64,000 nucleotides of DNA from Nereocystis luetkeana (lineage: Eukaryota; Sar; Phaeophyceae; Laminariales; Laminariaceae): NCBI GenBank assembly GCA_031213475.1, contig JARUPZ010000026.1, forward strand, positions 5,011,567 through 5,075,566, in the 5' to 3' direction. Under the pieces are notes generated by a model. It did no database searches and was not told the DNA's origin. It was given only the letters and a program-made list of their open reading frames with translations. The position numbers and the translations under genes were made by a program. Shown here in pieces: positions 1-64,000 of the stretch; the stretch's first letter is position 1; each line of letters begins with the position of its first letter.

Positions 1-359
1 AGATTGTGCGCCTGGTCAAGTCTAAACTCCTCACCGGAAGAGCTCGATGCCGCCGCGGCTGCCGTTACTTCCGTCGCTCCCACCCCCCCGGCGGATACGG
101 TGGCCCCATATTCGTCGGCCATTTCTCCCTCGTCGCTCATCTCCCCGGCCCCGAACGAACCGTCATCGAAGCGTTCCGCAGAGCTTTCCGGAGACCGGTC
201 CGAGTACCTTTCCGAGGACCGGTCTGCCGGTGCGGGGCCTCCCGCGGTGGCCTCCAAGTGGGCGAGCACGTCAAAGGAATCGTCGTCCTCGCTAAAGCTT
301 TCGTCGTTACGAGGGGGACCGAAATCACCGTCGGCGGCGCGCGCGGGAAAGCCGCTCAT
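1..359 (-). CDS. Acidic Ser/Asp/Glu-rich N-terminal exon of an unknown protein, cut by the window edge
   Basis: Read on the minus strand, an ATG at 359-357 opens a frame with no stop as far as base 1, about 119 codons. It begins MSGFPARAADGDFGPPRNDE and goes on through acidic and serine-rich stretches (SFSEDDDSFDVLAHLEATAGG, then repeated DRSS/DRSP units and GEMSDEGEMADEYG) to a polyalanine and serine run. Such a low-complexity acidic start is common for disordered N-termini of regulatory or nuclear proteins, but I recognise no domain. Codons are GC-rich, unlike the AT-richer repeats to the right. A donor-like CCGGTGAGGAG lies around 38-48 (minus), so the exon may end there rather than run off the window. 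The frame on the opposite strand at 4-489 is its shadow. Function is unknown. Confidence 0.5.
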   Translation of the reverse strand, partial: MSGFPARAADGDFGPPRNDESFSEDDDSFDVLAHLEATAGGPAPADRSSERYSDRSPESSAERFDDGSFGAGEMSDEGEMADEYGATVSAGGVGATEVTAAAAASSSSGEEFRLDQAHN

Positions 360-2190
360 CGCCTGGGATAACGCCAAATCGTGTGAGGGGCATCACGGTG
401 GGAAAAAGAGGGGTGGGGCAGCGGGAAGAGACGGAGCCGGGAGAGGCGTCAGAGAGATAGACGCAAACGGTCGGACGTCCACCCTATAGAAACGCATCCT
501 CGATGTCGGGTACAAACTCCTCAGAATTAACGTAGGATCATTTGTACCGCTGTCAAGACGTCAAGGTAGGTCGGGTTTCGGCTGAGGCAGGCGTCGGGGG
601 GAAGGTTCTACACGGACGGATCACGACATTGCAGACCCCGCCAACATCGTTGACCGAATAGATCATGGATGGAGACCATTAGGATACGTGAACTATCCGC
701 CCTGCAAGATCTTGATCACGAAATGGGCACCTGGTTCGTCTTATGCGGGGACGCGTCACAACCAAAGTTTTCGGCGTGCCAGAATCCTTTCCGGACGCAA
801 GGTCGCGAACACTGACGAACCAAATACACGATCGTGTGAAGCAACGCGGGCGGCTCGCGGCTCGGCTGGGAAATCTTACCTTTGAACGTCTACACTGCAA
901 TGAATCAAGGAGTTCACCCGCCGGACAGATCATGAGTTGGCTCATCCATCCGCCATCGCACAACCCCGGCAAACAAGCGCGCCAGAGCTATCTCCTACAA
1001 CTCGCATTCGATAGCTCAGGAAGCTCTCACAAATATCGCTTCACCTACCCCGGAATTAGCGTATCAGACATATGGTGAGTTGGTCTGCCTGAAGTGTGAA
1101 GGACTTGTACATACGCCACGCATGCCGCATGGTACTACAGCGGTGGTGGTCCCTCCACAGCGCCGATTGCCCGCTGAAATAGTGCGTGAAGAATCACTTG
1201 GCACAGATGGGATTCCCCAGAGTCGTACAAAGCGTGCGGAGTAGTTGGTGCCAGTTGCCGCTATAGTCCCGGTACCGTTGGCAGAGGTATACCGTCACTA
1301 TACAGAGGGGTCCACCACTGCACTCGCATCTCCGTAGGTTCACACTTCAGCGAGGGGCTACGATATACGTAAGCATGTGAACACAAACAAAGAGCCAGCT
1401 CTGGAAAACTCTCGTCGAGTTATTATTTCCCAAAGACGCATGCATCACTCCGCGTTTAATTATTTGCGGTTGTCAAGAAAATCAACCCGGAACCGCCAGA
1501 GGGGTTGTGCTGTCTTGCCGATGTCTGTGTGTTCTTTGTTTCATGTAAATCCCATTTATTTCTTGGCATTTATTTTCTCTGTCCTTCCTGGTCTTTACAC
1601 TCATAAAGTAGGCTCTCCCCCCTCCTCCCCACTACGGCTCGCGCCTTTCATTTTTATCTTGAGAAGGCTCGGCCCTTGCTTCCCTCTCGTCGACTGGCAT
1701 CGAATTGACATGGTACACGGTCAATCCGTCTTACTATACTACTGCAGCGTACACGAACAACACCAAGACTCTAATTCCAAGTCTTTTTTTCCCATAGCAG
1801 GAGTGCGGTCCCAACGAGGTCAACGTACCCACAACGTGGGTTTACAAATAGCGAAGGCATTAACCGTGAAGGGCGTTGGGGAGTTGGCACAGGGGCGCGA
1901 TCGTTTCTTCAGCGCTCGTTTTTTCGACTACGGCGGCATGAATTGCTAAAAGTCGAGCATTGCTATTTCTCCGGAAGGTTCTCAATCAAATATTTTTCCG
2001 AAAACGCCTCCATTGGTGAGCGGGATTTAGGAAATCGAGCGCTGAAAAACCGATTGCACCACTTCGCGAACTTAACGCTCTTCAGGATAGACGGAACGTT
2101 TGCCATCCACCCCTTGACATCCCTCTTTGTGTTACGCCGGTGTTGGATACGTACTGCACAGATCCATACAAGATCTCATAACGGTAGGTT
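360..2190. other. No gene seen; upstream flank and old repeats
   Basis: From 360 to about 480 lies the probable 5' UTR or promoter side of the minus-strand exon. Beyond it I see only short unrelated frames. About 100 bases near 1610-1710 recur in diverged form at 24555-24655 (a TACCCCC...CGTCGACT(C/G)GCATCGAATTG block). The stretch 1860-2115 resembles 12690-12970 (a GCGCGAACTCAACGCC-type block). The 190-codon frame at 1377-1949 crosses these repeats and is not supported as a gene. Confidence 0.4.
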
Positions 2191-2250
2191 GAGATCTATT
2201 TTAATCTACCTGTAGATGATCTAGATGATCAATCTGTAGATGATTCAGAT
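2150..2250. repeat. GATC-rich repeat (family E), short copy
   Basis: Runs of TAGATGATC and CTGTAGATGATC words preceded by a CAGATCCATACAAGATCT segment. The same vocabulary recurs at 5080-5340, 16960-17240, 40385-40705, 45855-46085, 46840-47225, 53950-54215 and 61385-61847. Confidence 0.6.
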
Positions 2251-2473
2251 CAGGCCTGTCCGAGGTGTGGAACGTTCCATCTTTTTTTTTATGAAATCTC
2301 TACCTCCGCGCACTTTCCGCCAACACCGCCAAGGAAGCCAGTCAGTCGAGACGGGAGGGCCATCCGGTCACTGTCGTCGAGGTTTCGTTGCCGGCGGGAG
2401 TGGATCAGAGGACTCCCCGGGTTTTCTGTGTGAGGCGTTAGTTTGTCCCCTTAGGCCCGTCACGGCATCGACC

Positions 2474-2712
2474 GTATCACCCGAGTGATAAGAAAACACA
2501 CACCCTCAGACAAATTTCAGAAGCATTATTGTCCACAACAAGGAAAGCCCACGCAATCAAAATCATTGGCTTTGAAAAGCTTTCTTCGCCTCTTCGTAGA
2601 CATGAATATCGCTTGGCGTTATCACCCCCCCCCCGGTTGCCGAGGTAAAACCAGCTTCGAAACTCGTCCGAAGGGGTGTGTTATCTGGGCACCCGTGTGT
2701 GATCTTATCACA
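2474..2712. mobile_element. TIR element, family D, ~240 bp
   Basis: Inverted ends: ATCACCCGAGTGATAAGA with ACACACACCCTCAGACAAA at the left, and CTTCGAAACTCGTCCGAAGG with GGTGTGTTATCTGGGCACC at the right. The right end is the diverged reverse complement of the left. Related ends flank 37857-38492, 42490-42752 and 54553-54765. No coding capacity is seen inside. Confidence 0.5.
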
Positions 2713-2930
2713 CGGTATTGGCCACATTGTACTAATTCACGGGTAGAGGGGCGGTCAGTCAAAGGGCCACACGGTGATCTCCTGGCGCATTCGCTCCGCG
2801 AGAGACCCGCCGATCGGGAAGCGTTTCGATGTCATCGACTGTATCCAAAGCTTTGACACGGCCACGTCGGCTCCGGCGCGTGTGATATCTGCCTGAACGG
2901 GACACCATACAATTTTCTGTCAGTCTGCTG
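2713..2930. other. No gene seen
   Basis: Short spacer without recognisable repeat or convincing frame. Confidence 0.3.
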
Positions 2931-3560
2931 GATTACCAGCAACCATGCCAAGAGTAAGCCCATCGAGCAGGAAAGTACCAAACCAGCTGCTGTCAATATC
3001 AACCTCGGTTGCTTCCAGCCTGCACGACGTGCTCACTTCGTCATCGCGAACCATCCGATCACTAAATTGTATGCTGTCCCGTCTGGACAGAACTCCAACT
3101 ACCCGGCGTCGACGTGGATGGTCCAAAACGCGATGCATGTAATGGCAGCAGGGCGATAACCTGCTCAAGAACGGGCCTACCCGTCGCGGAATGTGTCCAA
3201 TATTTAACCCGCCGCGTTGACTCCGGGGAGTGGGAGTTCTCCCTGGACACGGACAACCTACAAATTCCTATCCGGCTCGCGGACTCGTGACGGCGGAAAA
3301 GGCAGGCTCAGCAGGGTAGTACCAAACAAACTGCAAGCCGCCATCAAGCCGACTATCTGCCTGATGGAGACGTCTCCACCCCGCGCAAGCTGCAAACTTT
3401 GCCATCACGAACCCAGCAGCCGATTACCAAATGGTATACTGTCCCGTCCGGGCCGAGCACCAACTCCCCGGCGTCGGCGTGGCGGGTCAAAGACTGGATG
3501 AATTCCATGACAAAGCGAAGCTCCATGGTGGGCGAAGGCGCTGTTTGTAGCTACAGTACT
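2930..3560 (+). pseudogene. Diverged direct duplication with coding-like residue
   Basis: Two segments about 350 bases apart (near 2985-3140 and 3320-3500) align with many differences. In the plus frame they read PITKLYAVPSGQNSNYPAS at 3050-3106 and PITKWYTVPSGPSTNSPAS at 3420-3476, followed by related TW/AW and M-rich stretches. Conservation at the protein level, in repeats that differ in many bases, suggests a decayed coding repeat. Both are interrupted by stops and shifts and have no recognised family. They could also be an old non-coding repeat that happens to translate. Confidence 0.3.
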
Positions 3561-3579
3561 TGGCAAATACATATCAAAT

Positions 3580-3880
3580 AAATTGGGTCTTTGGACCGCT
3601 CTCAACGCTTAAGACACTAAAGGCACCCCGCCAATGTACACCGTGTCCCGTCAAAAGCGTTGGTATTAGTGATGCATATCGGATATCGCGGGCGACTTGG
3701 CCTTGTGGACCGCTCTCATCGCTTATCGTACGACACTACGCCGTACCCATCGAAAACATTCGTACTACAATAGTGATATACATCGGATATCAAACTCGAT
3801 TTCTAGCGATGAATATCGGACATCAAGTGAATTGGCCCTGTGGACCGCTCTCATCGCCCATCATATACCTGGTACCAGGG
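3580..3880. repeat. Three direct repeats around TGGACCGCTCTCATCGC
   Basis: The phrase TGGACCGCTCTCA(A/T)CGC recurs near 3592, 3708 and 3840 (spacing about 115-135 bases). Between the second and third copies lie related blocks rich in ATCGGATATC words. Confidence 0.6.
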
Positions 3881-3899
3881 TATACGATACTATTAAACG

Positions 3900-5080
3900 T
3901 GTCCGTCAAAAACGTGTGTGCTGATAAGAGCGAAGTACAACGGAGATCGAACGAGAATCGAGATATTTACGATATCGAAAAATTCGACACGCTTGATTTT
4001 TGATACTCGATACGATTTGTAACAACAAAAAATATACTGCGTAGAGCAGTAGTAGGGCGACAGTAAATTGAAGGCAAAGCGCCTTCGATGCTATACTACA
4101 CCAAAACGTTCCACAAGTCGGACAGGTAAGATAGATCATCCACCGATAGATCATCTACATAGATCCTAACCTGCCCTTCTAAGGTGCTATGAAGGGACTG
4201 ATTAGCACAGGGCCAACCCAGGAAACATGTCAGATGAATAAATTATGCAGATTATACAGCTCCCACCCCAACACATGCGCTACTACAGTAGTAGATGGAT
4301 CTGGAATACATCTGCTCTGGAAGAGTTAGATCATTACGTGGAAACCGATGACCTGTCCTACAGGTGAAACGTTCGATGCGATATTCAACACTACACAAGT
4401 GCGTACACCCCACAAATAAAAACGTAGCCGCACCTACATAGCGGCCCCGTTTTCCGCCGCAGACCGCACTGACAGCCCACAGCTATGCCAACAATAGCGA
4501 GATCGAGCCACGTACGATATTCGCGTGCAGCTAGCATATCAGCCTGAGGCTTAAGTAGGCTGAATTGGGTTGAAGATAATCGAGAGGCAGCTCGAGGAGG
4601 GCCAGTCCTCTAGCACTGCTGTCGTCTCTCCTGGTCGTGATGGCCTGGCGAAATCTGTGAGCTTGAGCTCCAGGCTTACCGTAGATGTCGAAAGAAGAAG
4701 AAACATGTTGTGTGTAAGTACTATTCCATATCCACGCAAAATACCTCACTCCTGGGACAAGTTTTCGAGCAGATTTTCTCCACAACGGGACGGGTCCAAA
4801 CATCGAGCGACCCGGTTACCGAATTATTTCGTCCGGTAAAATTAGGTCAGCTACCCTTTTCCTCATGTGTGAGCCCCTTGTGTTGGGGGGAATCGAGTCA
4901 GAACCTCACCCCCAGGGGTGTGATATCTGGCGTGTCGTACTGTACGCCACCACTTCGGCCGTAAATATAGGGTACCCTAGTGCGCTGATATGAACAACAA
5001 ACACGCCTTGCATTGTCGGTCAGAGTGGTATGCTTTGTGATATGACGCACGGGTCTTAAAGCCTCCGCGCATCGGACAGA
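3900..5080. other. No gene seen; AT-rich spacer
   Basis: The part near 3950-4020 is rich in GATATCG words like family K. A half-copy of a family-D end lies near 4875-4935 (CAGAACCTCACCCCCAGGGG). No frame has support. Confidence 0.3.
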
Positions 5081-5340
5081 TCATCTGGATCCTTTCCACT
5101 TCATCATCTACACCTCCCAGGGGCAGCTAGATTCCTGATCTGGATGATCTATATGATGTGGACGATGATCTGTACAGCTCATGAGGCCGGGTGGGAGCCG
5201 CATAGTCTTGCGGGATCTACTTCAGTAGCATATGTTTCTCGGGTTGGATCTGCACTACGTATGCAAATCCTGCACAGCCTTTCACAACAGCAGGTGAGGA
5301 ACCAGATGATATATCTGTAGATAGATGATATGTATGAATT
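5080..5340. repeat. GATC-rich repeat (family E)
   Basis: Contains ATCATCTGGAT, GATGATCTATATGATG and GTAGATAGATGATATG words. In the middle it has a conserved non-simple part (CTGCACTACGTATGCAAATCC, then CTTTCACAACAGCAGGTGAGG) that matches the cores at 17110-17175, 40560-40620 and 46880-46960. It is therefore a dispersed repeat with GATC-rich ends rather than pure microsatellite. Confidence 0.6.
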
Positions 5341-5935
5341 ATCCGATGTGTGGAACTCTTGAAGCGGACAAATGGCAACCCTCTCGGGGCTGACATACCG
5401 CGACCAAAATGACGAGAAGCGTCGTCTCACCAACATTCTACAGCAGTAGGGTAAGCCATGTGCAGCACGAAGGCAGTTCAATCATGCTGCGAGCGGTTTG
5501 CATGTTCCCTCGAGGTGCAGTTCCCGTATGATACACGGCTCTGCGCCCAGTATCTTCCCGGGTGGGAGCTGTGAGACACAGCTCCCACGCAACATATCAT
5601 GATGGCAAACAAAGCAGTATCCGCAAAGAGGTGAAACAATAAACGTTGTAGGTGGTGATCTGCCTGATGGGGGCGACGACCTCCGTTGCTTCTGTCTCTA
5701 CTACTGCTTGTGAAGATGCAGTGGAGCAGTGGCCCTACTCGTACCTCTATTAATACTACTCTGTTCATAAATGCTACCACTACTGCTGTACGCAGTGCTA
5801 TGACTACTATTAATACTGCTGTACGCAGGCTCCGTCATATATACAAGTACACAAAGGTCGTCAGAGTACCAGTGCTAAGTCATTGGTACTCCAGGTCATT
5901 TTGCGTTTTGAATGACTCGGCTCCTACATGACAAA
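5340..5935. other. No gene seen; trinucleotide-rich spacer
   Basis: Holds repeated CTACTATTAATACTGCTGTACGCAG-like words near 5750-5830. No gene. Confidence 0.3.
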
Positions 5936-5939
5936 AAGC

Positions 5940-6480
5940 AGAAATGGCTAGGAGTACTCGAGAGTACCTGGAGCACCTAAAGCTGAAATGACTGAGTACT
6001 TGCGAGTACCTCGAGTACCAGGGGCTGAAATGAGAAATGACCGAGTACACGCGAGTACCTGGGATACCAAAAGCTGCACTGACTGAGTACACGCGAGTAC
6101 CTGGAGCACCTAAAGCTGAAATGACTGAGTATTTGCAAGTACCTCGAGTACCAGGGGCTGAAATGAGAAATGACCGAGTACACGCGAGTACCTGGGATAC
6201 CAAAAGCTGCACTGACTGAGTACACGCGAGTACCTGGAGCACCTAAAGCTGAAATGACTGAGTATTTGAAAGTACCTCGAGTACCAGGGGCTGAAATGAG
6301 AAATGACCGAGTACACGCGAGTACCTGGGATACCAAAAGCTGCAGTGACTGAGTACACGCGAGTACCTGGAGCACCTAAAGCTGAAATGGCTGAGTATTT
6401 GAAAGTACCTCGAGTACCAGGAGCTGAAATGACTGAGTACTCGCGATTCGCGAGTACCTCGAGTACCGACAGCTGAAATC
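5940..6480. repeat. Minisatellite, 133-bp period
   Basis: A unit built from four related parts (GAGTACACGCGAGTACCTGG, AGCACCTAAAGCTGAAATGA, GAGTATTTGCAAGTACCTCG and AGTACCAGGGGCTGAAATGA) repeats with its start near 6037, 6170 and 6303. Each 133-bp unit carries internal copies of a roughly 33-bp GAGTAC...AGTACC sub-unit. Frames on both strands through this array are by-products of a period that is not a multiple of three. Confidence 0.9.
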
Positions 6481-7213
6481 ACTTGGTATTCGGTGATACT
6501 GGACATCTGACGACCTTCGCAATTACCAGGTACACTGCGATTTTAATATTAATACTGCTGTACCGGCATGGCAGGTCCTACCACTACTGCTGAATCAGTA
6601 GGCCCTACTGCGGAACATCTCGAAAAGCTACTGCTGCTGTTGTAACGCAAAAAAAAATCGGCGCGAAGAGCGAACGAGTAGTGCGTCCTGTGCACCACTC
6701 TGCTGGGTTGATCACGCGATATCAGAGCGGATAATTCCCACAGCAGTACGTACCGCGTACCGTTGTTATTAATAGTACCACAGCAGCAGTAGAATCGAAC
6801 AACTGAAGTTACATGAAGAACTGATGCCGCAAAAAAATGTTGGCCCATTGATGCCAGGTACTGCTGTCTGCGTCTGCGGGTGCGACTCGTATACTCCCCA
6901 GTAGACTATTAATAGCACTGCTGTTTTCAGCTACGAAGAAGTGCTGGCTCACCTCACGCGACGCAGTACTCTCAGTACAAAAAACCACCGAAGCCCCTGC
7001 TTATTGCCGCTGCTGCTGCGCCGTGCGATGCAAGCCGCGCGATTCCCTTCGCGGGCGTGGAGTAAGCAGCCTGGGAAGAAGGAGTAGGCTGGAGAGGTGG
7101 AAGCCGACGACAAACTTTGGTGTCGAGGGCGGGGTCGAGGCGCGAAAGGTTTTTGGGGGGTCGGAGGGAACAAGGACAAGCGAACGAGTCAAAACGAGTG
7201 TTATCAAGATCCG
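6481..7213. other. No gene seen
   Basis: AT-rich at first, with TATTAATA words at 6545, 6766 and 6905, then a GC-richer part after 6950. No supported coding region. Confidence 0.3.
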
Positions 7214-7296
7214 TGAACGAACCGCTCTGTCCGGAAATGTAAGGAACATTCTATAGGAATAGGAATGGCAAAACGGTCCTAACATTTCGAGTGGTA
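7214..7296. mobile_element. MITE, family G (~80 bp)
   Basis: Begins ACCGCTCTGTCCGGAAATGT and ends with the inverted counterpart ACATTTCGAGTGGTATC. Family G elements have ends like TACC(G/A)CTCTGTCCGGAAAT facing AGAG(C/T)GGTA. Confidence 0.6.
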
Positions 7297-8563
7297 TCGG
7301 ACTGCTACACATATCCTACATGTCCCATAATATAAGCAATAATGTTCCACTGACTGTCTATATTGGGACAAAGCGGTACCAGTTACAGTACGTGGAAATA
7401 CATACCTCTGGTACACGTACGGGCTGGTATCAAATACTCATTTCTTCATGTACAGCAGTAGGATACCAGGTACCAGTACGAGTGTCAGCTATGGGCGGTC
7501 CTGGGAGCATGTGCTTCTTCTGCGTTAGAATAGCACACACTGCCGCGCGTAGGCTTGACTTGGTGCACGTCATGATGGTACTACCGCTGCTGTCGGTTTG
7601 TGCTTCGCACATGTCGTCCATGTGTTATCACCATGTTTTTCCCCCTGTGCAACGAGATGCAGACAAGTCAGTTGAATTATCCGTTCACCACCAAACAATC
7701 CAACGACAGAGGTCTGGTTATTTCAGTTGTTTCGAGTCCTCGGCGCGCGGGGGCCTACCACGAGAACGCAGCACCACACGACGGCACAGGCATCGGACCG
7801 ACCGCTACAAGGAGGTTCGGCAGGGCAAAGCGCGTGCTTCTTTTCAGCTGCCCGTGCTTGGCCACCGCGACCACTGCCCCCAACGACGGACGGTTTGCCT
7901 TCTCGTCAAGTCTGCCTGCTGGGGTACAACCTCCAACCTCCCTCTGGCCTCTGTTCGAATTTTCGCGATGCTTCACGAGTGCTCATTCTGTGGGGCCGCG
8001 GCCAGAAGATCGACGGGAAAGAAAAATGCGTCAGCCGCGCAAGGCGGGCAAGAGTGGGCCCTTTGTCGTCGAACGCGGGAAGGGACAAGACGCTAGCGTT
8101 CGACAACACGGGAGGGTCTATACTATCCAGCAATAGGTCTATGCCTCGCAAAACACAAGGTTTTACGTTCTCCGATTTTGCGTGAGAGTTTGAAAAAGGG
8201 GATGCAATTGGTTTGAAAATACACACTCAAATTGCTACAGCAAAGGGGGGCAAGCCGGCGCGCACTGCCCGACATACAGCTGGCGTGACAAGGGCAGTCT
8301 GCATTCACTCACCGGCCTCTCGCTTGGGACAGCTGGGTTGGTGTTTGTCCTTTCCCCTTTCTGCTCGAAAACATCAACGGGCGCCCCAGGGAAGATGGGA
8401 GTTCAATGAGGCGGTATATGACGAACGCTCATTGGCTGAATTTCCTCGAATTATTTTTCTTCCCGTGGATCGTGCCCTGCCTGTGTCTGGTCTGCTGGTT
8501 CTGTTGTTGGATGCCGTGTGTTCTTCTCAAAGCACGCACACCAGCAAGCACATACGTAGCACG
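7297..8563. other. Spacer, then GC-rich region upstream of the 8564 exon
   Basis: From about 7740 the sequence turns GC-rich and free of the recognised repeats, up to the ATG at 8564. That would suit a promoter and 5' leader. Several overlapping frames exist in all phases here, but none shows a family signature. Confidence 0.3.
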
Positions 8564-8848
8564 ATGAGTGCGTCGCCCGAAGCTCTCGATGCTCGATCGC
8601 TGAGCGACGAAATCAGTGTCTCTACGCAAAAAGTCCCTCCTGCCGTAGCCACGCCAAACGATGCAGCAGCCCGAGACGACGTCAGCCATGGTGACCGGGT
8701 AGATGTTGAGCCACCTCTGGAAGATGATGCGGCGGAACTAGTTGGGGAGCGCAGCTGCAGTGCAAGCCTCATGGCACCAAGTTTCGAGCTGAATGATGGC
8801 CCCACCTCGCCGGAGCCGGATTCTTCGGGGGATCAAGGTGAAAGTTAA
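8564..8848 (+). CDS. Candidate first exon of an acidic unknown protein
   Basis: An ATG at 8564 opens 94 codons beginning MSASPEALDARSLSDEISVS and ending near SPEPDSSGDQGES before a TAA. The product is rich in D, E, S and A, with no long hydrophobic stretch, so a disordered cytosolic or nuclear N-terminus is likely. The frame also extends upstream to 8213, but the upstream part looks like leader, so I place the start at 8564. A splice donor CAAG|GTGAAAG at 8837/8838 would end the exon three codons before the stop, in which case the stop is intronic. I could not find a downstream exon. Its style resembles the 1-359 exon, but the two do not align. Function is unknown. Confidence 0.4.
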   Translation: MSASPEALDARSLSDEISVSTQKVPPAVATPNDAAARDDVSHGDRVDVEPPLEDDAAELVGERSCSASLMAPSFELNDGPTSPEPDSSGDQGES

Positions 8849-9326
8849 GGCAGTGCTGCAGCCGTGTTGATTGGTCCGGGTGGCTCATTCCGCTGATCCG
8901 CCACGAGCAAGCCCTTCGCCCAGCATTGGTTTTTGGTATTTGAACTCTGCTCGTTCACACCGCAGACCGACTGAACAACACTCGTAATAAACACCAAACT
9001 GCCACAACTCCCATGCTCGTAATAGTCATCCGATGCGGCTGCTGTTGCTGCTGCGCGTAAAGCCGGAGGTCCTGAAGAAATCAATTGCCTGACCAATGCG
9101 GCTGCTCCCTGTGTGTAGGGCTGGGTGGTGAAATTTGCGTTGGGTCCCAACTGTTGTGGAGAGCAGAGAGTGCTTAGATGGATCAGGCTCGACTTTCATT
9201 TTTTAAGTGTTCTACGTACGTACGTACAAAATTTGCCCATGTTGAACATGATCGCCAGGCGCAACACCAGCAGCCGTGCGTTTTGCTGAACTGTGAAGCT
9301 GATGCCATCATTATCCTTCCTTTCTT
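8849..9326. other. No gene seen
   Basis: Downstream flank of the 8564 exon. There is a short GTACGTACGTAC run near 9210. No repeat family was recognised. Confidence 0.3.
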
Positions 9327-9420
9327 ATCCCATTTAGAACCGCAGTCCCGTTTTGGGGGACAAACTACTTGAAATTTGACTGGTTTGTCCCCAGAACGGG
9401 ACTGCGATTCTAAAAGGGTC
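9327..9420. mobile_element. MITE, family B (~95 bp hairpin)
   Basis: Ends AGAACCGCAGTCCCGTTTTG and CAGAACGGGACTGCGATTCT are near-perfect inverted repeats around a short ACTACTTGAAATTTGACTGG centre, so the whole element folds back on itself. Confidence 0.85.
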
Positions 9421-10139
9421 AAGCCCTTGCTACTCTGTATCCTACACACTTTCTTACATGCTTCGCAGTTCACGCATATTTGTACGGGGCTAGTTGTCGA
9501 TCCCACAGACAGAGTTCTACGTAGCTGCTGTTGTTGGCATGAATTGGCAACCGCCGCGTGCATGAAAAAGCAAGAAAGAGTCCTCCAATGCGTCGTTCTC
9601 CTCTCAGCCAAACCGATCCTTGCGATGATGGCACTTTGCTGTTGATGCTGGCACACGCACGCACGAACGTGCGTAGGGGACGTATCATACTGGTGCGCCA
9701 CGATAATGTTCATCATACTCGTAGCTGCAGCTTCTTGTTGTACGTCAGCTTTGATTTTTTTCCTGAGGGTTAGATGCCATCAGTATCATTTCTTGTTGTC
9801 CATGAATGATACCTGGTACGACGTATAAACCGGTAATAGCTGGCTGGTAGACCAGAGTATCGGGCATGTACGGACCAAAGGTGTATCCGTATCTAACGTA
9901 CGGCAAGATACCACCCTTCTCTCACATACCACCCAACCGCAGGAAACCACTCCCGGGGATGAAAAAAAAAATCTAAAATAAATAAATGGGCAAGTTTGTC
10001 ACCGCGGGGTACGTTGGATACCACTCCCCTCCGTGGGTTCATTTACGCCTTCCAAGCAAAATGAACAAATATCACCCCCGGGGGGGGCAATGAAAGTACT
10101 GCACAGCAGTAGTACCCATCTATTTCGGCAGCACACACA
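9421..10139. other. No gene seen
   Basis: Mixed spacer. A TACCTGGTA word is at 9809. Around 10068-10090 an ATCACCCCC...GGGGGG motif resembles family-D ends. Confidence 0.3.
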
Positions 10140-10720
10140 ATGGAGAACGCCGACAATGTCGAACCGGCGCAGAGCCCTTCCGTATGGGCGGCCCACGCCG
10201 TGGAAAGAACGCGGCTGTGGCCCCGGAGAATCCAGCTGCCCCGACACGATGTGCTGGCGCGACTCGAGCCACGAGCGGAACGACGATCGATTCGTTCGTC
10301 GTCCATCCGCAAACCACCCCTGCTGCACCTGCGCCTCAAGCTCCGGCAGCAGCGCTAGACGCGCCAGTCACGGCAACGCGTGCCACGCCAGCCACGACAG
10401 CAAATCCTGCGCCAGCCACAGTGTCTGTGGTTCCGACATAGCCCGTCGCGCCTCAAGCCCCGGCACCAGCAGCGCCAGGATCCCCGGCAATAGGGGCACC
10501 AAGCCCTCCGGCAGCAGCAACCACAGCTCCCCTGAACGCAGCAGCGACAACCCCCCCCCTTGTCATCACCCCCCTGCGGCCAGGGTGGGTGTGCCACTTG
10601 TGCCAAGTGTCGCCCACTGCACTCCTATCACCCCACGCCGTTATCAACCCTGACCAGAAATCACCCCCCGGTGGTAAATGTTGCAAAAATCGAACAAAAC
10701 CTGTTCACGATCCCCGGAGT
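10140..10720 (+). pseudogene. Ala/Pro/Thr-rich frame broken by a stop
   Basis: One plus frame reads through alanine/proline/threonine-rich sequence (HPQTTPAAPAPQAPAAALDA...ATRATPATTANPAPATVSVV). It meets a TAG at about 10439-10441 and then continues in the same frame in the same style (PVAPQAPAPAAPGSPAIGAP) to a cysteine-containing tail (GWVCHLCQV...GGKCCKN). Persisting bias on both sides of a single stop suggests a nonsense-mutated low-complexity gene. A biased GC-rich sequence that was never coding could give the same picture. No family recognised. Confidence 0.25.
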
Positions 10721-11578
10721 GTGTTGGATACAACCCGATCATAGGAGACCACCCCAATTGATAAAAAAACAGAACGCCTTTTATCTATCCCCCGGGTTGG
10801 TTTCTTGCGTCAGATATGGTACCCGTATTAGGATGCAGTTCGTACAGAAAGGCCTGTACTGCCGTGGACTGCTGTTGCACCAGGCATTTCCTCACACACC
10901 TCGCATCTGCTTGCATATACTGGCACCTCGTACCTTGTACCTGGTTAAGTCTATGTAGGTGCCTATGCATCCATCCCACGGACAGACGTTCTGCCGTGTC
11001 AGCAATTGTCGCAAGTGTCGTCATCTGCCCTGCGATGGATGGCGCTTTGCGGTTGGTGCCGGCACACGAACGACCGAAGGAACGAACAATATGTTTAGCA
11101 CGTCTTGTGTGTCTGCGGCTTCTTGTTTCAGTCGCCTCTGAAGCTTCTGAAGCCTTTCCCGCGAGTTTGTCGCTGAAATTTCTGCCCAAGTAAGAAGGCC
11201 GCTGTTCCAGCAGCTTGTCCGTGTTTTCCCGAGAAACCACGCCGTTGTTATGGACCTCACGTATATTACATGGCAATGCTGCCTAGACATGTACCTACTG
11301 TAGACTACTTCCACGACAGACTACTGTCAATAGCTGCTGCTCTGTGCCGTTTGCTGCTGTAATGATGCACTGTCACTGCCGCTGTTGCGGCTACCGTACT
11401 TTCGGCAAGACTACTACCAACAGGTACAGCAGTAGTTGTGTGCATGTATCATATGTGTGTGGGTGCGTACCTGGTAGATATGTGTACGAACGTAGAGGCA
11501 GGCAGTAAACAGCTGCTGCAATTAAAGGTATACCAAGGTATATGATAGCATCGACAACGATTGGTTGATCCTCCCATC
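10721..11578. other. No gene seen
   Basis: Spacer with several CTGCTGT and TACC-type words. Short frames on both strands overlap one another and none is supported. Confidence 0.3.
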
Positions 11579-11933
11579 GGTTGGTCGGTGAAAATCCGAT
11601 GTACTCCGTCCCGGCATTGTACGGATGCGAGGGCATATGGTCTAACGACTACGGCCATGCATGATATCGAGTACACCCCCCCCCATGGTACAAGCAATGT
11701 CTGCCTGGTCGGTGAAAATCTGATGTACTCCGTCCCGGCATTGTAGGGATGCGAGGGCCTATGGTCTAACGACTACGGCCATGCATGATATCGAGTACAC
11801 CCCCCCCCCCATGGTACAAGCAATGTCTGCCTGGTCGGTGAAAACCCGACGTCTCCGTCCCGGCATCGAAGGAATGCGAGGGCCTATGGTCATACGACTA
11901 CCGCCATGCATGATAATGAGTGCACCCCCCCCG
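11579..11933 (+). repeat. Tandem array of three family-C tail units
   Basis: Three consecutive units of about 120 bp, each GGTCGGTGAAAA(T/C)CCGA...CCGTCCCGGCAT...GGATGCGAGGGC...GACTACGGCCATGCATGAT, and each ending in an uninterrupted C run (8-10 C). The units differ by a few percent, so the array is fairly young. Confidence 0.85.
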
Positions 11934-11954
11934 GTCGAGGTAAAAAAATATGTG

Positions 11955-12316
11955 CGGGGAGAACCTTCACTCCGCACAAGGGGGGTGATCGTATCGCGTA
12001 GTGTGTTTACGGTAAGGCACCCGCAAAGCAGTTACATAGTAAACCCATTGCTGTCTCTGGAAGTGGCCACACCAGAAATCAAATCAATTAATGGACGCTG
12101 TCATCCTATGCAAGAAAATCCGCCTCAAAAGCGGTTCTCAGTAAAATGCAGCTCATCCTTCATGCGACTCGCCGAGCACCTCATGGCGCGTCGCGCTTGG
12201 CGCAATCAATGTCTGCCTGGTGGGTGAAAACCCAACATGCTCCGTCCCCGCATTCTAGGGATGCGAGGGTCTATGGTCATACGACTACGACCATGCATGA
12301 TAGTGAGTACACCCCC
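11955..12316 (+). mobile_element. Family C element, long copy
   Basis: Starts with CTTCACTCCGCACAAGG and TACGGTAAGGCACCCGC, continues with TTGCTGTCTCTGGAAGTGGC, ATGCAAGAAAATCCGCCTC and AGCGGTTCTCAGTAAAATGC, then the common GGTGAAAACCC...CATGCATGAT part, ending GAGTACACCCCC. It is colinear with 38020-38419 over its whole length. No coding capacity and no obvious tRNA head. Behaves as a SINE-like or other short non-autonomous element with a terminal C run. Confidence 0.75.
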
Positions 12317-13160
12317 GATGGATACCAAGTACCGGAGTACGGTTTTGCTCGTTTCGGGTAAAGGCGTTTCCCATGTCACGTGCGGTGCTTCTGACTTCTG
12401 AGGCGGCAGGCTTTGTTTCGTGTCACTCGCCTTTGCGGCGGACTTTTTCCCCGTGTTGAGCCTGTAGTTCTTGTTTCTGCTGCTGTTGCCGTTGCTGCTG
12501 CTGTTGCGGTTGTTGGTTATGGTGTCCGTTCCAGCGGGGGGGGAGAGTGTGATCAGGCTTTGGATGGGTAGGCGATTTGGTAAACCTTTTACCAGTAGCC
12601 CAACGGACTACAAATAGTGAGACCTCAACCTGTCGTTGCGGTTGCTGTTGCTTTTGAGGTTCGGCGCTTTGTTGTCACACTCCCGCAAAGAGCATTGACT
12701 TCTCACAAGGGGTGCAATCGTTTTATCTAGCGCTAGTTTTCTCGACAACGATCAAGGGTGCTAATGAAATCGAACGTTTTATTTTCGGAAGGCTATCTCT
12801 CGACCAGATTTGTTTTCCGAATATGCGGTTATTCGGTATTGACGACCTTAACCTCTCCGTCCGGGGAAAATCGAGAGCTGGAAAACGATCGCACTCCTGC
12901 GCGAACTCAACGCCTTTTGGCGGCACACCCTTCAGGAGGTTCACCCCCGTTTCGGCAGACAAGGTACTCGGAATTTCCGTCGGAATTATGTTAATCCCTT
13001 TAGTCCTGCACTGCATGCACATACACGCCTGTTTAACTCTAATCCCAAGTAAGTTGTGCCCCAAAGGGGAGCACTCGTAAGGAGGGGTTGATGTGCAGTG
13101 CAGTACCGTCGCCAGATCCCGTGGTCTTAAGCCAGGCTCATATAATTCTGTGGGTAGAAG
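12317..13160. other. No gene seen; old repeat similar to 1860-2115
   Basis: 12460-12530 is a CTG/TTG-rich microsatellite-like tract. 12690-12970 aligns loosely with 1860-2115. No supported gene. Confidence 0.3.
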
Positions 13161-13162
13161 AA

Positions 13163-13240
13163 AACAAACACACCCAGACGGAACAAAGTACGGTACTGGT
13201 AAACACACCCAGACGAAACAAAGTACGGTACTGGTACCTA
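13163..13240 (+). repeat. Two tandem 36-bp units
   Basis: The unit ACACACCCAGACG(G/A)AACAAA followed by GTACGGTACTGGTA occurs twice in a row with one internal difference. Confidence 0.85.
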
Positions 13241-14916
13241 TTGTGCGAGAAAACTTCCCGTACACAGCTGAGCTGGAAAACTGGACGTTGGTGATTGAAA
13301 CGAGCAATTAAGCAAAGCAACAAACCTCGTGTGTAAATATATGCAAGACGGACGAAAGGGGACTATGATTAATAAATGATGAGGGCGGCATCGGCCACGA
13401 GCATACAGTATGCGACTAAATAGCAACCCGGGCGCTACCGGGTTGGGGGGGGGGGGGGTGATTCAAAGTTGCAATGCAGTCTCGCTAGTACGGGCACTAT
13501 AACTGACTGCAAGGAGCTGTATAACACGCTTGCAGCATGAAAGGGGACACCTTGGATACATCCCCGGGTTTCTCAGGTGCATGTGGAGTATGCACCGTTC
13601 AAAACTAGCGTGTAGAACAGAACTGACGTTTCTTCTGCTGTGGACTTGCGCAGCTAGCACCGTAACTGATGTTAATAGTCTAGACCGCTCGAACCGCGGA
13701 TCGCTACGAACCCCTTGGCCCTAGACCCTATTAATAGACGGTTTGACGAGATCTCGCTTCTCACTCAAGCTGTGAGTCGTTGCGCCTTGTATACATATAC
13801 CCCGCCGCCGCACCAAGAGGGCGTTCTTGTTTTTCGTTTCGCGTGTTTATCCAACATTTTCCAGGTACGTACATCAACCCCGCTAAACTTGCAGTTTCGG
13901 TTTAGTTCCTGCGATATAATTCCTCACAGGAACCCACTATATGTCCCGAAATATAAGAAACATTTGAAATCAATGTTAATGTACAAACGATCCTTATGTA
14001 ATTGTGGAAGAGTGGTACTGTTTTTGTGATGCCATGCAGACAGCACGCAGTCGCGTAAAGAAGAAATAACCAAGATAAAGCAGGCGCCCCGAGTTGAAGT
14101 GCAACAAATAACTGCAGTGTTGTTATTTTGACGACCAGTATTGCTGTTGCGGTAGTTAGGTACTGGCGTAGGAGTGTGTATGCTTAATGTCCACGAGCAA
14201 CCGCTCGTGACGTCGGCCTTGTTTTTCAGCAATCTATATACCAGGTACGAGATATATAACGCGGACGCGAGTGCGGACGAAATCACATACCAGGTATGCA
14301 AGAACTGTTGATGTTGTTGTTGTTGTGGCTGTTGTTGCTGCCTACATGCAGTCGTCGGTGCCGTGGGCGCAAGGCATCCTCCGATCATTCTGGAGAGTGG
14401 AAAAATAACAGGGGTGTTTTCGGTCGGGTTTACCCGTGCCCGGGGTATTTTTGGTGGACGTAACGAGCTTACCGAAAGTGTCGGGAACCGATATTGAGGT
14501 CGTACCGAACTTACCGCAGCGTACAGTACCGATATTGATGGGCGCACCGAACCGAAAGAAGTGTCGGGCACCGGTATCGAGCCCCAACCGAAGAAATACC
14601 CGTGCTGCCGGAATATTTTGGTGCGTACCGTGACCGAATACTTCATACTGGTACAGGCTTAAAAGAAACAAGTAGAACTGACGCAACTACTGTAAGGGAA
14701 AAAACGAAATAGAGAAAGAGTACAGTACGCAAGCTCGTGTCTAAAAGAGCAAGAAAACAAACATACGTGACGTTGAGGAACGCGATACGTCCAACGCTGT
14801 GGTTTTTAGGGCCGGACCGTAGATCGCTGTTGTTGTCAAAGAGACTGTGTGTAGGAGGCGGCAGCCTGGCCCCTTGGGTGAGCTCTCCCCTTCGCTTGAC
14901 CTACCTATTAATAATT
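13241..14916. other. No gene seen
   Basis: Contains a G run at 13443-13459, a TTG/CTG tract near 14305-14340, and ACCGATATTGA(G/T) and CACCGGTATCGA words repeated around 14485-14580. The 240-codon minus frame 13924-14646 spans these repeats and has no family signature. Confidence 0.3.
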
Positions 14917-15024
14917 TTACGGGGGACCATAGTAAAATAGGACCAAATATTGTAAGGTAAAAATAGCGCAATGTACAGGTTTTTGTATGTACCGTAGGCC
15001 CTATTTAATATGGCCCCCCGTAAT
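14917..15024 (-). mobile_element. MITE, family A
   Basis: Ends TTTTACGGGGGACCATAGTA and ATATGGCCCCCCGTAAT are inverted repeats. The order of the interior (GGACCAAATATTG before CAGGTTTTTGTATGTACC) puts it in the minus orientation relative to the family as defined at 32229-32337. Confidence 0.85.
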
Positions 15025-15150
15025 GGTATAACGTTAAGGCTTTAAGAAACCTTGACCCGCTCGAACTAAAAGGAGTCTCCTGGCATGCTTGCTATCTATC
15101 AGCTGTCGTGGATTTTCGTCCTGTGTATGGCTGAGTCCTACTGGAAGGAC

Positions 15151-15297
15151 GGGGGGGGAGGGGGGTGTACTCACGTCGTGCATGATCGTAGTCGTATTGG
15201 CCTAGACCCTCGCACCCCCCTGCAATACCGGGACAGAGCACGTCGGGTTTCCATAACCAGGCAGACATTGCTTACACAATGGGGGGGGGGGGGCGTG
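15151..15297 (-). mobile_element. Family C element, partial
   Basis: G run, then GTGTACTCACGTCGTGCATG, GAGCACGTCGGGTTTCC and CAGGCAGACATTGCTTAC. A second G run follows at 15282-15294. Confidence 0.75.
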
Positions 15298-17660
15298 AGG
15301 TGTTACGCGAGTCGGAGAGTCGCATGGAGGGTGAGCCGCCTTGTTCTTACCGTTTTCTGAGACGGACCTTGTATATGCGGTAGATGACAACGTCGAATGG
15401 CGGGGAGGAAAGGCGGAGAGTTTGCACATGCTGTACATGCAAGGCTCTTCAGAATTGTACGTAACTTCAACACGGTTGTATGTATAGCAGGACTTATTGT
15501 AGATGTGTGTGGCCTACACTTGGTACCGAAGGGGATCAGGGTGCCAGATGGGCCTCCGTCGCCTCCTGCGGAGGGCTGATTATATTTCTGCACCGCTAAG
15601 TGGGAGCAGGGTGCCAAATGGGATGGGCCCACTACGGGATCAAAGCACCAAATGGAAACAGGGTGCGGGGGCGCATAAAAAAATACGTTCATATCTAAGA
15701 GCCTTGCACGTACGTGGAATTTCTCCGCTGGTGGGTGGGAGGGGGGCCCGGGTCAAGTGAACGCAGCATCTGAAGTTCAGTAGGAAAATACCAAAAGCCC
15801 GGGGAGCACGCAAAATTGCCTTGGTTGACGCTGTTTTGGCCCATCGAGCCATCAAGGCATCATCAGACTTTTTGTACGAACTACTGCTGTGATTTTTATG
15901 CGGGGAGTTGTTTGCCTGACGGCTGCCCGTGAAGGACCTGCCGTGCAGTGCCGTCCACCGACATCCTCGCTTCCAATCGGGAAAGATAAAGTCAAACGGA
16001 AAGCAGAAACAAACATGCAAGACGGGCGGGACCCCCCCCCCCCCCCTACACAACGTAGACGTAAAAAAGCCTTCCTTGTAGAGACGTTGAACAATGAAGC
16101 AAACCCCGTAAGGTGTCGACAGCCTCTCAATTGCTTATTGGGTACACGTGAATGGAATGCTACATCGTTCAATGCCTCCGTAAGGATTGTTTTACGCCGA
16201 CATTGTGGGGGGGGGGAGAGGGTCCTAGCCACTTGTGAAACGAAAAAACAGACAAAAGCAAAATAAGAACGCATGCAGCTATAATGGTGCATATAGCCGG
16301 GAGTCGTCTTGAGGCGAATGAACGCTTTCTCCGTGCCGTGCCCACCTGGTGTTCTACCACTAAAGTATCCTACCGCTCCGGCCGTTTGATCCTTTCAGCA
16401 CCGCACTGCTGTGCAGAAGCATGCATTTGACTCTAATTCCGAGTGTTTTGCTCTCACAACGGGACTTCAGCCGTTCTAAAAGGGCCAAGCACTATTAATA
16501 GTTTCCATGCCGCATTGGTTAAGACCCCCCCCCCCAAGAACCGTTACAGCAGTAAAGCAGTCTCCCCGGCTAGTTCGGTACACGCGGCCTTCGACTGCCT
16601 GTATTTACTCCCCCGAACGCCAGTCGAAACGGTCGAACCTATTTCAGGCGAAAGTGCAGTTAGACACCACCCATTGACTACCGCACCGGTTGCGGCCGAC
16701 CAATCATCATCACCAGAGACAAAAAGCAGCAGCAAGCAGCGCACACCTCCGGGACGACCTCCTCATGCTAGCGCCCGGCCTTCATAGGATAATTGAGCAG
16801 CACGCCGGGGAACAGCAGGGCGGTGCATATCGTTGGCGGTGCTTTCGAGTCAAGAGAGGTCTGGGGCTGCTAACGGGTCAGGCCAAAACCTCGCGGGTCG
16901 GGTCGGGTCAGGGTGACGTGGTCCCACCCGTGAGATTTTGAAAAGCTCCCACGCCTCGGGTAGATCATGCACAGATCATCTACAGATAAATCATTATGTA
17001 GATCTGTCAAGGCAGACACGTCGTCTATTCCCGATATTGTAAGATCTGCTGTAGCTCGTGTTGCTTGGTGGGACTTGTACTATATTTTGGTTTATTAATA
17101 ACCCGTGTTCCCTGGGTTGGATCTGTACTGTGGACAGACCTTGCACAACCTCTCACAACGGCAGCTGAGGAACTAGATCATCTATATCATCTATCTGTAG
17201 ATGATCTACATGATTTGTATGATGTGTAGACCATCTATCTGTCCGAGGTTATGAAATATTCTGACACGACCCGACCCGGCCCGGCCCCCGGCCTGTGAGA
17301 TTTTGAAGACCTCCTGGGCCTGACCCGCGGGTCGGGTCATGACCCGTTTAGGAGTCCTGGAAAAATTCCCCATTAAGGATCTCGGAAATTCACCATGGCA
17401 CACTCGCGGGTTGCCCTTTCGAACGCTACGGGAATCGGGGGCATGCGTTAGCAGGCGCTCATAAAGTTATGTAAAAAATACACGGGTACTTTTTCGAGCG
17501 GGAGACAGCAGTTAGTCAGTCACTAGTGTGTTGGTTCATTTTTGTGGGTACCTTCGAGTCCTTTTTGTTGGGGTCACATTCGATACTGCTGCTGCAGTAA
17601 GGGTGGAGGTTCGTTAAAGTAGGGGGGGGGGGGGAATTACGGTGCGCGAAAATTTGAGGT
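15298..17660. other. No gene seen; mixed old repeats
   Basis: Includes G or C runs at 16028-16046 and 16205-16216, a remnant of family B near 16436-16485 (CAACGGGACTTCAGCCGTTC), and a GATC-rich family-E copy at 16960-17240. A tRNA-Gly-like A-box (TTTAGTGGTAGAACA, minus strand, near 16350) has no matching T-arm. The Ser/Pro/Thr-rich frame at about 16530-16787 (plus) might be a relic exon but nothing supports it further. Confidence 0.3.
16960..17240. repeat. GATC-rich repeat (family E)
   Basis: GATC-rich words on both sides of a conserved core (GGTTGGATCTGTACTGTGGA and CTCACAACGGCAGCTGAGGA) shared with 40560-40625. Confidence 0.65.
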
Positions 17661-17666
17661 CCCCTT

Positions 17667-17760
17667 AACCCCTTTAGCACCGCAGTCCCGTTTTGGGGAC
17701 AAACTACTTGAAATTTGAATGGTTTGTCCCCAAAACGGGACTGCGGTTCTAAAGGGGTTA
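17667..17760. mobile_element. MITE, family B
   Basis: One of the best-preserved copies: CCGCAGTCCCGTTTTGGGGA faces TCCCCAAAACGGGACTGCGG with a 26-bp centre. Flanked 15 bp later by a second copy. Confidence 0.9.
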
Positions 17761-17775
17761 ATACCCTTTTTCTTT

Positions 17776-17870
17776 AACCCTTTTAGGACTGCAGTCTCGT
17801 TTTGGGGACAAACTTCTTGGAATTTGACTGGTTTGTCCACATAACGGGACTGCAGTCCTAGAAAGGTTGA
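17776..17870. mobile_element. MITE, family B, adjacent copy
   Basis: Uses the CTGCAG version of the arm (GGACTGCAGTCTCGTTTTGG / ATAACGGGACTGCAGTCC). The arms differ at several places, so it is older than its neighbour. Confidence 0.85.
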
Positions 17871-17877
17871 GACGCGC

Positions 17878-18135
17878 GCCGCGATAGAGGTACGGGCATA
17901 TTTCCGCTAAAATGTTCCCTGGATGACGGGGCTCCTTTTGCCCGAGATGGTCGGAATAGTGCCAATCTCGTTTCGAAAAATTACTTTTTTTTCTCATCCT
18001 CGGACCATGGGATAGATTGTTCATCAAATCAGTGCACTTTTGATTTTTGTTCTAGGAGTCCGTCCGTTTTCGGGTGAGGTATCGAGCTACTTAAGGTCAT
18101 GTGAGGAGCCTCAGAAAAAAAAATGGTGCACCTCT
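17878..18135 (+). repeat. Dispersed repeat, family I
   Basis: Matches 59385-59600 in order: ATGACGGGG(C/G)(T/C)(C/G)C, GTCGGAATAGTGCCA, TTTCGAAAAA, GGACCATGGGAT, TTCGGGTGAG, then AGCCTCAGAAAA. No coding frame is shared between the two copies. Confidence 0.6.
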
Positions 18136-18486
18136 ACTGCTGTAGCATGGGTCTCCTCAGAGAGGGACCCTCGGAAGGGGCTACTACCGGCACTGCTCTT
18201 TTTTTCGGATATTATCATATGAACTTTAGTGTACAAACGACCCAAAATATTTAGGGACAAAGTGGTCACAGGTACCAGGTAACTTATAAGTACGTACCAT
18301 GGAATTTTTCCTGGTAGAATACTGTCGGGGTTGCAAGTGATACGGTGTGGTATTCCACGGCCCGTTATTGCCGTTCCCTCGCGTACTCTGGTACTGACTG
18401 ACTGCTGTTGTGCACGTATTTGTTTTGTCGTTTTGTACTGGTTGTACGTTCTTGTTTTCTTGCAAAAGTCAAGGACGCCTTTTTAT
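18136..18486. other. No gene seen
   Basis: Short spacer with a TACCAGGTA word at 18270. Confidence 0.3.
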
Positions 18487-18600
18487 TATTACGGGGGGGC
18501 ATATTAGATAGGACCTACGGTACACACAAACACCTATATATATTCGCTATTGTTACTAGCAACATTTGGTCCTATTTACTGCTGTGGGCCCCCGTAAATA
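18487..18600 (+). mobile_element. MITE, family A
   Basis: TATTACGGGGGGGCATATTA faces GTGGGCCCCCGTAAATA. The right arm carries a local CTGCTGT difference from the family. Confidence 0.8.
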
Positions 18601-19385
18601 GCCTTGTTGCTTGGTGACCACGGGCCAGATTTCAGGGAAATACGCCTATGTACTATTGACAGTTTTAGGACATCACCGTCATCATCATCGCCGATCTGGT
18701 ACAGCTGTATGCTCTGTTTTTTGTAAGCGTTGGGAGTTTCAAGTTTTTACGTGCTCTCAACAGGCAACAGCCGATAGCCAACAGCGCCATTATTCTTGAT
18801 GCCATCGATTCGCCGCTTGCCAGCTAGTTGAAATTGATTTCTTCTGTTACGGGACGGCCTCTTGTCTCTGGTCATTGATCACGTGTTACGTGTTGCTTGT
18901 GGTGTTCGTTATGTACCAGTCGAACGACTATGATGATAATTGTCGTCATTGCGATGTTCTCACATTGTTCTCATGTTGGTTGCAGCTTATTTCCTTCAAG
19001 TCTCGCCGGTGGTGACCAAACACCAGGCGGATACGATAGCCACTATGTTCGGGAAAATATTGCCTGGTTGGTCTCTGATGAGCACATTAAATGGATCTTA
19101 TATTCCCGTTTGGTTGATGTGCACATCGAATGGACCTTATGTTCCCGTTTGGTCTCTGCTGTGCACACCAAATGGATCTTGTATCTATGGCCAGAGCGGT
19201 GTACTACAGTCAGTACAGGCCTAGGGAGTGGAACAGGCGAAAAAGTCGGGCAGTCGGACGAACGCTGTGGTGTTTGGTCCTGTATATAATGTCTATGGGC
19301 TACTCTAAAGGGCTATGCAAAAATTCCAGGGTACTCGTTGGGAAGGCTTTTTTGGGCGGACACAGGCGGGACGGTAATGCAATAT
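18601..19385. other. No gene seen; short internal repeats
   Basis: Around 19060-19190 three related units recur (AAATGGATCTTATATTCCCG, GAATGGACCTTATGTTCCCG, AAATGGATCTTGTATCTATG). This is a small decayed tandem repeat. Confidence 0.4.
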
Positions 19386-19560
19386 GGCAGTAATTTGTCG
19401 GCGGTACGAGTAGGCGGTTTTTCTTTTTGTGGCGGTACCGCCTTCGGCGGTCCAGGTATCACCAAAGTATGGCGGTAAACCGCCGTCGGTAGTACAATAT
19501 GGCGGTAGTGTTTTGGCGGTAAGCGGCCTATGGTTTTCTGGCGGTAAAATAGACTTAAAC
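19386..19560. repeat. GGCGGTAA-rich array
   Basis: GGCGGTA words every 15-30 bases (GTCGGCGGTACGAG, GGCGGTACCGCCTTCGGCGG, ATGGCGGTAAACCGCCG). Same vocabulary as 20156-20800. Confidence 0.8.
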
Positions 19561-19621
19561 TCAAACCTTGGAAGTAATTACGGTGCCTATTAATAGCTAC
19601 CAGTGCCGGCGTCCCCGGTGG

Positions 19622-19692
19622 CTTGGTAGATGGCCCGCGTGCCTATCAAGATCAATTTTGTGGGTTCAAGTCCCACTGAGTGCGTGCTCGTG
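19622..19692 (+). tRNA. tRNA-like sequence, probably pseudo or a SINE head
   Basis: A-box-like TGGCTTGGTAGATGGC is followed about 45 bases later by a perfect T-arm: stem GTGGG/CCCAC with loop TTCAAGT. The 7-bp acceptor stem does not pair (3' half TGAGTGC lacks a partner), and no clean anticodon arm can be drawn. I read this as a tRNA-derived relic. Confidence 0.25.
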
Positions 19693-19751
19693 GGGGGGTT
19701 TTCTTGCAAAAGAAAATTGACTATTAAATAGCGGAAAGCGCGAGAGCGTGA

Positions 19752-19925
19752 GTTAGCTACATTCGATGAAACTCGACGAGCAGTGGGATTTGCTGAACCC
19801 TATGCGCGACAAAAAATAAAGGCACGTACCGAGGGGGAACAGGGTAGACACCTGTGACCACGGCTTGTCCAGAAGTTGGCTCCTACGAGTTAGGCTGGAA
19901 AGTTTAAGTGATGATTGAAAAAAAA
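19752..19925 (+). mobile_element. Family H element, 5' part
   Basis: Begins ACATTCGATGAAACTCGACG, then TGAACCCTATGCGCGACAAA, TGACCACGGCTTGTCCAGAA and GAGTTAGGCTGGAAAGT. Colinear with 42761-42935, 49437-49600 and 50094-50265. No open frame is shared. Confidence 0.75.
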
Positions 19926-20155
19926 AAAAACGTACATTTCTTTGGCGCCAGAATAAACGGCAAACCTCCTTTCCGAAGATGTGAACCTTGTACATAAACT
20001 TACACGTACGTTCGGAATGTCTGGTTTCGGGATTTCACCCACGATCAAATAATGAAGAAATCCAGCATTCAAAACTCAAAACCGTGGTCGTCATGATCCA
20101 ATGTTGGAAAACAACAGAACCGAAAAAAAAAGAGAAAGAAAAAAGAAAAAAGAAG

Positions 20156-20763
20156 CAATGTGGCGGGTTTGGTCTCTAGATCTTTGAAACCAGACATGCA
20201 GAGTGGTATACGTGTCGTGTGGTAAGGTGTAAGTAACCTATTGGACCAGCCGTGGCGGTACCCGTAAGGGCGGTATTGCCATGTGGCGGTGACTGTTTGG
20301 CGGTAATGGCTTATATATATGGCGATGATTTTTTGGCGGTCCCGGTAACACCAAAATATGGCGGTAACTATTTGGCGGTAATGCAGTACGTATGATAAGG
20401 CGGTAATTGTTTGACGGTAATGCAACATGCATGGTGGTGACGTTTCGGCGAAAAGCGGTTTTTCGTTAAATAAATAATGTGGCGGGTGTGATCTCTAGAT
20501 CTTCGGAACCAGACGTGCAGAGTGGTATACGTGTGGTGTGGCAAGGTGTAAGTAACCTATTGGGCCAGCCGTGGCGGTACCTGTTGGGGCGGTAATGCCA
20601 TGTGGCGGTGACCGTTTGGCGGTAATGGCTTATTTATGGCGGTGCTTTTTTGGCGGTCCCGGTAACACCAAAATATGGCGGTAACCATTTGGTGGTAATG
20701 CAGTGCGTATGATATGGCAGTAATACAACATGGTGGTGGCGTTTCGGCGAGAAGTGGTTTTTC
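20156..20763 (+). repeat. Tandem duplication (~310-bp units) of GGCGGTAA-rich sequence
   Basis: Unit 1 (20156-20466) and unit 2 (20477-20763) both run GTGGCGGG...TCTCTAGATCTT...CCAGAC(A/G)TGCAGAGTGG...GTGTAAGTAACCTATTGG...GGCGGTCCCGGTAACACC...CGTTTCGGCGA. They differ by substitutions and short indels. Within each unit GGCGGTAA words are themselves repeated. No gene. Confidence 0.9.
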
Positions 20764-20851
20764 GATTTTGGTGGTACCGCCTTAGGCGGTTCCCGGTACT
20801 ACCAAATAAATATGCCAGTAATTACCACCAGTACCGGGGCCGTCCACAAGT

Positions 20852-21415
20852 GTCTGCCACATCTCCTGCGGAAAGGCACGCCAGTTTGTTTGTTTGTTTT
20901 TGTTTTTGTTTTTTTTCGACGTTGTTTTCTTTTTTTTTTTTCTTTTTGTTTTTCTTTATTCTCCTTGTTTTTGTTTTCCTTCGTTTTCTTTGGTTTTCTC
21001 TCTTTTGTAGGATGTGTATGTCGTGCCTGTCATATCCAGTATGATGGCATGTATGTTGTGTGTGTTCTTCACATTAAACCGTTCTTTCTACCCGTCGGCA
21101 TCCAGCACAACCAGTTCCGTGCCGATACTTCTATCCTGGAAGAGAGACAAGTTCTGCGGTCACAAAGCTGCGCCACAGAGATACTATTGTACGTTGACAT
21201 GTATGCAGTAAGCACAGTGGGCGATGCAATGTCATGTCATCATACTGGATAAGACAGACACGGCATACACATTCTATGAAATACAGAGACAAAAGGAAAC
21301 AAAGAAAAAACAAGAACAAAGAAGACCAGTTGATGCAGAAAAAGAAAAAGAAAAAAAATATATATAGAAGAAACCAACTGTCGTGCCCCCCCGGCAGGGG
21401 ATATGGCAGACACTT
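20852..21415 (+). mobile_element. Foldback element R1, near-complete copy
   Basis: Long inverted arms. The left arm runs GTGTCTGCCACATCTCCTGC, a T-rich stretch, GTGTATGTCGTGCCTGTCAT and CCAGTATGATGGCATG. The right arm has the same blocks inverted (CATCATACTGGATAAGACAG, an A-rich stretch, CTGTCGTGCCCCCCCGGCAG and ATGGCAGACACTTG). The centre carries ACATTAAACCGTTCTTTCTA, CCAGCACAACCAG and GGTCACAAAGCT(G/A)CGCCAC. No protein is encoded. Other copies or arms lie at 23930-24460, 25005-25192, 28885-29480, 29635-29965 and 38985-39190. Confidence 0.75.
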
Positions 21416-21990
21416 GAAAAGAACGAGCCGGAATACACACAAGAAAAACACCCCTGTTAATATTAATACTTGTAAACAGAGTAAGACAAAGAACCAAGGG
21501 AAAATAGCAGGCGAACCAAAGCACACAGCACCCTCCCTGTAGCGGCAGCAGTTTGTGCTACTATTATAGACAGGTTCTCCCTGCTAGACCGCCTGGTACC
21601 TTGCTACCCAGACTGCCGTCTCCGCCCTGCGTTCGTCAACTATGCCCAGCCCCCTCGGCGTCAGACAATACGAAACAAGCAAAGCAGGCTCGTTTTCCAC
21701 CCACGCCACACGACTCCTTCAATAAGGCTTATCAATCGAGAAAAGGAAAAAAAAAAAAAAAAAATGAAAACCACAGAGGATCAGCGCAAGAAAGAAAATA
21801 AAATAAAATAAGAGAAGACAAATAGCTGCACCAGTTGGTGGCACGAGTAGTATAGTCATATTCTACCTAATAGTCGGCCTGGTGCCTTGCTACCCTGTCT
21901 GCCGCCTCCTTCCCACTTTCGTCCACTGCAGTTTCTCATCTACTCCTCCTGTTCCCCCCCCTCTCCGCATTGCCTTGGTCGGGTTTTCTG
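21416..21990 (-). mobile_element. LINE 3' flank sequences, minus strand
   Basis: 21560-21735 is the inverted counterpart of 28545-28715 (for example GCTACCCAGACTGCCGTC and CAGACAATACGAAACAAGC). 21820-21935 carries a related block (GTGGCACGAGTAGTATAG, CCTGGTGCCTTGCTACCCTG) that matches the 3' end after 28330. Read as 3' untranslated parts of LINE copies on the minus strand, with an A-rich tract at 21750-21764. Confidence 0.55.
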
Positions 21991-23098
21991 CCACTCCTCC
22001 TGTTGCCCCCCCCCCCCCATTCCCTTGGGCACCATCCACGGCGGATGCGCGGCGCTGCCTACTCAGCTCAGCCTCAGCCTCATGCCACCTCACCATGAAC
22101 CGTTCGGCTGCTTCAAGGGTCCCCCGGTACCACTTCTCCGCCTTTTTGGCTGCAGTGGACCGCAGCACGGTCCCAACTCCAAACACCAAGGGGGTAAGTT
22201 CCGTTGACCCTTCGGTGGCTCGGAACTCCCTGAGGTTACGACTATGCATCCAAGCCAAGTCTTAAACTGTTCACCTGGTCTCGGGTTCTCCCCACCAGCC
22301 ATCGTCCCGAACATTACCCGACTGGGTGATCGCTCCTTGCTTTGCCGTGCCACGCCCCCCGCAAGGAAGAGCCGTCGTTTACGAATGGTCGTTTCGATGC
22401 TCTCGCAACGTGTCATCTTGAGGACCTTCGCGTACGAGAGGGTGGCATGGTCAGTACGAAGTCGGCGCTGGAAGCCAATGACTCGCAACAGGACTTGGCG
22501 GCGAGCCGTTCGAAGCTTGGCAGAGTGTTCCGCTCTGAGGGTCCACGTCACACACTCGTTCAGCAGGGTCTCAATCACCTCGGCCTTCAGCATTCGGACT
22601 TTAAGGCTAAGGGGGGCGGTCGTCCTATCATTCAACTCCGGGCCGAACCTTTTGAGGCATGCTCGCATGAGACGGATCCGTCGGTCGATTTCGAGCGAGA
22701 GGTCGGCGTTTTCGTGGATAATGCCACGTAGGTATAATAACTGGATCGTCTGCTTGTACCTCTGGCCTGCCGCTTCGATGACGAGTGTTGGTGCGAGGGT
22801 TGTCTGGCCTGGTGTTTGTTGCAGCATTGTCTCTTGTCTTCTTTTCCGACACCGTGAGGCCTGCTGCTTCGGAGACAGTCACGATGACTGTCATCATTTT
22901 TGCGAGCCCTTCAGCCGACTTCGAGACAATTCCTGCGTCATCGGCGTACAACGTGCCCCATACAGCCCTTCGCACGCACGCCAACGGCTCCTGCTCCTCC
23001 GCTCGAACTACTGCAGCATCACTGAGTTGGGACCAAATCCCCTACGATGGCTTCGTCTTGGCTGAGGCGCAGTACGACGTGTAACGCAGCAGCGAAGA
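21990..23098 (-). mobile_element. 5'-truncated LINE reverse-transcriptase end (pseudogene)
   Basis: Minus-strand translation starts in the palm at [20 protein letters not shown], the RT catalytic YADD motif. It then shifts frame near 22840 after LTVSEKKT and continues with TLAPTLVIEAAGQRYKQTIQ, IHENADLSLEIDRRIRLMRA, LKVRMLKAEVIETLLNECVT and RTDHATLSYAKVLKMTRCES to a basic C-terminal tail. It is the same family as 26003-28380 but lacks the endonuclease and most of the RT. Similarity stops at about 23098, at FFAAALHV of the other copy. It keeps TGG where the 27-kb copy has TGA. Dead by truncation and frameshift. Confidence 0.85.
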
Positions 23099-23215
23099 AT
23101 GCTGTGGTGGATATCGACGGGTAAAAACAACGGTTTAACGTGTGTGTTCTTCACATTAAACCGTTCTTTCTACCCGTCGACATTTAATGTGAAGAACACA
23201 CACACCGGGGCGGTA
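23098..23215. repeat. R1 fragment folded into a hairpin
   Basis: GTGTGTGTTCTTCACATTAA near 23140 faces TTAATGTGAAGAACACACAC near 23187, with the R1 phrase CCGTTCTTTCTACCCGTCGAC between. Two R1 ends are joined head to head at the truncation point of the LINE copy. Confidence 0.75.
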
Positions 23216-23570
23216 ATTTCACGTCTGGAAAAAGCCCAACGAGTGTCATACCCTGAAAAAATCGACGGGGGAAGAAAGGGCAGAAGTCTTCTCGGGATAC
23301 AGGATGAAAATGCAAAGAGGCGGACCGAAGGGGTCAGGGGAGGGAGGAGAGCCTGCTATCAAAGATGTCAGGAGGCAGCACTTTCACCCCATGACAGACA
23401 GCAACTCTGCCTTGACATACCTTGACTGACACCAAACTACTATTATTGTAGGTTTTAGTGTGGCACACTCGGCCGTCTACACCCTTGACAGCGCACGTCT
23501 TGTTCCGCTTGACATGTCTCCTGACATCTGTCGTCTGTGACCCTGGATCTGAGTCATTATTATTTACGGG
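23216..23570. other. No gene seen
   Basis: Unremarkable spacer between R1 and a MITE. Confidence 0.3.
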
Positions 23571-23670
23571 GGACCATAGTTAATAGGACCTATGGTGTAC
23601 ATAAAAACCTATATATTTCACAATTTTTACTAACAATATTTGGTCCTATTAATTATGGTCCCCCGTATTA
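23571..23670 (+). mobile_element. MITE, family A
   Basis: TATTTACGGGGGACCATAGT faces ATTATGGTCCCCCGTATTA. The outer bases are slightly decayed. Confidence 0.85.
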
Positions 23671-23929
23671 GTAGTCACGGCTATACCATAAATAGACGGA
23701 GAAGAAGAAAGGAAGGGCGAAGGTACTGCTGTTAATAAATCGGAACGTTTTTTTTTTGTACGTACGGGGCCTGCGGGCTACACGACCCTCCATTTTTTAT
23801 GACAGCAGTATTATCATCGTATTAATATTTAATAGTAAGAAAATAACTACTGCTGTACCTGGTACCTGGTATACAACAGCAGTAGGTAGGAGTACGTATA
23901 TCATACCTGGTATTATAGGTGCGTGCGTG
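23671..23929. other. No gene seen; cluster of TACCTGGTA words
   Basis: Three TACCTGGTA words at 23866-23910, two of them overlapping on a shared TA. Confidence 0.4.
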
Positions 23930-24460
23930 TGATCTTCTTTCTGTTCTACCCGTCGACATCCAGCACAACCAGTGTCCATGCCGATTCTTCAATCCTACTT
24001 GGTACCGGTACATAGTTACAAGTTCTGTGGTCACAAATTTACGCCTCTTCTATTTTTCTTTTTTTCAAGTTTTTTTTTTTCTTCTCTTTTGATTTGTCTT
24101 GTTTTTTGCTTTTTTCCCTTCGTTTCTTTATTTCATGGAATGTGAATGTCGTGCCTGTCGGATCCAGTATGATGGCATGGGCATTGCATTGCCCACTGCT
24201 GTTGCTGTGCTTACTGCATACCAGGTACGTGGCAACGTGATATCTCTCTAGCGCAGCTTTGTGACCACAGAACCTTGTGTATCTCTTCTAGGATTGAAGA
24301 ATCGGCACGGACACTGGTTGTGCTGGATGTCGACGGGGGGAAAGAACGGTCTAGTGTGAAGAACACACGCAGAGATATACCATAATACAACCTTGTTATG
24401 CAGTGAACAGAGTAGACAACGCAATGTCGTCACACTGGATACGACAGGCGCGACATTTTT
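23930..24460 (-). repeat. R1 fragments, two overlapping pieces
   Basis: 23935-24030 carries CTACCCGTCGACATCCAGCA and GCCGATTCTTCAATCCTA. 24050-24460 carries a T-rich arm, GAATGTCGTGCCTGTCGGAT, the centre with TTTGTGACCACAGAACCTTG and GATTGAAGAATCGGCACGG, and the inner end TGGATACGACAGG. The copy carries a 7-bp CCAGGTA insertion at 24219 relative to 29296. Confidence 0.7.
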
Positions 24461-24732
24461 TATTTTTTATTTTTGCTTATCCCATTTATTATCTTCGCAC
24501 ATCTTCTTCTCTCTCTCCTTCCAACTCGTAACTCAGATCCGGGGTCACATATTAATAGCAGGCTCTTCTACCCCCTTCCCGCTACGGTGCGTCCCTTCAG
24601 ATTTATCGTGAGAAGATTTCAGCTTCTTCTTCCCTCGTCGACTCGCATCGAATTGTGCCTACCCACGCTGCAAGGCGCTCTCAACAATTGAATCCTTTTC
24701 TTTTTTTTTTTCCGCAAATAAATTCAAAGTCC

Positions 24733-24808
24733 GACCCACCTAGGGCTCGAACCCAGGACTTGAACAAGTAGAATTCGACGTTAACCACTTGAACCACCGG
24801 GGCGACCG
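24733..24808 (-). tRNA. tRNA-like sequence, probably pseudo or a SINE head
   Basis: On the minus strand CGGTGGTTCAAGTGGTTAAC looks like a D-arm and A-box, and CTGGGTTCGAGCCCTAG is a good T-arm (B-box GGTTCGAGCCC). Acceptor-stem pairing is poor (5' GGTCGCC with 3' GTGGGTC), and a poly-A tract follows about 20 bases downstream (minus). That suggests a degenerate tRNA or the head of a retroposed SINE. Confidence 0.35.
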
Positions 24809-25004
24809 GCTATGTGTACATTATATATATGAAAGAGAGAAAACAAAAGGCAGAAAAAGCAAAGAAACACATCGAAGACAAGAGAAAAAATGAAAATTAC
24901 AAGAAAAAACTGTCGTGTCCCCGCCTCAGGAGGTCCTTGGATCTTTCTCTTACTCTGTTTACAAGCAGTGGTGTTTTTGTTATTTATTTCTTTTTCCCAG
25001 CTCG
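24809..25004. other. No gene seen
   Basis: A-rich then T-rich sequence. TACTCTGTTTACAAGCAGTG near 24950 is shared with 28818-28840 and, inverted, 21463-21490, so it belongs to the R1/LINE nest. Confidence 0.4.
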
Positions 25005-25192
25005 TTCTTTTTCAAGTGTTGGCCACCTCGCCTGCGGGGGGGGGGCACGACAGATTGTTTCTCCTAGTTTTTTTTTTTTTTTCTTCTTTATCTTTTCTGA
25101 TTTGTATACTTTGTTTTTGTTTTCTTTTTGATTGTTTCTTTTTGTTTCCCTATTTCATAGATTGTGTATATTGTGCCTGTCGTATCCAGGAC
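25005..25192 (+). repeat. Single R1 arm
   Basis: TGTTGGCCACCTCGCCTGCG, a 10-G run, CACGACAG, a T-rich tract, then TTGTGCCTGTCGTATCCAGG, where it meets the LINE endonuclease sequence. Confidence 0.7.
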
Positions 25193-25915
25193 TTGACGGG
25201 TTAGGATGTAGTCAATCCGCTTACGGTCATTCGGGCCGGTGCCGTTGTGACTATGCGATATCCCACCCTTGCGCGTGCTGAAAAACGTGTTGGTGAGAGC
25301 TAACTTGCAATTGGTGGCGAACGACAGGAGCCGTCTGCCATTGTCGTTACGAACATCACGTCCATACGCTCCCAGCACTCTGCTTTCATCATCACCGCAC
25401 CCTTCCTTCCCCTGTCCAGTTCGCGCGTTGGCATCCATCAGTACAAACAGACACTCTTTCGTCGGGATTTTTTCCACCAAGTACTCCAGCTTCTGCCAGA
25501 AAATACGTTTCAGTTCGGCGTCCTTGGTACAATCAGTTGGAGCATACGCAACGACGAAATTGACTGCCTCGCATTTGCCAGCCAGCTCAAAGCGCATAGA
25601 CATTAGCCGCTCGTCAACGAACTGATGAGTATACACAGACTTACTGCACAACGATTCCTTGACAGCTAGGCCTACTCCGTACAGCCCTTGCCTGGTGGCT
25701 GTTGTTTCCTGTCCTGAACAGAAAACACGATACCCTGCCGCACGGAACGTCGTGCTGCCGGACCTCCGATTTTCTTGCAGGCCAATGAAGTCACAGCCGA
25801 GTTGCCGTCCCTTCGCCAGTACACGCTCGTCATGTCCGTACCCGTTCTTCCCCTTTACAGCCAGGGTGCGCACGTTGTAGGTCGCTACCGTCACAAGTGC
25901 CTCCTTCTGTCTCTT
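25192..25915 (-). mobile_element. LINE AP-endonuclease domain, truncated, inverted relative to its RT
   Basis: The minus frame encodes most of an exonuclease-endonuclease-phosphatase domain as found at the N-terminus of non-LTR retrotransposons, which nicks target DNA for target-primed reverse transcription. Motifs in order: VTVATYNVRTL (metal-binding Asn), DFIGLQENRRSG (catalytic Glu), NFVVAYAPTD (Tyr region), CLFVLMDANARTGQGKEG (Asp/Asn), and KRIDYILTRQ. The last motif, SDH, is missing, because the frame runs into an R1 arm after ILTRQ. A basic linker ([20 protein letters not shown]) precedes the domain up to about 25990. Only about 230 residues of the domain remain, so it cannot act alone. 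The next LINE part, the RT, lies head to head on the other strand. Confidence 0.85.
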
Positions 25916-26002
25916 ACGAGCCTCGCGTGCTGCTTTCTTTGCCAGCCGACGTGAGGCTCGTCCCCGCCTTCTTTTTTTCTTTTTTGTTTCTTTTTTTTCT
26001 CT

Positions 26003-27304
26003 ATGGCGAAAGTGGCTCTCCGTTTCGTAGCCCGGTACGCGCCTTGGTTTCCGTTGGCTGGGTGCAGCCGTCCCAACCCACGCCGACAATCCCATCCTTC
26101 CTGTCGTGCCCACCCCCGGGACAGAACCGCGTGGAAGACCCTGAGATCTGCGTGTGCGAACCTGCAGAAGGTGATTGCCGCAGGACTGCATGCGTACTTC
26201 GAAGCGTACCTTGCCGAAACCGAACGACTCCTAGCGAACAACGACCAGAGAGGCTTTTACAAGCACCTTAAGAGTACGGTAGGATTGGAAGGGACTAAAG
26301 CGAGGAGCGAACAGTTCATTAGGGACGAGGATGGCACGATCCTACGGGATAAGGTGCGAATTCGTGAACGATGGGCGGGGTTTTACCACAAACTCTTGAA
26401 CACGAAGTCGCTGAAACTCGATCCCACGATCATCGACCTCTTGCCACCGCGACCGCCTAAACTGTCGCTTGAAGATGAACCATCCACAGACGAGATGACA
26501 GAAGCACTTAAGGGGATGTCGAATTGGAAAGCTGTCGGGCCAGATGGTCTCCCGGTCGAACTCCTAAAAATCGACCACCCGGCATTCGCCCAGCGCTTTC
26601 ACAACATCCTTGTCAATGTTTGGTTAACAGGAGAAGTCCCTCAGCAATGGAAAGATGCGATCATCAAGGTCCTTCACAAAAAGAAGGATCGAACTGACTG
26701 CAACAACTATAGAGGGATTTCGCTTGTTGCCCACGCAGGCAAAGTGTTGTTGAAAATCGTCGCGTCCCGCCTCAGCAACTACTGCGAGACCGAGGAACTA
26801 CTCCCCGAGGAACAGTGCGGCTTCCGCCCCGCACGATCAACGATTGATATGTTGTTCGTCGTGCGCCGGCTGCAAGAGCTCGGACGACAGAGGAAAATCC
26901 CCTTATACTTGTGCTTCATCGATCTGCAGAAAGCGTACGACTCTGTCGACCGAGAGCTGTTATGGAAGGTACTCACACGCTTTGGCGTACCAACCAAGAT
27001 GCTGAGAATTATCCGTAATTTCCACAATGGCATGCGGGCTCGCGTGCGTACTGATGACGGCGAGCTCTCGGAATGGTTTGATGTCACGCAGGGGCTGCGG
27101 CAAGGCTGTGTACTATCACCGTTACTGTTCAACGTGTTCTTCGCTGCTGCGTTACACGTCGTACTGGTACGCTTCAGCCAAGACGAAGCCATTGTAAGGG
27201 GTTTGGTCCAACTCAGTGAAGCTGGAGTAGTTCGAACAGGGAAGGAGGAGCCATTGGCGTGCGTGCGAAGGTCTGTATGGGCAGGTATGGGGCATGTTGT
27301 ACGC
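26003..27304 (+). mobile_element. LINE reverse transcriptase, fingers-palm part
   Basis: The plus frame encodes an RVT-type reverse transcriptase of an RTE-like non-LTR element. It begins with a pre-RT linker ([20 protein letters not shown]), followed by [99 protein letters not shown] (first catalytic Asp) and [20 protein letters not shown]. About 400 codons are intact. The frame breaks just before the YADD box: relative to the 22-kb copy, about 10 extra bases (a local duplication of GTATGGG near 27280) shift it. The ATG at 26003 lies in the T-rich junction with the inverted endonuclease half and is probably not a native start. Confidence 0.9.
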
Positions 27305-28380
27305 CGATGATGCAGGAATTGTCTCGAAGTCGGCTGAAGGGCTCGCAAAAATGATGACAGTCATCGTGACTGTCTTCGAAGCAGCAGGCCTCACGGTGTC
27401 GGAAAATAAGACTGAGACAGTGGTCCTACAAACACCAGACCGGACAACCCTCGCACCACCGCTCGTCATCGAAGCGGCAGGCCAGAGGTATAAGCAGACG
27501 ACCCAGTTCTTATACCTAGGCGGCGTTATCCACGAAAACGCTGCGCTCTCGCTCGAAATCGACCGACGGATCCGCCTCATGCGAGCATGCCTCAAACGGT
27601 TCGGCCCGGAGTTGTATGATAGGACGACCGCCCCCCTTAGCCTTAAAGTCCGAATGCTGAAGGCCGAGGTGATTGAGACCCTGCTGTACGGGTGTGTGAC
27701 GTGAACCCTCAGAGCGGAACACTTTGCCAAGCTTCGAACAGCTCACCACCAAGTCCTGCTGCGAGTCATTGGCTTCCAGCGCCGACTTCATACTGACCAT
27801 GCCACCCTCTCGTACGCGAAGGCCCTCAAGATGACACGTTGCGAGAGCATCGAAACGACCATTCGTAAACGGCGGCTCTTCTTTGCGGGGGGCGTGGCAC
27901 GGCAAAGCAAGGAGCGATTACCCAGTCGGGTAATGTTCGGGACGATAACTGGTGGGGAGAACCCGAGACGTGGCGGGCAGTGTAAGACTTGGCATAGATG
28001 CATAGTCGAAGACCTTAGGGAGTTCCGAGCCACCGAAGGGTCAACGGAAGTTGCCCCCTTGGTGTTTGCAGTTGAGACCGCGTTGTGGTCCACTGCAGCC
28101 AAAAAGGCGGAGAAGTGGTACCGGGGGATCCTTGAAGCAGCCGAACGGTTCATGGTGAGGTGGCACGAGGCTGAGGCTGAGATGAGTAGGCAGCGCCGCG
28201 CATCCGCCGTGGATGGTGCCCAAGGGAACGGGGGGGGAGGGGGCAGCAGGAGAAGTGGCAGAAAGCCCGACCGAGGGAATGCGGAGAGGGGGGGGAACAG
28301 GAGGGGTAGAAGGGAAACGGCGGTAGACGAAAGTAGGAAGTATATGGCAGACAGGGTAGCAAGGCACCAAGTCGACTAGA
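27290..28380 (+). mobile_element. LINE reverse transcriptase, YADD box to C-terminus, with nonsense codon
   Basis: Continues the previous segment in a shifted frame: [20 protein letters not shown] (YADD catalytic box), EAAGLTVSENKTETVVLQTP, RYKQTTQFLYLGGVIHENAA, RRIRLMRACLKRFGPELYDR, MLKAEVIETLLYGCVT. A TGA at 27702-27704 replaces the Trp codon kept in the 22-kb copy. The frame then runs on (TLRAEHFAKLRTAHHQVLLR, SIETTIRKRRLFFAGGVARQ) to a charged tail and a TAG near 28377. With a frameshift and a stop, this copy cannot make functional RT. It has little other decay, so it is probably not ancient. Confidence 0.9.
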
Positions 28381-28735
28381 AAGTAGAACATGACCATACT
28401 ACTAGCTACCAACCGGTGCAGCTGGTTCGAACGTGGTCTTCCCTTGTCTTATCTTCTTGTTTTTGTTTTTTTTTCTTTCTTGCGCTGACTCTCCGTGATT
28501 TTCATATTATTTTTTCTCTTCCTCTTCCTTTTCTGATTGATAAGCCGTAATGAAGGAGCCGTATGGCGTGGTTGGAAGACGAACCTGCTCTGCTCGTTTC
28601 GTATTGTCTGACGCCAAGGGGCTGGGCATAGTTGACGAACGCAGGGCGGAGACGGCAGTCTGGGTAGTAAGGTACCAGGCGGATTAGCAGGGAGAACCTG
28701 GCTATACTACTCGTACCACAAGCTACTGCCGCCAC
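28381..28735 (+). mobile_element. LINE 3' flank, inverted partner of 21560-21800
   Basis: CAACCGGTGCAGCTGGTTCG, a T-rich tract, then a block inverted relative to 21560-21735 (TTCGTATTGTCTGACGCCAA, GAACGCAGGGCGGAGACGGC, CAGGGAGAACCTGGCTATAC). Confidence 0.6.
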
Positions 28736-28884
28736 CTGGAAGGTGCTTTGGGCTTTGGTTTGCCTGTTATTTCCCCTTTGTTACTTTTCCTTGTTACCTT
28801 TTTCCTTGGTTCTTTGTCTTACTCTGTTTACAAGCAGCGGTGTTTTTTCTTATTTTATTTTATTTCCTTTCTTTTCTCCAGCTC

Positions 28885-29480
28885 GTTCTTTTTCAAGTGT
28901 TGGCCACCTCGCCTGTGGGGGGGGGGCACGACAGATTGTTTCTCCTAGATTTTGCTTTCATTTTTCTTCTTTTTCTCTTTCGATTTGTCTACGTTGTTTT
29001 TGTTTTCTCTTTGATTGTTTCTTTTCGTTTCACTATTCCATAGATTGCGTATGTCGTGCCTGTCGTATCTAGTATGATGACATGGCTTTGCATTGCCCAC
29101 TGCAGTGCGCACTGCACACGTGGCAACGTAGTATCTCTGTGGCGTAGCTTTGTGACCACAGAACTTGTATCTCTTCTAGGATTGAAGAATCGGCACGGAC
29201 ACTGGTTGTGCTAGATGTCGACGGGTAGAAAGAACGGTTTAATGTGAAGAACACACACACACAGTATCATGACATGGCATTGCATTGCCCACTGCAGTGC
29301 TTACTGCATACGTGGCAACGTAGTATCTCTGTGGCGTATCTTTGTGACCACATAACTTGTATCTCTTCTAGGATCGAAGAATCGGCACGGACCCTGGTTG
29401 CGCTGGATGTCGACGGGTAGAAAGAACGGTTTAATGTGAAGAACACACACACAGATGCGGCAGACACTTGAAAATAAGAA
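28885..29480. repeat. R1 copies, one arm plus two centres in tandem
   Basis: Arm at 28885-29065. Centre copy 1 at 29066-29262 and centre copy 2 at 29270-29460, each running ATGGC(T)TTGCATTGCCCACTGCA to GGTTTAATGTGAAGAACACAC. The two centres differ at few positions, so one is a recent duplicate. Confidence 0.75.
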
Positions 29481-30084
29481 GAAAAAAAAACAGGCACCAC
29501 TACGTACTATCAATAGATACTATAAATAGATACGAACAGACAGGGTCTAGACATGCTCTGACAAGTGGTACGAAATTGTTTTTTTATTTTATATACCTCT
29601 TACTGCCGTAGTTTTGGTTTCCTGTGTGTGTTTTTCGTTCTTTCTACCCGTCGACCTCCACTGTCCAGCACAACCACTGTCCGTGCCGATTCTTCAATCC
29701 TAGAAGAGATACAAGTTATGTGGTCACAAAGCTACGCCACAGAGATACTACGTTGCCACGGTATGCAGTTAAGCACAGCAGTGGGCAATGCGATGCCATG
29801 CCATCATATGTGGGATACGACAGGCACGACATACACATTCTACGGAATATAGAAACAAAAGAAAACATAAAAGAAAAATCGAAAGAGAACAAGAAAAAAG
29901 AAAAAAAAACAGAAGGATCAAAGTACTGGCTGTCGTGCCCCCCTGCAGGGGATGTGGCAGACACTTGAAAATGGCGAGCTGGGAAAAATTATCTCAAAAT
30001 AGACCACCACTCCTTGCCGTGGGTAACCAATACAGCAGCAGTAGATATATACTCCGAAGCAAGCGTGTCTCTCTCCCTGATACC
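29481..30084. repeat. R1 copy in the opposite orientation, plus spacer
   Basis: 29635-29965: CTTTCTACCCGTCGACCTCC, CGTGCCGATTCTTCAATCCT, the inner end TGGGATACGACAGGCACGAC, an A-rich tract, CTGTCGTGCCCCCCTGCAGG and TGGCAGACACTTG. The rest is spacer. Confidence 0.7.
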
Positions 30085-30184
30085 CCTTATAGGACTGCAG
30101 TCCTGTTTTCAAAGGGCGCAAAGCAGTTAGAATTAGAGTGGTTTCGTCCCTCCGAAACGGGATTGCAGTTTGCCCCAAAAGGTT
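30085..30184. mobile_element. MITE, family B, diverged
   Basis: AGGACTGCAGTCCTGTTTTC faces GAAACGGGATTGCAGTTTGC. Both arms carry changes. Confidence 0.7.
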
Positions 30185-30532
30185 GATTGACTGTTAATAT
30201 AGACTATAGAGTATTTATATAAATAGTTTGTTTATTTGACCATTCTGTCCGGAAATGTAAGGGTCGTTCGACCGCTTGGGTCAAAGATATCAAGAGACGA
30301 CGGTCAGTCACGAGGGAAAACGTGCATCGGTCAAGGGTGTCAATCCGAGTGTTACACACTAAAATATACCAGTACCTGGTACCTGGTAGTAGTTTGGCGT
30401 GCGTCAAGGTAAATATACGGGAAAATGCCGTCCGTCAAGGGGTTGAAGTGCCGTCTTCTGACATACCTGGTACCAGGTATTTGGTTTGGGTAGTGAGTAA
30501 CATTAAAAAAAAAAATGCTCCTTACTTAAACT
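30185..30532. other. No gene seen; four TACCWGGTA words
   Basis: Half of a family-G end (CATTCTGTCCGGAAATGTAA) at 30240. Two TACCTGGTA words share a TA near 30370, and a TACCTGGTA-CCAGGTA pair is at 30464. Confidence 0.4.
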
Positions 30533-30628
30533 CAACCTTTTAGGACCGTAGTCCCGTCTAGGGGACAAAACCACTCAAATTGTAAATAGTGTGTCCCCAA
30601 AACGGGACTGCGGTCCTAAAAGGGTTAA
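30533..30628. mobile_element. MITE, family B
   Basis: AGGACCGTAGTCCCGTCTAG faces CAAAACGGGACTGCGGTCCT. The left arm is the more altered. Confidence 0.85.
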
Positions 30629-31179
30629 ACGACAGAGTGGGAAAATGATTGTGCCGATCGTAGGTTGGGTGTGATCTTCACTTCTTCGCGCTGAACCGTT
30701 CTTCTCTGCGTCGATATCTTGCTATCTGCTATCAATAGTTGCAGCTGTTGTGAGCGTGAGCGGCTGTTGGTAATTGCAGTTGCTGTTGCACGGCGGGCTG
30801 TTGGTAGTTGGCTCCACCGCAGACAACGACCATCACAAGTAAGTGTGTTATATTATTTTTTATTAGTAGAGTACAGTATTGTGGGATTGCAGATTGCAGA
30901 CTGCAGACTTCAGGTTTCAGTTGTTTAGAGAGCCGTTGGAGTGGAAGCGTGCGATTGGTTGAAGTTTCGCCGCGATTTTCTTCGGCGCACGAACAGCGGT
31001 GTAAGTAAACGGCTGACGCATGCTGTGATGATGATGTTCTCACATTTCTGCCTTGTGGTTTCAGTAATATCCCTGAAGAAGTCTGTTTCAGCTCGTGACT
31101 CCTATATGTAGACACCTGCTCCCAGGTACTACAATAGGTATGCGTGTATCGCAGAGTATACCAGGTACAGTATCAATAG
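30629..31179. other. No gene seen
   Basis: GATTGCAGATTGCAGACTGCAG short repeat near 30885-30910. Nothing else stands out. Confidence 0.3.
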
Positions 31180-31288
31180 TATTACGGGGGGCCATAGTTA
31201 ACAGGACCAAATATTGTTAGTAAAAATGTTCAAACATATAGGTTTTCATGTGTACCATAGGTCCTGTTAACTATGGCCCCCCGTAATA
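31180..31288 (-). mobile_element. MITE, family A
   Basis: Very well preserved arms (TATTACGGGGGGCCATAGTT / AACTATGGCCCCCCGTAATA) and intact interior. Probably a recent insertion. Confidence 0.9.
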
Positions 31289-31756
31289 GTAGTATCGCAG
31301 ATTGTGGATCGTGACGTGGTCTCGCACCAGTACATGCAGTACTGGAAACATTAGGAAGAAGCTTGTGAGTAAAAGTTGTTCTGTTTCCTGGAAGTAGGCT
31401 TAAGGCTTGTACGGAAAAGGCTTCCGGATTTCCAAGGGCCAGCAGCGCCGGATACGTGGCACCCGCCTCGACTCAGCTCGGCCTGGAACCCTTCTCCTAC
31501 ATACCTCCCGCCGTTCCCGCTGCTTTCCTAGTTCTGGACTCTCTACAGGTGACTCGTCTACTGAGTACTGACCCCTTGCAGTGTAAGAGCGCCAATCAGA
31601 ACACACCTTAGTCTGACGAGCAGGTCTTTTTGGGAAACTTATTGTGACACACAACACAACACAAAGCCGACCGTCCTCGAGCTGAGCGAATTTTCTTGGC
31701 GTCCCCCCAGCCCAACACCAAAGGAAGGGGAGAGCCTTTTTGAGGGTGTTTTGTTA
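31289..31756. other. No gene seen; unclassified GC-richer block
   Basis: An 85-codon minus frame (31400-31657) has a charged, Arg-rich product without family signature. The block could be part of an unrecognised repeat. Confidence 0.3.
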
Positions 31757-31853
31757 CCACCACGTTGATCGGAAACGTAAGAAACGTTTAGGTTTAAATA
31801 GTGTTGTTAAACGTCTCTTATATTTATGGCCAGGGTGGTACCACTCTGAACGG
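31757..31853. mobile_element. MITE, family G
   Basis: TACCACCACGTTGATCGGAA facing TATGGCCAGGGTGGTA, with AACGTAAGAAACGTTTAGG inside. Confidence 0.6.
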
Positions 31854-31860
31854 AAATTTC

Positions 31861-31955
31861 AACCCTTTTAGGATCGCAGTCCCGTTTTGGGGAAAAACTA
31901 CTTGAAATTTCTATGGTTTGTCCCCGGAATGGGACTGCAGTTTTAAGAAGGGTTT
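31861..31955. mobile_element. MITE, family B
   Basis: GGATCGCAGTCCCGTTTTGG / GGAATGGGACTGCAGTTTTA. It lies 7 bp after the family-G element. Confidence 0.8.
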
Positions 31956-32228
31956 TGATATGCTGCTGCTGTGGTAGTGAGTGGTCCGTCTATAGTGCCG
32001 GTCGAGCAGTGCTGGCTGCCCGCTAGGCGTATTGTCTGTGACATCGATTGGCACAGATGGGGCCAGCCGGCGTGGCAGTGTGTGGAGTAGTTGGTACCGG
32101 CTGCCGCTATAGTGCCGGTATTGTTGCCTGGCGCATATTGAGAGGGATCATAGCTACGGCAGTACATCACAGGGTACATATTTATATACCAATATATGGT
32201 CGACCAGCGTGGTAGTGTGCGAAGTAGT
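31956..32228. other. No gene seen; locally duplicated
   Basis: GTAGTTGGTACCGGCTGCCGC...AGTGCCGGTATTGTTGCCTG here recurs after the MITE at 32338-32380 as GTGCCGTTTGCCGC...AGTGCGGTATTGTTGCCTG. The MITE therefore sits within an older tandem duplication; a related block also occurs at 1240-1280. Confidence 0.45.
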
Positions 32229-32337
32229 TATTACGGGGGACCATAGTTAACAGGACCTATGGTACACATAAAAACCTATATGTTTAACCATTTTTACTAA
32301 CAATATTTGGTCCTGTTAACTATGGCCCCCCGTAATA
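32229..32337 (+). mobile_element. MITE, family A (reference copy)
   Basis: TATTACGGGGGACCATAGTT and AACTATGGCCCCCCGTAATA form about 28 bp of inverted ends. The interior reads GGACCTATGGTACACATAAA, CCTATATGTTTAACC and TTTTTACTAACAATATTTGG. About 109 bp with no coding capacity. Insertion next to TA is suggested by the ends, but the target duplication cannot be separated from the TIR. Confidence 0.9.
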
Positions 32338-32895
32338 GTGCCGTTTGCCGCTACAGTGCGGTATTGTTGCCTGGCGCATATGATGCCGGTACTACTGTTG
32401 AGATGGGCCATAACTACAGCAGTGCATGTATACTGTATATATATATAATTGTTGTTGTTGTTGTTGTTGTTCTCACATTAACTCACAATTCAATGCAGTC
32501 CGTGGTCGCAGGACAGGCTCCAATAACTCTGGAGTGGAAGAAATACCTCAAGTAAAAACAGAGGCAAAAAAAAAACAAAAAACAGGCATACGCACTCCAC
32601 CACTGCGGACACCAGGGAAGCAAAAAGGAGACTATTAATAGAAGACAAAAACCTAAAAAAAGAAGATGAAGCTAAGCAAAACAAAAACAAAAACAAAACT
32701 AAAACAGACGCAGATAGCAAAACGCGAAAAAAAGGCAAGGCAAAACGGACCATACTAACAAAGACACAAAGAGGTACAAACGGGAATGAAAGAAAAATGA
32801 AAACAAAGAAGGGACAAAAAGCGATAATATATGTGTACGAGTATTGTATATATACTGGAAGGGTGTCACCATGGACGAAAATGGAAGCAACGCTT
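32338..32895. other. No gene seen; A-rich tract
   Basis: A (TTG)8-like run at 32448-32470, then 32560-32820 strongly A-rich on the plus strand. The T-rich minus strand gives a hydrophobic artefact frame. Confidence 0.35.
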
Positions 32896-32989
32896 AGCCC
32901 TTTTAGGACCGCAGCCACGTTTTGGGGACAAATTACTTATAATTTAAGTGAATTGTCCCCAAAACGGGACTGCGGTTCTATAGGGGTTA
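32896..32989. mobile_element. MITE, family B
   Basis: GGACCGCAGCCACGTTTTGG / CCAAAACGGGACTGCGGTTC. It lies just 17 bp before a family-A MITE. Confidence 0.85.
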
Positions 32990-33006
32990 GGCATAGGCCT
33001 GAATAC

Positions 33007-33114
33007 TATTGCGGGGGGCCATAGTAAGTAGGACCTACGGTACACACGAAAACCTGTATATTTCCCTATTTTCACCAACAATATTTGGTCCTGTTTACTA
33101 TAGTGTCTCTTAGT
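33007..33114 (+). mobile_element. MITE, family A, right end decayed
   Basis: Left TATTGCGGGGGGCCATAGTA is intact. The right end has changed to TATAGTGTCTCTTAGTA. Confidence 0.75.
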
Positions 33115-33207
33115 AGTAGTAAAGGCGGTCCTTTGTAATTCCGTAGCTGAAGGTAAATACAACCGAACGGAAACCGAACGGAAATACAGAGAATGTTTAG
33201 GCATGTA

Positions 33208-33291
33208 CCACTCTGTCCCAAAATATGAGAACAGCTTGTGTGTAAACATTAAATCGAATTTGTTCATTATATTGTCGGACAGAGTGATACA
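33208..33291. mobile_element. MITE, family G
   Basis: TACCACTCTGTCCCAAAATA faces TTGTCGGACAGAGTGATA. Confidence 0.7.
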
Positions 33292-33511
33292 GCACAGGGA
33301 CACGACGACACCTGATTAAGAAAACGAACAATAAAGAAAAGGCAGGCTGCGATTGAGACTGACAGGTCAATAAGAAACTCGAGAGTAGCTATGCTGAAGT
33401 TAGTGTCAAACGCACCCACTCCATTCTCAAACAAGAAAAAGCAGCCCGGATCTTCTTCGCCTGTTTCTTGTTCTTTCAGGTTTCCGGTACTTCACTTCTT
33501 CTCCTGTTTCT
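33292..33511. other. No gene seen
   Basis: Short spacer without recognised repeats. Confidence 0.3.
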
Positions 33512-33613
33512 TTAACCCTTTTAGAACCGCAGAGAGATCCCGTTTTGGGGACAAAGCACCCAAAGTTCAAGTAGTTTGTCCCCAAAACGGGACTGCGGTT
33601 CTAAATGGGTTAA
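33512..33613. mobile_element. MITE, family B
   Basis: AGAACCGCAGAGAGATCCCG (a 4-6 bp insertion in the arm) faces CAAAACGGGACTGCGGTTCT. Confidence 0.8.
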
Positions 33614-33631
33614 TTTAGGTTTCCGGTACTT

Positions 33632-33720
33632 TAGACGTGTCATCCTGGGCATATATGTAAGGAACGTTCAGGCATAGGTATGAATACTAAATGGTTATTA
33701 TACTTTGGACCAGAGTAATA
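33632..33720. mobile_element. MITE, family G, diverged
   Basis: ATATGTAAGGAACGTTCAGG inside and ACTTTGGACCAGAGTAATA at the right. The left end is weak. Confidence 0.45.
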
Positions 33721-33786
33721 TTTGTGGAGCCCGTTTGTTGTTGGTGGGCCTGCTCGTTTATGTACCGGCTGTGAAACACGGGTATC

Positions 33787-33922
33787 TATTACGGGGTACC
33801 ATAGTAGTAAATAGGACCAAACATTGTTACGAGTAGTAAAATTATAGATAGGACCAAATGTTGTTGGTAAAAATTATGGAATTATGTAGGTCCTACCAGG
33901 TATTTACTATGGTCCCCCGAAA
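33787..33922 (-). mobile_element. MITE, family A, with internal duplication
   Basis: The block AAATAGGACCAAACATTGTT recurs as AGATAGGACCAAATGTTGTT about 42 bp later. The right part holds TCCTA-CCAGGTA-TTTACT, where other copies read TCCTATTTACT. Confidence 0.8.
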
Positions 33923-33992
33923 CAATTAGATAAGACAATCCCCTGGTTTTGAAGTTCGGAGCCGATTTTCGATTTTTCTCCAAAACATGTCT

Positions 33993-34101
33993 TAAACCCT
34001 TTTTATAATTGCAGTACCGATTTGAACAGCCAACCCCTCACGTTATACCTGGTAAGTAGTTTGTATCCCCAGAACGGGACTGCAGTCCTAAAAGGATACT
34101 A
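33993..34101. mobile_element. MITE, family B, degraded
   Basis: Left arm TTATAATTGCAGTACCGATT is weak; right arm CAGAACGGGACTGCAGTCCT is good. A TACCTGGTA word sits in the centre at 34045. Confidence 0.55.
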
Positions 34102-34158
34102 ACCTTTTTTAGAGCTACAGTAGTGTCGTTTTGAGCAACAAACCACTCAAACTATGAG

Positions 34159-34267
34159 TAGTACGGGGAACCATATTAAGTAGGACCTACGGTACAAACG
34201 AACACCTACATATTTCGCTGTTTTTACCAAAAATATTTGGTCCTATTTACCTCGGTCCCCCGTGATA
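34159..34267 (+). mobile_element. MITE, family A
   Basis: TAGTACGGGGAACCATATTA / CTCGGTCCCCCGTGATA. Confidence 0.8.
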
Positions 34268-34886
34268 GTTTGGTTTCAGAGGGGGGCTGCAGTCCGCAAA
34301 GCATACGCAGACGAAAACGGTGGCTTTCAAGAGATCTCATCGAGGCGTTTATTTCCATAGACGCGCCGCTCGGCGTTTTTTTATACTACGGCGCTAGTTG
34401 TCCCTATGTACTGCTGTTTTCGAGTAAACCAGCTCGGAGATCCGTCTGTATTCACCTACCTTATCACACGTGTTACGCGGTATTTACGAGGTATCTGGTG
34501 GGTTGCTCTCTGCACTCTCTGCGCTCCGAGGCCCGCGAAGGTGCAGCAGCAGAGCACCGCTGAACTGCAGCTAATACGTAGACCGCTGCTCCCATTTAGT
34601 AGTAGCAACTGCAGTTCGTAGCGTCTATTGGGACAAAACATCGGGAGCTTTGCTTGGGAAAGCTGTCGCGGTACGTATACGTACAGCAGCATTGGGATTT
34701 CTTTTCCCCAGTACTCTCAGCAGACAATTGATCGAACCCTACCCAGCGAACTCTGTTCGGTGGTGGTGGTGGTGGTGGTGGTGGGGATGGGGGTGGGGGT
34801 TGCAGTGTGGGCTGCAGTGACCCGCCCACCTCTTGGAGGGTGGTTGCATATTCCACCTCGTCCGAAAATGTAAGGGGCGTTTACAT
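34268..34886. other. No gene seen; (GGT)n microsatellite
   Basis: GGT repeats at 34759-34785 passing into GGGGGTGGG. Otherwise unclassified. Confidence 0.4.
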
Positions 34887-34980
34887 CCCCCTTTTAGGAC
34901 TGCAGTCCCGTTTTGGGGACAAACCAGTCAAATTCTGAGTAGTTTGTCCCCAAAACGGGACTGGGGTCCTAAAAGGGTTA
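34887..34980. mobile_element. MITE, family B
   Basis: GGACTGCAGTCCCGTTTTGG / CCAAAACGGGACTGGGGTCC. Confidence 0.9.
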
Positions 34981-35019
34981 CAACAGGAATACCCAAGTGT
35001 GCCTTTAATTATCGGACAC

Positions 35020-35104
35020 TCCGTACATAAACGTAAGGGCCGCTGAAGTGCTATTTGTAACGAGGATATACAAAAAGGTCCCCTACGTTACGGACGGAGT
35101 GGCG
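35020..35104. mobile_element. MITE, family G
   Basis: CACTCCGTACATAAACGTAA faces CCTACGTTACGGACGGAGTG, giving a good hairpin. Confidence 0.65.
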
Positions 35105-36218
35105 CTCGAGGGCTTTGGTTTATTCATGGCCGTGGCCTTGGTTTAGTATCACACCTAAACTCTTAACCCACAAATCGCACCATACTAAAGGCACTATCGT
35201 TTTGCTGCTGTAGCGCAGAAACTGCTGTACAGAAACCTGAATCTGAGTGTATTTCCAAGTGTCTTATGCCCACATCGGAACTGCAATCCTATACGAATAA
35301 AGGGGTTGAAAAGCCGCGCACGGGTAATTAATTATTGGAGCCACCTCCCCCCCCCCCCGCGCCTCCGGAACATAAAAAAACGCTCGCTGAATAAAAGATT
35401 AGAAGTTCCACTCGTAATTTGTAGGGTTGCCATCCCTCAAGTTGGTGTGTTCGCTACAATGCTACATTATACGTGTATACCAGTATACAATAGTAATATG
35501 CAATAATAGTAATATACGATATTAATAGTAGTATACGATAGTATTAATAGTATACAATAGTAGTATACAATAGTATTAATATTAATAGTATACGATAGTA
35601 GAGTATCGTAGATAAAGCATAAAAAAAGTAGACATAAAAGGTAGATAGACTTAGACTTGGTGTGTAGGTTTCCTTCGTATACGGAGATGTCTTCTTTCAG
35701 GAATGTTTTGATTGATCAACGTGAAAGCTCATGCTGCACATTGTCGGACGGCAAGCCTAATAATTATAATAGTACGATATTATTAATAGTATTAGTAGTA
35801 TACCAGGTGTTTTATACATTATGTACCCTTTGTGCACCAGGCACCTGCGGAATGTTAACGCATCATATTTTAATCCACTACTCCAATAAAGGTAACACCA
35901 AATGAACTGCTCGGTAATATACACACAGCAAGTGTGGGGGACGGCGTGGGATAAAGATGCCAAGTAGTATACCGGGTATAAAACACCCGGTATAAAGTAC
36001 CTGGTACACCATTTTACATGCCGTGTCTAGTGGCACCTGGTAGCTGCCTGGTCGGTGAAAGCCCGACATGCTTCGTCCTAACGGGGCTGATAGCAGGGTA
36101 TCTATCTGCAGACGTGCTCGCCTTTTGCTTTCGGTTCTCTTTTATGCTACATGTTATATGAGCTTGAAAAAATACGAGTTTCGACAAACTTCTCGATATG
36201 ACAGCAGTATCATATATT
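35105..36218. other. No gene seen; ATAGTA/TATTAATA-rich spacer
   Basis: 35470-35610 and 35765-35805 are built from ATAGTATACGA and TATTAATAGTA words. A family-B half (CATCGGAACTGCAATCCTA) is near 35274. A family-C scrap (CTGGTCGGTGAAAGCCCGAC) is at 36048-36070. Confidence 0.45.
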
Positions 36219-36316
36219 CACCCTTAAGGCACTGCAGTCCCGTTTCAAAGGGGACAAACTACTTAGAATTAGAGTGGATTGCCCCCAAAACGGGACTGCA
36301 GTCCTGAGAGGGTTAA
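36219..36316. mobile_element. MITE, family B
   Basis: GGCACTGCAGTCCCGTTTCA / CCAAAACGGGACTGCAGTCC. Confidence 0.8.
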
Positions 36317-36336
36317 CCCACTGCTGTTGCTCGTAC

Positions 36337-36452
36337 TATTACGGGGGACCATAGTTAATAGGACCTATGGTGCACACAAAAGCCTACCAGGTATATATAT
36401 ACCTATTTTTTCCAACAATATTTGGTCCTATGTACTATGGTCCCCCGTAATA
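36337..36452 (+). mobile_element. MITE, family A, carrying CCAGGTA
   Basis: Full arms. The interior reads AGCCTA-CCAGGTA-TATATATACC where others read ACCTATATATTTACC, so 7 bp are added after TA. Confidence 0.9.
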
Positions 36453-36803
36453 TTACTGGTAGTAAGTATTTTAACTCTACGCTACGAGTAACTGCTCAGT
36501 AATATACACAATTGTGGTGGATGGCGTTGGATCAAGGTGCCCAAACAGGCCCTGCCGACAGCTGATCGTTAACATTCTGCCACTTGTACCGTCTAATAAA
36601 TAACCGAGTTCGGGCACTAACAGTAAATGGGTCATGGTCTCAATCAAGTATTGAAGCCTAGCGGCCGGGGTCTTCCTCTATGTGACTGATGCTGCGGTGA
36701 TCGTCGCTTCGTTTTGGGCATTTTTTTTTGTTCCCCTTCGAAAAACCCTCAGGGTGGGGCTATATGAGTTCGCCGCAGTAGACTTGCCGGCTATACGAGG
36801 TAA
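36453..36803. other. No gene seen
   Basis: Spacer between two family-A MITEs. No recognised repeat. Confidence 0.3.
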
Positions 36804-36919
36804 TATTACGGGGGACCTTATTAAATACCTGGTAGGACCTACGGTACACACAAAAACCTATATATTTCGCTATTTTTTCTAACAATATTTTATTGTATTT
36901 ACTGTAGTCCCTCGTAATA
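36804..36919 (+). mobile_element. MITE, family A, carrying CCTGGTA
   Basis: TTAAATA-CCTGGTA-GGACCTACGG, against TAAATAGGACC or TTAATAGGACC elsewhere. The 7 bp are added after TA at a different site from the 36337 copy. The right arm is decayed (TAGTCCCTCGTAATA). Confidence 0.85.
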
Positions 36920-37196
36920 GTTGGCAGGCGAACACCAGCTATCAAGGTGGCCCCAAATATACAGGCCCAAAGCGGGGGGGGAGAAAGAGGCGTTCTTCCC
37001 AATGTATTTATGAAGATTGCAAATCTAGCATCGATGGGAAACCTATCATCGACCGTAAAATTAAATTTTGCACTGACAACATGTTCGATTCACGCACCAC
37101 CTACTGCTGCTATAGTTCTCGATACACTTGCACCTTTTGTAGTGGGTGCTTTCGGGCTTTTTTCGGGCCTAGCAGGTATAGAGTAAAGGCCTCTGT

Positions 37197-37263
37197 GATG
37201 ACTGACTGACTGACTGATTGACTGACTGACTGATTGACTGACTGACTGACTGACTGACTGACT
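37197..37263 (+). repeat. (ACTG)n microsatellite
   Basis: About 16 ACTG/ATTG units in a row. Confidence 0.95.
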
Positions 37264-37584
37264 TGGTGCCCTCTCGAGGCTTGAGAGGGAAAAAATGGCG
37301 GTCAAAGATGACGGATACTGACTTCAACCATGATGGATTTTTTTTTTAATCCGAGTCAGAATGGTTGAATGCACAGAGTCGTACGGTACGGCCGCACGAT
37401 GGTCTATAACAATACCTTGTTCTGCGTGCTGGGCGCGCGCTGCTCGTGTCGCAGGTCGGTCCAGGTCGACGATTGATAGGACCGGACGCTATCGCACCGT
37501 TGTTTTATCTTTCAACGCTCTGAGGGGTTGTGCCAACTAACTGACGTACACTGCACTGCTGTGTACTTGATACCACTGCTGTCG
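37264..37584. other. No gene seen
   Basis: GC-rich stretch near 37380-37500 without a convincing frame. Confidence 0.3.
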
Positions 37585-37672
37585 TGACCGGGAATATAGC
37601 CCTCGTTTGAATACAGCAGTAGTCCTATCAGAGGCCCAACGTGTCTTACCTTGACGGTCAGAGCGGTATCAA
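37585..37672. mobile_element. MITE, family G, diverged
   Basis: Right end TTGACGGTCAGAGCGGTA is clear; the left end (GTGACCGGGAATATAG) is eroded. It abuts the next family-B copy. Confidence 0.45.
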
Positions 37673-37768
37673 CCCTTTTAGAGCCGCAGTCCCGTTTTGG
37701 GGACGAAGCACTTGAAATTTGAGTGGTTTGTCCGCGCAGTGGGAAGTGCGGTGCTAAAAGGGGTTTAA
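37673..37768. mobile_element. MITE, family B
   Basis: GAGCCGCAGTCCCGTTTTGG / GCAGTGGGAAGTGCGGTGCT. Confidence 0.75.
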
Positions 37769-37856
37769 TAGTCGTCTGTCACCCTTTGGGCTTCATTCTA
37801 CTCACCTAAAAATATTATCCGGAAAATCTCGACCAAAGTACCCCAGAGAACACTAT

Positions 37857-38492
37857 CACACTGGGTGACAAGATAACACACCCCCCTCGGACGACTTTCA
37901 AACCTGGGTTTCTCGACAACGGTGAGGGCGTACTGAGTACGACCAGCGATGCGTCCATGCTACCTTCTCGACGAAACGTTCCCAAAGCCACCATTTTTGT
38001 TGTCCCCCATGATTTGGAGGTAAAGAACCCTTACTCCGCACAAGGGAATATATCGTATCACATACCTGGTACCAGGTAGTGTTCATGGTAAGGCGCCCAA
38101 GAGGCAGTTACATTCTGTAGTACTCCCATTGCTGTCTCTGGAAGTGGCTACACCGGAAATTAAATGAACTCATCGAAGCTGTCTTCCATATGCAAGTCCG
38201 CCTCGAAAGGGGTGCTTAGTAGGATGCAAGCTCACCCTTCATGCGACTCACCGGACACCTCACGGCGCTTCGCGATTGGTGCAAGCAATATCTGCCTCTG
38301 GTCGGTGAAAACCCGATATGCTCCGTCCCGGCAATGTAGGGATGCGATTGTCTATGGGCATACGACTACGGCCATGCATGAGATCAAGTGCATCTCTCCT
38401 ATCGAGTACCACACACCCCCCCATGTTTTGCAGGAAACCGGGTCTGAAATTCGTCCCAGGGGGCGTGTTATCTTATCACCCAGCGTGGTGTT
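37857..38492 (+). mobile_element. TIR element, family D, enclosing a family-C sequence
   Basis: The left end ACTGGGTGACAAGATAACAC, then CCCCTCGGACGACTTTCAAA, is matched in inverse by the right end TTCGTCCCAGGGGGCGTGTT, then ATCTTATCACCCAGCGT. This gives about 48 bp of imperfect TIR 636 bp apart. Inside, 38020-38419 is a long family-C copy, colinear with 11955-12316. No protein frame of note. Confidence 0.6.
38020..38419 (+). mobile_element. Family C element, long copy, with double TACCWGGTA
   Basis: Colinear with 11955-12316. At 38062 it reads ACATACCTGGTACCAGGTAG where the other has GCGTAG, that is, two 7-bp units in a row on shared TAs. Ends ATCGAGTACCACACACCCCC. Confidence 0.8.
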
Positions 38493-38532
38493 GTTGTGCG
38501 GGTATACCCTTCAGCCTCAACCCTCACAGCAG

Positions 38533-38648
38533 TATTACGGGGGGTCATAGTTAATAGGACCTTCTGTATAGACAAAAGCCTGCCAGGTATATGTTTCCCT
38601 ATTTTTACTAACAATATTCGGTCCTATTTACTATGGCCCCCAGTAATA
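38533..38648 (+). mobile_element. MITE, family A, carrying CCAGGTA
   Basis: AGCCTG-CCAGGTA-TATGTTTCCC, at the same interior site as the 36337 copy. Arms TATTACGGGGGGTCATAGTT / CTATGGCCCCCAGTAATA. Confidence 0.85.
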
Positions 38649-38657
38649 GGAGTAGTT

Positions 38658-38876
38658 GTAAATAGCGTTGGATATTGTATCGAATTTTCGGTGTAGTCGT
38701 ACTTTCGATTGTGTTTTGCCGTGCGTCCCCTGGCGTCCCCCTGTTTTTTTTTTTCGCTAACACTGAACGAAAGCTTCGACGTGCGGTATCAAATATCGAA
38801 GTCGTATCGATTTTTTTTGTTTTGTTGATAGGTATCGTATCGACCTCAATGCCGATATATCCGATATCCGATATCC
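38658..38876 (+). mobile_element. Family K repeat (~220 bp)
   Basis: GTTGGATATTGTATCGAATT at the left and CGATATCCAACACTAC at the right are inverted. The interior has CCGTGCGTCCCCTGGCGTCC, GAACGAAAGCTTCGACG and TATCAAATATCGAAGTCGTA. Copies at 39835-40055 and 41580-41795. Confidence 0.65.
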
Positions 38877-38984
38877 AACACTACAAGTGGCGGTCATCGC
38901 TGTTGTCAGTCAGTTTCCAACCAGCTTTCTGTACTCTTTTGCCTGTTTTTTCCCCCCTATTCTTTTGTTTTTCTCCCTAGGATG

Positions 38985-39190
38985 GAAATCCACCAGAGGC
39001 TGCTGGTGCGTTTGCGTTGTGCTTGCCCTACCCAGTACGATGCCATTTGTATCGGCGTTGTCGGATCTCCTTACCGAGTACACTGCATTACGATGTATCA
39101 ATAATCGGCATGGACACCGGGTGTGCTCAACGTCGACGGGTATATCGAAAGAGCGGTGTACTGTGAAGAACACACACGCTACCGTGTGCT
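38985..39190 (-). repeat. R1 centre, diverged
   Basis: ATGCCATTTGTATCGGCG, AATAATCGGCATGGACACCG, ACGTCGACGGGTATATCGAA and GTGAAGAACACACAC follow the R1 order with many changes. Confidence 0.55.
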
Positions 39191-39207
39191 CCGCTTGTTT
39201 ACCAGTG

Positions 39208-39316
39208 TATTACGGGGGACCATAGTTAACAGGACCTATGGTATACATAAAAACCTATATATTTAACCATTTTTACTAACAATATTTGGTCCTATTAACT
39301 ATGCCCCCCCGTAATA
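39208..39316 (+). mobile_element. MITE, family A
   Basis: Near-identical to 32229-32337; recent. Confidence 0.9.
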
Positions 39317-39324
39317 GTACCTTT

Positions 39325-39515
39325 TTTTAATCCTCCGGTAGATTGGTAAAAATGAAGAACCGCAGTCCCTTATGTGGGGACAAACCACTTAAATTTCAAG
39401 TAGTTTGTCCCCAAAACGGGACTGCGGTTCTAAAGGGGTTAAGGTCACCACACTTCCACGTTCCAATTTCGTGTCGTGGGTCAATTTAGCCCGTATCTCC
39501 CGTTGTAACATGAGA
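39325..39515 (+). repeat. Family H 3' part interrupted by MITE B
   Basis: ATCCTCCGGTAGATTGGTAA is followed by the family-B MITE at 39353-39442, then CACCACACTTCCACGTTCCA and TTCGTGTCGTGGGTCAATTT. At 43075-43165 the same sequence is continuous, so MITE B inserted into this family-H copy. Confidence 0.7.
39353..39442. mobile_element. MITE, family B, inside family H
   Basis: GAACCGCAGTCCCTTATGTG / CAAAACGGGACTGCGGTTCT. Confidence 0.85.
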
Positions 39516-39834
39516 ACAGGCTGCTGTTACCGGTCGTGTCCTTGTCTCCGCTGAATGTGATTGCGACCTGAACTAAGCTCGATTTACTGTGTCTACTCGT
39601 GTGCACCCCCTAGACAAACAAGCCTCTTCCATACATGTTAAGATTCAAACCCACTCCACCAACCCCAGATTTTCTACGGCCAATCTTAGACATCGTATTG
39701 TACCTGGTGCCTATATTTTGTGTGCGTTAACGTGCATGATACCGTGTATTGTCTACCCGAATCCCCCGTCCACGTCCCTCGTTCCTTCTACTGTATCACT
39801 TTGGCACTTATCGAAATGCTCGACACAGCAGTAT
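39516..39834. other. No gene seen
   Basis: Nothing recognised. Confidence 0.3.
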
Positions 39835-40055
39835 ATCGTGTGGTATCGACATATCGGACGCATACTATCGAGCGTGTGTTTGTCCTCCATCCGCTGGCGT
39901 CCCCGTGTTTTTTGTCTTGCTGAAAAAATAACGAAAGCTTCGATGTAGCAGGCACCCTGGGATGGCAAATATCGGAATCGTATCGATTCGTTTTTCTTGT
40001 TTATTGGTATCGTATCCAAATCGGTTCCGATATCGATATCCGATACCCAACACTA
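39835..40055 (+). mobile_element. Family K repeat
   Basis: ATCCGCTGGCGTCCCCGTGT, ACGAAAGCTTCGATGTAGCA and CGATATCCGATACCCAACAC. The left end is eroded. Confidence 0.6.
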
Positions 40056-40059
40056 CGTG

Positions 40060-40275
40060 GTGTATGCCTTGTTTTGATGGTCGGTGGAACCGGTACCTCT
40101 GCTGTGACAGGCGTCATTCTGCTGAAGTTGGCGGGAAGCGGAGACGGAGACGAAGAAAAAGGGGGGGACGGAGTCATCAGGGACGTGGCCAAAGACCGGG
40201 ACTTATTGTCTCGATCGGTAACCCACTGGTCGAGCTTGGTGCGCTCCATTTCGACGCCCATGATGGGTGACGGGT
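40060..40275 (-). pseudogene. Family L unit 1, coding-like on the minus strand
   Basis: The minus frame opens at 40261 as MGVEMERTKLDQWVTDRDNK and then KSRSLATSLM. The corresponding frames of units at 41025-41150 and 41235-41375 keep TKLDQWAMSPIETI and TKHDQVVCFIEDNK. The shared protein-level phrase suggests a decayed coding repeat of unknown identity. Confidence 0.3.
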
Positions 40276-40384
40276 ACGATATAATATTTTCTTCCCTTCG
40301 TGCTATCTAAATTTCGTCAGGGTACGTGGTACCACCCCGTCGCGCTATTGTCAGGACCGTTCGGATAAAATAGTTATCACATTA

Positions 40385-40705
40385 GTGACAGATCATGTAC
40401 TACAGATCATTCCCACTTGATGATCCGGATGTAGATATATCGAGGCGAATACGTAGATCTATCTGTTCCCGATATCGTATAAATGATGTGTATGTAACTC
40501 ATGTTGTTTCAGGGTGGGACCCGTATTGTCTACGTGGTCTGTCTATTAATACCACATGTTTCCTGGGTAGGATCTGTACTAGGCAGATATTTGCGCAACC
40601 TCTCACAACGGCAGCTGAGGCATTGCATTCTCTACTGTAGATAGATAGATCATATAGATAGATCATGATCTGTGTGATCTGTCTGATCTGTCTGATCTGT
40701 CTGAG
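40385..40705. repeat. GATC-rich repeat (family E)
   Basis: Core GGGTAGGATCTGTACTAGGC and CTCACAACGGCAGCTGAGGC between ATAGATAGATCAT and CTGTCTGATCTGTCTGATCT tracts. Confidence 0.7.
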
Positions 40706-40827
40706 GTTGTGTCATCTTGCTATAGAAAAAAAAACTTATATAGTTTCGGGAGAGGTTGGTGTAGTTTGGGGGCGTGGTCAGAGAGCGGGACTTACCCAAC
40801 ACTCCGTTGCAACCGTGAATACCGTTA

Positions 40828-40888
40828 CCACACTCCCTCGTTACCACACCCCCTCGTTACCACACCCCCTCGTTACCACACCCCCCAG
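40828..40888 (+). repeat. 17-bp tandem repeat, four units
   Basis: TTACCACACCCCCTCG is repeated, with the first unit carrying ACTCC and the last one more C. Confidence 0.9.
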
Positions 40889-41024
40889 CTGCGGGGCTCT
40901 CGTGCATAGTGTGTTACCACCGAAGATGCTTTGGATAGCACACGCTCCCCCCAACAGCACTCCCGGGGATGATATTGTTGAAGGTCAAAATGCTATCACC
41001 GGGGTGTGGTATCGTGCTTTTTTG

Positions 41025-41375
41025 GACGTTATTGTCTCGATCGGTGACATGGCCCACTGATCGAGCTTGGTGCTCTCCGTGTCGACGCCATGATGGGTGA
41101 CGGGTACATTTATCGTAGCATCTCATCACGAGGTTGTTTTTTTTCATCAGATGTGCCTGGTGGTGTATGAAGCCGTTGAAATATGATATATTCCAGGGGC
41201 GTCTCGAATGATCGTATCGTCGTGCTAGTATGATGATAGGACACCATTTAGGGACGTGGCCAGAGAACCGGTGCTTGTTGTCTTCGATGAAACAAACCAC
41301 TTGATCGTGCTTCGTGGGCTGCGTTTTGGCGCCCCATGACGGGCGACGCGTACGCTATCATGTCATCTTGTCTGG
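41025..41375 (-). pseudogene. Family L units 2 and 3
   Basis: Both hold GA(T/G)CG(A/T)GCTT near a CCATGA(T/C)GGG(T/C)GACG(G/C)GTAC phrase. See the entry at 40060 for the shared translation. Stops and shifts interrupt each copy. Confidence 0.3.
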
Positions 41376-41579
41376 CCTTCTCACTACTGTAATCGTATTA
41401 CTGTAGCATTGTTCATCAACAGACAGGGCACATTTATGTGAAATGGGCATTCCGCAGTACGGTCGAGCTCGCAGCTGCCGACCTGTCAGTATGATTGAGC
41501 AATAACGGTGTACTACTGTGCTCCGTAAACATGATCACCACCGACTCCGATTCCATCATGCACTCTCCTCGAAGGTTTG
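41376..41579. other. No gene seen
   Basis: Spacer. Confidence 0.3.
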
Positions 41580-41795
41580 TGTTGGATAGCGCATCAAACT
41601 TTTCGGTGTGAAGTGTCGAACATGTTGTGCCCTCCATCCTCTGGCATCCCCCCCCCCCCGGTGTCTTCTTCTGTGCAGACACTGAACCAAAGCTTCCGTG
41701 CATCAAATATCGAAATCGTATCGAGTACGTTTTTTCGCATATCGGTAAAAATATCGTACGTACCGAGCCCGAACTATCGTTCGATATCCAACAAT
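41580..41795 (+). mobile_element. Family K repeat
   Basis: TGTTGGATAGCGCATCAAAC left, TCGATATCCAACAATG right, with TCCATCCTCTGGCATCCCCC and AAAGCTTCCGTGCATCAAAT inside. Confidence 0.65.
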
Positions 41796-42177
41796 GTTTG
41801 ATGGTGTGTAGCTGTCGCCTTTAGCTAATACTCACTCCACAGGATTCGTAACCGTCGACTTGCGTGCGTTGGTTGAAGTTTTTTTTGTGAGAATATTCCA
41901 GGAAAAATCTCGGTCGGGGGTCGTGCAGTAGAATCGCGGTCGCAAAAATCGTCTTCAGCCGGCTGGAAAGAGGTACAGCAGTACCCATTTTTGTTTTGGC
42001 GCGGTGGAAAATAGAAACCTGCATTCGCTCGAAATACACACGCTGGTGGCTGGTATGATGCATAGGTCGGATGATTGGGCCGGCGCCGAAGACCCTGCCT
42101 GGAAGGCGGACCACCAGCTGTCTTGGGACCAGCTCACTGACGTCAGGGAGATCGGAAAGGTGCGGGGAAGGGAGGGG
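41796..42177. other. No gene seen
   Basis: Spacer, GC-richer after 42060. No family recognised. Confidence 0.3.
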
Positions 42178-42425
42178 GGGGGGAGAGGAGGGGGGGGGGG
42201 GGGGGCTGCTCGATAGGAGAGATGTACTCGATCTCATGCATGGTCGTAGTCATATGACCATAGACCCTCGCATCCCTACAATGCCGGGACGGAGCATGTC
42301 GGGTTTTCACCGACCAGGCAGACATTGCTTGCACCTAGCGCGAAGCGCCGTGAGGTGTCTGGCGAGTCGCATGAAGGGTGAGCAGCATCCTACTAAGAAC
42401 CGCTTTTTAGGCGGACTTGCATATG
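42178..42425 (-). mobile_element. Family C element with long G run
   Basis: G-rich lead (runs at 42174-42182 and 42192-42205), then TGTACTCGATCTCATGCATG, GACGGAGCATGTCGGGTTTT, CAGACATTGCTTGCACCTAG, GAAGGGTGAGCAGCATCCTA and GGCGGACTTGCATATG. Confidence 0.85.
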
Positions 42426-42489
42426 TGGGGGGTGGGGCAGCATATGTACCTGTTCGGTCCGGGAATGTAGGGGAACCTTTTGGGGACCG

Positions 42490-42752
42490 TAAAACACACG
42501 GGTGATGGGAAATCACACCTGCCCGGACGAACTTCCGATCGGATTTTCTCCGAAACAAGGGGGGGATACACCCAACCATTGTCTGTCTGTCGTGGCTCTC
42601 GGACGGATATGTTTCCGATATATTTCCGATGGACACAATACGCAATCTTCTCGTTCGGTTTGCACCGTCTCCGTTGTCGAAATAATCGGCTCCGAAATTT
42701 GTCTTGAGGGGGGGGGGGGGGGGGGTGTTGCCTTATCACCCGTGTGATACGG
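42490..42752. mobile_element. TIR element, family D
   Basis: Left ACACACGGGTGATGGGAAAT and CCCGGACGAACTTCCGATCG. Right CGAAATTTGTCTTGAGG, about 17-18 G, then TGTTGCCTTATCACCCGTGTG. Confidence 0.6.
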
Positions 42753-42760
42753 AACTATAG

Positions 42761-43165
42761 GTACATTCGATGAAAATCGACGAGCGGTGGGGCTGCTAAA
42801 CCCTTGGCGCAATAAAAACGAAGGCATGCACCGAGGGGGGAGAAGGGACGACACCTGCGACCACGGCTTGTCCAGAAGGAGATAGCTGAGGGTAAAAACT
42901 CCCACGAGTTAAGCTGGAAAGTAAAAGTGACGATTAAACATATTTATGTATACATATGTATATAGGAATGCCACAAACGTTTCTTAATTTCCGGACGTGG
43001 TACCAGTGCATGCTAGTGGGCCGAGCGCTTGGCCTCAAGGTTGGGCTTTGGTTTTTTAGTTTTTTTTTGTTTATATCCTCCGGCGGATTGGTAAAAATAT
43101 AGCTTATTAAGATCACCACACTTTCGCGTTCCAATTTCGTGTCGTGTGTCAATTTAACCTATAGC
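42761..43165 (+). mobile_element. Family H element, full-length (~405 bp)
   Basis: 5' part as at 19752, continuing through ACGATTAAACATATTTATGT to ATCCTCCGGCGGATTGGTAA and CACCACACTTTCGCGTTCCA, ending GTGTCAATTTAACC. No inverted ends and no frame shared among copies. Possibly a SINE-like or unclassified retroposon. Confidence 0.65.
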
Positions 43166-43520
43166 TCCCGTTGCAACATCAGCACAGGCTGCTGTGGCTA
43201 CTGGCGCTTGGGCACGTTGATGGCCCGACCTGACCTGACCTGACCCCCGAGAGGGGCAGGTGCGGTGGAGATAGCCACCCGGGAGAGTCATCTCTCCAAG
43301 GTAGTGTTGGGGCTTGCGCGAGCTCACCCACAAAGAGGTTGGAGGTGTCAGCATTTTTCGGAGCCTTTGTGTTTTCATCGACGCGAAGGCGCTGCAAACA
43401 CGGCCGCCGGCTCACGCCGTTGGCGGCTTTTTTTCTCGCTGTCGCTGCCCCCTCCCTCAACCCGTCAAGTGGTCAAATGACTGAGGCAAGTAACGGATGA
43501 GTGCCTGGTATACCATCCGC
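43166..43520. other. GC-rich single-copy stretch
   Basis: Free of the recognised repeats and GC-rich at 43240-43460. It could hold an upstream exon or promoter of the kinase gene, but no signature proves it. Confidence 0.25.
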
Positions 43521-43803
43521 ATGATGTCTCTGGAAGTGGCCGAGCCAGAAAATACTAAAAAGTCTTTGAAGCTGCCATCCATGTGTGTGCAAGTCCGGCC
43601 CACAAGCGGTTCTTGTTGAGGGTAGGATGCAACCCACCCCCATACGACTCGCCCGACATCTCACGTTTCGCTTCCCTTCTCGTGGTGCGAGCAGTTTCTG
43701 CCTGGCCGGTGAAAACGAGACGTGCTCCGTCCCGACAGTGTAGGGATGCGAGGGCATATGGTCATACGACTACGGTCATGCATGGCATGGGTACGCCCCA
43801 CGA
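43521..43803 (+). mobile_element. Family C element
   Basis: GATGTCTCTGGAAGTGGCCG through GGTGAAAACGAGACGTGCTC to ACGGTCATGCATGGCATGGG. This copy ends CGCCCCACGACCC without a pure C run. Confidence 0.75.
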
Positions 43804-44300
43804 CCCGTAACCCCCTTCCCCCTCTTCACCCTTCCGCTCCCCGACTGCGATAAGCTGAGGCTTAATCTTGACCCTGTCCTGTCCGTCCCGCGCGTGCTGC
43901 TCGTCCTTCTCCGTGTATGCGCGTGTGTCAAAACAACAACAACAACAACAACAACAACAAAACACAATTTTAATAATCTTACAAATTAAAAAACTACGGT
44001 GCACTTTGTTTAATCTGAAACTACTATATACATATCGTAACACACGAACACAACGAAAAACTCACGCACCCACTCGAAACACAAAAAAAAATACTCCCGA
44101 AAAAACAACGAACACAAAACAAAACAAACCCCCCGCAAAAAATATATATATACAAACAAAAAAAAACGTAAAACAAACACAACATGACACACAACAAACC
44201 AACAACATACACACCAAACACGAAAATCACGAAAATATAACACAAACTTCAAAACATAACAACAAAATACACACAACAACAACAAACCCCCCAAAAAAAT
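43804..44300. other. A/C-rich low-complexity tract before the first kinase exon found
   Basis: (CAA)n at 43929-43965, then about 250 bases of almost pure A and C. It has no polypyrimidine tract to mark an acceptor for the 44301 exon. Confidence 0.5.
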
Positions 44301-44453
44301 GGCGGAAAGGGCTTGACCTGTACCGTGTACACCGCGAGGGTACCAGGTCGAAAATCGAAGGTCATTGCTAAGGTGGCAAGGCAGAGAAACAAGGGCCGCC
44401 TGGAGGATCAGGCGGAGCGGCAGCTGGAAGCGGAGTTCAACGTCCTCAGGCAG
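44301..44453 (+). CDS. TKL-like protein kinase, N-lobe exon
   Basis: First recognisable exon of a protein kinase that transfers ATP phosphate to Ser/Thr or Tyr of unknown substrates. It reads GGKGLTCTVYTARVPGRKSK (glycine-rich loop GKGxxxxVY, with Cys in place of the third Gly), then VIAKVARQRNKGRLED (VIAK holds the ATP-binding Lys), then RQLEAEFNVLRQ (alpha-C helix; a Glu pairs with the Lys). The start is uncertain: an acceptor could be AAAG at 44306-44309 or further upstream, and any N-terminal domain is not found. The exon ends in phase 0 at CAG|GCAAGC, a GC donor. A duplicate 100 bp on has CAG|GTAAGC, but reaching it would need reading through a G run and a stop. The next exon at 47440 continues exactly (RQ-VKHEHVVELL). 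I infer the TKL group from the C-lobe exon. Confidence 0.75.
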
Positions 44454-44492
44454 GCAAGCAAGCGATGGAACCATAGCAGGGTCTTCGGAGGT

Positions 44493-44526
<34 letters not shown>

Positions 44527-47439
44527 AGCGCGGGGGGGGGTGGAATTTCCTCAGGCAGGTAAGCAAGCGATGAAGCACAAGCAGGGGGTTGGGTCCGGGG
44601 GTTAAGTACTCGGGTGTTGATTGCCCTAGTCGTTAGACCTTTGGCCACGCATCTTTTCGGAGAGAGCAAGGTTCAGTGTCCTTAAGCAGGCAATGAAACT
44701 GATTACAGGGGTGTTTGTAGATGGAGGAGGGGGGTTGGGGCGAGGATGGGAGGCTAGTCAGATAGCATGAGCTATAGGCTACGCTAAGGCAAGGCTCGCT
44801 AGACTAAGCTACGCTAAGGTGGGTTAAGTAAGGCCAAGCATGGGACAGTTTTTCCTGTACAAGGTAAGCTGAGAAGGTGTAAGGTATGGGGATGTTAGGC
44901 AAGCAGAGCAGAGCTGAACTGAAGTAACGCTGGGCAAGCTAAGGTCAGATAAGGCAAGGTAAGTCGATGAAGTACCTTGGTACCTCGGTATGAGGCAAGG
45001 TCGGGCGAGGTCAGAGTGAAAAGCAGGCAAGATGAGAGAGGCAAAAGTATGCTGAGGGTAAGGCTAGGTAAGCTAAGGTTGAGGTGTCGTGAGCTCGGGT
45101 TATTTAATGCTCGGTGATGTTAGGCAAGCAAAGTGAATCGGAGTTGTAACGCTGGGTGAGCCCCTATTTCTTGTTAGGTTCCTCGCTTGACCTTAAGGAC
45201 CTCTATTACTAACCTAAAAACCGATTTCGAGAAAAGTCAAGAGTGCTACCCGATGAACTGTAGGTATGTTTCGAATATTTTTGTAAAGCGGTGATGAGTT
45301 AACCCCTTTCAGGGCCGCAGTCCCGTTTTGGGGACAAACTACTTGAAATTTGAGTGGTTTGTCCCCAGAAACGGGACAGCGGTTCTAAACGGGTTGAGGA
45401 ATCCGGAAGGTCAGTTTTTTTTTACGGGGTAATGAGTGCTACCCTATCGCAGCGCGCGTGTAAGGCGAGGTAAACAAGAAGGAAGGAAACGTAAAGGAAC
45501 TGTGGGGTAAGATCAGATAGGGAATAGTGAGACAAGGCGAGACAACGCAAGCAGAGCTACTGTAGGCTGAGGTAAGGCCAAGTGCGTTATGTTAAGCCAG
45601 AGGTGGCATATAAAGTACCAGGTAGGGTGGTATCAGGCAAAAAAAAAGCTAGAGCCGAGGCTAGGCTGAATGTGACGGAAGGCAGGGTAAGGAAAGGAAG
45701 TCACACACCGGGCACGAAAGGATTGGTATCCGGGTTACCATGGTTGAATGAAATAAGTTGTACGGCACGGGGGGGGGGGGCAAAGTGACCCTACCCGCGG
45801 GGCTGCAGGGTGCTCACGCTGCTCTCGAACGGTTGATAGAAAAACGAACCACGGGCAGACAGATCACGACAGATCACGACCTACAGATAGATCATCTTCA
45901 GGTCCTAAGCCGCCTTCCTTGTCCTACGTTGTGCGGGATTTTTTTTGTTCGGTGCAGACCCAAACCCCAGGGAGCATATCCTGAGATCACGCATGTAGAT
46001 CACACAGATCATGAGCTGCTGCAAACCCTAGAGATCAGGGATGATCTAGTATCTGCCCTGAAATATGCGCAGCAGATCATCCGGTGGGAATGACCTGAAG
46101 ATTATCTCGGTCACTAATGTGTGGATGGTTGTGCTACCGAGGGGCCTCAAAAGGGTCAGCCTCGCCACGACTCCATAGTCAGCGAGCTGTGCCGCGTCTC
46201 GATTTTTGTGACTCCGCAGTTATGGAACACAACCGGTGCTTATTCTGTCGTTGCCTTATGCCTGCATCCTATACACGAAAAAAAAAACATGGACGAGTTG
46301 TCCAATGTTTTTTTTGCCACATCCTATTTTGTGTCCTGGTTTTAACATGTTCGTTCCCCGGCAATGGTACCGTATACCAGTCGCGCAGTGATCGATGTCG
46401 GCAAATTTTCTCTCCCAAGTAACGAAGGGATGTTAGGTGAAAAAAAAAGCTTTTGCTCGTCCACCGGAGCGCGGAAGCGTGATAGAAACAAGGCAAGAGC
46501 CTTGCCGAACACCCGATAGATTGGCGCGCGCCAAAAACGAACGCTGCGCACCGTCATACTGTTGAGTGTGTCCGCAGCCACCGTGTGAACAACGCGACAC
46601 ACACACCCCCACCTACCCTCGGGAAAATTTCCGTAGGGTAGGTCAATCTTACTTCTTTTTTTCCTCCCCCAATTCAGTTTTGTTTTGTTTTTTTTCTCCT
46701 TTTTTTTCAGACTTTGTTTTTGTTTCTCGTTTTCTTTCTTCGCCGTTCTTTTGGTTCATTCATTCTTGTATTTTTTTTCTTGTCTTGCCCGTTTCTTTGT
46801 ACTTGAATTCCAGTTCTGACAGTGTTTTACACGTCGGGTAGGTCATGATCTATCTGATCTGTCTACAGATAGATCACCTAGTTCCTCACCTGCCGCTGTG
46901 AGAGAAGTTGGGCAGGATCTGCGTAGTACACATCCCCAACGCAGGAAGCAAGTGCTAGTGTAGCTGATGCAGATTTTACGTGTCCCATCCGGCGACATGA
47001 GCTAGGTCATACGTCATCGAGAATGACGATATATCTGCCTTGGAAGATCTAGATCATGAGCTGTGGGAATCGATGATATGTAGATGATCGGTGGGTGATT
47101 TGTATATGGTCAGTGGACGATCTGTAGATGATTATCTTTATCTGTATATTATCTGTAGATGATATGAAGATTATCTGTATATTATCTGTAGATGGTCTGT
47201 AGGGTATCTGTAGATGAACTGTCCGAGTTAGATATTTCCCTTTCCCGGCTTTTTTTTCGTTTTTTCTCGTATTTGGTCCCATTTTTATTTCGTTTGTTTC
47301 GATTCGTACCTGCGTAACTCTGTAACTTTTTATCTTTCTTGTTGTGTGACGCTTTTATATTTATGTTTATATATACGTAATCCCCCCACGTCCGCCCCCC
47401 GCTCCCGTCACGCCTCCTCTGCATGCGCTCCCATGACAG
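44454..47439 (+). other. Kinase intron (2986 bp) with donor-like tandem repeats
   Basis: Begins with G runs (the longest, about 35 G, at 44491-44525) and two further copies of the exon-end phrase (44549 and 44680). 44760-45160 and 45460-45640 are rich in AGGTAAGC, TAAGGCAAGG and AAGGTAAGC words. MITE B lies at 45299-45398, and GATC-rich family E at 45855-46085 and 46840-47225. 46650-46800 is T-rich. The acceptor at 47438-47439 is CCATGACAG|GTGAAG, with a moderate pyrimidine tract. Confidence 0.65.
45299..45398. mobile_element. MITE, family B, in the kinase intron
   Basis: GGGCCGCAGTCCCGTTTTGG / CAGAAACGGGACAGCGGTTC. Confidence 0.85.
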
Positions 47440-47591
47440 GTGAAGCACGAGCACGTGGTGGAGCTGCTCGGTGCGGGTTTCACTCCGGATGGGAGGCGTT
47501 TTCTGCTGTTGGAGCACCTGCCGGAGGGAACGCTAGGAACGTTTCACGCGCTAAGCTCGCGGGCAGAGATGAGAGGACCCTCCGCTTATCG
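47440..47591 (+). CDS. Kinase exon 2: alpha-C/beta-4, hinge
   Basis: VKHEHVVELLGAGFTPDG matches the kinase phrase after helix C (HxxVVxLLGxG). RRFLLLEHLPEGTLGTF is beta-5 and hinge, with the conserved glycine-threonine-leucine that follows the hinge in TKL and RTK kinases. It then runs HALSSRAEMRGPSAY. Starts in phase 0. Ends TTATCG|GTGAGG, leaving two bases (CG) that the next exon's C completes to Arg. The last about 40 bases and the donor are repeated in degenerate form several times downstream. Confidence 0.85.
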
Positions 47592-48560
47592 GTGAGGGCT
47601 TGCAGGCGTTATTGCCTAGGGAAGGGGGGGGGTCGTTGGTGGTGGTGGTGACAATGATTGTGGTCCGAGGGCGGAGATGGGTGGACCGTCCGCTTACCCG
47701 TGAGGTGTTGAGGGCAGTTCCGTTGAGGGGGGGGGAGGGGGGTTGCTGTTGGCAGCGACGGGAATTTTGATGACATTGATCATAGCAAGAAGAAGAATGC
47801 GGTGAGAGAGCCCTCTGCTTGCCAGTGAAGTCTTGAGGATGGTTGTGTTGAGGGGGGGGGGCGGAGAGAGGGAAGGGCAGGGGGGCCTTAGTGGTGGTGG
47901 TTGTGGGAGTGGTGATAGTGAAGACAGCTCGGAGGGCAGAGGCCCTCCGCTCACCAGTGACGTCTTGAAGTCGTGTTCATCGAGGGGGGGGGGGGGGGGG
48001 GGGGTTGGCGGTGGTAGTATTGATTGTATAAGTCGCGAGCAGAGATGACACGACCCTCCGCTTGCCAGTGACGGCTTGAGGGTGCTCTTGTTGAAGGGGA
48101 GGGCAGGTGGTGGTTGTAGCTGTGTTGGTTGTATTCGGTGTTGCTGTTGTTGGCGGTGGTGGTGGTGGTGTGTGGTCACGAGGATGGTGGTAGTGGTGGT
48201 GGTGGTGGTTAGTGGTGGTGCGGTGGCGTCTGTGGTGGTGGTGTTTGGTGCAGGTAGTGAGGGTGGTGATGAGGATGGTGTTGTTGTTGAGAGAGGTGAG
48301 GGGTGGACAGTGGATTGAGGGAGGGGGGGAAGGGGGGGGTACTCAATCGTTGCTTGCCCTACTCATCTGAGATGGAGGAAGGAAGGGGAATCAGGGAGGG
48401 ACCACAACTTGTAAGTTTTTTTTCGAACCTGGCGTTTGGATTACACAGGCTTTTTAACGGCAGCGGGAGTACTGGCGGAGGTACTGACCCCCCCCCCCCC
48501 CCCCTCGCCTGCGCCCGGCCTGGTTTGCTATGCTGCCGACAATAACTTTGCGGCAATCAG
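47592..48560 (+). other. Kinase intron (969 bp) made of tandem copies of the exon-2 donor region
   Basis: Units start near 47666, 47790, 47930 and 48036. Each repeats G(A/C)G(G/C)GCAGAG(A)TG...CCCTCCGCTT.CC(A/C)GTGA(G/A/C)G.CTTGAG and is followed by a G run and GGTGGT-rich sequence. 48150-48260 is GGT-rich. The acceptor GCGGCAATCAG|C at 48560 follows a 20-C tract at 48487-48506. Confidence 0.75.
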
Positions 48561-48670
48561 CGTGTTGAAGCAGGGGTTCAAGCGGCTGACCAAGGACCTG
48601 AGCTACACGATGGGGAGGGTTTTGCAGGTGGCAGAGGCGTTAGAGTACCTACAGATGGAGGCCATCCCAG
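48561..48670 (+). CDS. Kinase exon 3: helices D and E
   Basis: With the CG carried over it reads R-VLKQGFKRLTKDLSYTMG, then RVLQVAEALEYLQMEAIP, which is the helix-E region before the catalytic loop (LxxAxALxYLH-like). Ends CCATCCCAG|GTGTGT in phase 1. The frame is open well upstream (LTAAGVLAEVLTPPPPP...), but only the acceptor at 48560 restores the phase from exon 2 and avoids the poly-C-encoded proline run. Confidence 0.8.
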
Positions 48671-49436
48671 GTGTGTGCTCGATTCGTTGCGGGCTGGCGG
48701 AGCAAACATATATCCGGGAGGGGTGGGGAGGGAGGAAGAAGAGCGGGCCGTGTACGCAAGAGTATTTCTTGCGCTTTAGAAGATGCCTCGAAACCATCGC
48801 TGCAAGCTGCGCGCGTTAGTTCGATCGCGCATGGGGAGGACGCAGAGTATAAGTATGTGGCGAAATGGCGCATCTTGTTGAATATCTCCATTGCGTAAAT
48901 ACCAGGTACTTCGGAGTACGACGATCAGGCCTAGGCTTTTATAGAGTAGGGGTGCTGTTAAAAGTGTAGCAGAAACAATGGCTGCTTATGAATGCGGTAA
49001 TTGCCCTTATTTTTTATTGTCGCGCAATCCCGTGCCAGCCGCCACGACCGCCCCCACCCTCTCCTGCTGAAAATACCGCTGTGTACACGCCTCCGGGGAA
49101 GGGGTTTCCAAGGATACATGGCGAGGCATGTCTCGTCCGCGAGCACGAACGTGACGTTTCAGTCCGGTTTTTTGGAAAGGTGGATACCTACCACCCCTCT
49201 GTCTGAAATTATTATAACCGCTTGGTTAAAAAAATAGTGTATAACCGGTGCTTATATTATGGGATAGAGTGGTATGGTACTAGTCAAGCACTACGTAGTT
49301 GCTGCTGCTGCTGCTGTAGGTATTGCAGTCCTTCGGTGTACAGCGCGTAGAATTTTGGTGTGTGTCACAGCAGCAGTAGGCACACCGCATGGGGAGGTCT
49401 GCGTACGTGTCGTGGGCCTCCAGGGGACGGCACGCT

Positions 49437-49720
49437 GCGTTCGATGAAGATCGACGAGCACAGTGGGGCTGCTGAGTGAACCCTACATGCGCGATAAAAA
49501 TGCAAAGAAGGCACGTGTATGATGGGGGGGGCGGGGGAGAAGGGACACGACATCTCTGTCACCACGGCTTGTTGTCCAGAAGAAGCTGGAGAGTAAAAGA
49601 GATGATACCTTTTTGTTTTACTTTACTTTTGAATCCTCCGGCGGCTAGGTGAAACTAACGCTTGAGCTCGCCACACTTGCACGTTCAGAATTCGGATCGT
49701 GTGTCAATTTAACCCGTACA
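49437..49720 (+). mobile_element. Family H element, in the kinase intron
   Basis: CGTTCGATGAAGATCGACGA through ACCACGGCTTGTTGTCCAGA to TCCTCCGGCGGCTAGGTGAA and GTGTCAATTTAACC. It lacks about 120 bp of the interior seen at 42761. Confidence 0.65.
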
Positions 49721-49943
49721 TAGCAACTAAAATATAAATGCTACTGCTGTATACCCGTTTGGACGCACTCCGATATTAACCTAAAACGTAGCATATATTC
49801 CCGGACATTAGTGGTATATACGAAGTACAAATATAGTAATCAGGACCAACTACTTACTGTAGTATAAAACTGTAGGTCCCTGGTATTAATATTATCATTT
49901 TCTGGGGCTGCTGGACTGAGGTCTGCGCTATAATACACAGTAG

Positions 49944-50099
49944 TATTTACGGGGGACCATTGTAAATAGGACTATTACGGGGGGCCATAGTTAATAGGAT
50001 CAAATATTGTTCGTAAAAATGGTTAAATATATAGGTTTTTATGTGTACCATAGGTCTTATTGACTATGGTCCCCCGTAATAGACATTGTTAGTAAAAAT
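49944..50099 (-). mobile_element. Nested family-A MITEs
   Basis: An outer copy is represented by TATTTACGGGGGACCATTGT...AATAGGAC at 49944-49972 and by ACATTGTTAGTAAAAATC at 50082-50099. Between them, 49973-50081 is a complete copy (TATTACGGGGGGCCATAGTT / CTATGGTCCCCCGTAATA) in the minus orientation. The outer copy is then cut off by family H. Confidence 0.85.
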
Positions 50100-50265
50100 C
50101 GACGAGCAGTGGGAATGCTGAACCCTATGCGCGACAAGAAAATGAAGGCAAGTACCGGGGGGGGAGAAGGGACGACACTTGTGACCACGGCTTGTCCAGA
50201 AGAAGACCGCTGAGGGTAAAACCTCCTACGAGTTAAGCTGGAAAGTGAAGGTAACGATTAAACAA
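50094..50265 (+). mobile_element. Family H element, 5' part
   Basis: ATCGACGAGCAGTGGGAATG, ATGCGCGACAAGAAAATGAA, GACCACGGCTTGTCCAGAAG and GAGTTAAGCTGGAAAGTGAA. It joins directly to the broken MITE. Confidence 0.7.
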
Positions 50266-50386
50266 TAGGTATACGTAATTACGAAGGAGCGTTTGTACAT
50301 TTGTATGAAAACAACAGTAAGAGGCCCTTGTGTGGAAACCCTGAGTGGTAGCTCCTCAGTTTTTTGTGAGGCTCCTTCCTCGGTTA

Positions 50387-51207
50387 AGGGCCCATCTTAA
50401 CGGGGATTTTTATTTTTTTCAACTTTATTTTTTTGTTTTTTTTCTAATTTAATTTGCACCTGATTGGCCGAAGAGTGAACGACCAAGCAGGCAAATTAGA
50501 AAAATTGAATTCGAGCGAAAAGTCTTCTGGAACTTTTTTCGTGTGATTTTTCGAATTCCAATTTGGAATTTGGGAGTTCCTCGGACTTGACGTAGCATGT
50601 TCACGGTGGGTCAACACCCTCGGTGGAGTCTGGGGCGATTCTAGGCCGCTTCGGCGACCACAATCGAGGCGATAAAACGCGAACCTCAACGAGAGGTGAC
50701 CGGATCAATAGCCGCGCCCACGCCCAAACACCATAGCACATCGTACCCCGGCGGTGGCGCCTCAAAAGTAATCATGGCGGCCGCAATCCCAATTTTTCGG
50801 CCTGCTCGATCGGCCAACAATCGCGAACACCGAGCAAACGAGCAAAAAAACGGGGGATACGCTCGGGACCTCGATAGCTGCATCACCGCTGCTGTTCCGC
50901 ACGTGGCGCTTGAGGGCTTCCTTCGCCCACCCCAAGACACCCTGAGAGTGATAGCTTCCAAAGAGAGAAGGAGGCTGGCGGCGGCGCGCACGCGGAAGCG
51001 CAAACCTTCGCTCTCGTCTACGCTCGTCGCTGTTTGTCTGCTTGGCGTTGTGTGACGCGGCGCGTTCTTCCAGAAATATTTTTTGATTGGCAACTAGTAC
51101 GCTGTTCCCCGATAGGACACAAACACGTTTTTTTTTCGAAATCAAAATAAAATTCATTGAAATTAAAATTTTACTCTCAGATAGCGTTCCCCGTTAAGAT
51201 GGGCCCT
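50387..51207. mobile_element. 821-bp element with 20-bp perfect terminal inverted repeats
   Basis: AGGGCCCATCTTAACGGGG at 50387 and CCCCGTTAAGATGGGCCCT ending at 51207 are exact inverse copies. The interior is different in character from its surroundings: GC-richer, free of the other repeats, with open frames on both strands (minus 50686-51157, plus 50696-51055) whose products I do not recognise. Probably a non-autonomous DNA transposon, or one with a decayed transposase. No clear target-site duplication (left flank GGTTA, right flank AAGGC). Confidence 0.6.
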
Positions 51208-51281
51208 AAGGCGGCGAAAAAACAACTCAAGAGGAATAAATCCCAGAGTAGTCCTGTGATGACAAAAGGTATACCTGGTAC

Positions 51282-51362
51282 CGCTCTATCCGGAATTATA
51301 ATGAACGTTTAGTTGTTAAATATGAATACCGATCGTTGCTTATGTTTACGGTCAGAGCGGTA
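51282..51362. mobile_element. MITE, family G
   Basis: TACCGCTCTATCCGGAATTA faces TACGGTCAGAGCGGTA. The left end is itself part of a TACCTGGTACC context. Confidence 0.75.
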
Positions 51363-51466
51363 GAAGGCATGCCTTACTGTAAAATGTTACTGTAATAATG
51401 TCCTCCATCGAGATTGGGCAAAAAGCAAGATGAGTAAATCCCACGTAGTCCGGTGCTGAGGTGTAA

Positions 51467-51548
51467 CCGCTCTGGACGGAAATATAATGATAATTTAAAC
51501 ATTAATATGAAGACTAATCGGTTCTTATATTTACGGCCAGAATGATAC
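51467..51548. mobile_element. MITE, family G
   Basis: AACCGCTCTGGACGGAAATA faces TTTACGGCCAGAATGATA. Confidence 0.65.
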
Positions 51549-51564
51549 CTTTTTAGGGCAGACT

Positions 51565-51651
51565 GCTTAAACTGCAGTCCCGTTTTGGGGACAAACCAGT
51601 CAAATTCTGAGTAATTTGTCCCTTGAACAGGACTGCAGTCCTAAAAGGGTT
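51565..51651. mobile_element. MITE, family B
   Basis: AACTGCAGTCCCGTTTTGGG / CCTTGAACAGGACTGCAGTC. Confidence 0.8.
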
Positions 51652-52565
51652 CACTAAGAAGCCCACCCCCCCCCCCCCCTCCGCCAGTCAGAGAAATTTC
51701 GGCCCAAAAAAATGCTACCCCTGATTGAAACCCTTACTGCACTACGAGTCCGAATGACCTGTAAAGCGCAAATGGTAGGGCTGGGGGCACTCACTGGCTG
51801 GCTCAGTCGGTAGCGAAGATACTGTCGTGAAGATCTATCAGTATACTGGACTGCAGCAGTGTACTGTCTCTCCTCTCTCCTCCGGAAACGCGTTCGTGGG
51901 GTTTCGTAGTGTAGTGTGACGTGTTTCTTGGGCGTACGTGAGATGAAAATATAGTGGCGAATATACTGCCCGGGTCCGTCAGTAGATTACACTGCTGGCA
52001 GTAGATGACTACGGCCAATACATACTGTGGCAGTGCCTTCATATCTAACAAATGGTGCTCCAACGATACGGCATGTCTCATCGGGTAGAGTTTTCTCGGG
52101 TGTGGAGCCCCGGGGCGATCGGAAATGTTTTGGGCCAACAAATGCCACCCCTCATTGAAACCCCCACGGATATTGTAGCTCGTGTCAAGGCGAGTGTGCT
52201 CCTCTCCTGTACCCAATGTGTTTTCGGTTATTTGCCACCACCAGACGCTTTTTTTTGTTCGGGCGATGCTTCGGTCTGTGTGATGTTTTTTGTTTTTCAC
52301 ATTCCTACGTCGTTCTGATGATGTTGGTTTGTTTTCCGGCGGCACCAACGCTTTCTGCCGGTGCTTGCTTGGTGCACGCGACGTTGTTTATCGCTGCAAC
52401 CCGTGATGATGACCTTGTTGGTTACTGTCCAGTACCGAACAACCCTCCCTCCACCTCGCTGACGGTGGTTTTGTCCACGATGTGGGGCATCGCTGTATCC
52501 CAGTATGAATATGTCCGTGTGCTGCTGCTTGCCACCGCCTTCGGCTGCCTTGCTTGCCTGCCTAG

Positions 52566-52633
52566 GTGCCGTGGTGCTTCATCGTGATATCAGGCCGGAC
52601 AACGTGGGGATCGGTCGAGGAGGCGTTGTTAAG
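52566..52633 (+). CDS. Kinase exon 4: catalytic loop
   Basis: Completes Gly and reads AVVLHRDIRPDNVGIGRGGV then VK. HRDIRPDN is the catalytic loop: Asp is the base, Asn binds metal, and Arg stands where Lys is usual (HRDLKPEN). Ends GTTAAG|GTGCTT in phase 0, immediately before DFG. Flanked downstream by a long (GTA)n tract. The 68-bp exon is confirmed by phase on both sides. Confidence 0.9.
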
Positions 52634-52659
52634 GTGCTTGTGCTAGTGGGGGGGGGGGT

Positions 52660-52693
52660 TGTGGTAGTATTAATAGTGGTAGTAGTAGTGGTG

Positions 52694-52784
<91 letters not shown>

Positions 52785-52789
52785 TAGTG

Positions 52790-52872
<83 letters not shown>

Positions 52873-52876
52873 TGGG
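52660..52876 (+). repeat. (GTA/GTG)n microsatellite
   Basis: About 70 consecutive GTA or GTG triplets. In one frame this translates as an all-valine artefact. Confidence 0.95.
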
Positions 52877-52961
52877 GTGGTTGGTGGGGGATAGTGGTGG
52901 CGGTGGTAATAGCGGTGGTGGTGGCGGTTCTATCAGAGTAGTGGTAGTAGCAGTTCTATAA

Positions 52962-53070
52962 TATTACGGGGGGCCATAGTTAATGGGACCAAATATTGTT
53001 AGTAAAATGGTTAAATATATACCAGGTAGGTTTTTATGCATACCATAGGTCCTATTAACTATGGTCCCCG
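52962..53070 (-). mobile_element. MITE, family A, carrying CCAGGTA, in the kinase intron
   Basis: ATATATA-CCAGGTA-GGTTTTTATG where 49973 reads ATATATAGGTTTTTATG. Read in family orientation this is CCTA-CCTGGTA, the same site as 36337, 38533 and 60329 but with the other central base. The right end is cut short at CCCCG. Confidence 0.9.
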
Positions 53071-53177
53071 TTTTTTCGTTTTTTTCGGTTTTTCGTTTTT
53101 TTTTTTCGGTTACATTTCGGTTTCATTTCGGTTCCCATTCGGTTTCGTTTTCGGTTTTATACTCTCGTTTTTTTCAG

Positions 53178-53266
53178 ATATTTGACTTCGGGCTGTCTAA
53201 GGCGCTGAGCGTTGGCTTCAACGGCAGGCTCTTCTGCCCAATGGTCGGAGAGGCGGGAAGCCTGAG
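53178..53266 (+). CDS. Kinase exon 5: DFG and activation segment
   Basis: IFDFGLSKALSVGFNGRLF then CPMVGEAGSLR. DFG (metal-binding Asp) is intact and followed by the GLSK typical of TKL kinases. Starts in phase 0. Ends AGCCTGAG|GTAAGA with two bases, completed to Arg by the next exon. Confidence 0.9.
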
Positions 53267-53949
53267 GTAAGACGTACCGTTACACCCGGCGGACAAATCA
53301 TGATCTGGTCGTGATCTGTTTGACCTAGATCGTACCCATCAGCGGCTTGGGACACATGCATGCACGGGGTAGATCGTGCCTATGGTGTCATGCGATAACC
53401 GAAAACGGCGTGATCAAACTGCGGAAACAAAACGCGAGATCGCGAGTGATACTGGTCGCTTTTTCCTGCCAAAATCGTCAATTCCACTCGGTAGACTACG
53501 CGCTGTACACCAATTTCTTTCAGAGACAATGGCCAATTCTCGCTCAAGAATGGTCACTCTGGCCCAAAATATCGGGGTTGTTTTCATTGAATATGATTAT
53601 ACAAAATATGTTTATAGTCAGGGACAATGTATTGCTATCAATAGACTCTTCTTCCAGTAGACCACTTTCATCCCAGGGACAATGCATTGCTAGACTCTTG
53701 ATACGACGGCACCGGTGTAACTTAGCCGGGGGTGGGGGGGGGGGGGGGACGATTTCTAATCGACAGATTAGGCTTACTTTGGGGCGTTATTGTTGTTGAT
53801 AATTTTGTGCCTGTTTTTGGCCTCAAGTGGCCATTTTCTGACACGTCGCAGACGTCCTACATGTTGATCGCTTGAAGAAGTGCACAGGCTCCACAGCTGG
53901 TGCCGGGTCAGAGTACGTGTGCCTACAAAGCCGGGCACACGAATGATAA

Positions 53950-54215
53950 CATGATCACCCCCCGTATGTAGATCGCTACAGCAGTACTACTTGGTTTAAC
54001 ATAAATCACTGAGATAGTTCAGACCCTCGAGGGCAGCCCCTTGGAGACTTGTATGGACGAGCTGAATGATCTGCGTCATCTGTACTGCGATCTGACCTGC
54101 CGGGCGTGCGTCCAACTCAGATAATTAAGATCGTGTACGTAGGGAAGCCCCGTGTAAACTTGAACAAATGATCTGCGTGACCTGTAGAATGATCTGACCT
54201 GTCCGCCGTGCCTAA
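53950..54215. repeat. GATC-rich repeat, direct duplicate (family E)
   Basis: GAATGATCTGCGTCATCTGT...GATCTGACCTGCCGGGCGTG recurs as AAATGATCTGCGTGACCTGT...GATCTGACCTGTCCGCCGTG about 100 bp later. Confidence 0.6.
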
Positions 54216-54245
54216 CGTCACGGTTGAACGTTAAATATGCCTCGG

Positions 54246-54450
54246 GGGGGGTGTACCCGATAGGAGAGATGTACTCGATATCATGCATGGCCGTAGTCCT
54301 ATGACCATAGACCCTCGCATCCCTACAAGGCCGGGATGGAGCATCTCGGGTTTTCACCGACCAGGCAAACATTGCTTGCACCAAGCGCGAAGCGAAACGT
54401 GAGGTGTCCGGCGAGTCGCATGAAGGGTGAGCTGCATCCTCGGGCGGGGG
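54246..54450 (-). mobile_element. Family C element
   Basis: A G run leads into GTACCCGATAGGAGAGATGT, TACTCGATATCATGCATGGC, ATGGAGCATCTCGGGTTTTC and GAAGGGTGAGCTGCATCCTC, followed by more G runs (54446-54480). Confidence 0.85.
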
Positions 54451-54552
54451 GGTGCGGGGGGGGGCGGGGGGGGGGCGGGGGGACTCACTCTCCCGCGGGA
54501 CGTAGCCGTGCGTATTACTGCCTAGCAATTACCGCCAGTGCTTACGAATAAT

Positions 54553-54765
54553 GTATATCACTATCACACGTGTGATAGGATAACACCCCACCCCCCCGGA
54601 CGAATCTCGAAGTGCAACGACGAGAGCGAAAACGCCTACATACCTGCGTCTATGCATGTTTTTCGTTGTGTGTACCCTTCTGGCCCTTGAGGCATGTTTT
54701 TGAGAACATCGACTCCGAAATCGATCTTGAGGGGTGTGGGGTGTGGTGTACTGCGTGGCATTAAC
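54553..54765. mobile_element. TIR element, family D
   Basis: TCACACGTGTGATAGGATAA and CCCCCCCGGACGAATCTCGA face ACTCCGAAATCGATCTTGAG and GGGTGTGGGGTGTGG. Confidence 0.6.
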
Positions 54766-55243
54766 AGTATACGATGGATGAGCCGTTTCAGGCACGTGAG
54801 AGAGAAAGTATATGGAAACAGCATGACGATTACTGTGACGGACATGTAGACGTATTCGTAAGAATGCACGTCATGACCCCCCCCCCTCCGTACGTAGACC
54901 GATTTTGAAAGCCTGATTTTATCCACAGCCGGGAGGGCGCCGATGCAGAAGAGGCTGCTTGGCTGGTGTTTCGGAAGTATGTCGTCGAGAGCTCTCCTCT
55001 GACGATCCGGTCGGTTTTGGCAGCCTCTCGGTTGTGAAGCAATGGAGCTTTGCGAATCGGTCGAGGGGGGGGGTGTGATGACCCGCCTCCTTCAAGGCAG
55101 CCGATTCTAGGACGCGAGAGAGAAACAACGACGAATACAAACGAGTACGGCGATTACAGCACATGATACGGATCCGGCCTGGGCTGTGGGTTTGGTCGAG
55201 CGTCCCGGACTGCAACGCGAGACGTTTCGCAACGCGCTCGACG

Positions 55244-55352
55244 TAGTACGGGGGGCCATAGTTAACAGGACCTATGATGCACACAAAAACCTATATATTT
55301 TCATATTTTTGCCAACAATATTTGGTCCTATTTACTATGGTCCCCTCGTGAT
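55244..55352 (+). mobile_element. MITE, family A
   Basis: TAGTACGGGGGGCCATAGTT / TACTATGGTCCCCTCGTGAT. Confidence 0.85.
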
Positions 55353-55397
55353 CGTACGTACGTACGGGCGTACCTGGTGTTGTGCTGTTCGTGCTGT

Positions 55398-55662
55398 GGC
55401 CACACCGGAATGATTAATAAAACCTCCTTGGCGCACGTTCATTTCGTATGCAAGTCCGCCGCACAAGCGGGATCTTTGTAGGATGCGGCTCATCCTTCGT
55501 GTGACTCGCGGAACAACTCACGTTTTTCGCTTCGCGCTTGGTGCAAGCAATGTCTGTCTGGTCGGTGAAAACCCGACGTGCTCTGTCCCGGCATTGTAGG
55601 GATGCGAGGGTCCTATGGTCATACGACTACGGCAATGCATGAGATCGAGTACCCCCCCCCAC
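55398..55662 (+). mobile_element. Family C element
   Basis: GTGGCCACACCGGAATGATT, ATGCAAGTCCGCCGCACAAG, GGTGAAAACCCGACGTGCTC and GGCAATGCATGAGATCGAGT, then a C run. Confidence 0.85.
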
Positions 55663-55725
55663 CTGCCCCAGGCGGCGGAACAGGAAGAATATAAACTGTA
55701 GGATTAGCGAAACTTTTTAAAGTAC

Positions 55726-55834
55726 TATTACGGGGGACCATAGTTAATAGGACCTATGATGCACACAAAAACCTATATATTTACCTATTTTTACCAACAA
55801 TATTTGGTCCTATTTACTATGGTCCCCCGTCATA
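55726..55834 (+). mobile_element. MITE, family A
   Basis: TATTACGGGGGACCATAGTT / TTACTATGGTCCCCCGTCAT. Near-identical to the 55244 copy in the interior (both have GATGCACACAAAAACC), so one may derive from the other. Confidence 0.9.
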
Positions 55835-56212
55835 TATGGAAACAACGTAACGAGCGCCCAATTGCTGGAGTTGTCTCTATTAGGAGCAGGAACGGCGCTC
55901 CGTCTCGAAAGGGATGCGTGATCAATGGGCAAATGACTAAGACCGAGCAACAAAAGCAAATGAATCCGCCCCCTCCCCCCCCCCTCCCCTCCCGCCTTCT
56001 CTGATCTCTTTCTTTGAAGGTATGCCTCCTTATGCCTCCGACACCGATACTACTGAAAAGCTTTCCCTACACTAACATCACATACTATTTGGTCCCAAAA
56101 AAGGTATTTTTGGTCCCACAAAAGGTATTTTGTTCCCAAAAATGTGGGTGCAAATCCTCATGTACTATCGTTGATATGTATTCATGTTTCTCCCCCTGAC
56201 CCCTCTTTGAAG

Positions 56213-56357
56213 GTATGCCGCCCCAGAGGTTTCAATGGGGTTGCCACACGGGGGGAAGGCGGACGTCTACAGCTGGGCTCTGTTGGCGTGGTCTGTCGTG
56301 GCTGTCCGAGAGCCTTACGAGGGGGTGGGCCGAAGCGTCTTCTACGACAGGGTGGTG
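56213..56357 (+). CDS. Kinase exon 6: APE, helices F and G
   Basis: Completes Arg and reads YAAPEVSMGLPHGGKADVYS, then WALLAWSVVAVREPYEGVGR and SVFYDRVV. APE stabilises the C-lobe, DVYSWALL is helix F (invariant Asp), and EPYEG is the usual TKL PYxG phrase. Ends in phase 0 at GTGGTG|GTGAGT. After the donor comes a (GGT)n microsatellite. Confidence 0.9.
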
Positions 56358-56980
56358 GTGAGTTCGTCCTGCGAGCGGAGATGGGGGGAGCTATGTTGCT
56401 GGTGGTGGTAGCGGTGGTGGTGGTGGGGGTGGGGGTGGTGGGGGTGGTGGTGGTGGTGGTGGTGGTGGCGGTGGCGGTGGTGGTGGCGGTGGTGGTGGTA
56501 GTAGTGGTAGTGGGTGGTGGTGGGGGTGGTGGGGGTCGGGGGTCAACGGGAGGGGGGGGGGGGTGTACTCATGCCATCCATGAGTACCCCATGTAGATTG
56601 TGGCTATGTAGGTGGTGGTGGTGGTGGTGGAGGGGGGGGGGGGGGATGGAGGAGGGTGTTGCACTCGCTTTTGTTTGCTTTTTTTTAATGCTCCGGCCAG
56701 AGTAGTATGAGTAGCGCCCGCCGCTCAACATGATGCGTTGTGTCATGATTTATTGACATCATTTTTGTTCTTGCTGAACACTTTTTTACGTGAGGCGTGA
56801 GGGCCTCAGTTTATCGTCGGCTTGTTTTCTAGCTCGTGGGCGCGTACCACTGTAGCCTATCCTCGTACATCATGATTTCGTTGATTGCTATCCTGGGGAG
56901 GACTGGCAGATGGCCGACGGCCCGATTTTCGTTTGCAGCGCTTTATTTTTGTATCCTGGGTATATTCACAGCGCGGAGTA

Positions 56981-57051
56981 CGCGCCAGGCTTGTGTCCGA
57001 TCAGACACGCGCTGATTGTACGAACGATATTTCGGACACAAGCCTGGCGCG
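56981..57051. repeat. Perfect 20-bp inverted repeat (hairpin)
   Basis: CGCGCCAGGCTTGTGTCCGA (56981-57000) and its exact reverse complement at 57032-57051, separated by 31 bases. No family relation to the MITEs was seen. Confidence 0.9.
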
Positions 57052-57864
57052 TGGCGAGAGGGCTATCTCGCCTGCTTAGTATCGATAGGTTCTCGGGGTG
57101 TCGTCGGTCTTTTCCTTTCCCAGTGGGCAAGGTTTGCCGTGCACCGCAGACGGCAACAGCTCGGCGGTCTTGCGGAGTAGGACCTCGCAAGAGTTGCCGA
57201 CCAGCGCAATGGAAGTCGCTGATGTTTGTCGCAGGCGTATTGGGCAGTTTGCCCCCGGGGCGAGTGCTTGGTGCAGCGCAGGTATATTCCCAGCCACTGC
57301 TGCAGTCGACCCGGTGGCCGCACAGGCTTTGTGTATGTAAATGGTCCGACACTCAAACGAAACAGGATCGAGCGCTCCGACTTTTGAGTCCGATCACGAC
57401 TCTCATGGGACGCCCGTCGAAAAGCGTGGCAGTCTTTTGACGACAGTGGGCAGGGGGGGAAACAGGTGGTGTCGGAGGTCCGGCACGTGCCGTAGCATCT
57501 TAGAAAGCGAGGTAGACATCCTTGGTGACGCATCGGTCCGTGACCACGGCAGTGTCTGGTGTTGGTACGTGCGTGCACACGTTTTTTGTTTTTTCCTGTG
57601 CCCACCTGTGTTGCTTGGCGTTTTTCCTTCGCATGAATGGTTTTCTTATCGGCCTGGTGCGGCTTGCGTCGAGAACTCGACTTCTTTGCCAGCTGGGATG
57701 GAAAAATTGACTCAATGTTCGCGGGGGTTTTGCGGGGATTTGGGTAGGCGTCGGTTCAACCTCGAGGGGTTTCCCCTCTCTCCTCCCCCCCCCCCTCCTC
57801 CCTTCACCCGTGACCCGCAATGTCATTATTGTTTGCTCTCCGGCTATATGTCCGGCTCAAAATT

Positions 57865-58113
57865 CGATCCCTCCTCGTAGCGAGCAGGAAGAAGCGAATG
57901 TCGAGCAGCCAGCCGGCAAGAACTTGATCTTGATCCTTCGTAGCCAGAAGGAAGAAGCGGATATCGATCCCTCATGTGATAAGAGCAGCCAGCCAGTAAG
58001 AACTTGATCTTGATCCGTCGTAGCCAGCAGGAGGAAGCGAATGCGGATCCCTCATGTGATACGAGCAGCCAGCGGCAAGAAGCTGATCTCGATCCTTCGT
58101 AGCCGGCAGGAGG
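57865..58113 (+). repeat. Three 78-80-bp tandem units
   Basis: AAGAACTTGATCTTGATCC marks unit starts near 57918 and 57998, and AAGAAGCTGATCTCGATCC at 58076. Each is followed by (C/T)TTCGTAGCC(A/G)G(A/C)AGGA(A/G)GAAG, with part of a unit before the first. Confidence 0.9.
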
Positions 58114-58264
58114 AAGAAAACTCCTGAGAAAATCACGCAAGGAAACCATGAGATGTTTTCTCCTACTACAGTGCTACACTACGTGCATACAAGGTATACG
58201 TTAGCTTAACTATGTGTATGATATCTGCGTTGATTTTGTCTACTTTGTGACGTATCTCACACAG

Positions 58265-58372
58265 GTTGGGGGAGAGCGGCCGGCCATGGACCCGGTTTGG
58301 CCACTGGGTTTCCAAGAGTTGCTGAAGGATTGCTGGAACAGGGACCCATCACTACGCCCGGATATTGTGGAG
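58265..58372 (+). CDS. Kinase exon 7: helices G-H, CW and RP signature
   Basis: VGGERPAMDPVWPLGFQELL, then KDCWNRDPSLRPDIVE. The pattern GERPxxxxxWPxxxxxLLxDCWxxDPxxRP is the C-lobe end shared by TKL and receptor-like kinases, with the conserved Arg that pairs with the APE Glu. Phase 0 at both ends. Donor GTGGAG|GTACGG. Confidence 0.9.
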
Positions 58373-58427
58373 GTACGGCAAATGATTAGCACGCCTATAC
58401 AGCTCTCTACGCGTATCATATTACTAC

Positions 58428-58741
58428 AGTATTATAGTTCGTACAAGTATGATATTATAGTTATGACTGGAACGACGAGCGGTTTTTTAAGATGGTTTAC
58501 CTAGAACTTCGTATAAAATACGAGAGTCTTAGTATTATAGTTCGTACAAGTGATATCATAGATATTATTGGAACGACGATCGGTTCTTTAAGATGATTTA
58601 CCTAGAACTTCGTATAAAATACGAGAGTCTTATTAATAGTAATATAGTTCGTACAAGTATGATATCATAGTTATTAATGGAACGACGACCGGTTCTTTAA
58701 AATGATTTACCGAGAACTTCGTATAAAATACGAGAGTCTTT
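58428..58741 (+). repeat. Three tandem units of 100-111 bp
   Basis: Units start at 58428, 58531 and 58631, each ATAGTTCGTACAAGT...GGAACGACGA(G/T/C)CGGTT...CTTCGTATAAAATACGAGAG. Unit 3 carries TTAATA after TA where the others do not. Confidence 0.9.
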
Positions 58742-59271
58742 CAAGGTGCCAAACGGACACCAGGGGCTACGGCTTGAGCTTTGCCTGTGTCGCCAGTCGA
58801 AGGTCGTGGTCCATGTGCGAACGAACGAAACTTTATGGCGGTGACAGTGGTTGTGCTATAAAAAGGACGTCATCCGAGCTGTGTGACGAGAGGCCTGTCA
58901 ACGCCAAGTTTCCAAGCAATCTCCCTCTCCGAGAAATGTCGCACGAAGTTTTTTCAAGTTTGGCATTTCATGTAATCTACCTGATGCATCTATATATATA
59001 TATATATATAGCAAAGTAGTTTGAAGTCCGGCGGAAGTTTATTCTCAGTTTTCAGCTGTTTTTTTGTGTGTTGTTTTCGGGGTTTGTCGCTTGGACTAGA
59101 CTGCCTCATTTGTTCGGGTGTCAAAAAAAAAGGTCTTCCCATCCCACCCCTAACAGAAGCAGCCCACATTTCAGTTTCCCAAGCATGGCGGCTCACGGAA
59201 GCCCATGCAGGCAACAACGCTTTGCGGGAAATAAGACGCGCTTTACGATAGAGGTACGAGCGCATTTCCGC

Positions 59272-59381
59272 TATTACGGGGGACCATAGTTAACAGGACC
59301 TATGGTACACATAAAAACCTATATTGTTTAACCATTTTTACGAACAATATTTGGTCCTGTTAACTATGGCCCCCCGTAATA
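59272..59381 (+). mobile_element. MITE, family A
   Basis: Near-identical to the 32229 reference copy. Confidence 0.9.
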
Positions 59382-59384
59382 GAA

Positions 59385-59600
59385 CGTTTTCTGAATGACG
59401 GGGCGCCTTTACCCCAAAATCGTCGGAATAGTGCCACTATTGTTTCGAAAAACGACGTTTTCGTGTTCTTGGACCATGGGATTTTTCATCCGGGGGATGC
59501 AATATGACGTCTGCTGAAGTCAGTGTTCGGGTGAGAGGTATGGAACTCCTTAAGTGAGCAGCCTCAGAAAATCCAGGGTGAACCTCTATCGTAGAACGCC
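59385..59600 (+). repeat. Dispersed repeat, family I
   Basis: Partner of 17878-18135. The tail 59745-59830 (GGGCTCCTCGCATGACCTTA) also matches 45175-45245. Confidence 0.55.
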
Positions 59601-59994
59601 TCAGGAATGCAAACCTTTCACAACCGCCGATCTCGCACATTTGACCGTGCGCGTGAACATGAAAACAAAGCACACACACCCGCCGTAGCCTGTAGCACAC
59701 ATGACGTTTGCTACCTTCAGGCAGAGGCGCTCCATTTTTTTTTGTGGGGCTCCTCGCATGACCTTAAGGAGCTCTATACTTCTAGTAAGTTACCCAAAAA
59801 TTGAACTCAAGAAGAATCAAAGTGCAATGGTTGACGAATAATCCCATGGCCTACTGTAGTGTAATAAAAAACAAAATAATTCGAAACAAGGATTAAGGAG
59901 GCCCGTCAGTCGGAAAATATTTTGGCCGAAATGAGCTACCTCTATGGTAACACCCGTCACAAACAGCGCCACGAGCTAGCCCCCCACCCCCTAC

Positions 59995-60203
59995 ACCTGA
60001 AATTAAATCAACTCATTGAAACTGTCATCCATATGCAAGTCCGCCTCAAAAGCGGTTCTTGGTAGGATGCAGCTCACCCTTTATGCGACTTGCCAGACAT
60101 CTCACGGCGCTTGGCGCTTGGTGCAAGCAATGTCTGCCTGGTCGGTGAAAACTCCACATGCTCCGTCCCGGCATTGTAGGGATGCGAGAGTCTATGGTCA
60201 CCC
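59995..60203 (+). mobile_element. Family C element, 3'-truncated
   Basis: GAAATTAAATCAACTCATTG, ATGCAAGTCCGCCTCAAAAG, TGGTGCAAGCAATGTCTGCC and ATGCTCCGTCCCGGCATTGT. It stops after TCTATGGTCA, before the CATGCATG part, so it has no C run. Confidence 0.85.
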
Positions 60204-60328
60204 ACTAACAAAGACCTAGGCTATGAGATCTTCGAGCCGGACTTAGTCCAGCTACGGTCTACCCTACCCGTTAGAGCGTTGAAGTATTGGCCCGAATGCC
60301 TCCCAAGGGGAAAACCTTGTATCTACTG

Positions 60329-60445
60329 TATTACGGGGGACCATAGTTAATAGGACCTACGATACGCGCAAAAAACCTACCAGGTATATATTTTCATTTT
60401 TTTACTATCAAGATTTGGTTCTATTTACTATGGTCCCCCGTAATA
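60329..60445 (+). mobile_element. MITE, family A, carrying CCAGGTA
   Basis: AACCTA-CCAGGTA-TATATTTTCAT where 55244 reads AACCTATATATTTTCAT: exactly 7 bp added after TA. Confidence 0.9.
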
Positions 60446-61005
60446 GTGGTAGTACTCTCTCTCTCTGAAGTTCTATTTTAGGATTATTCTATTTTGCCCC
60501 CGCTGTCGCTGTTCACGCTTCACTCCAACAATTATTCAACCCCCCCCCCCCCCCCCCCCCCCCCCCGCCCGCCCCGGCCCCGGTGTCCTTTTCCCTCCTT
60601 TTTCGTCCTTGCTCTGCCGTTTTTAACGTTTTTTGTGGTGTTTTCTGTTTTTTTTTTCTCCTGTTTGGTGTTTTCCTGTTGGATGTTTTTTTTCGTTTTT
60701 CGTTTCTGATTTGTTGTGACGTCATTTCGTTTTGTTTATTACGCATGTTATGCTCGTTTTGATTTCATACGATTTTTTGTGTGTCTGTTTTCGTTATCGT
60801 GGTTGTGTGTGTTTCTTTTGTGTGTCTGTTCTTGTGGGGGGTTTCTTTTTGCCCCGTGTGTGTGTTCGTTTTTGTGTATTTTCGTTCGTTTTTTGTGTTT
60901 GTTTTGTCCGTGTGTTCGCTTGTTTGTGTTTGATTGCGCATTGGTTGTTTGGATTGTCACGTTTTGTGTGTGTGTGTGTGTTTTTTCGGGACTCCGGCGG
61001 CGCAG

Positions 61006-61053
61006 GTAGCGGCCCGCATGAGGGCAGTGCTAGAGAGCATGCACAAATCATGA
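61006..61053 (+). CDS. Kinase exon 8: helix I and C-terminus
   Basis: VAARMRAVLESMHKS and TGA. It continues exon 7 in phase 0 (RPDIVE-VAARMRAVLESM), which is a good helix I for a kinase end. The acceptor GCGCAG|GTAGCG lies after a long T/G-rich tract. The exon is very short and rests on phase, helix pattern and acceptor only, so a different terminal exon remains possible. If right, the protein ends directly after the kinase domain. Confidence 0.6.
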   Translation, partial: VAARMRAVLESMHKS

Positions 61054-61384
61054 CAAACATTGTCTTCCTTCCTTCCTTCCTTCCTTCCTTCCGTCGTTCC
61101 TTTCAGTAGCTAGGGATGGAGGTGGATGGGAGAAAAGGAGGGTGGGCGGGGGGGGGGGGGGGGGGGTGGATCCCGATACAAGGGGGTCAATTATCCCTCA
61201 ATCCGTAGCATTGCACACACGAAGACATTCCACTTGGAATTTGAGTGGACTCATTTTTGCAGTGGTACAAACAAGGGTTACTTGAGCCTGTTAGGGTTGC
61301 AGGGTACATGCACCTAAACTTGGCTCTATTTCCAAGTGTTTAGTCGACACAACGGAGTGCAGTCCTAAAAGAGTTGAGAACCCT
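61054..61384. other. Downstream flank of the kinase gene
   Basis: (CTTC)n at 61066-61092, G run at 61149-61166, and a family-B half (CAACGGAGTGCAGTCCTAAA) near 61350. I saw no clear polyadenylation signal. Confidence 0.4.
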
Positions 61385-61847
61385 GCACACATCGGACAGA
61401 TGGATCATCCACAGATCGTCTACAGATCATTCCCACCAAAAATGATTATCTAGATGTATCCATGATCGGTATGATTTACTGTTGCTCAGATTGCCGGGTG
61501 GGAACCGTACAATTAAATCTGCATGATGCAGGGCATGTTTTCGGCGTATGATCTGGCGCGAAACAGATCCCGGACATAATCTTCTAACGGGCTGGATACA
61601 TACTACTGTACTGTCGTGTACAGATCCTATACAAGATCTGTAAGCGGCAGGTTAGGATTTATCTGATCTATTTATCTAGATGATCTATCTGTAGTTGATC
61701 TATATGATCTATATGTAGATGATGTAGATGATGTATCTGTAGATGATCTAGATTAACTATCTGTAGATGATGTAGATGATCTAGATGATCTATCTGTAGA
61801 TGATCTAGATGATCTATCTGTAGATGATCTAGATGATCTAGATGATC
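61385..61847. repeat. GATC-rich repeat ending in an array (family E)
   Basis: 61660-61847 is an array of GTAGATGATCTAGATGATCT-type units of 18-27 bp, which runs straight into the N gap. Confidence 0.85.
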
Positions 61848-61947
61848 NNNNNNNNNNNNNNNNNNNNNNNNNNNNNNNNNNNNNNNNNNNNNNNNNNNNN
61901 NNNNNNNNNNNNNNNNNNNNNNNNNNNNNNNNNNNNNNNNNNNNNNN
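61848..61947. other. Assembly gap, 100 N
   Basis: Exactly 100 N, a conventional scaffold gap size. The real length is unknown. Frames drawn across it are meaningless. Confidence 0.98.
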
Positions 61948-62223
61948 GCACGATTCGACGCGAATCGACGCGGGGGAGGGCTGGCATCCCCCCCCCCCAC
62001 CCCCCCCCCTCCCCTGCGCCCACTCTGCCTCCATAATTTAGGCGTACCTGGGTGGCCGTTTCCACCGCTTCCTTCTCGTTTTTCTTGATGTCGTCTTTTT
62101 CGGTGAGGTGCCTTGAAACTGTGACCCCATGGCTTATAGCTTGCTCCTGGGGCGATACACAAAAGAGAAGTTCCGCGGCAGCACAAAGGGAGTGGGGTTT
62201 CGCAACAAAGACGGAAAGCAAGC
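61948..62223. other. No gene seen
   Basis: C runs at 61989-62008. Short unclassified sequence. Confidence 0.3.
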
Positions 62224-62480
62224 GGGGGGGGGGGGGGGGGGGGGGGCTGTACTCGATATCAGGCATGGCCGTAGTTATATAACCATAGACCCTCGCATCT
62301 CTACAATGCCGGGACGGAGCACGTGGGGGCTTCCACCGACCATGTAGTCATTTGCTTGCACCAAGCATTCGCGAAGCGCCGTGAGGTATTGGGCCAGTCG
62401 TACGAAGGGTGAGCTGCATCCTAAAAAGAACCGCTTGTCAGGCGGACTTGCACATGGATGACAGCTTCAACGAGTTAATA
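62224..62480 (-). mobile_element. Family C element with 22-G run
   Basis: G tract 62225-62246, then CTGTACTCGATATCAGGCAT, GACGGAGCACGTGGGGGCTT, GAAGGGTGAGCTGCATCCTA and CGGACTTGCACATGGATGAC. Confidence 0.85.
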
Positions 62481-62612
62481 TATATACATCTATATATATA
62501 AATGTATTATTTATTTTTTTGGGGGGGGGGGCGTATGGGAGACAATAGAGAAAGAGTGTGATAGAGGTAGAACAGGGATAAAATATGTGAGGAACAAAAT
62601 AGAAACAGAGGG
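62481..62612. other. No gene seen
   Basis: TA-rich, with a G run at 62521-62531. Confidence 0.3.
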
Positions 62613-62745
62613 CGGGAGGGGGTGGGGGGTGTACTCGGTAGGAGAGATGTACTCGATCTCATGCATGGCCGTAGTCGTATGTCCATAGACCCGCGCATCC
62701 CTACAATGCCGGGACGGAGCATGTCGGGTTTTCACCGACCAGGAG
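62613..62745 (-). mobile_element. Family C element, 5'-truncated copy
   Basis: GGGGGTGGGGGGTGTACTCG, GATGTACTCGATCTCATGCA, then stops after the CACCGACCAGG phrase. Confidence 0.8.
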
Positions 62746-63169
62746 GCGGGGGAGGGGCGTGTACTCATTTCTTGCTTGCCTTAGTCATTTGACCATTCAC
62801 CACGCATCCCTTTCGAGATGGAGCACCGTTCCTACTCCTAATAGAGGTACCTCCAACAGCTGGGCGCTCATCACGTCGTTTCCGTATATGTTACATGGAA
62901 AAATTTGGCTACTCTTACCCCTTCTTGCTTGGCCGCCTGTGGCCACCATCTATCTTCTAGGATAGCGGTCGTTTTCTCGCTGCTATATCTAGTGTATGAA
63001 ACTCCTCCATGTCACATCCGTCTATTTCCCTCATCTCCTCTTGTAACATACCCCGTTCCTCCTTGTACATTTCACCTTCTCCCACTATGTGAGTTCTACT
63101 CTCTATCGCTTTGCCACACGGGCGCATCTCAGCATCTACATCCCCCGGGGTACGCATTGCCCTGCATGG
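62746..63169. other. No gene seen; distant family-C relative at the left
   Basis: GTACTCATTTCTTGCTTGCC, AGTCATTTGACCATTCACCA and GAGATGGAGCACCG repeat at 63837-63903, a second, distinct subfamily that keeps the same layout. The rest is unclassified. Confidence 0.4.
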
Positions 63170-63645
63170 CGGTAGCCGTAACGGCGACGATGAGCCCCTG
63201 CATCCCACCACCGCTAGGACGGCGCACGAGGGAACTTCCTCGACCGGGCACACATCGCTACCAGGGAAATCGTTTTATTCACTCCCGCCGGAAAGAAAAA
63301 AACTTTGAGGCCCGCCACGCGCTCCAGAGTGCACACGGATGGCGCCGAGACCTATACCAATGTGCCCGGCCGGGCTTCCCGTGTCCGATACTTGGTGTTT
63401 CGCCGAAAAGTGCTCGTACGAGCGTTTTTCCCCTCTCTCCTTTTTTTTATTGACGTGGCGTTTTTTTTGTACGTACCACGAGCATGCTGTCGTCGAGCAA
63501 AGCGCGAAGCCTTCTTCTATGTGTTGGCCGAGTCGCAAAGGAAGGGTTGCGCTGCATCCTACCAGGTATCAACTATGCGAACCGCTTGCGAGGCGGACCT
63601 TCTTGCATAGGCATGGCAGCGTCGAATTGATTGATTTTGCTTTTT
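63170..63645 (-). mobile_element. Diverged family C element, interrupted
   Basis: CATGGCGGTAGCCGTAACGG and GGACGGCGCACGAGGGAACT at the left. AAGCGCGAAGCCTTCTTC, TTGCGCTGCATCCTACC and ACCGCTTGCGAGGCGGACCT at the right. About 200 unrelated bases lie between. Confidence 0.5.
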
Positions 63646-64000
63646 TTTCTATTATTAATAATAGTTTGCCCACTTCCAGAGACAGCAATGGGTACTTATT
63701 AATATGTGTAACTACCTCGGTCGGTTGTTTGGTAGAAAAAATAGCCTGAAAAAATAAAAACAGGGACATATAAGGGTAAAAAGGGGATACCAAGGCATAG
63801 AGGCGGAGGAGAGAGGGGGGGGGGGGGGGGGGGGGCGTACTCATTATTTGCTTGCCTTAGTCATTTGACCATTGACCACGCACCCCCTTCCAGACGGAGC
63901 ACCGGAGAGAGGGGGGGGGTGCACTCATTATCATGCATGGCCGTAGTCGTATGACCATAGACCCTCGCGGGGGGGGGAGGGAAGACAGAGACAAGGGGAG
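63646..64000 (-). mobile_element. Family C and relative, run off the window edge
   Basis: A G run (about 21 G) at 63816-63836 precedes the GTACTCATTATTTGCTTGCC relative. A second G run precedes TGCACTCATTATCATGCATG at 63919, which continues to the edge with G-rich sequence. Confidence 0.7.

What the first reader, a model, noticed from the sequence alone, without database searches (positions are those of the whole stretch)
3866..63568. A 9-mer, TACC(A/T)GGTA, scattered about 30 times, behaves like a transposon excision footprint
I count about 30 TACCAGGTA or TACCTGGTA words; chance would give about half of one in 64 kb. In repeats with other copies to compare, the word replaces a plain TA, adding exactly 7 bp. 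Cases: MITE A at 36388, 53017 and 60381 (one interior TA site; 38583 has the same insertion with TG for TA), at 36826 and at 33893 (two other sites), R1 at 24219 (compare 29296), and family C at 38062, where two units are stacked. At the shared MITE site the central base is A in three copies and T in one. TA-CC(A/T)GG-TA is what TA-targeting (Tc1/mariner-type) excision would leave if 5-nt overhangs CCAGG annealed with a central A:A mismatch repaired either way, a longer analogue of the known Sleeping Beauty TAC(A/T)GTA scar. The 5-nt form is my inference; I know of no described case.
Basis: partly seen in the sequence, partly recalled or inferred. Interest (0 to 1): 0.82.

Follow-up and report, generated by a model that had tools for sequence, protein, structure and literature searches.

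The report
Genome-wide scars of a vanished transposon
A nine-letter DNA word, TACC(A/T)GGTA, sits at about 180,000 places in this 465-million-base genome and has the marks of the scar left when a jumping gene lands at TA and leaves again, although the jumping gene itself was not found.

Summary
The window has 30 TACCWGGTA (0.54 expected). The whole genome (465 Mb) has 182,395, against 1,744 for the reversed word, and 15,917 stacked doubles against 2. In repeats with comparable copies the word replaces a plain TA, adding 7 bp. In MITE A this happens at three TA positions, with A or T at the centre, so descent alone is excluded. New evidence for transposition: scarred TAs share a palindromic target preference (A/T at -7, A at -6, T avoided at -1), and a scar supplies half of that target itself, which partly explains stacking. 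A likely positive control lies in the same genome: TATTAATA, a second dispersed word, has the target preference (TAC|TA) of MITE A and fits MITE A's own footprint. Minor forms TACCAGGGTA and TACCAGGGGTA point to element ends CCAGGGG. The parent was not found: no filled site among those inspected, and no transposase linked to it, so the overhang length remains inference. Best reading: excision footprint of a rare or lost TA-targeting cut-and-paste element, unusual in uniformity and number, and longer than most described.

The parts
3866..3882 (+). TACCTGGTA followed by TACCAGGGTA (+1G form), stacked
6524..6532 (+). scar TACCAGGTA
7464..7472 (+). scar TACCAGGTA
9810..9818 (+). scar TACCTGGTA
11468..11476 (+). 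scar TACCTGGTA
14239..14247 (+). scar TACCAGGTA
14288..14296 (+). scar TACCAGGTA
18273..18281 (+). scar TACCAGGTA
23856..23871 (+). double scar
23904..23912 (+). scar TACCTGGTA
24219..24227 (+). scar in repeat R1; other copies have plain TA
30373..30388 (+). double scar
30464..30479 (+). double scar
31159..31167 (+). scar TACCAGGTA
33894..33902 (+). scar inside MITE A copy
34046..34054 (+). scar TACCTGGTA in a repeat
35998..36006 (+). scar TACCTGGTA
36385..36393 (+). scar inside MITE A, site AACC|TA|TATA, centre A
36826..36834 (+). scar inside MITE A, site TTAA|TA|GGAC
38063..38078 (+). double scar in repeat family C; other copies have a single TA
45616..45624 (+). scar TACCAGGTA
48900..48908 (+). 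scar TACCAGGTA
51272..51280 (+). scar TACCTGGTA
53020..53028 (+). scar inside MITE A, site AACC|TA|TATA; centre T in MITE orientation
60378..60386 (+). scar inside MITE A, site AACC|TA|TATA, centre A
63560..63568 (+). scar TACCAGGTA
24550..24557 (+). TATTAATA, second footprint word (MITE A type); two repeat copies elsewhere read GTCACATAGCAGG with plain TA
35574..35587 (+). stacked TATTAATATTAATA (6-bp period)

Best explanation
TACC(A/T)GGTA is the excision footprint of a TA-targeting, Tc1/mariner-like cut-and-paste DNA element. The element inserts at TA, preferring the pattern (A/T)A-N4-(not T)-TA on either side, and duplicates the TA. On leaving, it keeps back the first bases of its ends as single-stranded 3' overhangs. 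Overhangs beginning CCAGG anneal to each other with one A:A mismatch, and repair gives TA-CC(A/T)GG-TA. Shifted annealing on a longer G run gives CCAGGG and CCAGGGG. The new TAs, with TA 7 bp away, are good targets again, so scars stack. Shown: TA-specific 7-bp insertion, number, target preference, stacking, the variant ladder, and a matching element/footprint pair (MITE A/TATTAATA, by flank preference) in the same genome. Inferred: the element itself, its ends, and the overhang length.
For: Genome-wide 182,395 vs 1,744 control; doubles 15,917 vs 2. The scar replaces a plain TA in 17 of 91 runs (my reading; most others had no second copy). 11 scar runs in 10 of 57 MITE A copies, at three TA positions, with both centre bases. 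Target preference seen in window and 200-kb sample apart: A/T at -7 0.83 and 0.79 vs 0.52 and 0.51; A at -6 0.54 and 0.51 vs 0.26; 0 of 2000 random draws reach either. The inner flank of a scar scores about 3-fold above the average TA. TATTAATA flanks (-3T .53, -2A .52, -1C .49, n=102) match MITE A ends (.59.64.52, n=56). +G forms at the MITE site: of 100 listed hits of 296, 81 AGGGT and 8 AGGGG against 4 TGGGT, by my count; 8 of 8 AGGGG and 9 of 9 inspected AGGGT are TA-closed scars. Inner near-miss variants total 30 against about 18 expected, for 91 intact words.
Against: No parent element found: none recognised in 264 kb; no MITE A copy with an inserted element among the 19 non-AGGGT and 9 of the 81 AGGGT hits inspected (196 of 296 hits were never listed); 0 hits for AAAACCTACCAGGGGV; none among 18 of 119 AAAACCTACCWGGTB; one class of filled site did not complete. 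PF13358 and PF01359 gave no match. Six of 28 DDE_1 loci looked at downstream had no such end. Stacking is about 10-fold, more than the 3-fold that target preference predicts. Variants at the TA ends are commoner than chance (58 vs about 18), not fully explained. The A bias of +G forms is partly a bias of that site (71:29 among decayed scars). For TATTAATA only 1 of 55 sites has a clean plain-TA counterpart outside simple repeats.
Confidence: 0.8

Rival explanations
1. Micro-insertion without a transposon: a nuclease cuts at preferred TA sites and repair inserts a fixed 5-nt CCWGG plus a TA duplication; no long element was ever there.
For: No parent seen; the inner bases are uniform.
Against: Needs an unknown templating step; the A-biased +G ladder fits element ends CCAGGGG; MITE A and TATTAATA suggest ordinary insertion/excision in the same genome.
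Confidence: 0.1
2. Programmed or somatic elimination: elements sit at these sites in the germ line and are cut out of the sequenced tissue, leaving the same scar.
For: No filled site seen among those inspected, against very many scars; stacks and target preference would look the same.
Against: MITE A copies remain in large numbers in the same DNA (57 in 264 kb); mutated scars exist, so at least those are probably inherited.
Confidence: 0.06
3. The word is a selected or spreading short motif (protein-binding site, recombination word) or was inherited inside repeat subfamilies.
For: Short, palindromic, very abundant.
Against: It sits as +7 bp at plain TA, at three positions of one MITE with both centres, with a flanking target preference and in stacks.
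Confidence: 0.03

Closest known systems
Sleeping Beauty / Frog Prince (Tc1-like) excision footprint, TA-C(A/T)G-TA
   Same: TA duplication, odd-length palindrome with an ambiguous central base; a footprint of overhang bases between duplicated TAs (footprint C(A/T)GTA in a table of PMC3878927, passages seen).
   Different: 5 nt between the TAs instead of 3; +1G and +2G forms; about 180,000 copies; parent not found.
Stowaway / Osmar5 footprints in grasses
   Same: [quoted passage not shown] Total length alone is therefore not unprecedented.
   Different: Those are putative, asymmetric and of several types at one site; here one palindromic product dominates genome-wide.
MITE A and TATTAATA of the same genome
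   Same: TA target, residue between two TAs, stacking.
   Different: Target TAC|TA|GTA, 4 nt left (TTAA), element still present in high copy.
pogo/Fot1-type transposases (Pfam DDE_1; class name from recall)
   Same: A TA-targeting transposase class present here, 28 matches.
   Different: No link between any of them and CCAGG ends was found in six looked at.

Membership tests
Tc1/mariner-type excision footprint | Insertion at TA with TA duplicated | tested here: met
   Scar replaces plain TA in compared repeats
Tc1/mariner-type excision footprint | Bases between the TAs are the terminal bases of the element | tested here: inconclusive
   No element found; the +G ladder suggests ends CCAGGGG
Tc1/mariner-type excision footprint | Short residue: 2-4 bp in PMC7913693, 0-4 bp for Passer in PMC9976928 | tested here: inconclusive
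   5 nt dominant, 6 and 7 nt rarer, outside those ranges; but putative Stowaway footprints hold up to 4+2 bases (PMC1925063), so the range is not a firm definition
Tc1/mariner-type excision footprint | Palindromic preference around the TA target | tested here: met
Tc1/mariner superfamily element | DDE/D transposase of the superfamily in the genome | tested here: inconclusive
   DDE_1 28 matches; DDE_3 none, control genomes ringing in 3 of 14; Transposase_1 none, but nothing rang in its controls either; PF01498 did not complete; none tied to this footprint
Tc1/mariner superfamily element | Terminal inverted repeats | tested here: inconclusive
   sought in 264 kb, none recognised; element not found
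MITE A as TA-targeting element with footprint TATTAATA | Element flank preference equals footprint flank preference | tested here: met
MITE A as TA-targeting element with footprint TATTAATA | Footprint replaces plain TA in other repeat copies | tested here: inconclusive
   55 sites, 15 with a spanning hit, one clean case outside simple repeats (window 24550)

The most novel reading that the evidence does not exclude
A low-copy TA-targeting element moved more than a hundred thousand times in this lineage without accumulating. It was cut with unusually long 3' overhangs (5-7 nt), almost always repaired by direct annealing, and so left a near-complete written record of its jumps as identical, stackable 7-bp scars making up about 0.3% of the genome. 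The scars' own TAs serve as renewed targets, so the record feeds back on later insertion.
Probability: 0.4. Interest if true: 0.88.

Novelty: new variant of a known kind. Interest (0 to 1): 0.73.

Why it matters
In the papers seen, excision footprints are few and mixed. Here one footprint type is present in six figures and nearly uniform, so transposition history, target choice, repair outcome and age can be read directly from one genome. Two footprint types side by side give a rule linking element ends to scar sequence. It also asks why an element that jumped so often is now rare or gone, and whether repair in this host rarely restores the excised copy.

Tried and rejected
Searched 264 kb for long inverted repeats with TACCWGG or TACC ends. 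A 188-bp candidate at window 35803-35990 and a 1.87-kb one at L020:8296 to L021:165 were examined and dropped: the first lies among other repeats and nearby scars and has no second copy of its ends in the sample; the second has no second copy of its ends there and no frame over about 170 codons. A candidate at window 49885 (minus strand) had no second copy. A 3-nt overhang CCA was rejected because it offers no pairing and would give other products (TACCATGGTA: 0). Filled sites in MITE A were sought with three answered genome patterns; the hits inspected were scar variants, decayed scars and non-MITE words. Never answered: AAAACCTACCWGGVA, AAAACCTACCWGGTA, WANNNNVTACCAGGGGV, TATTAATA genome-wide, family PF01498. 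Clustering of scars beyond target preference is weak (gaps of 200 bp or less: 14 seen, null 8.9, sd 2.8). Not found in print; one search listed 20 of 226 papers and none of those 20 holds either 9-mer, so the other 206 are not excluded.
Full report
Observation. The window holds 30 TACCWGGTA in 26 runs against 0.54 expected. It lies in a genome of 465,085,209 bases in 1987 contigs (position C26:5011567-5075566), which holds 182,395 copies; the reversed word, used by the tool as control, has 1,744. Directly stacked doubles number 15,917 against 2. Seven added bases each give about 1.28 Mb, 0.27% of the genome (arithmetic).

Sample. I worked on the window plus 200 kb of the same contig (264,020 bases with about 5,100 N): 91 words in 81 runs, 72 single, 8 double, 1 triple. 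After TACCWGG comes TA in 182 of 281 strand-occurrences; the remainder looks like chance words, decayed scars and local repeats.

Insertion at TA. Each scar run was replaced by TA and the joined flanks were searched against the sample. Of 91 runs (10 of them from loci L001-L004, L007, L008), 17 by my reading have other repeat copies with a plain TA at the junction; most of the rest have no second copy in the sample. MITE A has 57 non-redundant copies, 11.5% from their consensus on average; 10 of them carry 11 scar runs. These lie at three TA positions (AACC|TA|TATA 7 runs, TTAA|TA|GGAC 3, GACC|TA|TGGT 1, after merging the two strands of the palindromic element), and at the first both centre bases occur in the element's orientation. 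Inheritance within subfamilies alone cannot give this.

Target preference. Flanks of scar runs (162 oriented flanks against 26,908 of all TAs) show A or T at -7 in 0.81 (background 0.51), A at -6 in 0.52 (0.26), T at -1 in 0.06 (0.19). Window and 200-kb sample agree when treated apart; 0 of 2000 random draws reach the -7 or -6 values, and 16 and 1 of 2000 reach the low T at -1. In a scar, the TA seven bases away puts T and A exactly at -7 and -6 of the next TA. That half-site scores about 3-fold above average, which helps explain stacking. The observed excess at scar TAs is about 10-fold (10 extra units on 162 scar-end TAs against 81 runs on 13,457 TAs), so part of stacking is unexplained.

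A probable positive control in the same genome. A search for TA-flanked words with varied flanks found a second one, TATTAATA (106 strand-hits, 8.9 expected), also stacked, with a 6-bp period. Its flank preference (T .53, A .52, C .49 at -3 to -1; n=102) matches that of MITE A ends (T .59, A .64, C .52; n=56). MITE A reads TA|TTACGGGGG...CCCCCGTAA|TA; of 19 full copies tested, 8 had a spanning empty-site hit and in 3 by my reading it has plain TA. A 3-nt overhang TTA on each side, paired by its last two bases TA and filled in, gives TATTAATA. Against: of 55 TATTAATA sites 15 had a spanning hit, several of them simple repeats, and only one (window 24550) is a clean plain-TA counterpart. So the link rests mainly on the flank match, and the overhang step is inference.

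How the scar forms. If the overhang is the first n bases t1..tn and k bases overlap, the product is t1..tn followed by the reverse complement of t1..t(n-k). CC(A/T)GG follows from n=5, k=5 (four pairs, one A:A mismatch) or n=4, k=3 (CCAG). n=3 fails: no pairing, and a likely product, TACCATGGTA, is absent. A genome pattern at the main MITE A site for TACCWGG not followed by TA gave 296 hits (control 29). Of the 100 listed I count 81 AGGGT, 8 AGGGG, 4 TGGGT, 7 other. Inspected: 9 of the 81 AGGGT, all TACCAGGGTA, 7 of them in MITE A (L031-L037); all 8 AGGGG, all TACCAGGGGTA in MITE A; all 4 TGGGT, three TACCTGGGTA (two in MITE A) and one no scar; all 7 others: one MITE A copy with CCAGGA between the TAs, and six words outside MITE A. 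The A bias (81:4) is partly a bias of the site: among 100 listed decayed scars there I count 71 A and 29 T. It is still stronger than that, which does not fit later slippage of a finished scar and does fit element ends CCAGGGG with shifted annealing. That would need overhangs of up to about 7 nt. A T-type +2G scar also exists (in L080).

Age. Single changes at the four inner C/G positions total 30 over 12 variants, against about 18 expected from permuted words, for 91 intact scars: roughly 3% per base (rough). Changes at the four TA positions total 58 against about 18, roughly 11%; why the ends vary more is open. By the inner bases, scars are younger than the MITE A copies they interrupt.

The parent. 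It was not found. No TIR element with such ends recognised in 264 kb; 0 genome hits for AAAACCTACCAGGGGV; AAAACCTACCWGGTB has 119 hits (control 3), of which 18 were inspected: decayed scars, imperfect stacks or words outside MITE A, and no MITE A copy with a long insert. The class AAAACCTACCWGGVA did not complete. With copies in the tens, absence at one site means little. Transposases: PF13358 none (controls ring in 3 of 14); PF01359 none, with no control ringing either; PF03184 DDE_1 28 matches, best 3.4e-28. I looked at 0.8 kb downstream of six of the 28: three continue into similar C-terminal protein sequence, none shows an element end in CCWGGTA; two windows contain scars.

Known kinds. 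PMC3878927 (passages): Tc1/mariner excision leaves 2 or 3 bp 3' overhangs; Sleeping Beauty footprint C(A/T)GTA. PMC7913693 (passages): footprints of 2-4 bp. PMC9976928 (passages): pogo-class Passer 0-4 bp. PMC1925063 (passages): putative Stowaway footprints with up to 4 bases on one side and 2 on the other, several types at one site; Osmar5 1-4 bp fragments. PMC4423477 (passages): rice excisions give complex patterns. PMC2874221 (passages) adds nothing on length beyond 3. Minos, from recall only, leaves 4 nt. Against these, the present footprint is longer than the stated ranges though not than the longest putative Stowaway ones; what stands out is its palindromic uniformity and its number. It works like a Tc1/mariner footprint; membership is not established because the element is missing.

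Verdict. After checking I lowered interest slightly (0.74 to 0.73) because of the Stowaway precedent for length.

Noticed in passing
window 5748, 5808, 6547, 24550, 35574 and others (25 occurrences in window): TATTAATA, a second dispersed footprint-like word whose flank preference equals that of MITE A; stacks with a 6-bp period.
   Followed up: yes
window 23848, 49742 and elsewhere; 24 distinct sites in 264 kb: TACTGCTGTA (TA-CTGCTG-TA), 24 with varied flanks against about 1 expected, C favoured just outside; possibly a third footprint or a codon-repeat effect.
   Followed up: partly
L026:3209-3224: TACCAGGCGCCTGGTA, a perfect palindrome that might be an untrimmed footprint keeping both ends; single case.
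   Followed up: no
window 25088-27310: Overlapping frames with an endonuclease/exonuclease/phosphatase match on - and a reverse transcriptase match on + (LINE-like remnants).
   Followed up: no
G000 C1, C2, C31 DDE_1 loci (L075, L077, L078): Three of the DDE_1 loci continue into related C-terminal sequence at scattered places; they might be host genes rather than mobile ones.
   Followed up: partly
genome-wide stacked doubles: Among 59 + strand doubles listed, by my count 40 have equal centres, 14 A-then-T and 5 T-then-A; the last is under-represented if centres were independent.
   Followed up: no
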